IMG/VR virus record: IMGVR_UViG_3300033146_003280
Coordinates: 1-39,276 of that record
Source: a virus
Direction: 5' to 3' (one strand)
DNA: 39,276 nt
Shown piece after piece: positions 1 through 39,276 of the stretch. Every line of letters begins with the position of its first letter. Within the stretch, counting starts at the first letter, position 1. Below the pieces are notes generated by a model. It saw nothing but the letters and a program-made list of their open reading frames with translations. It was not told the origin of the DNA and made no database searches. The position numbers were made by a program, and so were the translations under genes.

Positions 1-1269
1 GGCTTATCTAAAGTAAAAAGAAATAATCCATTAGTTAAACAATGGACCATGAACACACCTGAAATGGCAAGTAAAGCAGAACATATACAAAGTGGTGATA
101 AAGTAAATCAACTATATAATATTTTACCTCCTAAATTAGGATTTAAAAAAATAAAAATAGATGATTTGTTAAAGAATCTTTATAAAAAAAATATGGATAA
201 AAAACTTCCTTTTCTTAATACAGTTTTACAAAAAAAAGATAAAATAGATTATACTACATTATGGGATAAAACAGATTTTAAAAAAATGGAGGAAAGATAT
301 TTAGAATTAAATAAAGTATTGGAATCAAAAATAAAAACAAATGAAAGAAGCAGGATAGAAGATACTATTTCAGATATAATATTTAAAGCTATTCCTTCTA
401 ACATTGATGGTAGATATGATTTTGTATTAGATACAGCTCATGCTATTAGTGGTAAAATAATAAGCAAAGTAAGATCTGATGGAAATTTTAAATTTTCCTT
501 TAAAGATTTAAAATATGATTATGAAAAAATATTAAAAACAAAAATAGAAGAAAATAATTTTTCATTTAAAAATATATGGTGGGCTAATAGAGGAATGATT
601 AATGAAGAAAAAATATCTATTAGCACTTTATTAAAAGAATTAAATGAATCAGTTAGTCCTGGATTGTTATATCACTATACGAATGTTTCTAATTTAAAAA
701 AAATATTACAAACAGGCAAATTAAAAACAGAAAGTTATATAGGTAATGGTAATTTAAAAACTTTAGCAACTGTTAGACCTTCAATGATACACCAAGATAT
801 GAATACACTGTCTCCTAAAATTGGTAAAGTAAGATTTATTATAGATAAAGTTGCTTTGACTTCTGGTAGATTAAGAGGGGTTAGAATAGGTAAAATAAGT
901 GAATTTCCAGTAAAAAATTTAGATGATTTAATGTATTATTTTAAAACATTAAAAAAAGTAAATTCTGAAATAAAATTATATAATAAAATTGGAAATAAAG
1001 AATATAGAAAAAGACTTAAAGAAAAATTTAGTAAATATAAAGTAAATAAAATAATCTCTATAATAAAAGATTATAAACAAAATGTAAAAGAAAGAGAGGG
1101 AGAAGAAAGAATATATTTAAAAAATGGAGGAGATATTCCTTTAGATAGTAGATATGTTAAAATAGAAATTTTAAATAATATAAAATCTGATCTAGTATTG
1201 AGGTCTTATATTAGAAAGAATAAAAAATTATTTATTAACAATGTATATTTAAGGAAAGCTATGTCGTGA
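1..1269 (+). CDS. ADP-ribosyltransferase-like phage protein, 5'-truncated by window edge
   Basis: The frame is open from base 1 with no stop, and the first ATG (base 49) has no Shine-Dalgarno sequence, so the gene begins outside the window. Counting from base 1, the C-terminal part carries the pattern seen in DarT/KptA-like ADP-ribosyltransferase folds of phage proteins: YHYT at residues 224-227 followed by an L..IL..G helix, a T-V-R-P segment around R259, and an E-R-E-G-E-E-R acidic motif at 364-370. The N-terminal 200 residues are lysine-rich and unrecognised. T4-type phages inject such enzymes (Alt) to modify host proteins; whether this one is packaged is inference. A structural relative without activity is possible. 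It overlaps the next gene by 4 bases. Confidence 0.6.
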   Translation, partial: GLSKVKRNNPLVKQWTMNTPEMASKAEHIQSGDKVNQLYNILPPKLGFKKIKIDDLLKNLYKKNMDKKLPFLNTVLQKKDKIDYTTLWDKTDFKKMEERYLELNKVLESKIKTNERSRIEDTISDIIFKAIPSNIDGRYDFVLDTAHAISGKIISKVRSDGNFKFSFKDLKYDYEKILKTKIEENNFSFKNIWWANRGMINEEKISISTLLKELNESVSPGLLYHYTNVSNLKKILQTGKLKTESYIGNGNLKTLATVRPSMIHQDMNTLSPKIGKVRFIIDKVALTSGRLRGVRIGKISEFPVKNLDDLMYYFKTLKKVNSEIKLYNKIGNKEYRKRLKEKFSKYKVNKIISIIKDYKQNVKEREGEERIYLKNGGDIPLDSRYVKIEILNNIKSDLVLRSYIRKNKKLFINNVYLRKAMS

Positions 1270-1619
1270 AAGTAAATGAAATATTTTATGATTTTATAGA
1301 AAGTAACTGGTTGAATAAAAAGACTATTTTAGGAGTTTTAAAAAACCCAAGTAAAAGTGAATTAAAAAAATTAAAGTCCGGAGTTAGAATAATAGTTGAT
1401 ATAGTTAATAAGAATGTATATGTTTTTAAGAACAGTAGTTTAATAATGCATGATGAAGTCGCAAAGCATATATATGGTAAAGAATATAATAATTTAGTTA
1501 ATAAAAGAATTTTTTATGGATATGGAAGAGATAATGGAGAAGTGATATTATTCAAAAACAGTAAAGGTAAAATAAGAGAAATTAAAAAAATAGTAAATAA
1601 ATATATGAATTTTAAATAG
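1266..1619 (+). CDS. Hypothetical protein, 117 aa
   Basis: Starts with GTG overlapping the stop of the previous gene (GTGA), so the two are translationally coupled. The product is basic and mixed alpha/beta. A central stretch (about residues 36-57) alternates charged and hydrophobic residues around SGVRIIVD and KNVYVFK, which looks like a beta-hairpin, followed by a short helix (HDEVAKHIYG). I do not recognise the family. Its position directly behind an ART-like gene suggests a partner or co-packaged protein, but nothing in the sequence proves this. Confidence 0.6.
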   Translation: MKVNEIFYDFIESNWLNKKTILGVLKNPSKSELKKLKSGVRIIVDIVNKNVYVFKNSSLIMHDEVAKHIYGKEYNNLVNKRIFYGYGRDNGEVILFKNSKGKIREIKKIVNKYMNFK

Positions 1620-1628
1620 GAGGGAATA

Positions 1629-1889
1629 ATGGATAGTAAATTAATTATTAATTTAAGCAAATCAATTATCAATATCTCAAATACTTATATAGTAGATAGA
1701 GACAAAAAGGATAAAAAAATAATTGAATTAGTAAATTTAGTAAAAGAAGAAATTAACTATAAAGATGAAAAATCAGCAGAAGATATTTATGCTTTAAGTT
1801 TATTTTTACAAGCTTTAAACACAACTAAAAGTTTTAAAGATGTTAATGAAAAAGATTTATTAATGGAAGAAATCTTTAATTTAATATGA
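1629..1889 (+). CDS. Hypothetical small helical protein, 86 aa
   Basis: A good ribosome binding site (AGGAGGG) lies 5 bases before the ATG. The product is almost entirely helical by composition, lysine- and glutamate-rich, with no cysteines and no membrane segment. It sits between an unknown gene and a nuclease-like gene and overlaps the latter by 4 bases (ATGA), so the cluster is probably one transcript. No function recognised. Confidence 0.6.
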   Translation: MDSKLIINLSKSIINISNTYIVDRDKKDKKIIELVNLVKEEINYKDEKSAEDIYALSLFLQALNTTKSFKDVNEKDLLMEEIFNLI

Positions 1890-2269
1890 GAGAAAAAGAA
1901 TTAAAAAACAATTTTATCATTGAGATTCCTTTATTAGAAGAGTTTTTCAATGATAAAATTAGATTATATAATATAGAGTTTCCTGTTAGAACAGATGATG
2001 GCAAAAGATTTGTTGATATGATTTTAATTGGAAAAGAAAAATTATATATTATAGAATTTAAAAGTAAAAAAATAGACTATGGTGCTGTTGAACAATTAAG
2101 AAGATATATGAGTTTTGTTGATAAACAATTATATAGAGAAACAAAAAGTATTGGATTAGTTATTGCTCCAGAGTTTTCTAAATTTGAAGAACAAGAATGT
2201 TTTTCAAATGATATTTATCCTATTATATATTCTGGAAAAGGAAAAGCTGAAATAAAAAAGAGTCTTTAA
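1886..2269 (+). CDS. PD-(D/E)XK nuclease-like protein, 127 aa
   Basis: The core D44-M-I-L-I followed by I-I-E57-F-K59 matches the D...ExK active site of PD-(D/E)XK nucleases. The following YGAVEQLRRYM segment (residues 65-75) resembles the glutamine-containing helix of the NucS/DUF91-type branch. At 127 residues it is a bare catalytic domain with no obvious DNA-binding extension. Likely a small endonuclease for recombination, repair or host DNA attack; which one cannot be told. It overlaps the previous gene (ATGA). Its 3' end runs into a perfect terminator palindrome shared with the convergent gene. Confidence 0.6.
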   Translation: MREKELKNNFIIEIPLLEEFFNDKIRLYNIEFPVRTDDGKRFVDMILIGKEKLYIIEFKSKKIDYGAVEQLRRYMSFVDKQLYRETKSIGLVIAPEFSKFEEQECFSNDIYPIIYSGKGKAEIKKSL

Positions 2270-2280
2270 AGACTCTTTTT
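2255..2280. terminator. Bidirectional rho-independent terminator
   Basis: A perfect 26-base palindrome (AAAAAGAGTCTTT and its complement) ends in five T on either strand. It lies exactly between convergent genes ending at 2269 (+) and 2285 (-) and overlaps the last codons of the plus-strand gene. Confidence 0.8.
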
Positions 2281-2284
2281 CATT

Positions 2285-2929
2285 CTATTTAATATATTTT
2301 TTTATGTCTTCTTTTATTGCTTGTTGAGCTGAAACAGGAACTAATGATTTAGTAGCTAACGTAATTAAATTCTCCATTTTTATTCTATCTTTTGTGTTAT
2401 TTTCCATTCTTATTTTAGTAACTTCTTTAAAAAATTTCTTTCTTCTAATTCCTAAAACTCCAAAATGAATTGCTACTCCAAGTAATTGAAAAAACAAAAA
2501 CCAAACTAAAGGCTTTCTTATTTCTCCTCTATGACTTTTTACATAACCACTGGTAGTTTTTAACATTCTTTTTATTTTGACTTTTTGCTTTTTTGCTTCA
2601 AATTCTATCTCAGAAAAAGAATTCGTTTCTTTTGCCTTATTCAAAATTATTTCAAAATCTTTAATCATTTTTTCTATTTTATCAGTTATCTCCTCAACTT
2701 CTGGAGTTCCAGCATTAACAGAAAGTCTTGCTATTTTTAAAGATAATCGTTTCATTCTATTTAAGTCTTTTTCATATCTTTTGATTTTACTTTCATCACT
2801 TGCTTCATCTAAATAATTTAGACTTTCTTCATAAAAAAATTCTAATTCTTTTTCATCTAACGTCATTACATCATTTGGTGATATATCATACACTTCGCTA
2901 ATTGTATAAACTGTATCTTTTACATTCAT
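2285..2929 (-). CDS. Hypothetical protein with coiled coil and membrane segment, 214 aa
   Basis: Reads from a late-type promoter motif (2948-2957) with AGGAG before the ATG. The first 135 residues are acidic-to-basic helical with heptad-like spacing around 45-125. Residues 141-160 form one hydrophobic segment, followed by a basic helix, so a single membrane-spanning or head-internal hydrophobic protein is likely. It stands alone on the minus strand, divergent from the terminase. Such genes in T4-type phages are often virion-internal or membrane proteins; I do not recognise this one. Confidence 0.6.
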   Translation of the reverse strand: MNVKDTVYTISEVYDISPNDVMTLDEKELEFFYEESLNYLDEASDESKIKRYEKDLNRMKRLSLKIARLSVNAGTPEVEEITDKIEKMIKDFEIILNKAKETNSFSEIEFEAKKQKVKIKRMLKTTSGYVKSHRGEIRKPLVWFLFFQLLGVAIHFGVLGIRRKKFFKEVTKIRMENNTKDRIKMENLITLATKSLVPVSAQQAIKEDIKKYIK

Positions 2930-2947
2930 ATTTTTCTCCTATATTAA

Positions 2948-2957
2948 TTATCTTTAC
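2948..2957 (-). promoter_or_regulatory. Late-type promoter motif (GTAAAGATAA)
   Basis: Exact GTAAAGATAA on the minus strand, 18 bases before the start of the gene beginning at 2929 and back to back with a plus-strand copy 14 bases away. Confidence 0.65.
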
Positions 2958-2971
2958 AACATAAATAGTTA

Positions 2972-2981
2972 GTAAAGATAA
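2972..2981 (+). promoter_or_regulatory. Late-type promoter motif (GTAAAGATAA)
   Basis: Exact motif followed by TATAGAGGG and the terminase ATG at 2996. If the core TAAAGATA behaves like the T4 late TATAAATA element, transcription would start just before the ribosome binding site. Confidence 0.7.
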
Positions 2982-2995
2982 TATAGAGGGAAGAA

Positions 2996-5257
2996 ATGAC
3001 AGAGAAAGAGCAACTATTCGTAAATAGTATAAAAAATAAAATTGAAAAATACTCTATTCCAGTTACTTTAAAAGAAGCTGTATTACAAGGTAAGAATACA
3101 TTTATATCAACTACTTATAATAATGATAAATCAGAAATAGTTGATATAGGAATTGAAAGATATTTATGTTCTAAAAGTGCTTATTATTTTATTTCTAATT
3201 ATGCTTGGATTGACTTTCCAGGGGTAGGAATCATTCCTTTTAATTTATATTATTTTCAAGAAGAAGTTTTAAAAACAGTAGATGATTTGAAAAAATTAGT
3301 TTTTTTGAAAACAAGACAGTGTTTCCCAGAAGATACATTTGTAAATACTAATAAGGGAACTATTTCTATTAAAGATGTTAAAAAAGATGATTTAGTAGAA
3401 ACATTAGTTAATGATAAACCAACATTTGTCAAAGTGTTAGATAGTTTTTATCAAGGTGAAAAAGAATTATTATATATTAAAACTGAATTATTTGAAATTA
3501 AATGCACTTTAGATCATAGAATTTATACAACTAAAGGTTGGATAGAAGCAAAGGACTTAACATTAAATGATTTAATAGTTTCTAAATTAGACAATCAAAG
3601 AATAATATCTATTAATAAATTAGAAGGAATACATAAAGTATATGATATAACTACTGAAACATCTGATTTTTTAGCTAATAATTTATTAGTTCATAATTGT
3701 GGAATTTCAACTGTGTTTTCTTTATATTGTTTCTGGAGAGGAAATTTTAAAGATGCTGAATCAATTGATGTAGTATCTATTAAACAAAGTAAAGCCAGAG
3801 CTTTTGTTGCTAAAATGGATCAAACAATAAAAAGAATACCTGATTTTTTAAAAACTGAAATAACTCATAAAAATACAGAAGTTATTAAATGGGCTAATGG
3901 ATCTCAAATACTTTCTGAGTCAGCATCTCCTAAAGCAGGCCGTGGAGATTCACTTTCTTTATTGATTATGGATGAAGCTGCCTTTTATCAATCTGATGCT
4001 TTAACTCGTGGAATTGTTTCTGCTGCTCAACCAACTTTGACAAGAACAGGAGGATCGCAAATTATCATTTCAACTCCTAATGGGACTGTCGGAAGTGGTA
4101 GTTATTATTATGAACAAGTATCACAATTACAAGTAGATGGGAATGATAAAGATAATAAATTAGTAGAAATAGATTGGTTTGAAATTCCTGATATGCCTAA
4201 AATATATCCTAAAAAAGGATATAATGACGTATTAAATAAATTTATTAAACAAGATTATTTTAATAATAAAAATATTAGATTAAAAATGAAAAGTTTTTTT
4301 AATGATATAACAGAAAAATTTACAGAAAATGAATGGTTAAAAAAACAATATAAAGATTTAGGGAAAGTTTTATTTAAACAGGAAATTTTACATGATTTTA
4401 CTATTTCAGGAGATCAAGTATTTGAAGAAGAGGTTTTAGAAAGTTTCTTAAATACTATTAAACCTCCTATAGTAGAAGATAAAATTGGTAAAATAAGAGT
4501 TAATGGTTTGTGGATATGGAAACACCCCACTCCAAAACATAGATATATTTTAGGCATTGATGTTAGTAAAGGAACAAGTAATGACTTTTCATCTATACAA
4601 GTAATGGATGTAGATAATTATGAACAAGTAGCAGAATATAAAGCTAAAATTGGAACTAAAATGTTTGGAAGATTAATTCGATTAGTTGCTAATTATTATA
4701 ATCAGGGATATGTAGTTATAGAAGCAAATGGAATAGGAGAAGCTGTATTTAATGAAGTATATTATCATGATACAGAACCTTATACAAATGTATATAAACA
4801 AAAAATAGTAAAAGAAGGCAGAACTTTAATGACTGGTTGGAATACAAACGTAAAGACCAGACAATTAATGCTAAATAACTTAATAGATTGGTTTACATTA
4901 GATGAATTAAGAAATGAAATAAAAACTTATTCTAAAAGATTATATTTAGAGCTTACTACTTGGATATGGAAAAATGGAAGACCTGATCACGAATCAAATG
5001 GTCATGATGATGGAATAATAGGATTTGCTTTATGTTTATATTTAAGGAATAAAGCAACATCTTTTGGAGATAGTTTTTTCATATCTGAAAAAGGAGATTT
5101 TGTTGAAAGTGGGGGAACTAAAGGATTAAATGGAGAAGAAGTAAGTGATAATGGTTTTAGTGTTGTTTTATCAGAGGAAGATAAAACTGATACTATTCAA
5201 GACTTATATAACTGTAATGTAGATGAATATAATTGGCTTATTGGACCAATGGAGTAA
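2996..5257 (+). CDS. terL: Terminase large subunit precursor (intein-containing)
   Basis: The ATPase-nuclease motor that packages DNA into the prohead. The precursor is 753 aa; without the intein (residues 109-234) it is 627 aa, close to T4 gp17 (610). The spliced P-loop reads KTRQCGIST, a deviant Walker A with the lysine at its start (K105), as in phage lambda terminase and many myoviruses. Walker B is LLIMDE (D326, E327) and the coupling motif is IISTPNG. The C-terminal RNase H-like nuclease has D522 (GIDVSKG), E576 (VIEANG) and D671/D672 (HDDG). It is led by a late-type motif and GAGGG ribosome binding site. The stop codon lies inside the next late-type motif. Confidence 0.95.
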   Translation: MTEKEQLFVNSIKNKIEKYSIPVTLKEAVLQGKNTFISTTYNNDKSEIVDIGIERYLCSKSAYYFISNYAWIDFPGVGIIPFNLYYFQEEVLKTVDDLKKLVFLKTRQCFPEDTFVNTNKGTISIKDVKKDDLVETLVNDKPTFVKVLDSFYQGEKELLYIKTELFEIKCTLDHRIYTTKGWIEAKDLTLNDLIVSKLDNQRIISINKLEGIHKVYDITTETSDFLANNLLVHNCGISTVFSLYCFWRGNFKDAESIDVVSIKQSKARAFVAKMDQTIKRIPDFLKTEITHKNTEVIKWANGSQILSESASPKAGRGDSLSLLIMDEAAFYQSDALTRGIVSAAQPTLTRTGGSQIIISTPNGTVGSGSYYYEQVSQLQVDGNDKDNKLVEIDWFEIPDMPKIYPKKGYNDVLNKFIKQDYFNNKNIRLKMKSFFNDITEKFTENEWLKKQYKDLGKVLFKQEILHDFTISGDQVFEEEVLESFLNTIKPPIVEDKIGKIRVNGLWIWKHPTPKHRYILGIDVSKGTSNDFSSIQVMDVDNYEQVAEYKAKIGTKMFGRLIRLVANYYNQGYVVIEANGIGEAVFNEVYYHDTEPYTNVYKQKIVKEGRTLMTGWNTNVKTRQLMLNNLIDWFTLDELRNEIKTYSKRLYLELTTWIWKNGRPDHESNGHDDGIIGFALCLYLRNKATSFGDSFFISEKGDFVESGGTKGLNGEEVSDNGFSVVLSEEDKTDTIQDLYNCNVDEYNWLIGPME
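3320..3697 (+). other. Mini-intein within the terminase P-loop
   Basis: Residues 109-234 of the precursor form a 126-residue intein. It begins with C109 in block A (CFPEDTFV.T..G), has a block B (TLDHRIYTTKGW with H174), a block F-like segment (VYDITTE) and ends LLVHN with the penultimate H233 and N234. The following residue is C235, the +1 nucleophile. All residues for standard class 1 splicing are present. There is no LAGLIDADG or HNH domain between blocks B and F, so it cannot home by itself. It splits the Walker A between Q108 and C235, so the enzyme is inactive until splicing occurs. Confidence 0.9.
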
Positions 5258-5263
5258 AGATAA
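5254..5263 (+). promoter_or_regulatory. Late-type promoter motif (GTAAAGATAA)
   Basis: Exact copy; its TAA is the terminase stop codon. An ATG follows after exactly 4 bases, the same geometry as at 15605 and 38225 on the minus strand. Confidence 0.6.
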
Positions 5264-5267
5264 ATAT

Positions 5268-5543
5268 ATGAAATATATAAATAAAAGAAATAGAAGAGTA
5301 AAATCTAAATTAATAAACAACGGAAATAAATATAGATCAGGAGATGGTGATGAATTAGGAAGTGAAAATAGATTTCTTCATGCTGAAAGAAGTATGAACC
5401 CTATTTTATCTAATATGTCTGGAATGAAGGGAGGAGAAAATAAAATAGCAAGAAAAATAGGAAAAGGAAATGGCGTGAAAATAGATAATAAAATAGATAA
5501 AATTTATGATTTAACTAATATGGTAAGAGGTAAAATAAAATGA
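5268..5543 (+). CDS. Hypothetical basic protein, 91 aa
   Basis: The frame also allows an ATG at 5223 inside the terminase gene, but the ATG at 5268 directly follows a late-type motif and is preferred. The only Shine-Dalgarno-like sequence is a GGAG 13 bases upstream. The product is very basic (KYINKRNRRVKSK at the start), glycine- and asparagine-rich and low in hydrophobics, so probably disordered. It ends ATGA-overlapped with the portal gene. The position between terminase and portal in a T4-type head cluster suggests a small head-assembly or DNA-binding protein; no family recognised. Confidence 0.55.
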   Translation: MKYINKRNRRVKSKLINNGNKYRSGDGDELGSENRFLHAERSMNPILSNMSGMKGGENKIARKIGKGNGVKIDNKIDKIYDLTNMVRGKIK

Positions 5544-7492
5544 TTTATAATGGTAAATATATAGAATATGACGAAAAAGCTTCTGCTATAATACAAACAA
5601 ATATAAATAAATCAAGTGAATTAAAAACTGATTTAAAAAGTGAAATAAGTAAACCATTAGATTTAATTAGAGATGATTATGAAGCTACTGTTGAATACTC
5701 TAGCAGTGGTTATGATATGTTTAATGATAATAAAAAAGTATCTGGATTGGAAGAAAGAAAAACAAGATATGGCTATTACAAAGAAATGGATGATATGGAA
5801 TTCATTCATAGAGGATTAGAGATAGTAGCTGACGATAGCACACAAGCAAATACAGATGGAGATGCTTTAAAAATATTTTCTGATGATGAAGGGATAAAAG
5901 AAAAATTAATTAATTTATTCAATGAAAGATTAGATTTTAATAATGAACTATGGTCTATTGTTTATGAAACATCTAAAATGGGAGACAATTTTTTTGAAGT
6001 AGTTCCTGATAATTATAAAAATCCTAAAAAAATAGTATTTCTAAAATACTTAAATCCTGGGAAAATGGAAAAAATAATTAAGAATGGTAAAATTTCTCAT
6101 TATGAATATACTGTAGATAATCAAAATGATTTTGATAAAATATCTGATAAAAAAATAAATGATTTTGTTTTATCTCATAAAAATAAAAGTCAAAAAAATA
6201 TGGGAATAGTTTTTAAATTACAACCTTGGCAAGTAATTCATTTTAAAATGACTGATAGAGAATATGAACCTTATGGGGCTTCTTTATTAAAATCTGGAGT
6301 AAGAACTTTCAGAAGACTTTCTTTATTAGAAGATGTAATGTTAGTTTATAGAATTAGTAGAGCACCTGAAAGAAGAGTTTTTTATATTGATGTAGGTAAT
6401 ATGAATAATACAGACGCTAAAAGATTTTTACAAAAAATAAAGAACCAATATAGAACTCAAAATTTTATAGATGAAAATGGAAATATAAATAAAAAATCAA
6501 ATGTATTAGCTGTTACTACTGATATCTTTGTTCCTCAAAGGGAAGGTGGAGGTGGAACAAAAATAGAAACTTTACAAGGTGGACAAGCTTTAAATAACAT
6601 AGATGATTTAGATTATTTTAGAAAGAAAATTTTAATGACAATGAATATCCCATTAGCTTATTTAGGAGAAGGAAGTGATAGAAGTAGAGTATCTCTTTCA
6701 GCAGTTGATATAAAATTCAGTAGATTTATAGAAAGAGTTCAATCTCAAATTTTAAAAGGAATTAATAAAATAGCTGCTTTAGAACTGTTTTTTCAGGGAG
6801 AGAAAAAAGAAAATTTAGCTAATTTTAAAATTGAATTAACTCCTCCATCTAATATAAAAGAAATAACTGATATAGAATTAATAAATCAAAGAATGAATTT
6901 AGTTTCTATTATTCAACAATTAAATTTATTTAGTAATGAATGGATTATGAAAAATATATTAAAATTGGGAGATAAAGAAATAGCTGATATTTCTTTACAA
7001 AAATCTATGGCTCCTCAACAAACACAAGATGATGGAATGGGTGGAATGCCAGCAGGAGGAGATATGGGAATGGGAACAGAAACAGGAGGAATGGAAACAG
7101 GAACAGAAGCAGAAACAAACACACCTGAAAATGTCCCAACAGAAGTTTCTTCAGAAACTCCTCAAGATTTAACAGCTTCTACTTTAGTTAAAACACTAGG
7201 AAAAGAATTTTTAATAGAAAACAGTGATGATTTTGCTTATTTAATTAAATCCTTAAAGAATAGTAAAAGTGTTAAACATATTCCTTTAATTGAAAGAATA
7301 GCAGAAGTTGTAACTTCTCCTATTGATGATAAAAAGAAAAAAATAAATAAAGCTGAAAATTTAACAAGGCAATTTATTTTAGGTGAAATGAATGGATTAG
7401 AATGGGAAAATGGAAAAGGTAAATCTGTTTTACTATATGAAAAAAATTCTGATCTAACAGAATCTATTTTAATAGACTCTTATATAGCATAA
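5540..7492 (+). CDS. Portal protein (T4 gp20-like)
   Basis: The 12-subunit ring at the head vertex through which DNA passes and to which the neck attaches. At 650 aa it is longer than T4 gp20 (524). Recognisable features are the early DDMEFIHRGLEIVADDSTQ segment, the PWQVIHFKMTDRE..YGASLLKSGVRTFRRL block, and the RAPERRVFYIDVGNM...A..FL..IKN segment followed by IETLQGGQALNNIDDLDYFRKKI, all typical of T4-type portals. After about residue 490 it has an extra Gly/Met/Thr/Glu-rich flexible stretch and a helical tail. It lies directly after terminase and a small gene, with ATGA coupling. Confidence 0.92.
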   Translation: MIYNGKYIEYDEKASAIIQTNINKSSELKTDLKSEISKPLDLIRDDYEATVEYSSSGYDMFNDNKKVSGLEERKTRYGYYKEMDDMEFIHRGLEIVADDSTQANTDGDALKIFSDDEGIKEKLINLFNERLDFNNELWSIVYETSKMGDNFFEVVPDNYKNPKKIVFLKYLNPGKMEKIIKNGKISHYEYTVDNQNDFDKISDKKINDFVLSHKNKSQKNMGIVFKLQPWQVIHFKMTDREYEPYGASLLKSGVRTFRRLSLLEDVMLVYRISRAPERRVFYIDVGNMNNTDAKRFLQKIKNQYRTQNFIDENGNINKKSNVLAVTTDIFVPQREGGGGTKIETLQGGQALNNIDDLDYFRKKILMTMNIPLAYLGEGSDRSRVSLSAVDIKFSRFIERVQSQILKGINKIAALELFFQGEKKENLANFKIELTPPSNIKEITDIELINQRMNLVSIIQQLNLFSNEWIMKNILKLGDKEIADISLQKSMAPQQTQDDGMGGMPAGGDMGMGTETGGMETGTEAETNTPENVPTEVSSETPQDLTASTLVKTLGKEFLIENSDDFAYLIKSLKNSKSVKHIPLIERIAEVVTSPIDDKKKKINKAENLTRQFILGEMNGLEWENGKGKSVLLYEKNSDLTESILIDSYIA

Positions 7493-7505
7493 AGGTCTCT
7501 TTTTT
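7474..7505 (+). terminator. Weak terminator-like hairpin at end of portal gene
   Basis: AGACTCTT and AAGGTCT can pair over 7 bases with one bulged T and a 10-base loop, followed by C and six T. It overlaps the portal stop. The bulge makes it weak; partial termination is plausible. Confidence 0.35.
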
Positions 7506-7512
7506 AGAAATT

Positions 7513-7522
7513 GGAAAGGTAA
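7513..7522 (+). promoter_or_regulatory. Variant late-type motif (GGAAAGGTAA)
   Basis: Two mismatches from GTAAAGATAA but with the usual A/T tail (ATATA) and an AAAGGAA ribosome binding site after it, placed between a hairpin and the next gene. Confidence 0.45.
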
Positions 7523-7539
7523 ATATAAAGGAATAATTT

Positions 7540-7578
7540 ATGATATCAAATATAGGAATAAACATAAATGACGAATAA
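7540..7578 (+). CDS. Possible 12-residue leader peptide
   Basis: The only good ribosome binding site in the gap (AAAGGA, 6 bases before ATG 7540) serves a 12-codon frame, MISNIGININDE. This frame overlaps the ATG of the following gene at 7568 in another frame and stops at 7578. It could couple translation of that gene, which lacks its own Shine-Dalgarno sequence. Chance is also possible. Confidence 0.3.
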   Translation: MISNIGININDE

Positions 7579-7996
7579 TTATACTTTACAAAGTTTATTA
7601 GATGAATTAAAAGAAAATATATCTCCTTTTAAAGAAGGAATGATTTTTGAAACAATTAAATCTATTTATCCTGATAGTAAAGTAAGTAAAATGAATAAAA
7701 ATATATTAATAAACGGGAAAAGAGTTACTAAACCATTAGCAAGTAATAGAAAAGCTAAGAATCAATTCGTAAAAGAAAATTCCGTAATAAAAGATTTCTT
7801 TTCAGAAATGACAAGGGGTGATTTTTTAAAAGTTGTTAAAATAGAGAATAAAGTAGCAAAATGTATTAATATGTCTTTAAAAGAAGATATTGTTAATAAA
7901 TATTATTTAAATGAAGTAATTGACATAGATTTAAATATGATAGTAGACGGATATGTCAAACAATATAAAAGAAAAGTAGATAAATTTTTCAATTAA
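7568..7996 (+). CDS. Hypothetical protein, 142 aa
   Basis: Follows the portal gene. A mixed-charge helical N-terminus (about 1-40) is followed by a basic region and a short acidic/hydrophobic C-terminal half. No cysteines, membrane segment or known motif. The start at 7568 has no Shine-Dalgarno sequence of its own and lies within a 12-codon upstream frame, so coupling is likely. In T4 the genes between portal and protease (67, 68) encode prohead core proteins; this is a positional candidate only. Confidence 0.55.
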   Translation: MTNNYTLQSLLDELKENISPFKEGMIFETIKSIYPDSKVSKMNKNILINGKRVTKPLASNRKAKNQFVKENSVIKDFFSEMTRGDFLKVVKIENKVAKCINMSLKEDIVNKYYLNEVIDIDLNMIVDGYVKQYKRKVDKFFN

Positions 7997-8004
7997 TCTT
8001 TTAA

Positions 8005-8013
8005 GTAAGATAA
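8005..8013 (+). promoter_or_regulatory. Variant late-type motif (GTAAGATAA)
   Basis: One A shorter than the consensus, followed by ATAAATATAT and AAGGAG before the ATG at 8041. Confidence 0.45.
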
Positions 8014-8040
8014 ATAAATATATTTAAGGAGATAAGTATT

Positions 8041-9159
8041 ATGGAATTTAATCTTCGTGATTTTGAAAACCTAAATCTTTATTCTAATTCAAATTTAGAA
8101 AAGATTATAGGATCATTAGTAAACGAATCAAGTAATGCTGCATTAGTTAATGTGTATGAAGACAGTTTAATTTTGTTAGATCATACAGAAGGAGACTTTT
8201 ATGTAGCAGACTACAACTTTGACAAAGAAGATTTAACAGTATCAATTAACAATTTTGATAAAATTGAATTAGTCAAAGAGGAAACTTCTTTTAAAGATAA
8301 AGTATTTGAATTCTTTGAAGAAGAAAGTTCTGTCAGTGAATTAACTGAAAGCTTTAAACAGAACGTAATAGAACAGGATGCTTTTTTAAATGATTTAATT
8401 AATGAAGCAATGATAAAAAAAGACTTTAGTAATTATGTTAATTATGAAGCAATAAGAGATGCTATAGATGAAACAGAATTAGAATCTGTTAATTTAAAAG
8501 TTTTTGAAGAGTATTCTACAAGAACAAAGACTCATCCATTAACAGAAATTAAATCTTTTAATTTTAAAGATGAAGTAATTGTTTCTTTAGTTGAAACAGA
8601 AGACGTTAAGCTAATTAACAAATCAGCTGTTGATAAGGCAAGAGAATTATGGAAAAAAGAAAATTTTAAAGAAAGTTTTAATTTAGCTGCCTCTGTTTTT
8701 GTAGAGGATGTTGTTGAAGGTGCTGAAATGTTTTCAAGTTTATTTGAAGAATACCCTCAAGTATTCTTTTTAGATGAAGCTGAAAGAAAAACTTTATTAG
8801 GTAAGACTTTAATATCAGATAGTGTTTTAAGAGAAAACATGAAAGAAATTTTAAAAGGTGTTGATATATTATTTGAAAAATATGATGTTAAAGAATTAAA
8901 AGATAATTATTTAGCAGAAGCTGGAGCTGATGGACCTGGAAAAGGAAAAGATGATGGATCTGGAATGGATTCTCCTTCAGAAGTAGAAGATGTTGATTTA
9001 GAAAAGATAGCAAATGATTTAAAAGCTATTGCTGAAAAAATTGAAGACGAAAGTGCTAAAAAGAAAATTGACGACATAATCTCTAAATTAGAAAAAGGCA
9101 AAGAAGAAGGAACAAGACCAGAAGTGGTCAAAGAAGCTGTTTCTATTCTTATGTTATAG
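8041..9159 (+). CDS. Probable prohead core / head structural protein, 372 aa
   Basis: Strong ribosome binding site (AAGGAG). The protein is acidic, largely helical and without membrane segments. A Gly/Asp/Ser-rich linker (about residues 297-316) separates a 290-residue N-terminal part from a C-terminal coiled-coil-like helix pair. It sits between portal and protease genes, where T4-type phages keep prohead core proteins. Several L/I-x-E triplets that a gp21-type protease could cut are visible, for example L-I-N-E. I do not recognise a family; core protein is inferred from position and composition. Confidence 0.55.
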   Translation: MEFNLRDFENLNLYSNSNLEKIIGSLVNESSNAALVNVYEDSLILLDHTEGDFYVADYNFDKEDLTVSINNFDKIELVKEETSFKDKVFEFFEEESSVSELTESFKQNVIEQDAFLNDLINEAMIKKDFSNYVNYEAIRDAIDETELESVNLKVFEEYSTRTKTHPLTEIKSFNFKDEVIVSLVETEDVKLINKSAVDKARELWKKENFKESFNLAASVFVEDVVEGAEMFSSLFEEYPQVFFLDEAERKTLLGKTLISDSVLRENMKEILKGVDILFEKYDVKELKDNYLAEAGADGPGKGKDDGSGMDSPSEVEDVDLEKIANDLKAIAEKIEDESAKKKIDDIISKLEKGKEEGTRPEVVKEAVSILML

Positions 9160-9168
9160 GAGAATATA

Positions 9169-9678
9169 ATGGAAGTGAAAAATTTTATTGATAATTCTTT
9201 AAATGAAGAATATAATGATAAAAAGAAAAAATCTTTATTAAAAAAACTTAATGTCTCTAAGTATAAAGAATTAAGTAGAAGTATTTGGAATGATAGAGAA
9301 GCGATTGAAGCAGCTAACTTATCTTATGATGGTATGCAGTCAAGATATAAAGAGTATATGAAAGCTTTTAATGATTTAAAAAAATATACTAGTGACTCTT
9401 GGGTTGAGTCAAGCAGACATGAAAAAGGATTTTCTAATGCTTTAGATGCTAAAAAGAAATTAGATGGTATGATTAAAGAAATTAAATCTTTTGAAAATAA
9501 AATTAAAAAAGGAACTGCTATAGCTGCTTCTAATAGATCAAATGCTAATGTGAAGAATAATGTTATTAGAAAAAAACAATCTGATAAGATTAAAAGAGAA
9601 AAATTTATTAGAAAAACAAAAAGTAAATTAGTTAATCCTGGAAAAGATCTTGTCAATTCTTTTAAGAAAGAGAGGTAA
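9169..9678 (+). CDS. Basic head-internal protein candidate, 169 aa
   Basis: AGGAG-led gene between the core-like gene and the protease. It is strongly basic, with two helical coiled-coil stretches (about 20-80 and 90-115) and a lysine/arginine-rich C-terminus. The N-terminus MEVKNFIDNSLNE ends in L-N-E (11-13), matching the L/I-x-E cleavage rule of T4 gp21 and resembling the short capsid-targeting sequences of T4 internal proteins. A DNA-associated protein cleaved during head maturation is a reasonable inference; no family is recognised. Confidence 0.5.
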   Translation: MEVKNFIDNSLNEEYNDKKKKSLLKKLNVSKYKELSRSIWNDREAIEAANLSYDGMQSRYKEYMKAFNDLKKYTSDSWVESSRHEKGFSNALDAKKKLDGMIKEIKSFENKIKKGTAIAASNRSNANVKNNVIRKKQSDKIKREKFIRKTKSKLVNPGKDLVNSFKKER

Positions 9679-9681
9679 TTT

Positions 9682-10284
9682 ATGAGCCAATTATTAGAAG
9701 ATTATAACGATTTAGAAAATATGCAAATACTCGAAAGTGATGTTGATAAAGGTCAAAGAATTTATAAATTAAGAGGTGTTTTTTCTAAAATTGGGGTAGT
9801 TAATAAAAATAGAAGAGTTTATTCTGAATCTGTTATGGTTCCTGTTATTCAAGAACTTCAAGAGGCAATTCGAGAGGGTGGTTTCGTAGGACAACTTAAT
9901 CATCCAACAAATCCACAAATAAACATGAGAGAGATTTCTCATAAAGTAACTAAATTAGCTATTTCAGAAAATGGATTAGTAATAGGAGAAATGGTTCCAG
10001 CTGGACCAGATAAATTAAAATTAAACTCTCTGTTAGAAGATAAAATAAAATGTGGGGTATCCACAAGAGGAACAGGTGCTGTTAGACCTTATAGTGGTCC
10101 ATTAGCAGAAGGAAGACAAGGAATTGTAGAAGTTATGCCAGGATATAAAATGAGAGCTATTGATATAGTTTTCGATCCTTCAGCAGGAACTTTTCCAACA
10201 GTAGTTCAAGAAAATACAGATTATGGTGTGTTTAGTGTTCCAAATTCCTTTAAAGGTGTTTGGGATAGTGTATTTAATAATTAA
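9682..10284 (+). CDS. Prohead maturation protease (T4 gp21-like)
   Basis: Serine protease that cuts scaffold, core and capsid proteins during head maturation. The 200-residue length matches T4 gp21 (212). Catalytic histidine is H74 in GQLNHPTNP and serine is S127 in CGVSTRGTG, with the herpesvirus-assemblin-like spacing. Later DIVFDPSAG is also typical. The N-terminal GVFSKIGVVNKNRRVYS strand matches prohead proteases. It is placed directly before scaffold and capsid genes, as in T4. Ribosome binding site GAGAGG. Confidence 0.92.
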   Translation: MSQLLEDYNDLENMQILESDVDKGQRIYKLRGVFSKIGVVNKNRRVYSESVMVPVIQELQEAIREGGFVGQLNHPTNPQINMREISHKVTKLAISENGLVIGEMVPAGPDKLKLNSLLEDKIKCGVSTRGTGAVRPYSGPLAEGRQGIVEVMPGYKMRAIDIVFDPSAGTFPTVVQENTDYGVFSVPNSFKGVWDSVFNN

Positions 10285-10287
10285 ACC

Positions 10288-10307
10288 CCTTGTTTTATTA
10301 AACAAGG
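10288..10307 (+). other. Perfect 8-bp hairpin overlapping a late-type motif
   Basis: CCTTGTTT-TATT-AAACAAGG folds perfectly right after the protease stop. There is no downstream T run, so it is not a classic terminator. Its last two G are the first two bases of the GGAAAGATAA motif. It may be an RNA end, processing or stability element. Confidence 0.5.
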
Positions 10308-10315
10308 AAAGATAA
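10306..10315 (+). promoter_or_regulatory. Variant late-type motif (GGAAAGATAA)
   Basis: One mismatch from consensus, followed by TTATATATA and AAGGAG before the scaffold gene at 10345. Confidence 0.5.
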
Positions 10316-10344
10316 TTATATATAAAAGAAATAAGGAGAAATTA

Positions 10345-11115
10345 ATGAATATTTTAGAAATGGATCTTTCAGAAAAAGATACAGAACTTTTAACAAAAAG
10401 TTTAGAAAATTGGAAAGAAGAAGTTTATTCAAATTTACTTGAAGAAGTTGAAGAACTTAAAGAAAGTAAAATTGAAGAACTCGAAGAAGCTAATTTAGCT
10501 TATAGAGAAGAAGTAAAAGCTGAGTATGCTGATAAATTAATTGAAGCTATTAATGAAATGCGAGATGATTTAAGAGCTGAAGTTGTTTCAGAATTAGTTG
10601 ATTCAAATCCTGAACTTAAAATTTTAGAAAAAGTTAAGGAAGTTGTTGCTCCTCTTTTAAACGAAGATTTTGTAGGCAATATTTATGCTGAAGAAATTAT
10701 GAACTTAAAAGAAGAAGTCGAGTATTTAAGAGAAGAAAAAGAATTAGAAGAAGGTGCTACTGCACTTGCTGAATTACTTTCTCCTCTTTCCGAACAAACT
10801 CAAAATCTCATTTTAGCTGTTATTAAAGAAGGTAATGAGGAAGAAGTTACTGAACAGTTTTATAACATTATCGAAAGTCTTAATATTTTAGACGAAGATG
10901 ATGATGATGATGATGATGATGACGAAGATGATGACGAAGATGATAAGAAAAAGAAAAAGAAAAAAGATGATGATGACGAAGACGAAGATGATGAAGACGA
11001 AGATGATGAAGAAGAAACTGATGAGGAATTCGATCCTTACACAGACGAAGATGAAGAAGTAGCTATAGTAAATGAAAACGCTTTAAAAAATAGAATGAAA
11101 AACCTTATAGGTTAG
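10345..11115 (+). CDS. Prohead scaffold/core protein (T4 gp22-like)
   Basis: Internal scaffold around which the capsid assembles and which is degraded by the protease. It lies between protease and capsid genes. The first 150 residues are charged coiled coil (repeated EEVEELKE-type heptads). The C-terminal third holds a run of aspartates and glutamates interrupted by seven lysines (about 182-235), then a short helix (ALKNRMKNLIG) like the conserved C-terminus of scaffold proteins that bind the shell. The acidic tract is encoded by a GAT/GAC/GAA triplet array. Length (256) is near T4 gp22 (269). Confidence 0.8.
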   Translation: MNILEMDLSEKDTELLTKSLENWKEEVYSNLLEEVEELKESKIEELEEANLAYREEVKAEYADKLIEAINEMRDDLRAEVVSELVDSNPELKILEKVKEVVAPLLNEDFVGNIYAEEIMNLKEEVEYLREEKELEEGATALAELLSPLSEQTQNLILAVIKEGNEEEVTEQFYNIIESLNILDEDDDDDDDDDEDDDEDDKKKKKKKDDDDEDEDDEDEDDEEETDEEFDPYTDEDEEVAIVNENALKNRMKNLIG

Positions 11116-11130
11116 TGTTTTTTAAAAGAT

Positions 11131-11140
11131 GTAAAGATAA
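11131..11140 (+). promoter_or_regulatory. Late-type promoter motif (GTAAAGATAA)
   Basis: Exact copy upstream of the capsid gene, with a longer A/T leader of about 25 bases before the GGAGG ribosome binding site (11166-11170). Confidence 0.65.
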
Positions 11141-11181
11141 TTTTGTATAGAAAAATATAATATATGGAGGAATATATTCTT

Positions 11182-12705
11182 ATGATGTTTAATACAACAG
11201 ATAAACAAGAAATTGCTGAATCCTTAGTAACAAGATGGGATTGGCTCACAGAAGATGTTGAAGATTATGATAAAAAGATTAATACTTCAATCATGCTTGA
11301 AAATGCTTACGAGCACATGGTTAGAGAAAGACAGTTAAATGAAGGCTGGTTAGAATCTACTATTTTAAATGAGGGAGATATTAATGAAGCTCCTATGACT
11401 ACTGGGGCTGTAGGAAATAACTTAATTCCTAAAGTAATGTTCCCTATGATTAGACGAGTTTTCCCTAATTTAATAGCTAATGATTTAGTTTCAGTTCAGC
11501 CTATCACTGGACCAACTGGTGTAATTTATTACATAAATTATACTTATTCAAATGATAAAGGCCCTATTTCCGCTGGTGATGAATATACTGGTAATAAAAA
11601 ACAGGGAGCACCTGCTTTCTCAACACTTTATTCTAGTGAAAAAATTGGTCCTTTTACTGCTACTGTTGCTGCTTCAGGTAGTGATACTGTAGTTGATTGT
11701 ACTGATAAAATCTCTGGTATTATAGGAACTGATGCTTCTGAATTCTCTGTTAAAAGAATAGAAGTTTATAATGTTGCTACTGGAGCAAGTTTTTCAGGTA
11801 TTAGTTTAGATCAGGCTGATGTTTCTGCTGCTCCTGCTTTTGCTGGAACCGGAACTGTTGGTTATGATACAGATGATGGTGATGTTGTTTTACGAGACGA
11901 AGCTTCAGCTCCTTGGACTGCTGGCGATAATGTAATCGTTTATTTTGTATATGATTTAGAAGGATCAAGTAAAATCCCAGAAATGGAATTCAATATTGGT
12001 TCTGATACAGTAGAAACAACTCAAAGAAAATTAAAAATTAGATGGACTAAAGAATCTGAACAGGATATGTCTTCTTTCCATAAAATTGATGTAGAATCCG
12101 AATTAGTTAAAATGGCTTCTATGGAAATGAATTATGAAGTTGATAGAGAAGTTATTAAGTTCGTTAGAGACTCTGTTCCTTCCGAATTGAAGTTTGTTCA
12201 TGATTGGACTGCTGATGCAGCTGTTTCCGGTAATAACTCTACTGGTAATTATTTAGATAGACATAGAGCACTTGCTCAGAAAATCTATCAGGCTTCAGCT
12301 ACTATTTCTCAGTATAATAGACAAGGACCTGCTTCTTGGGCAGTTGTATCTCCTCAAATGGGTGCTGTTCTTTCTATGCTTCCTGATTTTAAGGGCGAAA
12401 TCGCTGGTGGAACTTTTAGCGTTTTTGAAGCCGGTAAGTTAGGTAATGGCTTAAAAGTTATTGTAGATCCTAATAAGGTAGGAACTGATGCTTCCGAAAT
12501 CCTTTTAGGTTATAAATCTAATAACTCTACTTATGGTGCTGGGGTGGTCTACTCACCTTACGTTAACTGGATGTCAAACACTGTGACACACCCTGATAAC
12601 TTTAATTCCATCCGCGGATTTTTTAGCAGATATGCATTAAAGTTAGTTCCAAGAGGCCAGTGGCATTATGGAATGGTAACAGTGGATCATGCATTATTGA
12701 GCTAA
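11182..12705 (+). CDS. Major capsid protein (T4 gp23-like)
   Basis: The shell subunit. An ATG at 11164 overlaps the GGAGG ribosome binding site itself, so the start is placed at 11182 (507 aa; T4 gp23 is 521). Residues 79-105 (KVMFPMIRRVFPNL, then SVQPITGPTGVIY) are the hallmark N-terminal block of gp23-type proteins. The 60-70 residue leader ends in ILNE-G (E64) and DINE-A (E69-A70), which fit L/I-x-E protease cleavage; T4 gp23 is cut at E65-A66. Codons are richer in C-ending forms than neighbours, as for a highly expressed gene, and the last 40 codons differ most. A strong terminator follows. Confidence 0.93.
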   Translation: MMFNTTDKQEIAESLVTRWDWLTEDVEDYDKKINTSIMLENAYEHMVRERQLNEGWLESTILNEGDINEAPMTTGAVGNNLIPKVMFPMIRRVFPNLIANDLVSVQPITGPTGVIYYINYTYSNDKGPISAGDEYTGNKKQGAPAFSTLYSSEKIGPFTATVAASGSDTVVDCTDKISGIIGTDASEFSVKRIEVYNVATGASFSGISLDQADVSAAPAFAGTGTVGYDTDDGDVVLRDEASAPWTAGDNVIVYFVYDLEGSSKIPEMEFNIGSDTVETTQRKLKIRWTKESEQDMSSFHKIDVESELVKMASMEMNYEVDREVIKFVRDSVPSELKFVHDWTADAAVSGNNSTGNYLDRHRALAQKIYQASATISQYNRQGPASWAVVSPQMGAVLSMLPDFKGEIAGGTFSVFEAGKLGNGLKVIVDPNKVGTDASEILLGYKSNNSTYGAGVVYSPYVNWMSNTVTHPDNFNSIRGFFSRYALKLVPRGQWHYGMVTVDHALLS

Positions 12706-12750
12706 ATAGTGCTCTACTCCAATATAATGGGGTTAGAATAAAAAATAATG

Positions 12751-12779
12751 GGTCTTTCCTTTTTGGAAAGACCTTTTTT
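12751..12779 (+). terminator. Strong rho-independent terminator after capsid gene
   Basis: GGTCTTTCC-TTTTT-GGAAAGACC followed by six T: a 9-bp perfect stem, the strongest terminator in the head region. Confidence 0.92.
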
Positions 12780-12780
12780 A

Positions 12781-12864
12781 TTTTAGAGAACCTTCTGACG
12801 TTCCATAATTTTAGAAAACCTTCTGACGTTCCATAATTTTAGAGAACCTTCTGACGTCCCATAA
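12781..12864. repeat. Three 28-bp tandem direct repeats
   Basis: Units at 12781-12808, 12809-12836 and 12837-12864 are exactly contiguous, differing only by G>A in unit 2 and T>C in unit 3. Each contains CCTTCTGACGT flanked by GAA(C) and T/CCC, and is noticeably more GC-rich than the surroundings. They lie between a terminator and the -35 box of a host-type promoter, so they could be an operator array for it or a scar of the endonuclease insertion. Confidence 0.85.
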
Positions 12865-12873
12865 AAAAAAGAC

Positions 12874-12903
12874 TTGACAAAAAAATATGTAATATGTTAT
12901 AAT
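12874..12903 (+). promoter_or_regulatory. Consensus sigma70-type promoter
   Basis: TTGACA (12874-12879), 18-base spacer, TATAAT (12898-12903). The expected start of transcription, seven bases after the -10 box, is 12910, which is the A of the endonuclease ATG. Confidence 0.8.
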
Positions 12904-12909
12904 AATTAT

Positions 12910-13611
12910 ATGAGTAAAAAGAAAACGACTAAAAAATTTATAGAAGAAAGTTTATTAATACATGATAATTTATATAATTATTCTAAAGTAAAATATGTTA
13001 ATAATAAAACGAAGGTAGAAATTATTTGTAAAAAACATGGTTCTTTCTTTCAAGAGCCAAGTAGTCATTTAATAGGGAAAGGTTGTAATGAATGTGCTAA
13101 ATTATATAAAAGAAAATTATTTGTAAATAATGATTTTGTAATTAAAGCTAATATAGTTCATGATAATTTATATAATTATTCTAAAGTAAAATATGTTAAT
13201 AATAAAACAAAAGTAGAAATAATATGTAAAATACATGGTTCATTTTTTCAAAGACCTGATAGTCATTTGCAAAATCACGGATGCCCTATTTGTAAAAGTA
13301 GCAAAGGGGAAAAACAAATAGCTGATTATTTGAATAAACAAAATATAAAATATGTTAATGAAAAAACATTTAAGGGGTTAAAATATAAAGGGTCTTTAAG
13401 ATATGATTTTTACTTACCTGACTATAATACTTTAATAGAATTTGATGGCATTCAACATTTTAAACAAATTCCTTTTTTTGAGGATTTAAAAACATTACAA
13501 ATAAAAGATGGTATAAAAACTAATTTTGCTAAAGAGAAAGATATTAAATTATATAGAATAAAATATACTGAAATAGAATCTATTGAAAGTATTATGGAAA
13601 GCATTATATGA
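12910..13611 (+). CDS. Homing endonuclease, EDxHD/Vsr-like, with duplicated zinc ribbons
   Basis: The frame opens upstream with TTG at 12874, but that TTG is the -35 box of a promoter. The start is ATG 12910 (233 aa). Two tandem modules of about 65 residues, each with HDNLYNYSKVKY, C..HG.F.Q and C..C, act as likely DNA-binding zinc ribbons. The C-terminal domain has YDFYLPDYNTLIEFDGIQHF, the core of EDxHD homing endonucleases such as I-Bth0305I. The usual later H-D pair reads K-D here (IKDGIKTN), so catalysis may be altered. It sits behind the capsid gene with its own promoter and no Shine-Dalgarno sequence. Confidence 0.75.
   Translation: MSKKKTTKKFIEESLLIHDNLYNYSKVKYVNNKTKVEIICKKHGSFFQEPSSHLIGKGCNECAKLYKRKLFVNNDFVIKANIVHDNLYNYSKVKYVNNKTKVEIICKIHGSFFQRPDSHLQNHGCPICKSSKGEKQIADYLNKQNIKYVNEKTFKGLKYKGSLRYDFYLPDYNTLIEFDGIQHFKQIPFFEDLKTLQIKDGIKTNFAKEKDIKLYRIKYTEIESIESIMESII
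12961..13208 (+). repeat. 50-bp perfect direct repeat inside endonuclease gene
   Basis: Bases 12961-13010 recur unchanged at 13159-13208 (period 198 bp), encoding the same part of both zinc-ribbon modules. Identity at synonymous positions indicates a recent duplication or gene conversion. Confidence 0.85.
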
Positions 13612-14561
13612 GAGAAGTAAAAGGCAATTTACAGAAGTGTAGTGTTTGTGGTGAATTTAAAACATTTGATTTATTTTATAAAAGAAAAGACAGTAAATAT
13701 GGGATAGAGGGACTATGTAAAGTTTGTAAAAATGATCGAAAGAATGGGAGAAGAGAAAGTTTAAATAAAGTAGTTTGTGATTTAACTAATTCAACACAAG
13801 TATGTAGAGTATGTAAGGTTAGTAAAAAATTTGATGAATTTGTAAAGGATAAGAGTAGGAAAAATGGAATAACTACTTTGTGTAAAGCTTGTAAAAGAGA
13901 AGCTTATGTTAATAAACCTTATATAAGAGAAAATAAAAGGGAAATTGATTTAATTAATTCAACACAAAAATGTGCTGTATGTGGTAAAACAAAATCATTT
14001 GATTTATTTACAGTAAATAAAAGTAAATTAAACAATTTAGATAATGTATGTAAAGAATGTAATTCAACAAGAACAAGAGAATATTATAAAAAATTTCCTA
14101 AAAAGAAAAAAGAAGCTGATAATAAATATGGAATAACTCACAAAAAAGAAATTTCTAATAATAAAAAAAATTATTATATATTAAATGAAGAATATATAAA
14201 AGAAGATAGGAAAGAATACTATATAGAAAACACTGAAGAAATTAAAAAAAGAGTAGCTAATTATAGTAAAACTCCACGAGGGAGAGCTGTAAAATTACAA
14301 AGTCGTCATTTAAGAAGAGCTAAAATGAAAGAAGTTGAAACAGATATTTCAAAGGAGTATTTAATTGAATTAAGGAGTTCAACTATTGTTTGTGAAATTT
14401 GTGGAACTAAATTAGTAAATGAAATATCAGATAGTCAATATAATTTAGATCATATAATACCAATTAATGTAGGTGGAAAACATATGAAAGATAATGTAAG
14501 ATATATATGTAGGAAATGTAATTTAAAAAGGCCAAAAGACGGTAGTGATTTAATTATGTAA
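13608..14561 (+). CDS. HNH homing endonuclease with three zinc-finger repeats, 317 aa
   Basis: Overlaps the previous endonuclease by ATGA, so both are made from one mRNA. Three repeats of C..C...K.FD.F...K....G....C..C (about residues 11-40, 66-96, 122-150) form a DNA-binding array. After a lysine/tyrosine-rich linker, the C-terminus (about 258-312) is an HNH nuclease: CEICG, LDHIIPINVGGKH, N, CRKCN. Free-standing HNH enzymes are common in T4-type phages. The gene's stop codon lies inside a late-type promoter motif, so phage control resumes right after it. Confidence 0.85.
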   Translation: MREVKGNLQKCSVCGEFKTFDLFYKRKDSKYGIEGLCKVCKNDRKNGRRESLNKVVCDLTNSTQVCRVCKVSKKFDEFVKDKSRKNGITTLCKACKREAYVNKPYIRENKREIDLINSTQKCAVCGKTKSFDLFTVNKSKLNNLDNVCKECNSTRTREYYKKFPKKKKEADNKYGITHKKEISNNKKNYYILNEEYIKEDRKEYYIENTEEIKKRVANYSKTPRGRAVKLQSRHLRRAKMKEVETDISKEYLIELRSSTIVCEICGTKLVNEISDSQYNLDHIIPINVGGKHMKDNVRYICRKCNLKRPKDGSDLIM

Positions 14562-14567
14562 AGATAA
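14558..14567 (+). promoter_or_regulatory. Late-type promoter motif (GTAAAGATAA)
   Basis: Exact copy containing the stop codon of the HNH gene. No convincing coding frame follows before the terminator at 14753. Confidence 0.6.
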
Positions 14568-14573
14568 AATAGA

Positions 14574-14777
14574 ATGATAAAAAATTGAAAATGGTAGTTT
14601 AAAGGAGAACATTAGTTTATATATGAAATTAATTACTTCATTTATGTTAAAAACTAAAGACATGGGCGGCAGTTATCCCATACATTTTAAGACAATAATT
14701 TATTCATTCATATCCTTCTATATAAGGAGGAACATTTGAAATAATATAATACATGCTCCTTTTTAGGAGCATTTTTT
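14574..14777 (+). ncRNA. Candidate non-coding transcript between late motif and terminator
   Basis: About 200 bases lie between the promoter-like motif and a strong terminator without a good gene. The longest frame (ATG 14623, 38 codons, stop at 14739) is 13 bases from the nearest Shine-Dalgarno-like sequence. A GC-rich island (GGGCGGCAGTTATCCC, inside ATGGG/CCCAT arms) and an AAGGAGG (14724-14730) that could pair with the left arm of the terminator suggest RNA structure. A short protein or a decayed gene is the alternative. Confidence 0.35.
14753..14777 (+). terminator. Rho-independent terminator
   Basis: ATGCTCCT-TTTT-AGGAGCAT followed by a run of T. The upstream AAGGAG at 14724-14729 is complementary to CTCCTT and could form a competing hairpin. 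Confidence 0.85.
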
Positions 14778-14789
14778 ATAGGGGGATAT

Positions 14790-14966
14790 GTGAGTAATTA
14801 TATATTATATGAAATATGGTTAATAAAAAGGTATTTAGAATTTCATAAGAATGAAGGGAGTGAAGCTTTTTTAATAAATCAATGGATAAATAATTATAGT
14901 CATAGAGTTAGAGAAAAATGGTGTTTAAAACATCCAGAAGATATAATTTATTTAAACAATAATTAA
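14790..14966 (+). CDS. Small hypothetical protein, 58 aa (GTG start)
   Basis: Starts with GTG right after a strong AGGGGG ribosome binding site, just beyond the terminator. The product begins MSNYILYEIWLIKRYLEF and contains four tryptophans in total, which is unusual for random AT-rich frames and supports coding. Composition is helical and amphipathic, with a possible HTH-like or membrane-proximal nature. It ends by overlapping the convergent minus-strand gene by 4 bases. No family recognised. Confidence 0.6.
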   Translation: MSNYILYEIWLIKRYLEFHKNEGSEAFLINQWINNYSHRVREKWCLKHPEDIIYLNNN

Positions 14967-15439
14967 GTAATATATTGATCTACATGTCTTATATTAGGGC
15001 CTTTTCCAAAAACATTTAAAGCCATCATTCCACCTGAAATCAAATAGAACGCAGGAATTAAACCAGCAATTACGACACCTAATCCAGCAGATAACCCGAT
15101 AGCAGCTAAAGCTTTTTTAACAATAGGGGAATTTAAATCATTAAATAATTTTTTATTATCATTGACTAATTTTTTTGATTTTTCTTTAGCAGTTTTTTTA
15201 TCAATTACTTTATTTAAATAATCATTTTCTATTTTTTCAAATTTTGTTTTTAATTTAGATACATGAGTAATTAAAGTGGTTAAAACTCTTTTTTGCTCTT
15301 CTGAAATACCATTAGCTCTTTCAGTATTTAATTTTGTTTTAATAGAATTTATATGTTTTTCTAATTTTTTACTTTTCTTAAAATACTTCAATCCTTCATC
15401 AATTACTTCTTCATTCATTAAAAATTCATTCAAGTTCAT
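14963..15439 (-). CDS. Head-internal or membrane protein candidate, 158 aa
   Basis: GAGG-led start overlapping the preceding 59-residue gene. The N-terminus MNLNEFLMNEEVIDE resembles capsid-targeting sequences and ends in I-D-E (13-15), a gp21-type cleavage triplet. Residues 20-100 are basic coiled coil. Residues 110-144 form a hydrophobic, glycine-rich hairpin (GLSAGLGVVIAGLIPAFYLI). A packaged protein with a membrane-active tail is a reasonable guess. Similar layouts occur in the proteins at 18720-19304 and 28683-30416. Confidence 0.55.
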   Translation of the reverse strand: MNLNEFLMNEEVIDEGLKYFKKSKKLEKHINSIKTKLNTERANGISEEQKRVLTTLITHVSKLKTKFEKIENDYLNKVIDKKTAKEKSKKLVNDNKKLFNDLNSPIVKKALAAIGLSAGLGVVIAGLIPAFYLISGGMMALNVFGKGPNIRHVDQYIT

Positions 15440-15605
15440 CTAAAACCTCTACTTTATATTTTCCATTAGAAGATATATTAATAACCCTTCCATGCTTAAT
15501 TACATTTTTACTTACTTCAATATCACATTCAATACATAAAGGATTTTCAAATGTTTTATAATAAAATCTAGGAAAATCTTTATTATCCTCTATAATGTAT
15601 ATCAT
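15426..15605 (-). CDS. Small hypothetical protein with CxxC, 59 aa, likely leaderless
   Basis: ATG 15605 lies exactly 4 bases after a GTAAAGATAA motif (15610-15619) and has no Shine-Dalgarno sequence. The frame runs 59 codons to TGA at 15426, overlapping the start of the next gene. The product has a C24-I-E-C27 pair and a beta-rich C-terminus (VIKHGRVINISSNGKYKVEVL). The combination of the motif position and overlap with the downstream gene supports it as a real first gene of a two-gene operon. Function unknown. Confidence 0.6.
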   Translation of the reverse strand: MIYIIEDNKDFPRFYYKTFENPLCIECDIEVSKNVIKHGRVINISSNGKYKVEVLDELE

Positions 15606-15609
15606 ACAT

Positions 15610-15619
15610 TTATCTTTAC
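15610..15619 (-). promoter_or_regulatory. Late-type promoter motif (GTAAAGATAA)
   Basis: Exact copy facing left; forms 12-bp inverted arms (ATTTATCTTTAC/GTAAAGATAAAT) with the plus-strand copy at 15632. Confidence 0.65.
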
Positions 15620-15631
15620 AAAACTATTCCA

Positions 15632-15641
15632 GTAAAGATAA
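15632..15641 (+). promoter_or_regulatory. Late-type promoter motif (GTAAAGATAA)
   Basis: Exact copy facing right, followed by ATATATGAGG and the neck gene at 15659. An ATG 4 bases downstream opens only a 9-codon frame; the GAGG-served ATG is the gene start. Confidence 0.7.
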
Positions 15642-15658
15642 ATATATGAGGAAAAACA

Positions 15659-18600
15659 ATGAAAGAACATTTTAATAAATTAGATTATAGTGAAGAAAGT
15701 TTATTTAATAAAACAGAAGATGGGAAAATAGAATTACAAAAGTATTATGATGATTTATTATTTTATTCTTCTTTTGATAGCACATTTGATGCAATATATA
15801 ACAAAGGCGATTCATCTGCTACCATTACTGGAACAGCAACGAATGAAATAAACTCTGTTTTTGGACAATCAATTTTATTAAATGGAAGTGTAAAATATGA
15901 TTTAAATAATTTTTATGATTTAATAGATGGTAATATAAAATTTAGAGTTAAACCTGATTTCTTAACTGGGAAAGGATATCAAATATTTAAGCAAGAAGGA
16001 ACTCCTTTAATATCTTCTGTTCCTGTAATAACAACTGAAGTAAGTAAGAATGGTGGAGGTAGTTTATCCTTAATTGGAGCACAGCAAAAATATGTTAAAT
16101 ATGATGAATCAAATATTTCATCTATGGTTCAAATAGGAACAATAGATTTAGATATAATGTTTGAAGATAATTTATCTAATATGTTATTTACAATAGGTAA
16201 TGTAGGTAATATGAATAATTATATATCTGCTATATATGATAATGAAATAATATATTTTAAAATATATGATCAAGTAGGTAATATAATAGTTGATATATCT
16301 TTTAATTATGCAAATGATAATAAATGGCATAGATTTAGTTTTGTATTTGATATAAATAATGGGGAATCAAAAGTATTTATTGATGGTATTCAACATGGGA
16401 TAACATCTAATGGAATAGGAACAAGAGATAATATAGACACTTTTGCGATTGGATCATTTATATCAGGATATACTACTAATTTTTATGTAGATAATTTTGC
16501 TATTTATAATACTGTATTATATAATAACAATTTTACAGTTTCTAATGTAGCAGTTGATATAACAGTTCCTAATTTATTAGTATATTGTGATTATGACACT
16601 TCAATTGATTTAGATTTTGGAATAACTGGTTTTACAACCTATCCTATTTCAAATGATTATAATTGTAAAATATATGTAGATAATGTGTTAAATCCTATTT
16701 TGATTAATTTAGATCATTCATCTACTTTATTAGATATAGCGAATAAAATAGATGTTTTATTAAATAATGCTTCTGCTATAATAGAAAACAATTTTATTAA
16801 AATAATAGCGGATGTAGTTGGAGCAAGAATAAGAATAGAAGAACCTGACGTTGGTAGAAGTTTAATTACTTTATTAAAAGGAGTAAATGAATCTTTTTTT
16901 CCAAATGCTCCAACACAAGATGTTTTCTTAATAGATTTAAAAGGGGTTGATGATAAAAATAGAATATCTATAATTCATAATATAAATTCTGAAATATATT
17001 TAAAAATGTATGATTTAAATGGTGTATTAGTTGTTGATGAAAAAATGTTTGATTTCGATAATGATAATATAACTTGGTATGCTTTTAATTTTAATTTTAA
17101 TAGTTCAATAGGCATATTCTTTTTAGATGGTGTTTTACAAAAAATATTTCCAACTAATATAGTTAGATCTAACATAGAAACTGATTTAATAATAAATACT
17201 AATAATAATTCATATTATTTTGATGAATTAATAATAGATAAATACTTAAAAGAAACAAAATCTTTTACAGTAAATAATCTTGCTTTAACACCTTATCCAA
17301 CTACTAATCCTTATATAGACATTCATTTTGGAACAGGATTTAAAGAAAATGAAGTGGTAGATTTAAATTTAGTATGTAGTAATACTTCATTTGTTGTTAA
17401 ATTAGAAAATGACTGGTTTTATTATTTTTCTGGTAGTTGGAGAACTTCAGATGGGAGTATTAGTCAAAGCAATGAAGCTTCTATATTAGAAACAAAATTT
17501 TCTGATTTATATTTTAATGAAAATAAAGAAGTTGTTATAAGAGTTTATTTTAATAGTGATGGGATTGAAAATGCTTGGATAGATGAAATAGAAATAAAAA
17601 CAATTTCTCCAGATGAAATTCCTGCTTTAATAACAGGAACTATTAAATTAGATAATTCAGTTGATTTAAGTAATGATTCACATGTTTTAATAACTACTGA
17701 CCAAGGGAGTTTAGAAGTTGATTTATCAACAGAAGCTGTAGATGTTTCAGCTGTTTCAATTCAAGAAATTAAAGAAGCTATAGATAATGCTTCAGTTCCT
17801 GGATTAGCACCTGTTATTATTGATAAAAACAGATTAGTTTTATCATCTATAAATTCTGGGAATGATGCTTTAATTTCTATTTCTAATGGAATAACCTCTG
17901 ATGCTTTAGATATTGTTTGGGGATATGAAACAACTGATAGTGGAGAAGAAGCTACTGGAACATATTTTGATTATACTGAAATTACAAGATATGTTAGATC
18001 TAAATTAGGTGGTGGAATAGTTCCTGTTGAATTAACTGATGAACAAATAGAAGATTGTGTTAGCGAAGCAGTTTATTATTATAATTATTATAGGAATGCA
18101 AAAGAAAGAGAAATAGTTGTTAATTTAGAAGGTGATGATAAAATAGGCTACAAAATACCTATGGAAGTAGGTGGTGAAGAAAATATAATTGAAATAATAA
18201 TGAAACCTCGATTCCCTTTAGCATATTATTCCGGTGGTGCAGACAATATAATGAATAACTTATATATGCAATGGTTTTTTAATTCTCATACAGGTGGCGG
18301 GTATCAAAATATAATGGGAGATTATTATATTACTTTATCAACTGAAAAAGATATGGAGAATATATTAGGAACTGGTGTTAAGTGGGAGTTTTTTAATAAT
18401 AGATTATTTATATCTCCTACTCCAACTCATTCATTAACAGTAGGTATTAAATTTAAATCAGCTGTTAATATATCTGAAATAAATACTAATCAATTAATTA
18501 AATCATACACATTGGCTTTAGCAAAACAAACATTAGGGACAATAAGAGCTACTTTTGGGGGAACAATTCCAGGAGGTGGTGAAATGATCACATTAAGAGG

Positions 18601-18694
18601 TGAAAGTTTAATACAAGAAGGGAAACAAGAGGAAGAAGTTGTTTTAAATAAAATGATGAAACTAGCTGAGCCTTTGTTTTTAGAATTTATTTAA
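15659..18694 (+). CDS. Giant neck protein with LamG-like domains, 1011 aa
   Basis: A mosaic virion protein. Residues about 33-285 and 415-545 read as LamG/concanavalin-like jelly rolls (LLFYSSFDS, ILLNGSVKY, NKWHRFSFVFD...VFIDGIQHG; then ITWYAFNFNF...FFLDGVLQ). About 331-410 and 664-745 resemble Flagellin_IN-type beta domains (LDIANKIDVLLN...IRIEE; IQEIKEAIDNA...LVLSS). From about 770, YTEITRYVRSKLGGG..PVELTDEQIEDCVSEAVYYY starts a conserved T4-type head-neck domain. Carbohydrate-binding-like modules fused to a neck protein imply a decorated collar. It is first in the neck/tail operon, led by a late-type motif. Confidence 0.7.
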   Translation: MKEHFNKLDYSEESLFNKTEDGKIELQKYYDDLLFYSSFDSTFDAIYNKGDSSATITGTATNEINSVFGQSILLNGSVKYDLNNFYDLIDGNIKFRVKPDFLTGKGYQIFKQEGTPLISSVPVITTEVSKNGGGSLSLIGAQQKYVKYDESNISSMVQIGTIDLDIMFEDNLSNMLFTIGNVGNMNNYISAIYDNEIIYFKIYDQVGNIIVDISFNYANDNKWHRFSFVFDINNGESKVFIDGIQHGITSNGIGTRDNIDTFAIGSFISGYTTNFYVDNFAIYNTVLYNNNFTVSNVAVDITVPNLLVYCDYDTSIDLDFGITGFTTYPISNDYNCKIYVDNVLNPILINLDHSSTLLDIANKIDVLLNNASAIIENNFIKIIADVVGARIRIEEPDVGRSLITLLKGVNESFFPNAPTQDVFLIDLKGVDDKNRISIIHNINSEIYLKMYDLNGVLVVDEKMFDFDNDNITWYAFNFNFNSSIGIFFLDGVLQKIFPTNIVRSNIETDLIINTNNNSYYFDELIIDKYLKETKSFTVNNLALTPYPTTNPYIDIHFGTGFKENEVVDLNLVCSNTSFVVKLENDWFYYFSGSWRTSDGSISQSNEASILETKFSDLYFNENKEVVIRVYFNSDGIENAWIDEIEIKTISPDEIPALITGTIKLDNSVDLSNDSHVLITTDQGSLEVDLSTEAVDVSAVSIQEIKEAIDNASVPGLAPVIIDKNRLVLSSINSGNDALISISNGITSDALDIVWGYETTDSGEEATGTYFDYTEITRYVRSKLGGGIVPVELTDEQIEDCVSEAVYYYNYYRNAKEREIVVNLEGDDKIGYKIPMEVGGEENIIEIIMKPRFPLAYYSGGADNIMNNLYMQWFFNSHTGGGYQNIMGDYYITLSTEKDMENILGTGVKWEFFNNRLFISPTPTHSLTVGIKFKSAVNISEINTNQLIKSYTLALAKQTLGTIRATFGGTIPGGGEMITLRGESLIQEGKQEEEVVLNKMMKLAEPLFLEFI

Positions 18695-18704
18695 GTAAAG
18701 GTAA
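18695..18704 (+). promoter_or_regulatory. Variant late-type motif (GTAAAGGTAA)
   Basis: One mismatch, immediately after the neck gene stop, followed by TATAAAGG and ATG 18720. Confidence 0.5.
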
Positions 18705-18719
18705 TATAAAGGAATATAC

Positions 18720-19304
18720 ATGAAAAGTTTTAAAAATTATATAGATGAAAATGAATTAAATGAAATGGATATATCAACTGTTGTTATTATGTCAGCTTTA
18801 GGAATACCTGTTGCTGGAATAGCAGCTTATGGAGGGTCTTTACTTTTAAAAGGATACTCTAAATTTTTAGCAATTGTTTTAAATAAAATAATTTTCACAT
18901 GGAAAGATATTTTTAAAAATATTAAAACAATTGGGAAAAAAGAAGTAATAGATGTTATAAATGATAATAAAAAAAATAGTTATGTAAAGAAATATATAAA
19001 TGAAGGGGAAAAAACTAGAAGAATTTATGAAGAAGAATTAAATAAAGTTTATAAAGCTATAGAAAGTAAAGACTTTGACAAAGCTAATGTTGAATTAAAA
19101 AAAGTTGATAAAAAAATATCAAACAATTTAGAAGTCAGAAGAATGATAATTTCTGAGATTTCCTCTTCTTTAAAAGAGCCACCTTTACATTTAGGAGTAA
19201 CTGGTAATAAAACATATAAAGCTATAAAAAAAATATTAGATATTAAAACAGCAGCTGCGGCAGCTGAAGCTACTAAATTAGCAATTGAGAAAGGTTTAAA
19301 ATAA
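18720..19304 (+). CDS. Head-internal protein candidate with capsid-targeting-like N-terminus, 194 aa
   Basis: The first residues MKSFKNYIDENELNE closely match the start of the protein at 28683-30416 (MISFKNYLNE) and the style of T4 internal-protein targeting peptides. I-D-E (8-10) and L-N-E (13-15) fit gp21-type cleavage. Residues 19-45 are hydrophobic and glycine-rich (a membrane segment). The rest is basic coiled coil ending in an alanine-rich helix. The gene sits inside the neck operon and overlaps the next gene by 1 base. Packaged membrane-active protein is inference. Confidence 0.5.
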   Translation: MKSFKNYIDENELNEMDISTVVIMSALGIPVAGIAAYGGSLLLKGYSKFLAIVLNKIIFTWKDIFKNIKTIGKKEVIDVINDNKKNSYVKKYINEGEKTRRIYEEELNKVYKAIESKDFDKANVELKKVDKKISNNLEVRRMIISEISSSLKEPPLHLGVTGNKTYKAIKKILDIKTAAAAAEATKLAIEKGLK

Positions 19305-20137
19305 TGAATTACGCAGATATGTTTGCTGAAGGAGAAGTTAATAACTATGTTAGTTATATGAATAATAGTTATATAAATTTATATTCTCCAACAGTAAAAA
19401 TATTTAAATTAGATAAAATAGCCACAAATTTAGATAAATTATATGGTGAAGAAATGAGTGCCAGAGTTTATTTGCCTCCATTTGAAATCCGTATGTATCA
19501 TTTAGATAATGCTTATAAACAAGTATTAGGCGAAGGAACAATGCCTTATTTAGAAACACAAGAAGAAATAACTTTTGTTTGTAATTTTGATAATATGGTT
19601 AAGAAAATAAGAAGTTTAAAAAATAAACACACATCTGATATTTTATTAGAATATAATGGAAATAAAAAAGCTTATTGTTCTAATTTAAATAATATTTTCA
19701 CAATAAATGTTGATGGAATAAATATACTAAAAGCAGATTTAAAATCATCTACTTATAATACAAGTTTTAAATTAGTAAATGAAATAAACACTTTCCCAAA
19801 TTTATCTGCTGTTTTAACAGGAGATAATGATTTAAGTGTTGATATAGTAGATTTTAATGAAACAATTTTTAAAAGTTTATCTTTCTTTACAATAGATAAC
19901 ACATATCGTAATATAACTGATATAATAGAACAAGGTGATTTAATATTAACTAATAAATGGAAATTGTATGAAGTTCATACTAATATGCCTGGAGGTGATT
20001 TTGGTTGGGATTATGCAACTTTTATATTACAAGGCAATTTAAGAAGTATTAAAGATAAAGCTGCTTTACCAGATAATTATGTTAGCCAAATACAAAAACA
20101 CGAATATAATTTAAGACAAAGAATAAATATGGAGTAA
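19304..20137 (+). CDS. Probable neck protein (T4 gp14-like), 277 aa
   Basis: ATG overlaps the previous stop. The block LYGEE..ARVYLPPFEIRMYH....YKQVLGEG..PYLETQEEITFVCNF (about 47-105) resembles the conserved N-terminal part of T4-type neck proteins, and the size is near gp14 (256). The C-terminus (GDLILTNKWKLYEVH, FILQGNLRSI) suits a beta-rich connector. Order neck, two small genes, tail terminator, sheath agrees. The gp13/gp14 distinction cannot be made by eye. Confidence 0.6.
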   Translation: MNYADMFAEGEVNNYVSYMNNSYINLYSPTVKIFKLDKIATNLDKLYGEEMSARVYLPPFEIRMYHLDNAYKQVLGEGTMPYLETQEEITFVCNFDNMVKKIRSLKNKHTSDILLEYNGNKKAYCSNLNNIFTINVDGINILKADLKSSTYNTSFKLVNEINTFPNLSAVLTGDNDLSVDIVDFNETIFKSLSFFTIDNTYRNITDIIEQGDLILTNKWKLYEVHTNMPGGDFGWDYATFILQGNLRSIKDKAALPDNYVSQIQKHEYNLRQRINME

Positions 20138-20140
20138 AAA

Positions 20141-20467
20141 ATGAACTATAGTAAGTTAGAAAGAAAATTAAATGAAATAAAAACGGAATTATATATTCCA
20201 AAAGGGAAAACTTTTTTAAATGTTAGTTTAAGAAATACTTTAATAAATAATAATCAAGTAAAAGAATTTCCATCTGAGTGGAGAATAGTTATTAAAGAAA
20301 TAATTCAAACAATAACAAAACATGGGTGGCAAGATAGATTTAAAAAAGAAGATACAAGTAATATGGATATAATAGGAGCTAAACCTATTGGAACTATTAT
20401 GATTGTAGATGATAATGGAAAAAAATATAGTTATGATGTAAAGTCAAGATCTATTAATGAAGTATGA
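20141..20467 (+). CDS. Hypothetical neck/tail operon protein, 108 aa
   Basis: Starts three bases after the neck gene, overlaps the following gene by ATGA. Basic N-terminal helix, then a tryptophan-containing helix (SEWRIVIKEIIQTITKHGW) and a short C-terminal beta-hairpin (GTIMIVDDNGKKYSYDV). Not recognised. Its place in a tight neck-to-sheath operon suggests a head-tail joining or structural role. Confidence 0.55.
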   Translation: MNYSKLERKLNEIKTELYIPKGKTFLNVSLRNTLINNNQVKEFPSEWRIVIKEIIQTITKHGWQDRFKKEDTSNMDIIGAKPIGTIMIVDDNGKKYSYDVKSRSINEV

Positions 20468-20781
20468 TTAAAAATAAATTTGGATTTGATATAGATGAAT
20501 CTTTAACTACTATATATAATTTAATAAAAGAAAATAGATTAAAAGGAAGAAGTGAATTATTAAATATTTTAAATAGTAAAGGATATAAACATATTTTTAA
20601 GTATGTAAAAATTAGTGAAGATTTTACAGACTTTAGTTTTGAATTATTGGATGATTTATTAATAGAAAATCAAGATATAATAGAATTAATTTGTCAAGGA
20701 GGGGCCATTATGAAAAAAGATAAAACATTTGTTACAGTCCCTCCTTCAAGCATAATAAGAAAATATTTAGGGAAAAGATAA
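20464..20781 (+). CDS. Hypothetical neck/tail operon protein, 105 aa
   Basis: Translationally coupled to both neighbours (ATGA start overlap, TAATG stop overlap). Acidic and helical, with a leucine-rich middle (FSFELLDDLLIENQDIIELI) and a basic C-terminal tail (SSIIRKYLGKR). No known motif. It is encoded between the neck-like and tail terminator-like genes, so an assembly factor or connector is possible. Confidence 0.55.
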   Translation: MIKNKFGFDIDESLTTIYNLIKENRLKGRSELLNILNSKGYKHIFKYVKISEDFTDFSFELLDDLLIENQDIIELICQGGAIMKKDKTFVTVPPSSIIRKYLGKR

Positions 20782-21392
20782 TGGGAATAATTAAAAGTGA
20801 TGAACATTTTTTATTTAGAAATTACAGCAAAGCACTTAAACAATGGTTAATAGATACTTGTTATTTATCAAATTATCCACAAGAAAATAACGTAACTATA
20901 GTTTATTCAACTCCTGATAGAGCATGGGCTAAATATATTTATCCAGTAATTAATGGAGCAACTACAAGCCCTAATGTAAATTTTGTATTAAATTCTATGG
21001 AGTATTTAGATAGTGAAAATATATTAGGGCATGTAAGAGAAAACATTTTTGATGATGAATTAAATGTTTTTAAGACAGTTAAAGCTCCTTTAATGTATTC
21101 ATTAACATATTCAGCAACTATATATACAAGAGTTCAGTCTGAAATGGATATATTATTATATCAATTAACAACAAATGCTAGTAAAAATGCAAAAGCTGTT
21201 TTAAAAGTTGATGGACAATGGGCCGAAGTATGGGCTAATAACATAAGAAATGAAACTAATTTAGAACCTGGAGAAATTCAAGATAAAGTAACAAGATATG
21301 GAATAGATTTAATTATTCCAAGAGCTTATTTACCTTTTAATGTTGAATTTTCAAATGCAATAAATGGTTTTGAATATGAAATAGAAATATAG
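20781..21392 (+). CDS. Probable tail terminator / sheath stabiliser (T4 gp15-like), 203 aa
   Basis: Contains VTIVYSTPDRAWAKYIYPVINGATTSPNVNF near the start (about 38-70), GHVRENIF, and APLMYSLTYSATIYTRVQSEMDILLYQL (about 105-132). This arrangement (small strand, N-G loop, then a long strand pair leading into an E-M-D-I-L helix) is the pattern of myovirus tail terminator proteins that cap tube and sheath. It lies directly upstream of the sheath, as expected. The call rests on pattern and position. Confidence 0.6.
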   Translation: MGIIKSDEHFLFRNYSKALKQWLIDTCYLSNYPQENNVTIVYSTPDRAWAKYIYPVINGATTSPNVNFVLNSMEYLDSENILGHVRENIFDDELNVFKTVKAPLMYSLTYSATIYTRVQSEMDILLYQLTTNASKNAKAVLKVDGQWAEVWANNIRNETNLEPGEIQDKVTRYGIDLIIPRAYLPFNVEFSNAINGFEYEIEI

Positions 21393-21400
21393 GAGGAAAT

Positions 21401-21568
21401 ATGTTTAAAATAGTAAATAAAAGTTTTATGCCTTTACAATTAATATTAAATAATGAAACTGTTTATTTAAGTCATAAAGCTTCAAATATATTATATTTAG
21501 AAGAGCTAACAGAGCAAATTAAAAATTTAAGAATGGAAGGTATTTTAGAAATTAAGAAAATAAAATAG
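21401..21568 (+). CDS. Small sheath-adjacent phage protein, 55 aa
   Basis: AGGAGG lies 5 bases before ATG 21401. The product MFKIVNKSFMPLQLIL...ETVYLSHKASNILYLEELTEQIKNLRMEGILEI has the layout of a small uncharacterised protein common beside myovirus tail genes: a K-N-x-S-x-x-P-L strand, a hydrophobic hairpin, then a helix ending in G-x-L-x-I. It is followed by the promoter motif for the sheath gene. Likely real despite its length. Confidence 0.7.
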   Translation: MFKIVNKSFMPLQLILNNETVYLSHKASNILYLEELTEQIKNLRMEGILEIKKIK

Positions 21569-21583
21569 CCAATTTAGATTTCA

Positions 21584-21593
21584 GTAAAGATAA
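21584..21593 (+). promoter_or_regulatory. Late-type promoter motif (GTAAAGATAA)
   Basis: Exact copy, then a 25-base A/T leader and GGAGG before the sheath ATG. The leader resembles that of the capsid gene, the other very abundant protein. Confidence 0.65.
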
Positions 21594-21628
21594 TAATATA
21601 TATAAAAATAATATGGAGGAAATATATT

Positions 21629-23905
21629 ATGGCAAAAAGCCCACAAGTTATATTGACTGATAAGTCTTCACCTGCTTATACTGTCACTAGTTCAGATACT
21701 GTCCTTGCTGTAGTTGGATATGCTACAAAAGGACCTTTAAATCAAATAGAAACTGTTGTTTCAAAAAAAGAATTTATAGAAAAATTCGGTCCAATATCTG
21801 ATATTGCACCTTGGTCAAGTTTAGCAGTTTATAGAGCTTTTAATCAAGGAAATAAAGTTTTATTTTATAGAGTAGAGGATGGAACAGCAATAGCTTCTGA
21901 AACAGCTATTTTAAATGCTGTTAGCCCAGCTACAGGATATCAAGAATTTACGCCTACATCCCCTATTTCAGGGTATATTGCTAAAAAGATTTATGACTTT
22001 TCAGTAAATGTTGATAGTATAGGAACAAGAGATGTTTTTGTAACAAGCCCTGAAACCGGAGATTGGAGTTTATCTTCTTTAGCCTCTGAAATAAATACTC
22101 AATTATCAGCTACTGCTGGATTTGTAGAATTTACAAACATCACTCCTTCTTCTATTGTAGATGGAGATTTTGTATTAAATATTGATGTTGATGGAGCAGG
22201 AGCATCAGATGAAACAGTTGCTTTGGTTTCTACTGACACATTAGAAACAATAGTTACTAAATTAAATGCTGAATTAAGTGGTTGTGTAGCTTCTGTTAAT
22301 TCAATTACTAATAAAATTAGAATTTACAGTTCTTCTACTGGAACTTCTTCAACTATTGATATAGGCACACCAGGATCAGGAACTGATTTAATTACTATAA
22401 TTGGAGCAGTTGAAACAACTGCTGATGGAAGTGCAACAACTGGAGCATCAGCATCTGTAAATTCAGATAGTTCTAAAATTAGAATTACTTCAGGAAATGC
22501 TGTAGTATCTTCATCTTCTGTAGATATAACAACTTCTGGAACTGTTAATGGAACTGAAGATTTAGTAGCTTTAATAGGTGTAGATTCAGCTGTTCCTTTC
22601 GTTGCTGAAGTTGCTGAAAGTTCAACTGATAATATTTTAATAAAAGCTGTTGAAAAAGGATCTGCTGGTAATAAAATATCTGTTGTTAAATCAAGCAGAC
22701 CGAATGTTTTAACTAATGAAATAATAAATAAAATAGATATTTATTATGAAGATGATGGAGAAAATAATTTAAAAGAAACTTATGATGACGTTTCAATGGT
22801 AATAGCTGATTCAAACTTTTTTGTAAAATTAATTAATGCTGATATAATTAACGGTGGTTCAAAATGGGTTAATTTTGAATATGAAGCAAATGATGCTTCC
22901 CCTATTAATTTCCCTGATGGAACTTATACTTTAGGAACTGGAACTATTGAATTCACAACAGGTGATTTAATAGGTGATTATGATTATAAAGTAGGAACTG
23001 ATGGTATCCCAGTAGATCCTCAAGCAAATAATAGTTCTGCTTTTGTTTCTGCTTTAGGGACTGATGGCGATTTTGCTAATATGGAAGAATATGATTATCA
23101 CATATTAATAACCCCTGATAATGGGTCAGAAGTGGTTCAAAATACAGCTATTCAATTAGCTGAATTTAGAGGTGATTTTTTCTATATTGCTGATACTCCT
23201 AAATCAGTAACTTACTCTCAAGTAATTGATTGGCATAATGGTAAAAATGGTTTAGGTAGAGATAGTTTATTAAATACTGAATATGCTGCAACTTATTGGT
23301 CTTGGTTAAGTGATTATGATACTTTTCATAATGAATATGTTTGGTGTCCTTCTTCTGTTTTTATGGCTGAAAAGTTTATGGAAATTGATAGAAAATATGG
23401 ACCTTGGTTCGCAGCTGCTGGTGATGTAAGAGGTAAGTTAATTGCTTATGATTATGAAAAGTCCCCTTCTTTAACTCAAAGAGACTTAATGTATGGTGAT
23501 TTAAATGCCGTTAATCCAATTGTTTTCTTTAGTGATAAAGGCTTAGAAGTTTATGGTAATAAAACTCTATTAAGAGAAACAAAAGCTGAAAGCAGAATAC
23601 ATATAGTTAGAATGAAAATATATGTTAAAAAATTAATTAAAAAAGCAATGGATGGTTTAATTTTTGAACCTCATAATCCAGCAAGTTGGAGTAGTGCTAC
23701 TAATAAAATTAATTCTATTTTAGAATCAATTAGACAAGCTGGTGGATTAGAAAATTATAAAGTAATTATAGATTCTAATACTAACACCCCTGATGTAATA
23801 GCTCAATCTATTATGAAAGGAGTAATAGAGTTACTTCCATTTGGTTCAATAGAGATCATAAAACTGGATATTAAAATGAATAATCCGGGTGCAGTAATAA
23901 AATAA
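21629..23905 (+). CDS. Contractile tail sheath protein, 758 aa
   Basis: Starts with a sheath N-terminus (SPAYTVTSSDTVLAVVGYATKGPLNQIETVVSKKEF), contains SSLAVYRAFNQGNKVLFYRV, and ends with the conserved sheath core: ADTPKS.., Y..WCPSS, PWFAAAGDVRGKL, GLEVYGNKTLLRE, IHIVRMKIYVKKLIKKAMDGLIFEPHNP and a final KLDIKMNNPG strand. Residues about 121-325 are an inserted Ser/Thr-rich block with three Flagellin_IN-like beta units, likely exposed on the tail surface. Longer than T4 gp18 (659). The tube gene (gp19) is not in the window; the operon ends at a terminator. Confidence 0.93.
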   Translation: MAKSPQVILTDKSSPAYTVTSSDTVLAVVGYATKGPLNQIETVVSKKEFIEKFGPISDIAPWSSLAVYRAFNQGNKVLFYRVEDGTAIASETAILNAVSPATGYQEFTPTSPISGYIAKKIYDFSVNVDSIGTRDVFVTSPETGDWSLSSLASEINTQLSATAGFVEFTNITPSSIVDGDFVLNIDVDGAGASDETVALVSTDTLETIVTKLNAELSGCVASVNSITNKIRIYSSSTGTSSTIDIGTPGSGTDLITIIGAVETTADGSATTGASASVNSDSSKIRITSGNAVVSSSSVDITTSGTVNGTEDLVALIGVDSAVPFVAEVAESSTDNILIKAVEKGSAGNKISVVKSSRPNVLTNEIINKIDIYYEDDGENNLKETYDDVSMVIADSNFFVKLINADIINGGSKWVNFEYEANDASPINFPDGTYTLGTGTIEFTTGDLIGDYDYKVGTDGIPVDPQANNSSAFVSALGTDGDFANMEEYDYHILITPDNGSEVVQNTAIQLAEFRGDFFYIADTPKSVTYSQVIDWHNGKNGLGRDSLLNTEYAATYWSWLSDYDTFHNEYVWCPSSVFMAEKFMEIDRKYGPWFAAAGDVRGKLIAYDYEKSPSLTQRDLMYGDLNAVNPIVFFSDKGLEVYGNKTLLRETKAESRIHIVRMKIYVKKLIKKAMDGLIFEPHNPASWSSATNKINSILESIRQAGGLENYKVIIDSNTNTPDVIAQSIMKGVIELLPFGSIEIIKLDIKMNNPGAVIK

Positions 23906-23916
23906 AATGAAATGAA

Positions 23917-23944
23917 AAAAAGCCCTCTATTTAAAGAGGGCTTT
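23917..23944. terminator. Bidirectional terminator between sheath and endonuclease gene
   Basis: AAAAGCCCTCT-ATTTAA-AGAGGGCTTTT, an 11-bp stem with T or A runs on both sides. It overlaps the last codons of the minus-strand gene. Confidence 0.88.
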
Positions 23945-25093
23945 TAATTTATCTTCTATTTTATCATCATATCTAATCCTTATTAAGTTGATTCCTTTTT
24001 TTTCAGTATATTCAGTTTTTATTTTATCATGTAATTGTTGTTTAATGAATGCTTTTTCCCCACCAAAAAAATCCACTGCTTTATAGTGTTGTTGTCCATC
24101 ATATTCAATTAAAGTATTATAATTAGACAAATAAAAATCAAATGGTAATTTTCTTTCATCTTTGCAATTTTCAAATGTTTTCTGCTGAGTAAAATCAATA
24201 TTGTTATCTATTAAATATTTTTTAATATAACTTTCCCCATAAGAGGTACTATATGGAAAACATTTTCTACAAATTGGAGTGTTTCCTGCATATAAATGTC
24301 CTTTAAATATATTTCCACACTCTTTACATTTCCATGAATATAAATGTTCTATACTTGTAGAAATAAAATCTTTTTCACTAAATAAAGGAATTAATTTTTC
24401 ACATCTTTTTTCTAATGTTTTAAAATAACTTTTTCTTTTATTTTCTCTTACTTCATTATTTTGATTATAATTAATAACACCATATTTTTTCATATTGGTA
24501 TTCATCATTTTTTCTTTAACTAAATCACTTTGAGAAGCATATTCAACTCCATATTTTTTCATATTGGTTTTTTTTGATTTTTCTTTAGTTTCATCTAAAG
24601 AAAAAACATTTTCAACTCCATATTTTTTCATATTGGTTTTTTTTATTTTAGAAATATTATTTTTACTTCCATATCTTAAAATACTTTTTCTTGCACTTTC
24701 TTCTCTAAATTTTTTATTTTTTAAATTAAGTTCTCCATATTTTTCTATAATTGTTTTTTTTGTTTTTTCTTTAATTGCTTCATTTTTTTGAGGGCTAGTT
24801 ACACCATATTTTTTTAAACAAGTTTCTTCTCTTTTTTTAACAATTAAAGATATAGTTTTCTCATCAACATCTTCCCAATATTTTTTCATTTGAGAAGATT
24901 TAACTTTTGAGTTATTAAATCCTATTTTACACCCTTTACAAATCCAACCGTTTTTTTGAATAGAATGCTTTTCTTTACTAACTTCTTTTTTACAATTTGG
25001 ACAAATATAGTATATTTTATCATGATAAGCTAATTTATCTAAATTTCTTTCTTCAACTAACTTACCATTTCTTTTAATTACTTTTTTTATCAA
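23927..25093 (-). CDS. EDxHD homing endonuclease with six KYG repeats, 388 aa
   Basis: Begins with TTG inside the end of the preceding gene and has no Shine-Dalgarno sequence. The N-terminal CPNC/CKGC ribbon (about 33-57) is followed by six repeats around K-K-Y-G-V with a basic helix after each (about 90-225), a likely DNA-reading array. Then comes a second ribbon (CKECG...CRKC) and the nuclease domain: LPFDFYLSNYNTLIEYDGQQHY, FFGG, LHDKIKTEY, LIRIRY, complete for E-D and H-D residues. It shares N-terminus and nuclease with the paralogue at 25653-26435. Last gene of the minus operon. Confidence 0.78.
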   Translation of the reverse strand: MIKKVIKRNGKLVEERNLDKLAYHDKIYYICPNCKKEVSKEKHSIQKNGWICKGCKIGFNNSKVKSSQMKKYWEDVDEKTISLIVKKREETCLKKYGVTSPQKNEAIKEKTKKTIIEKYGELNLKNKKFREESARKSILRYGSKNNISKIKKTNMKKYGVENVFSLDETKEKSKKTNMKKYGVEYASQSDLVKEKMMNTNMKKYGVINYNQNNEVRENKRKSYFKTLEKRCEKLIPLFSEKDFISTSIEHLYSWKCKECGNIFKGHLYAGNTPICRKCFPYSTSYGESYIKKYLIDNNIDFTQQKTFENCKDERKLPFDFYLSNYNTLIEYDGQQHYKAVDFFGGEKAFIKQQLHDKIKTEYTEKKGINLIRIRYDDKIEDKLKALFK

Positions 25094-25346
25094 TTTTTAA
25101 AAATTCAAAACCAATTGGTTTATTTAATCCTGCTTCATTTGTTAAAATACTAAAGTATTGATTAAATACAGCAGTTAAATATCCTATTCTATTGCTCATT
25201 GATGAAAATATCATACTCATTTGTATTAATACATTTTCATTTGGTTCCATATTAACATAATTAGTAATTACTTCATTTAAAACACTTAAAGATTCAGCCA
25301 TTTCTTCTAATAAGGCTTTTTTATTATCATCTATAAAATCACTCAT
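25074..25346 (-). CDS. Hypothetical helical protein, 90 aa
   Basis: Acidic-to-neutral, methionine-rich and helical (MAESLSVLNEVITNYVNMEPNENVLIQMSMIFSSM...), with a Y-F tail segment FNQYFSILTNEAG. Lies between two endonuclease genes and overlaps the start of the downstream one. The preceding minus-strand sequence AATGGGAGAATAG provides a GGAGA ribosome binding site. No family recognised. Confidence 0.5.
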   Translation of the reverse strand: MSDFIDDNKKALLEEMAESLSVLNEVITNYVNMEPNENVLIQMSMIFSSMSNRIGYLTAVFNQYFSILTNEAGLNKPIGFEFLKIDKKSN

Positions 25347-25368
25347 CTATTCTCCCATTTCATTTCTA

Positions 25369-25656
25369 TTATTGTATTTTTAATTCATTATTATCATGAT
25401 TTACTTCCTCTACTACTTCTCTTGGGAAAAAACTTTTATTATTATCATCTGTTATGTTTATTTCTAATAAATTCATTACTTCTTTTTGTTTCTCACTTAA
25501 ATCAGATGCTAAAATTAATAAAATTGAAAATATAGGATTTTCCACTACTTTCTTTTTATCAAATGTAAATTCATCTATTTTTATCTTTTTACTTCCAATA
25601 ATAGGAACATTTTTTACATTCCATTGATTTAATTCAAAATCTTCTTTTTTAATCAT
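25369..25656 (-). CDS. Hypothetical protein, 95 aa
   Basis: ATG overlaps the stop of the upstream endonuclease gene (ATGA) with GGAGG 3 bases before the start, so it is translated from the same mRNA. The protein is acidic; the middle (FSILLILASDLSEKQKEVMNLL) is a hydrophobic helix followed by a charged helix. This sequence resembles generic small phage tail or chaperone proteins but I cannot assign it. The endonuclease gene may have been inserted between this gene and the endolysin. Confidence 0.5.
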   Translation of the reverse strand: MIKKEDFELNQWNVKNVPIIGSKKIKIDEFTFDKKKVVENPIFSILLILASDLSEKQKEVMNLLEINITDDNNKSFFPREVVEEVNHDNNELKIQ

Positions 25657-26435
25657 ATTACCTCCATCACTATTTTCTCCACTTTATTATAATCTTTATA
25701 TGATATTCTAATTAGATTATATTCATTTTTTTCAGCAAATTCATTTTTTATCTTATCATGTAATACAGTTTTTTTAAATTTTTCTTCTCCTCCGAAATGT
25801 TTTATAATTTCAAAATGATGTCTCCCATCATATTCAATTAAAGTATTATGTTCTGGTAAATAAAAATCAAAAGGAAGCAAATTAGTATCTTTACAATTTT
25901 CAAAAGTTTTTTCATTTATAAATGAAATATTTTCTTTTTTTAAAAAATTATATATTTTATTTTCTCCTTTTGATCTATTACTTGGAAAGCATTGTTTACA
26001 TACTGGTATTCTTTTTCCAAATAAATGATCTTTAAAAACAGATCCACAAGTTATACATTTAAAAGTATAATATTTTTTTTCATTTCCTACATCTTTTCGG
26101 TTTCCAGTTCTAGTCCCAATATATTTTTCTAATAATAATAAATTATTATCTTGCAACCTTTTTTTTATTACTTCAAAACTTTTCTTTATTCTTTTTTCTC
26201 TTCTTTTTAATAAAACATTTTCATTTTCGGTAGAAGTTTTATATCCATACTTTTTTAAATTTGTTTTTTCTCTTTTACATTCTTTACATAACGTTATATC
26301 TTTTAAAGCATACTGCCCTAATTTTTTACTATTTTTTCCACATTTTGAACAAACAAAAAAAATAGTATCTGAAGATACTATTTTATGATTTCTTATGTCT
26401 ACTTCCACTTTATTCTTATTTATGATTTTAATCAT
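25653..26435 (-). CDS. EDxHD homing endonuclease, 260 aa
   Basis: Overlaps the endolysin stop (ATGA) and the following gene (ATGA), as if slotted precisely into an operon. An N-terminal C..C/C..C ribbon is followed by one KYG unit, a basic helix, then CITCG...CKQC and the nuclease domain: LPFDFYLPEHNTLIEYDGRHHF, HFGG, LHDKIKNEF, LIRISY. All catalytic positions of the EDxHD family are present. It is a shorter paralogue of the 388-residue protein downstream, lacking five of the KYG repeats. A terminator-like hairpin lies inside its first 30 codons. Confidence 0.78.
   Translation of the reverse strand: MIKIINKNKVEVDIRNHKIVSSDTIFFVCSKCGKNSKKLGQYALKDITLCKECKREKTNLKKYGYKTSTENENVLLKRREKRIKKSFEVIKKRLQDNNLLLLEKYIGTRTGNRKDVGNEKKYYTFKCITCGSVFKDHLFGKRIPVCKQCFPSNRSKGENKIYNFLKKENISFINEKTFENCKDTNLLPFDFYLPEHNTLIEYDGRHHFEIIKHFGGEEKFKKTVLHDKIKNEFAEKNEYNLIRISYKDYNKVEKIVMEVI
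26355..26384 (-). terminator. Terminator-like hairpin inside endonuclease coding region
   Basis: On the minus strand AAAATAGTATC-TTCA-GATACTATTTT makes an 11-bp perfect stem running into eight consecutive T. It lies within codons about 18-27 of the endonuclease gene, just past the endolysin stop, and would end most endolysin transcripts when not covered by ribosomes. Confidence 0.65.
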
Positions 26436-27142
26436 ATTATTTCTACATATTTACTATTACAATAACCTATTAAATCATTATGTTTTATTTTATACCATCC
26501 ATTTTTTATTCCTATTATTTCAATTTCCCAATCTAATCCAATTACTCCAACTTTTTCTCCCATTATATCATCTCTTATATTTAATGAATTAGCTAAACAT
26601 TTTCCTTTAATTCCTTTAATCATTAAATCATGAATTTCTTGTTTGAAAATGATTAAATCTTCTGGATTATTTACAAACCAACGAGGACAATCTTTCCAAC
26701 CAACGATAGCTTGGTGTGTAGTTATATCATTAGAAGTTAAATTATATTGTTGTAATAACAAAGCAGTTAACATTTTTGTTTTATTTATTGTTTCTTCACT
26801 AAATTCCCCCTCCCAATTCAAATGACACATTTCAATACCTATAGTGCAATTATTTGGATAACTGCTTAAAGATAACCCATAATCAGTATATGTTTTTGAC
26901 CCTACATGATAACTCATTTCTTCTTGTGTTAAATATTGTAACGCTTCTCCATCTACTCCTACACAAAAATGAGCAGATCCATATCCTGTTTTCCCTTTTT
27001 TTCTTTGCTCAAACCAATTGAATACAGTAGTAGGTGTCCCTTTAGAATCTGCTATCCAATGTAAAACAATGGCTTTAACTTTTTTTAAAGTTTTATTTGG
27101 TCTACTAAATTCATTAATAGTTAATAATTTTTGTTTAATCAT
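26432..27142 (-). CDS. Endolysin: N-acetylmuramoyl-L-alanine amidase with SH3 domain, 236 aa
   Basis: Cleaves the bond between N-acetylmuramate and L-alanine in peptidoglycan. The amidase_2/PGRP-type domain (about 18-165) shows zinc ligands H28 (IVLHW), H143 (TTHQA) and C152 (KDCPRWF) plus YGSAHFCVG and TIGIEM. A C-terminal SH3-like domain (about 178-236: LNIRDDIMGEKVGVI...NGWYKIKHNDLIGYCNSKYV) should bind the wall. No signal peptide, so a holin or similar is needed. AGGAGGG ribosome binding site. Transcribed from a sigma70-type promoter two genes upstream in the operon order rather than a late-type motif. Confidence 0.9.
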   Translation of the reverse strand: MIKQKLLTINEFSRPNKTLKKVKAIVLHWIADSKGTPTTVFNWFEQRKKGKTGYGSAHFCVGVDGEALQYLTQEEMSYHVGSKTYTDYGLSLSSYPNNCTIGIEMCHLNWEGEFSEETINKTKMLTALLLQQYNLTSNDITTHQAIVGWKDCPRWFVNNPEDLIIFKQEIHDLMIKGIKGKCLANSLNIRDDIMGEKVGVIGLDWEIEIIGIKNGWYKIKHNDLIGYCNSKYVEII

Positions 27143-27152
27143 ATTTCCCTCC

Positions 27153-27410
27153 TTATATTGGTAATAAATATTGTTTATTAATTTTATTTTTTGTTTTAAT
27201 AACGTATTTTTTTCTTGTTTTTACTAAATTCATATCACAACTTTTTGCTAATTCATCATCATAAATTATTTTATCATCAACTATTTTAAACCTAATTGGA
27301 ATTTCCCCATAGTTAGTTAATCTAAAAAGATTATTATATCTTTCTTTAATAGCTTCTCTTAAATTTCTTTCTTCTGGGTTTTTTAAATAAGCATATAAAA
27401 AATTATCCAT
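27153..27410 (-). CDS. Hypothetical basic protein, 85 aa
   Basis: First gene behind a perfect sigma70-type promoter with a 13-base leader that contains GGAGGG and little else. The product has an aromatic N-terminus (MDNFLYAYLKNPEERN), a basic middle and a very basic C-terminus (KTRKKYVIKTKNKINKQY). No motif recognised. It is cotranscribed with the endolysin 10 bases downstream. Confidence 0.6.
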   Translation of the reverse strand: MDNFLYAYLKNPEERNLREAIKERYNNLFRLTNYGEIPIRFKIVDDKIIYDDELAKSCDMNLVKTRKKYVIKTKNKINKQYLLPI

Positions 27411-27429
27411 TTCTTCCCTCCATATATAT

Positions 27430-27458
27430 ATTATAACATATTATATATTTCTTGTCAA
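27430..27458 (-). promoter_or_regulatory. Consensus sigma70-type promoter
   Basis: TTGACA (27458-27453), 17-base spacer, TATAAT (27435-27430). Expected start 27423, leader 13 bases. The -35 box contains the TGA stop of the upstream gene. Confidence 0.88.
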
Positions 27459-27937
27459 TGTTTTATTGTTATCATAGCTGTAGCATTCATTTCTCCAACT
27501 CCAGATGTAAAAACAGAAGTTTTACCATCTACTTTAACAGTAAATTTAACATCTTCATTCATTAATGATTTATCATATTCCAAATGAAATCCAGTATTAT
27601 TTAAATTTTTTAATATATTACCTTCCATACTTAAAGTAGGTGATATACTATATTTAAAAACTGAATCATGTTTTTTTATTTCTCCAAAAATAGACGGTTT
27701 TACTGAAAAATTTTCAGCATTTATTCCAGATGTAAAAACAGAAGCATTTCCTGATATTTCAATTTTAATTTCAATCTCTTTATTTATAAAATCTTTATCA
27801 AATTCTAAATCAAAAGTAGTTTTTTCTAAATCAATTACTTTTAATGGGTTTTTTATATCAAATTTCTCCCAATCAAATACCGGATTTACACTTCCATCTA
27901 TTTTTACTATTTTCTCTTGAAATTCATTCCAATTCAT
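27455..27937 (-). CDS. Hypothetical beta-rich protein with internal duplication, 160 aa
   Basis: GGAGA-led gene. Two homologous halves are visible: TTFDLEFDKDFINKEIEIKI..SGNASVFTSGI (about 40-74) and TGFHLEYDKSLMNEDVKFTV..DGKTSVFTSGV (about 114-147), sharing SVFTSG. This suggests a duplicated beta-sandwich. No cysteine, signal peptide or membrane segment. It follows the M23 peptidase gene by 12 bases and may be a virion or cell-wall-associated partner of it; that is inference. Confidence 0.55.
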   Translation of the reverse strand: MNWNEFQEKIVKIDGSVNPVFDWEKFDIKNPLKVIDLEKTTFDLEFDKDFINKEIEIKIEISGNASVFTSGINAENFSVKPSIFGEIKKHDSVFKYSISPTLSMEGNILKNLNNTGFHLEYDKSLMNEDVKFTVKVDGKTSVFTSGVGEMNATAMITIKH

Positions 27938-27949
27938 ATACTATCTCCT

Positions 27950-28606
27950 TTAATAAACTTTTGGATCATCTAAATAAAACAATGATTGAATAGGATTTTT
28001 ATTTTCATCCCATAATTCAAAATGAAGGTGTTCTCCATAAGACATCCCTGTATTTCCTGTTCTACCAATTACTTGTCCTTTCTTTACAAATCTATTTTTT
28101 CCATGTTCAGATATATTATAAATGAGATCCATATGAGCATACATAGAATATCTACCATCATCATGTTTAATAACTACTTTTCCCCCAAAAACAGGATCTC
28201 CTTTAAAATATCCATTAGGAGCAGGATAGTATTCTATAACTTCTCCATCTGCTATAGCAAGTATTCTTGCATGATGAGTTCCAACTAAATCAACCCCTGT
28301 ATGATTACTGTCTTTTGTTCCACCTGTAAATGGATTAAGTAGTTGTCTATATCCAAACTCAGAAGTCATTCTATCATAATCTTCAATCATAATAGGCCAT
28401 GGATAAATAGGTTTATCATGTATTTGTTTTAAAGTAATATCCATATAGTGTATTGAAGAAGATAGCAATGAATTATTTATTTTATATGATTTTATTTCAT
28501 TATTTAAAGATTTTATATGATTTATATATCCTACTTGTATTCTAAATAAAGTAGTTAAAGTAAAAACAGAAACAACTCCTATTTTATATATATTTTCTAA
28601 TTTCAA
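27950..28606 (-). CDS. M23-family metallopeptidase with N-terminal membrane anchor, 218 aa
   Basis: Zinc endopeptidase that cuts peptidoglycan cross-bridges. Starts with TTG behind AGGAG. Residues 8-22 form a signal anchor, 30-65 a coiled stalk. The LytM/M23 domain carries H102 and D106 (NHTGVDLVG), H158 (YAHMD), and H193-L-H195 (GEHLHFELWD), a complete active site. Spacing and length match phage-encoded or bacterial wall hydrolases anchored in the membrane. It has its own sigma70-type promoter just upstream. Either a second lysis enzyme or a tail-associated hydrolase; the membrane anchor favours the former. Confidence 0.88.
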   Translation of the reverse strand: MKLENIYKIGVVSVFTLTTLFRIQVGYINHIKSLNNEIKSYKINNSLLSSSIHYMDITLKQIHDKPIYPWPIMIEDYDRMTSEFGYRQLLNPFTGGTKDSNHTGVDLVGTHHARILAIADGEVIEYYPAPNGYFKGDPVFGGKVVIKHDDGRYSMYAHMDLIYNISEHGKNRFVKKGQVIGRTGNTGMSYGEHLHFELWDENKNPIQSLFYLDDPKVY

Positions 28607-28622
28607 TTTTTTCTCCTATAAA

Positions 28623-28648
28623 TAAAAAGACTATCCGAAGATAGTCTT
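28623..28648 (-). terminator. UUCG-loop terminator nested in a promoter
   Basis: On the minus strand AAGACTATC-TTCG-GATAGTCTT, a 9-bp stem with a stable UUCG loop, is followed by TTTATTT. It ends the upstream 577-residue gene and begins exactly where the -10 box of the next promoter stops. Confidence 0.85.
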
Positions 28649-28677
28649 ATTATACAATATTATATATGTTTTGTCAA
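28649..28677 (-). promoter_or_regulatory. Consensus sigma70-type promoter
   Basis: TTGACA (28677-28672), 17-base spacer, TATAAT (28654-28649). Expected start about 28642, inside the left arm of the hairpin, so its own transcripts cannot form the full terminator. Confidence 0.88.
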
Positions 28678-28682
28678 TAGTT

Positions 28683-30416
28683 TTAAGAAGCCTTCTTTAA
28701 TTTCTTTAATTCTTTTTTTGTTTTATCACTTTTAGAAATTGCTTTAAATTTTTCTACTTCTTCAGCACTCATTTTCTTTTTACCTTTTGCTTTACGAGCT
28801 TTATTAATTAATTTAATTGCAGCTACACTTGTTCCAGCAATTAATAAAGCTGGAATTGCTACTTGTGCTAAAGGATGAGCTGAAAACCAAGACATTCCTT
28901 GAGTTGCTAAACCTTTTGCCCAAGAAACTCCTGAATTAACAAATCCAGAAATCTTATCAAAAATTGGTTTACCAAAATCTTTTAATTTCTGCCACAAACC
29001 AGCTAATAAACCTTTTGCTTCTTTACCAGCAGGAGCTAATATATCTTTTGTTTCTTTACCAGCTTTTGTTAATAAACTATCACTTTTTAATCCATTCATT
29101 CCTACTAAATCTTTAGCACTTCCAGTATTTATAGCACCCTCAACCCCTTTTAATTTAGCTACAGCATCAGCATTTATTCCAGACATATTTTTAATAGCAT
29201 CTGATGTTGATTGAGAAGTATCTCCTTTTAATAATCCAGCCCTTCTTGCAGCTGTAATAGTAGTTGGTTTATCCCCAGCTAACATTTTAGCTGATCTTTT
29301 TGCTCCAGTAACCATTCCATCTCCCATCTTATTTAAATCATCTGCTTTAAATCCTTGTGTTCTTCCAGCAGTATTTAAGCGTCTATTCTTTCTAACAGAA
29401 TTAGTCATAAAATCTAATACACCACCACCAGTAGTAGTTCTTCCACCACCGAAAGTGTTTTTTTCATTTAATTGATAAAATCCTTCAAATAATAAACCGG
29501 ATGATTCAGTTATATAATCAAAAGATTCTATATTCTCAACAATTTCTTCATAAATAGGAGAAGTTTCTATTCCATAAATATCTTCATACATTTCTTTTGT
29601 TTCATTTATTCCAAATAAATATGTATCATTTACAAACCCTCTTATAAAGTTTGAGTATAAATGATTTTCCTCAAAATTATTTCCTTTATAATCATAACTT
29701 TCTTTCATCATTTGTATTTTAATACTTTCACTAACTTTCATTCCTTTACTCCTTTTAATAGCATCTTTTTTAGCATCTCCTAAACTTATTTCATCATCAG
29801 GATCTTCATAATCATCATCATAACCATAACCAGCTTTTTTCCCTTCTACTTTTCCCTTTCTTTTATCTTCAGCTTTTTTTATATTTACTTTTTCTCTATT
29901 TATTTTTTCTTTTTTCTCTTCCGCTTTTCTATCATCTAAACTTGCTTTATTAGCAGAAAGTTTTCCTAATGTTTCAATAGCTGCTATGTTAGATTTCAAA
30001 TGTTTTAAAACATATGCTTTAATTTTAGGATATTTTTTCATTATTTCAGTTTTAGTTAAAGGAACTTTTTTTGATCCAATGAATTTTACATTTACTGATT
30101 TATTATTAAAATCTTTAATATATTTTTTTGTTTTTAAAGAAGTGTTTTCGGGATAAAATTGAACTATATATTTTACTGCTTTACTCATTACATCATATGC
30201 TTCATCAGGATTACTTTTTATATTCCCTTCTGTGTAATTTAATAAAATTTGTTCAACAAATTTATCACTTTCTTTAGCTGCTTTTACAGCATTACTTAAA
30301 GCATCTTTTTTACTTCTAATTGAATTATTACTTTTTTTTACATCATATTTTGTTCCATCTACTTCTACTTCTTGTGTTCTTTTTATTTCGTTTAAATAAT
30401 TTTTAAAAGATATCAT
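28683..30416 (-). CDS. Large head-internal/virion protein candidate, 577 aa
   Basis: N-terminus MISFKNYLNE resembles capsid-targeting peptides and ends in L-N-E (8-10). A second L-N-E near residue 316 (YQLNEKN) follows a G-L-L-F-E segment, so the protein may be cut in two. The first 230 residues are lysine-rich, with an Asp/Tyr patch; the middle has Gly/Thr-rich and basic parts. The last third holds Ala/Gly-rich amphipathic helices (LWQKLKDFGKPIF...) and a membrane-like segment (about 519-537) before a basic tail. Injection or membrane-penetration proteins have such features; assignment is inference. Confidence 0.5.
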   Translation of the reverse strand: MISFKNYLNEIKRTQEVEVDGTKYDVKKSNNSIRSKKDALSNAVKAAKESDKFVEQILLNYTEGNIKSNPDEAYDVMSKAVKYIVQFYPENTSLKTKKYIKDFNNKSVNVKFIGSKKVPLTKTEIMKKYPKIKAYVLKHLKSNIAAIETLGKLSANKASLDDRKAEEKKEKINREKVNIKKAEDKRKGKVEGKKAGYGYDDDYEDPDDEISLGDAKKDAIKRSKGMKVSESIKIQMMKESYDYKGNNFEENHLYSNFIRGFVNDTYLFGINETKEMYEDIYGIETSPIYEEIVENIESFDYITESSGLLFEGFYQLNEKNTFGGGRTTTGGGVLDFMTNSVRKNRRLNTAGRTQGFKADDLNKMGDGMVTGAKRSAKMLAGDKPTTITAARRAGLLKGDTSQSTSDAIKNMSGINADAVAKLKGVEGAINTGSAKDLVGMNGLKSDSLLTKAGKETKDILAPAGKEAKGLLAGLWQKLKDFGKPIFDKISGFVNSGVSWAKGLATQGMSWFSAHPLAQVAIPALLIAGTSVAAIKLINKARKAKGKKKMSAEEVEKFKAISKSDKTKKELKKLKKAS

Positions 30417-30424
30417 ATATTCTC

Positions 30425-31066
30425 CTATTCTTTTTTTGCTACTTTTGTATATACTTTATTTAATTTACTTGACCCATGGCTTCTTTCTTTTTCAACCATA
30501 GCTTTTACTTTCTTTATATTACTTTTATCATCATCTACAAACATAATTCTTGTATATTCTTTAGCTAATTTTTTAATTACATTTGCTTTTTTTTCATCAA
30601 CTGAATCACCTTTATAGTTTTTTATTTCATCAGAAATAGCAAAAACTCTATCTCTTGGTAATTTATCTCCTATAGACTCTAATTTACCTTCACTATTTTT
30701 ATACATTAACCACAATTTCATTGTTTCAGCTATTGTATTTTCCATTCCTCGTGCTGTTAATAATCCAATATCCCACCCATTCTTTATATAATTATCCATC
30801 ATTCTTAAATTTGCTATTATTGGTTTAGAATCTAATATAGATGCTTTAACTTTTGTTTTGTTTCTAAATTCTTTAAAATCATAATTATTATGATCAAAAT
30901 CCTTTTTCATAGTTTCTAAAGCAAATTGTGCTGGGGTCAATTCTTTTTTATCACTAATTCTATGTATAAAAATACCTTTTGCTTTTAATAATGTATCATC
31001 AATATCAAGTAAAAGTAATGAATTGTGATTTGTTAATGTTTTTTCAATTAAATCTATAAATTTCAT
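30425..31066 (-). CDS. HAD-superfamily phosphatase, 213 aa
   Basis: A longer frame starts at 31096, but those ten codons run through a late-type motif; ATG 31066 with AGAGG is the start. HAD motifs are complete: I, LLLDIDDTLL with D21 and D23; II, LLTARG with T104; III, a lysine near 160; IV, IMFVDDD at 178-180. Size and cap-less middle fit polynucleotide 3'-phosphatase or nucleotidase-type HADs rather than any exact family. The N-terminus MKFIDLIE ends in L-I-E (6-8), so packaging and cleavage in the head is possible. Confidence 0.78.
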   Translation of the reverse strand: MKFIDLIEKTLTNHNSLLLLDIDDTLLKAKGIFIHRISDKKELTPAQFALETMKKDFDHNNYDFKEFRNKTKVKASILDSKPIIANLRMMDNYIKNGWDIGLLTARGMENTIAETMKLWLMYKNSEGKLESIGDKLPRDRVFAISDEIKNYKGDSVDEKKANVIKKLAKEYTRIMFVDDDKSNIKKVKAMVEKERSHGSSKLNKVYTKVAKKE

Positions 31067-31079
31067 ATATTCCTCTAAT

Positions 31080-31089
31080 TTACCTTTAC
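31080..31089 (-). promoter_or_regulatory. Variant late-type motif (GTAAAGGTAA)
   Basis: One mismatch, facing left, followed by ATTAGAGG and ATG 31066. It fixes the start of the HAD gene. Confidence 0.55.
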
Positions 31090-31116
31090 AATTCATAAAT
31101 TATAGAATATAATAAA

Positions 31117-31566
31117 TTATTTATCCCAACTTCCAGGAGATAATCTACCAGTTTTAACATCATAATAAAAATAATCTTCTCCATTATCATAAAACTTTTT
31201 CATTTTATTTTTAATTTCTAAATCAGATACTCCATTTAAATATTTCATCATATCTTTTCTTTGAATAATTTTTACTTTTTTCATCCTATCATTACTTTTC
31301 ATAATAGTATCAGCTAATTTTTCAGAATATCCTTGTTTCATAATGTCTGTTTTATATTTTCTTTTAACAGAACTTTCTTTTATTTCATCTTTTGATTCCC
31401 AAGCTTTATCAATTTTATCATAAATTTCTTTACTTAATTTATGTCCGTGTTTCGCTGTAACACATTTATAAAATTCTTTATAATTTTTATATATTTTTTT
31501 ATTCTCTTCTGGAGTATTATTTAAACAATCTTTTTTTATCTTTTCTATTTCTTCTCTTAATTTCAT
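31117..31566 (-). CDS. Hypothetical basic protein, 149 aa
   Basis: Starts behind a late-type motif with GAGGTG. Lysine-rich, with three cysteines or histidines scattered (C14, C35, H39, H42) but no clear metal site. Two helical regions and a C-terminal YFYYDVKTGRLSPGSWDK. It is first in a three-gene minus operon with the HAD and internal-protein candidates. No family recognised. Confidence 0.55.
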   Translation of the reverse strand: MKLREEIEKIKKDCLNNTPEENKKIYKNYKEFYKCVTAKHGHKLSKEIYDKIDKAWESKDEIKESSVKRKYKTDIMKQGYSEKLADTIMKSNDRMKKVKIIQRKDMMKYLNGVSDLEIKNKMKKFYDNGEDYFYYDVKTGRLSPGSWDK

Positions 31567-31581
31567 ATTTTCACCTCATAC

Positions 31582-31591
31582 TTATCTTTAC
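31582..31591 (-). promoter_or_regulatory. Late-type promoter motif (GTAAAGATAA)
   Basis: Exact copy facing left for the gene starting at 31566. With the plus copy at 31595 it forms a 23-bp palindrome. Confidence 0.65.
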
Positions 31592-31594
31592 AAT

Positions 31595-31604
31595 GTAAAG
31601 ATAA
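31595..31604 (+). promoter_or_regulatory. Late-type promoter motif (GTAAAGATAA)
   Basis: Exact copy facing right, followed by TATATAGGAG and ATG 31622. Confidence 0.7.
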
Positions 31605-31621
31605 TATATAGGAGAGAAAAC

Positions 31622-31882
31622 ATGCCGTTTTATGAGATGAATTGTGAATGTGATTATGTAGAAGAAATGTTATTAGATATTACAACAAATTTAGATAAAG
31701 TAATTTGCCCTAAATGTGGGAAATTTATGAAACAAAAAATTACAACAGGTAATTTTATATTAAAAGGATATAACTGGGCCAGTAAAGGAAATGTTGATAA
31801 ACCCCATAGAGTAAAACAAACAGGGTATAGAATAGATCACGATATGAAAAATGAAATGAAATTAGCTGGAGAAAAAGTATGA
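31622..31882 (+). CDS. FmdB-like zinc ribbon protein, 86 aa
   Basis: MPFYEMNCEC...VICPKCGKFM gives a zinc ribbon with C8, C10, C29 and C32, in the exact style of FmdB-family small regulatory proteins (MPxYE..C..C, CP.CG), followed by a F.L.G.NWA segment, also typical. Phages often encode one near structural or lysis genes; the function in phages is not established. First gene of a plus-strand four-gene operon and ATGA-overlapped with the next. Confidence 0.75.
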   Translation: MPFYEMNCECDYVEEMLLDITTNLDKVICPKCGKFMKQKITTGNFILKGYNWASKGNVDKPHRVKQTGYRIDHDMKNEMKLAGEKV

Positions 31883-32133
31883 CAGAAAAAGAATTACAAG
31901 CTGTTTTAGCTTCTAATAATAAACCAAAAAAGAAAATTGCTAAAAATGGATCAATTATTATTTTATTTATTTTAGTAACTTTTGGTATTTTAGGATCTTT
32001 TAATATAGGCTTTGATATGGAAAAATATGTTTCTTTTTTAAAAGAATTTAAAGGAATTATCATGGTTTTAATTGGTAGTGTAGGAACCGGTATAGCTGTT
32101 AGAAATATAACTGGAGGCAGGAATGATAACTAA
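31879..32133 (+). CDS. Small membrane protein, possible holin, 84 aa
   Basis: A basic cytoplasmic start (KPKKKIAKNG) precedes a first membrane segment (about 24-44, SIIILFILVTFGILGSF) and a second (about 59-76, GIIMVLIGSVGTGIAV), with a short basic tail. Two segments, small size and position before a spanin-like pair fit a class II-type holin, which would let the endolysin reach the wall. The endolysin itself is far away on the other strand. Call rests on topology and context. Confidence 0.5.
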   Translation: MTEKELQAVLASNNKPKKKIAKNGSIIILFILVTFGILGSFNIGFDMEKYVSFLKEFKGIIMVLIGSVGTGIAVRNITGGRNDN

Positions 32134-32389
32134 TATAATTATAGGATTAATTGCTTTACTTATAGGTGCTTTATTAACTTTTTTCTTATCTAAAAAGTTT
32201 AATAAAAAAACTATTTCTGTTATTAAAGAAGTAGGTAAATCTGAAGCAAATGATAGTGTAAGAAAAGATGTTATTTCAAAAAGTGATAATCAAATAAAAT
32301 CTAATAATGGTATTTTAAAAAGAGCAAAAGCTTTAATTAAAAAAAATCGTGAGGTAATAGATAATGCTAAAAAAAATATTAATAATTAG
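32123..32389 (+). CDS. Membrane-anchored coiled-coil protein, i-spanin-like, 88 aa
   Basis: One N-terminal membrane segment (about 2-21, ITNIIIGLIALLIGALLTFF) then a charged, helical periplasmic part rich in lysine, as in Rz-type inner-membrane spanins. Overlaps the holin candidate and the following secreted protein, the latter out of frame by 26 bases. Nested or overlapping genes are usual for spanin pairs. Spanin function is inferred from layout only. Confidence 0.45.
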   Translation: MITNIIIGLIALLIGALLTFFLSKKFNKKTISVIKEVGKSEANDSVRKDVISKSDNQIKSNNGILKRAKALIKKNREVIDNAKKNINN

Positions 32390-32777
32390 TTTTATTTTTC
32401 TATCTTCTTTCTTAATAGCTGATGAAACAGAAGATATAATTTCTTCTTTAATTATTCAATTAGAAGTATCTAATGATTTAATTGAAGATTTAGATGCTAC
32501 AATAGAAAATAACAATAAAACAATTTCTGTTTTAAAAAATAGAATAATAGATGATCAAAAAGAAATAAATTATTTGAGAAATGAATTAGAAAAAAGTATT
32601 TTTAATAATTATAATTATAACCTTTCTGCTATAGTAGATTATAATTTTAATAATTATAGATTAAATACTATATTAAAATTTAATTTACCTGTTATACCAA
32701 TAACTATTGATACAATGATTAGTTTATCTACTGATTTGAAATTCTCTTTAGGTCTTGGAGCAGGGATCGATTTTTAA
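32364..32777 (+). CDS. Secreted coiled-coil protein, outer-spanin candidate, 137 aa
   Basis: Clear signal peptide (MLKKILIISFIFLSSFLIAD) without a lipobox cysteine, then a coiled coil (about 25-85) and a beta-rich C-terminus ending in FSLGLGAGIDF. A final phenylalanine after alternating hydrophobics is the targeting signature of outer-membrane beta proteins in Gram-negative bacteria. It overlaps the i-spanin-like gene. The tail-to-tail overlap with the minus-strand gene is 50 bases. Outer spanin or another envelope protein; the lack of lipobox argues against a classic Rz1. Confidence 0.5.
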   Translation: MLKKILIISFIFLSSFLIADETEDIISSLIIQLEVSNDLIEDLDATIENNNKTISVLKNRIIDDQKEINYLRNELEKSIFNNYNYNLSAIVDYNFNNYRLNTILKFNLPVIPITIDTMISLSTDLKFSLGLGAGIDF

Positions 32778-33180
32778 TATAATTTACTTTATTTAAATTG
32801 AAATCAATTGATAATAATACATCATCAATTTTTTTACCATCTATTAAAATATAATTTTTATCAAATATTATATGATCTGCTTGTGTTTTATAAAAATTAT
32901 TTAAACATTTTATATAAATAAAATTATTTGTCTCTATAAAACACTCCATATAATTTATAAAATTTTTTATATAATATAATTTAGCATTTAAAATAGGCTT
33001 CACAAATTTTAACATGTTATTATCAAATAAAGCAACATATTTACTTATTTCAAAATTAGTATAAATTGTAGGTTCTATATTATAATGTATTAAAGAATTA
33101 TCTAATTCTTTTACTATATAATCTTGTTTAAAATTATTATGATAAATCAAAACATCTCCTATAGAATATTTATTCTTCAA
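32728..33180 (-). CDS. Hypothetical protein, 150 aa (TTG start)
   Basis: TTG 33180 is directly preceded in frame by a stop, so it is the only possible upstream start; no good Shine-Dalgarno sequence is visible. The product (KNKYSIGDVLIYHNN...) is rich in Asn, Ile, Tyr and aromatic residues and looks beta-rich. It lies 51 bases after the tail fibre gene in the same direction and overlaps the convergent secreted-protein gene by 50 bases. A fibre-associated protein or chaperone is possible. Unrecognised. Confidence 0.5.
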   Translation of the reverse strand: MKNKYSIGDVLIYHNNFKQDYIVKELDNSLIHYNIEPTIYTNFEISKYVALFDNNMLKFVKPILNAKLYYIKNFINYMECFIETNNFIYIKCLNNFYKTQADHIIFDKNYILIDGKKIDDVLLSIDFNLNKVNYIKNRSLLQDLKRISNQ

Positions 33181-33231
33181 TTATTTATTTAACTCTTGTA
33201 GCTAAATAGTATATTTTTCATTATGTTATCC

Positions 33232-36200
33232 TTATGATCCGAATATTTGAACACTAATTCTATTGCTATCTGCACCAGTCGCTGATTCTATATGAGAAAC
33301 CCTTACATGGCCTGTGTTAAATGCTGTTGCTTGATTACCACTATTTACCCAGTTTAAGCAAGAAGCTGTAACTACTGCACTATAATTTGCATCTTTCATA
33401 GCATTAATAAAGTTTACAGTATAGTCACCTGTTCCATTATCAGTTACACTTGATACATTAAAACTGTCTCTTATGTCACAATCTCCTGCTGTGTTAGTAG
33501 TACCATCAAAATTAACCCATGCTTTACATACTCTCTTTTCATTAGTACTTACAATAGCCCAATTTATTCCATTAGGGATTATGCGTAATGTCTCATCACC
33601 CCTCATAATATAAGGGGATGAAGAACCTTCAATTGTATCTGAACCTGAAGTTGTAATAGTAACTGTTCCTGCACCTGCTCCTGTTCTTTTGATGTTATAT
33701 TCTGTTATTTGAGTGCTTGCATCTGGCAGAGTAAAAGTTTGATTATCACCTGTTGTTATATTAAATACTTTACGATATGAAGTCTCTGCATAAGTAGCTA
33801 CTAAGTTTATTTTGGTTAGGACTACTTTATATTCAAAAGAACCATCTGTTAGAATGATAGCACTACCACCTGTGTCAGGAATATATCTACCAGGATTAGA
33901 GGCATTGTGCATTTGCAATACACAAATATTGTTGTTACCACTAACACCATTTAATCTTTGGCCATAATGTGTTGTACTTCCATCATATATATCGTAGTCA
34001 GTAACATTATATATTTTATCAGGTGTTGCTGTTGCCCTTACAAATATCTGACCTGTATATTCATCAAAAGGCACACCCCAATCATGTGTTATAGTTATAC
34101 TTGCTCCTGCTGTCCAGGTTGATGTACTACTCCAATCTTGTATATATTGAATAGCAGATATAGGCTCTCCTGCTGTAGTTATATATTCTACTTTAGTGTA
34201 GTAAAACATAATTACTGTTTTAGGTCTTGTTTCATTAATTGTTCGTGGTGTGCCGTTATTTAGTGTGTCTTCTTTTGGTTCTTCAGAGTCTAAAGTTATA
34301 GGGTCATCCATCCCTCGTCTTACTGACCCATCTGCTCCTGCTCCTGTTATTTGAACATGAGTATCAACTTCATGTATATGTCCTTGCATAGCATCATCTA
34401 GTACAATTCCTTCTTGTGTTAAATTAAATGTTCCTGTTGCTGTTGCTGTTATGTCAACTGCTGAAGAATCGTCTATAGCATTTTGTTCTGTCAAATATGC
34501 TTTAACATAAAAATTAACATCATCAACAAATCTTAAATAATAAACTGTTCCTATACTTAAGCCTGTTGGCAAAGTACCTATTAAATAAACAGGAACTCCA
34601 TTATAAGAATCAGTAAAGTATTTCATTCTACGGTATTTATTATAATCTGCTTCTGAAAGTGTAATAGTATCATTACCTGTTGATATATCAGCAGTAGCAT
34701 CTATAGAAGCTGAATTAGGAATACCTGATCTACTGTAAAACCCAGGAGGAGGTGTTGGATAGAATAATGTATCTAAAATAGTAACATCTGTATCCCCTGC
34801 TGCAACGTGAGCATCATTCCATTTATGTCCTATCTCCGCAAATAAAATAGAATAATTAGCTTGACTAATAGCATTATCAAAATCATCAGGTAACATTCCT
34901 TGATTTGATCTATCTTTATAAGTAGCATATTGTATTCTTGCACCAACATCTAAACCATTATCATATGATCTATTTGGTTCAGGAGATGAAATATTTAAAT
35001 CTAATTGATAGCTACTTTTTGAATAACCAATGGGTACTTTAGTATAATAATACTCTATTTCTCCAGTAGATAATAAACCACCATTTATACCACCAAAATA
35101 TTGTTGTCCAATATTTAAAATTCCTCTATTGATTTCATATGTTGCTCCTGAAGCTAATACAGGAATAGTTTCTAAAGTAAGTTGAGTATTAGAATCAACA
35201 GAAATTATTTTATGAAAATTTGGATTTCCTTGAAAATTAAAATAATCACCTATTACAACATTTGAAACAAAAGATGTTCCTGTTCCAGTTACTATATTAG
35301 ATGTTCCATCAGTTGTAACAATACCTGTATTATATTGTAGATTATAATAATTATTATTTAAGCCACTTTTTTGAACAGAAATTATTTCATCTATTACGCC
35401 ATCAGTTAAAGCACTTCCTACTACAAAGAATTTATTAGTAGAAACATCTGCTTTGACAATTTTTCCATCTATATTTAAACATACTATATCTGCTTTATTT
35501 ATTGCTTCAGCACATACAAATTCAGTGACTGAATTTGTAGCACCCCCTCCACTATTTCCATTCATTTGTTGCCATTCAAAACCATTCCATTTATACCAAT
35601 AAGGATCTACATAATATTCTTGTCCAAAAATACCTTCTGTAGGTAATGAAGATCCTCCAGCAATTGTTTCATATGTTGAAACAAGACCAGCTCTATCTCT
35701 TATTTGAATAATTTCATCAGTAGAAGCAGGATCTGATAAAGTAACAATATCTTTATATTCATTAATAAAATAATCTATATCTTCAGCGATTAAAAAAGTA
35801 TCATTTATAGATAAACTAGCTGGTAAAGGAGTATCTAAAGTAATTGTATCAGTTGAAACAGAATCTATTCTTCTTACTTCATATACATTTAAATTATTAT
35901 CAGTTGAAATAAATTGAATAAAATAATTTTCAGTTCCTGTAAAATCTTCTGTATTAGCTGTAAATGTAGAAGGATTTGTAACAGAAGTGACTGTAATCAT
36001 TCCATCGTTTCCATAATTTTTATCAATAACTGATTCAGCTAAAATAGAACCAGATAAAAAAACATCTGTTCTATTAGGCATTATATGAAAATTTGTTTTA
36101 ATATCAGTTAAAGACCCTGTATAATCATCTAAAGCATGTCCTATTATATAAGTTCTTTTTTCTGGATAAAAATTTTCACCCCCAACAATTACTTTTAAAG

Positions 36201-37710
36201 TAATTATAGTATTTGAAGGATCATTATCTAAAGGAGAATTAAAAATAATAGTTGTATCATTTAATATTATATAATCACCTAAAGGAGCAGAACCTTTATC
36301 CATATGAAGACCATTTACAAATACATCTATATTTGCTCCAGAAGTTTTAAAGGTTACTGTATCAAATTTATAAACTGTATAATCTGTATAACCTGTTTCA
36401 AAATCAGTAGCTAATTTAATAGAAGTTATTCCACTAAATTGTTTATGTCTATCTGATAAATTAACCCATGTTTGGGAACTTGAAGAGTATCTATATAATT
36501 CATTTAAATTTCTTACAAATACAACTGCTCCATCAGTTCCATTGGAAGGAGTAGAAGATAATTCATCATATCTATCTACAGTAGGAGTAGAAGAAGTAGC
36601 ATTAGCAACTAAATTAGAAAATTTAATTATATCTTGAACATTAGTTCCATATCTTACAACAAAATCTTTATTCATATAAAATACTTGATTATCAGAAATA
36701 GTTGATCCATATTTATCTATATTTTGTATTTCACTATTAGTAAAACCAAATACACCACTTTCAGTTCCAGCACTTCCTCCTTCTCTTAAAAATACTAAAA
36801 ATGAATCTTCTCCTGATATATTATCTATAGAAGTTGTATAATCTAATACATCATTTATATTTTTTGAATCAAAATCAGGGTGATCTGATATATTAAAAAA
36901 TAAATTATCTTTTAATTCATTATAATTTTTAATAGAATAATCTATTACAGTATAAGAAGATATAGTAGCTGTATGATTAACATTATATATTATATTTTGA
37001 AGAGTTATTTCATCTACAGTAGGAGGTGTATTATTAACTATAATATCTCCAGTAGTATTTATTTTATAATAAAAAGTATCTGTAGTATTTAATAAATACA
37101 TAGTAGGTTCTAAACTTAATTTACTTAAATCTCTATTTAAAACACTAAATTCTGTTGGATAATCATTATAAATTGCTTGTAATAAAGTAATTGAATTATC
37201 ATAATTTAAATAATTTTTTTCTTCTATTAATAAAGTAGTTGAGTTTAAAACAGAAATTACACAACTTAATTTATCAGATACTATATCATATGTTATATTA
37301 ACTTCTTCATTCAAAGTGCTATCTAAATTTAATATTTTTTCTATTTGTCTATTAGTAGAACTTATATTAGAAAAATTCATTACTGTATAATCATTTATAA
37401 AAGCATTTCCTGATTTTAAATAACTAAAATCAGTTATTACACCATCTATCAAAACAGAAGAATAAACTAATTCAAATTCTTTAGTTAAAGGAGTTTTTAT
37501 AACTCCTTTATTTACACATAATTTAGAAATAGAATCTAAATATTTATATATATTTTCTTGATTACCATATACATTATATAAACTTCTTTGTAAATCATGA
37601 GGATTTACATGATCAGTTTTTATATAACTTTCTATTTTATTATATTCTGTTGTTCCATCTAATATATCATTTTCTAATAAATCTTCTTTGCTCCAATACT
37701 TAAACTTCAT
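33232..37710 (-). CDS. Long tail fibre protein, 1492 aa
   Basis: The N-terminus (KYWSKEDLLENDILDGT) and repeated beta segments of simple composition build a trimeric fibre shaft. DRHKQFSGITSIKLATDF and a G-T-S-N-I-V-T-G-T-G-T-S-F unit (about 815-830) are common in fibre shafts. The DDAMQGHIHEVDTH and RPKTVIMFYYTKV segments resemble collar/fibre tips. The last 95 residues (CKAWVNFDGT, IRDSFNVSSVTDNGTGDYTVNF) are a receptor-tip module shared by many tail fibres. The C-terminal third is less AT-rich than the rest. AGGAG ribosome binding site; downstream of the zinc-ribbon gene in the same operon. Confidence 0.85.
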   Translation of the reverse strand: MKFKYWSKEDLLENDILDGTTEYNKIESYIKTDHVNPHDLQRSLYNVYGNQENIYKYLDSISKLCVNKGVIKTPLTKEFELVYSSVLIDGVITDFSYLKSGNAFINDYTVMNFSNISSTNRQIEKILNLDSTLNEEVNITYDIVSDKLSCVISVLNSTTLLIEEKNYLNYDNSITLLQAIYNDYPTEFSVLNRDLSKLSLEPTMYLLNTTDTFYYKINTTGDIIVNNTPPTVDEITLQNIIYNVNHTATISSYTVIDYSIKNYNELKDNLFFNISDHPDFDSKNINDVLDYTTSIDNISGEDSFLVFLREGGSAGTESGVFGFTNSEIQNIDKYGSTISDNQVFYMNKDFVVRYGTNVQDIIKFSNLVANATSSTPTVDRYDELSSTPSNGTDGAVVFVRNLNELYRYSSSSQTWVNLSDRHKQFSGITSIKLATDFETGYTDYTVYKFDTVTFKTSGANIDVFVNGLHMDKGSAPLGDYIILNDTTIIFNSPLDNDPSNTIITLKVIVGGENFYPEKRTYIIGHALDDYTGSLTDIKTNFHIMPNRTDVFLSGSILAESVIDKNYGNDGMITVTSVTNPSTFTANTEDFTGTENYFIQFISTDNNLNVYEVRRIDSVSTDTITLDTPLPASLSINDTFLIAEDIDYFINEYKDIVTLSDPASTDEIIQIRDRAGLVSTYETIAGGSSLPTEGIFGQEYYVDPYWYKWNGFEWQQMNGNSGGGATNSVTEFVCAEAINKADIVCLNIDGKIVKADVSTNKFFVVGSALTDGVIDEIISVQKSGLNNNYYNLQYNTGIVTTDGTSNIVTGTGTSFVSNVVIGDYFNFQGNPNFHKIISVDSNTQLTLETIPVLASGATYEINRGILNIGQQYFGGINGGLLSTGEIEYYYTKVPIGYSKSSYQLDLNISSPEPNRSYDNGLDVGARIQYATYKDRSNQGMLPDDFDNAISQANYSILFAEIGHKWNDAHVAAGDTDVTILDTLFYPTPPPGFYSRSGIPNSASIDATADISTGNDTITLSEADYNKYRRMKYFTDSYNGVPVYLIGTLPTGLSIGTVYYLRFVDDVNFYVKAYLTEQNAIDDSSAVDITATATGTFNLTQEGIVLDDAMQGHIHEVDTHVQITGAGADGSVRRGMDDPITLDSEEPKEDTLNNGTPRTINETRPKTVIMFYYTKVEYITTAGEPISAIQYIQDWSSTSTWTAGASITITHDWGVPFDEYTGQIFVRATATPDKIYNVTDYDIYDGSTTHYGQRLNGVSGNNNICVLQMHNASNPGRYIPDTGGSAIILTDGSFEYKVVLTKINLVATYAETSYRKVFNITTGDNQTFTLPDASTQITEYNIKRTGAGAGTVTITTSGSDTIEGSSSPYIMRGDETLRIIPNGINWAIVSTNEKRVCKAWVNFDGTTNTAGDCDIRDSFNVSSVTDNGTGDYTVNFINAMKDANYSAVVTASCLNWVNSGNQATAFNTGHVRVSHIESATGADSNRISVQIFGS
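35516..35538. repeat. Perfect 10-bp inverted repeat inside fibre gene
   Basis: ACAAATTCAG-TGA-CTGAATTTGT within the fibre coding region, at a domain junction (GGGATNSVTEFVCAE). No T run. It may simply reflect codon choice. Confidence 0.6.
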
Positions 37711-37718
37711 ATATTCTC

Positions 37719-38225
37719 CTATTTAATCTTCTTCCAAAGAAGCCCATTTTTTTCTTTAATACCTTTCATATGTTTCTTCATATATCTACGAATAAATTTA
37801 CTTTGTTCTGGAAAAAAATATTTTATTCTACGATATTTTTCCTCTTTATTGTTTGATAACATATCTCCAAAATTTGATATATCATCAATTGCTTTTATTG
37901 CTTCTTTCCTGTTTTTTACATAATTTAAATTATATCCTAATATATCTTTTCTTTTTCCATAACTTTTTTGGTTAATTTGTCCTAAATAATTATGATCTAA
38001 TACTTTTACTTTAGGCCTTTTATCATGTTTATAATTTGTATAATGAAATTTAATATATTGTAAACTCTCTTTTAATACACCACAATTAGGACAATTATCA
38101 ACAGATGTATTATATATGAAACCACATTTTTTACAAGTTATTATATCATATTTTAAATTTTTTCTACGAATAAAATATAATCTTTTTTTTATTAAATTAT
38201 TCCCTACACTATTTGACGTAATCAT
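37719..38225 (-). CDS. Zinc-ribbon protein, 168 aa, likely leaderless
   Basis: A start at 38288 would read through both promoter motifs and the neighbouring gene start. ATG 38225, exactly 4 bases after a GTAAAGATAA motif, is preferred though it has no Shine-Dalgarno sequence. A four-cysteine ribbon, CKKCGFIYNTSVDNCPNCG (about 31-49), is followed by a basic helical body. Overall very basic, so possibly RNA- or DNA-binding. First gene of the minus-strand fibre operon. No family recognised. Confidence 0.6.
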   Translation of the reverse strand: MITSNSVGNNLIKKRLYFIRRKNLKYDIITCKKCGFIYNTSVDNCPNCGVLKESLQYIKFHYTNYKHDKRPKVKVLDHNYLGQINQKSYGKRKDILGYNLNYVKNRKEAIKAIDDISNFGDMLSNNKEEKYRRIKYFFPEQSKFIRRYMKKHMKGIKEKNGLLWKKIK

Positions 38226-38229
38226 ATAT

Positions 38230-38239
38230 TTATCTTTAC
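38230..38239 (-). promoter_or_regulatory. Late-type promoter motif (GTAAAGATAA)
   Basis: Exact copy facing left, four bases before ATG 38225; 12-bp inverted arms with the plus copy. Confidence 0.7.
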
Positions 38240-38256
38240 ATCTTGTAAAGTTAAAT

Positions 38257-38266
38257 GTAAAGATAA
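38257..38266 (+). promoter_or_regulatory. Late-type promoter motif (GTAAAGATAA)
   Basis: Exact copy facing right, followed by TTGTAGAGGG and ATG 38280. A degenerate GTAAAGTTAA lies 12 bases upstream (38245-38254). Confidence 0.7.
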
Positions 38267-38279
38267 TTGTAGAGGGAAT

Positions 38280-39276
38280 ATGAAACAAATATTAGATAAC
38301 CAAATAAATGAAAATAGTACTCCTATTTTTAAAGATACTTTGATAAATGGAACTTTAACTGCTACTAGTGTCTCTGCTGGAACATTAGATGTTTATACAG
38401 AAGCTACTATGGGAGAAGATGCCGTTAAAGGTGATTTTTTATATTTTGAAGCTGATGGGAAATTATATAAATGTAATAATGAACATTTAGAAAAATCTAT
38501 TATAGCAGGTTGTTTATTAATTACTGAAACTGTTGGTAATTTAGGGAAAATAACTAAAACAGGAAAAATGAATGCTTATTCTTCTTTAACTATTGGTAAA
38601 GAATATTATTTATCTAATACTGGAAGTATTATTCCAAAAGGATCTTTGAATTATTATAATTATAAATCTCAAGTAGGAATAGCAGTAGATAATACTACTA
38701 TTTTATTAGATATTAATTTGCCAGAACCTACACGTAATCAAGATGATGGAACTCCTATAGGTGAAATAGTAGAATGGGGTGGTAATGAAGATCTTTCTGA
38801 CATACCTCAAGGATACCTAGCTTGTGATGGTTCTGCTATATCAAGAGCTAATTACTCTCAGCTTAATAGTTTAATGTCAGACGCTTCTTACCCTTGGGGC
38901 AATGGTGATGGTAGTACTACTTTTAATCTGCCAAAAGGTAGTTTTGATAGTGGGTGGATTGCTAATAGTAATTGGATTAATAAGACTTTAACAGCTACAC
39001 ATAATATGAAAACCAATATGTCGGATTTATTAGTTAAGTTTTTTGTATCAACTGATGGAACAGAGGATAATGCCTTTGAGATACATCAAGTAGATACTTC
39101 TTCTGGTACTTTTGGATTTAACACCTTACAAACAGATGAGGATGTCATAACTATAGAAACTACTGCAAGCGGTATAAGGGTGATAGAAGCAGGTGGAAAT
39201 GTATATTCATTAGACACAGACTCATATTATTACAAAATATCAATAACCCAAAAAGCCATGTCAGCAAGAAGCATAA
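38280..39276 (+). CDS. Tail-collar domain fibre protein, 3'-truncated by window edge
   Basis: Open from ATG 38280 (GAGGG ribosome binding site) to the last base, 332 codons. Residues about 1-150 are beta-rich fibre material with a short hydrophobic start (TLINGTLTATSVSAGTLDV). Residues about 160-220 form a phage tail collar domain: GEIVEWGG...IPQGYLACDGSAISRANYSQL...WGNGDGSTTFNLPKG. The rest (TATHNMKTNMSDLLVKFFVS) begins a C-terminal tip module with less AT-rich codons. Probably a second fibre or a short tail fibre. It is divergent from the zinc-ribbon and long fibre operon. Confidence 0.85.
   Translation, partial: MKQILDNQINENSTPIFKDTLINGTLTATSVSAGTLDVYTEATMGEDAVKGDFLYFEADGKLYKCNNEHLEKSIIAGCLLITETVGNLGKITKTGKMNAYSSLTIGKEYYLSNTGSIIPKGSLNYYNYKSQVGIAVDNTTILLDINLPEPTRNQDDGTPIGEIVEWGGNEDLSDIPQGYLACDGSAISRANYSQLNSLMSDASYPWGNGDGSTTFNLPKGSFDSGWIANSNWINKTLTATHNMKTNMSDLLVKFFVSTDGTEDNAFEIHQVDTSSGTFGFNTLQTDEDVITIETTASGIRVIEAGGNVYSLDTDSYYYKISITQKAMSARSI

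Follow-up and report, generated by a model that had tools for sequence, protein, structure and literature searches.

The recurrent motif GTAAAGATAA is interpreted here, with a probability of roughly 0.87, as a late promoter belonging to a deep, uncultivated lineage of T4-like phages, one that would be read by a gp55-like sigma factor and would produce some of its mRNAs without a leader. A sequence-only reading of the same DNA had suggested that the motif may be the promoter used by a divergent late sigma factor of the T4 type, and this proposal is supported by the presence of a gp55-like sigma factor in relatives, by a start signature at the T4 distance, and by the association of the motif with virion genes. 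Two points go beyond that reading, namely the register between box and start codon that marks the predicted leaderless genes, and the drift of the box among related phages.

Box copies and gene content of the analysed window

The window is the whole viral record of 39,276 bases, with a GC content of 25.9% and a coding share of ~95%, for which gene starts were taken from a simple caller. It carries a T4-like structural module comprised of homologues of the large terminase gp17, the portal gp20, the protease gp21, the capsid protein gp23 and the sheath protein gp18, all identified by PHROG matches, together with an Ad2-like neck gene, which places the phage among the T4-like (gp23-type) myoviruses. 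Among the records listed, no deposited phage has a gp23 more than about 28% identical to that of the window. The gp17 large terminase (gene 2996-5257) probably contains an intein (CFPEDTFVNTNKGTISIKD...) near residue 108, and the terminases of the relatives give their best alignment to it only from about residue 200. Genes resembling HNH/homing endonucleases are found within the structural module at 12874-14561, 23927-25093 and 25653-26435, the latter two being called by eye only.

All 12 exact copies of GTAAAGATAA listed by the sequence-only reading are present on the strands given, and each of them faces downstream sequence able to hold a gene. Ten are wholly intergenic, and the remaining two (5254 and 14558) overlap the stop codon of the preceding gene, as had been pointed out. 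Back-to-back copies occupy all four divergent gene junctions of the window. The copy at 2948..2957 (-), predicted to drive 2285-2929 (-) from a +1 at 2943, forms a divergent pair with 2972..2981 (+), which would drive the gp17 terminase gene from a +1 at 2986. The copy at 15610..15619 (-) stands 4 nt before the ATG at 15605 of a small predicted leaderless gene, 15426-15605 (-), and that at 15632..15641 (+) precedes the Ad2-like neck gene 15659-18694. The copies at 31582..31591 (-) and 31595..31604 (+) are assigned to 31117-31566 (-) and 31622-31882, respectively, and a box is also found before the homologue of the former in the 201-kb relative G006. The copy at 38230..38239 (-) lies 4 nt before the ATG at 38225 of the predicted leaderless gene 37719-38225 (-), which is followed by a 1492-aa tail-fibre-like gene, and the copy at 38257..38266 (+) is assigned to 38280-39275, a gene open at the record end. 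Immediately upstream, at 38245..38254 (+), we found a tandem variant, GTAAAGTTAA, that had been overlooked. The protein encoded by 38280-39275 resembles, by eye, a tail-collar fibre.

Among the remaining exact copies, 5254..5263 (+) overlaps the gp17 stop and is followed 4 nt on by the ATG of the predicted leaderless gene 5268-5543 (+; 91 aa), located ahead of gp20; 11131..11140 (+) would drive the major capsid gene gp23, starting at 11164 or 11182; and 21584..21593 (+) the sheath gene gp18 (21629-23905). The copy at 14558..14567 (+) overlaps the stop codon that ends the HNH gene 13608-14561, and a possible 38-aa ORF at 14624 is the sole gene candidate close behind it. The proposed spacing of 10-35 nt between box and gene is too narrow a range, since it extends from 4 nt at 5268, 15605 and 38225 to 56 nt at 14624.

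Three of the proposed near copies differ from the exact motif by tolerated substitutions only: GGAAAGGTAA at 7513..7522 (+), before 7568-7996; GGAAAGATAA at 10306..10315 (+), before the gp22-like gene 10345-11115, where several relatives also have a box; and GTAAAGGTAA at 18695..18704 (+), assigned to 18720-19304. The near copy at 8005, a one-base-deleted form, may or may not be a true copy. A further GTAAAGGTAA at 31080..31089 (-) lies 14 nt upstream of position 31066 (-), which is favoured over 31096 as the gene start because of similarity to the G006 homologue; the location of this copy would be odd if the gene began at 31096.

Enrichment of the motif and its conservation in relatives

De novo analysis of the regions upstream of window genes, carried out without prior knowledge of the motif, returned GTAAAGAT as the most enriched 8-mer, with 10 of its 13 copies located within 60 nt of the 44 starts, where 0.38 would be expected (p about 1e-13). 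When one mismatch is allowed, the window contains 31 matches, compared to 12.9 +/- 3.5 in shuffled sequences. The T4 word TATAAATA was also considered as the real box and rejected, being absent among the enriched words and having no AUG register.

Relatives were fetched via their capsid and portal proteins and include the 201-kb G006 and the 160-kb G012; most are fragments. Their capsid proteins are 41-65% identical. Across 19 non-redundant records we counted 79 copies of GTAAAGATAA, against a mean of 9.3 in letter-shuffled controls. Of these copies, 54 (68%) are on the same strand as a gene and within 60 nt upstream of it, a placement seen for 9.8% in 150 letter-shuffled controls, and 20% fall inside genes versus 85% in the controls. 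Equal frequency inside genes or in the wrong orientation, the outcome named beforehand as refuting a promoter, is decisively not what these records contain. Orthologous genes in the relatives, among them gp23, gp22-like and Ad2 genes, retain the box, often at the same place despite the divergence of the encoded proteins.

Some copies are located in frame within the 3' end of gp17 (L051 2182, L053 2600, L058 404, L059 3251, L061 1979, G002 9669, G001 16302 (-) and G006 74576 (-)); they encode S-K-D-N/K, or G-K-D in one case. As these sites were selected by exact match, they could be overlapping promoters or simply coding sequence. No comparable clear box was found in a 45-kb stretch of Flavobacterium phage immuto, which is among the nearest cultivated phages, and a literature search for TAAAGATA together with 'late promoter' found no paper. 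Capsid relatives are also present on MAG contigs assigned to Treponema (two) and Elusimicrobiota (one) (L125, L126, L127), labels that give a weak hint of the host.

Box anatomy and predicted transcription start

The box has the consensus G-[T/a/g]-AAAG-[A/g/t]-TA-[A/t/c]. Judging by single-base variants, the G at position 1, the G at 6, the T at 8 and the A at 9 appear strict, as do the As at positions 3-5, where variants are rare, while positions 2, 7 and 10 are loose. A logo of 60 sites is flat from -40 to the box, followed by the box itself, four free nucleotides and then purines. With no conserved bases between -40 and the box, we conclude that the promoter has no -35 element.

Among the 55 sites that are separated from their start codon by 24 nt or more, 48 (87%) have a purine five bases downstream of the 10-mer, compared to 50% in the preceding four nucleotides (p=4e-9), and the base just before this predicted +1 is a pyrimidine in 71%. 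Counted from the purine, the box occupies -13 to -6, the register of T4 late promoters, as indicated by both the jump in purines and the AUG register described below. T4 late boxes analysed in the same way have 83% purine at +1 in the same register, and TATAAATA emerged as the top T4 word, which demonstrates that the method works. In a diverged group of relatives (G007, G012 and G014-G016) the box has changed to AAGTTAA, and the purine signal at +1 is repeated there (p=9e-5). Actual RNA ends would be expected at the +1 so predicted.

Start codons at the predicted +1

Open reading frames of at least 40 codons start exactly 5 nt after TAAAGATA (GTAAAGATA) in 10 cases and never at 3, 4 or 6-9 nt (p=0.0002 by shuffling for the concentration of ATGs at one spacing). 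With a start at this distance, the A of AUG coincides with the predicted +1, and none of the 10 ATGs is preceded by a Shine-Dalgarno sequence. In the AAGTTAA phages, 14 starts are found at 4 nt, 8 at 5 nt, and 2 in total at 0-3 nt; control words are flat, and the close ATGs again have no Shine-Dalgarno sequence. The register of the small gene at 15605 (-) is kept in its G002 and G010 orthologues, the latter with a GGAAAGATAA box. These register tests were done after the pattern had been noticed; the AAGTTAA phages and the test for purines at sites with distant starts serve as independent checks.

Leaderless late mRNAs from the close-ATG genes are the likeliest reading of this pattern. It is also conceivable, though unlikely, that the promoter is correctly identified and these genes are nevertheless not leaderless, either because the true starts are located downstream or because the RNA begins further upstream. 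The close starts were picked by open frame, and some ATGs of the AAGTTAA group are at 5 nt rather than 4, as such an explanation would allow; a single sharp spacing that reappears with a different box and is kept by orthologues, at ATGs devoid of Shine-Dalgarno sequences, argues for the leaderless reading.

A second, sigma-70 promoter class

The 201-kb relative G006 contains 34 near-identical sigma-70 promoters, TTGACAAAAAAAG...TATAAT (TTGACA...TATAAT), upstream of genes for adenylosuccinate synthetase, RNA ligase, SSB, DNA polymerase III alpha and a Dda-like helicase. Downstream of the late-type motif in the same genome are Ad2, tail fibre and gp25-like genes, plus several genes without assignment. 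As in T4-type phages, the motif is found before virion genes and apart from early-type promoters, and the genes downstream suggest early timing for one class and late timing for the other.

Perfect sigma-70 promoters are present in the window as well. One of the HNH/homing-endonuclease-like insertions has its own, at 12874..12903 (+), before the HNH gene. Lysis-type genes at 26432-28677, encoding an endolysin amidase and a peptidase-like protein, are behind such promoters and not behind the late box: that at 28649..28677 (-) precedes the peptidase-like gene 27950-28606, and that at 27430..27458 (-) precedes 27153-27410 and the endolysin gene.

Several other features of G006 were observed. It has a DNA polymerase of bacterial type, Pol III alpha, distributed over three genes (170891, 173770 and 183857) with one HNH insertion, and no T4 gp43 match was seen. 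A phage-encoded tmRNA (L016 12523-12807) with the tag DETETYYAQVA adjoins an array of ~20 tRNA genes, one with the anticodon CTA. Four tandem small genes at 34575-36189 each start with MKKRxGFVSNSSSSSF, and about eight CxxxCxxC radical-SAM-like proteins, recognised by eye only, are encoded near tail-fibre genes at about 99209-112755 (L019, L020).

A gp55-like sigma factor in the relatives

Matches to the late sigma family were obtained first in G006 and G010 and then at 16 loci; a gp55-like sigma gene occurs once per record, near packaging genes, in 10 of the 19 records. The window fragment contains no such gene, and the window phage would encode its sigma outside this fragment. Of the 14 aligned members, 11 matched the late sigma family phrog_234 (best 1.3e-6) and 9 matched Sigma70_r2 with E-values of up to 1, the best being 7e-5; a single Sigma70_r2 match from six-frame translation fell below Pfam's cut-off. 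In hhalign, comparison with eight known gp55 proteins gave P=1.9e-5 over 116 columns at a probability of 78%, the match covering the N-terminal segment and sigma region 2 collinearly. The predicted structural model (pLDDT 79, pTM 0.47) retrieved nearly exclusively sigma factors among the 50 fold matches listed, at weak E-values of 0.05-1, including sigma-32, sigma-S, sigma-28 and SigA. Together these comparisons point to remote homology with gp55.

Detection of this protein required a family profile, a single-sequence phmmer search with T4 gp55 having returned nothing significant. Among PDB sequences the sigma profile found only a weak SigA match (E=0.24), and tblastn with the sigma gave no match in 50,697 phage records. 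No copy was found in the host genome contigs. Factors of the gp55 family end in a hydrophobic/acidic tail that binds the clamp; most of the sigma C-termini here have E-[IL]-F-like tails (EIFEGIR, ELFGDAE), whose role may or may not be the same. A search of the relatives detected no sliding clamp of either gp45 or beta type, possibly reflecting a limit of sensitivity, and because no clamp was detected a T4-like coupling to replication is unproven.

Proposed mechanism and alternative explanations

In the proposed mechanism, host core RNA polymerase carrying the phage gp55-like sigma would recognise only the -10-like box, which spans -13 to -6, and, in the absence of a -35 element, would start RNA on the purine located five bases beyond the 10-mer. 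The majority of late mRNAs would have a short leader with a Shine-Dalgarno sequence, and in a minority the A of AUG would be +1, leaving these mRNAs leaderless. The co-occurrence of sigma and box and the promoter architecture suggest that the gp55-like sigma reads GTAAAGATAA. Whether late box and sigma have drifted together, with the start codon set on +1 at a gene subset by the design of the promoter and possibly with clampless activation, we regard as an even bet.

The recognition of the box could be attributed to other factors. Sigma-28 promoters have the consensus -35 TAAA and -10 GCCGATAA, and AAAGATAA resembles this -10 through a common GATAA core, so that a sigma-28-like alternative sigma of the host might read the box; this is very improbable given the flat logo upstream, where a TAAA would be expected, the drift to AAGTTAA inside the lineage, and the fact that the relatives encode a sigma of their own. 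A short strict box with a fixed start also recalls the jumbo phages, and short late-promoter motifs are read by phage polymerases (PMC5312081), yet direct reading by a phage-encoded RNA polymerase, T7-like or phiKZ-like, is rated lower still: no RNAP beta-prime domain was found in 9 records, a search made without a positive control found no T7-like enzyme, and the relatives have a sigma in place of such a polymerase. The lowest rating is given to a site bound by a regulator protein of the phage, or an element of replication or packaging, that is not itself the promoter, which would account for a repeated, strict sequence and for back-to-back copies in divergent gaps but not for the strict gene orientation, the +1 purine and the AUG register.

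A late promoter read by a gp55-like sigma would provide: i) a readable late regulon for a lineage that is known here from metagenomes only, with no close cultivated relative found; ii) a +1 predicted to the base from sequence alone; iii) a set of naturally occurring sigma and box variants (GTAAAGATAA, GGAAAGATAA, AAGTTAA) from which the way gp55-type factors read DNA could be learned; and iv) leaderless late translation in T4-like phages as a testable idea. The location of the promoter-recognition element of gp55 is called speculative in a T4 review.

Comparison with known late promoters

The T4 late promoter lacks a -35 element and consists of one A/T-rich box, at -13 to -6, recognised by gp55, a sigma-domain-2 factor (PMC2988020). 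The promoter described here shares the box position, the lack of a -35, the predicted purine start, the virion genes and, probably, the type of factor. The box itself, TAAAGATA or TAAAGTTA, departs from the T4 consensus: (G)TAAAGATA(A) is identical to TATAAATA at 6 of 8 positions, and it requires a preceding G and an internal G. Because the T4 late architecture is present and the TATAAATA consensus is not, we classify it as a divergent variant. Some start codons here coincide with the predicted +1, whereas in the 50-kb T4 late region examined no open-frame ATG is less than 14 nt from a late box, the nearest being at 14 nt. In T4 the gp45 clamp and gp33 stimulate late transcription by gp55, and no clamp was found in the relatives.

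Aeromonas phage Aeh1, with its late promoter a/gCTAAATA and diverged gp55 (PMC1524935, PMC2988020), is a precedent for a late box drifting along with its sigma, although other bases have changed and the box in the present lineage varies further, from AAGATAA to AAGTTAA. The sigma of the relatives aligns collinearly with the N-terminal segment and sigma region 2 of the gp55 family (phrog_234), but is mostly 210-235 aa long with a longer C-terminal part, and its gene is near gp17 rather than next to gp47 as in several known phages. The lambda cI transcript has its AUG at the RNA 5' end without a Shine-Dalgarno sequence. Phage transcripts are often leaderless (PMC5312081). The arrangement of lambda cI is also predicted here, but in this T4-like lineage it is found repeatedly, at a single class of promoter.
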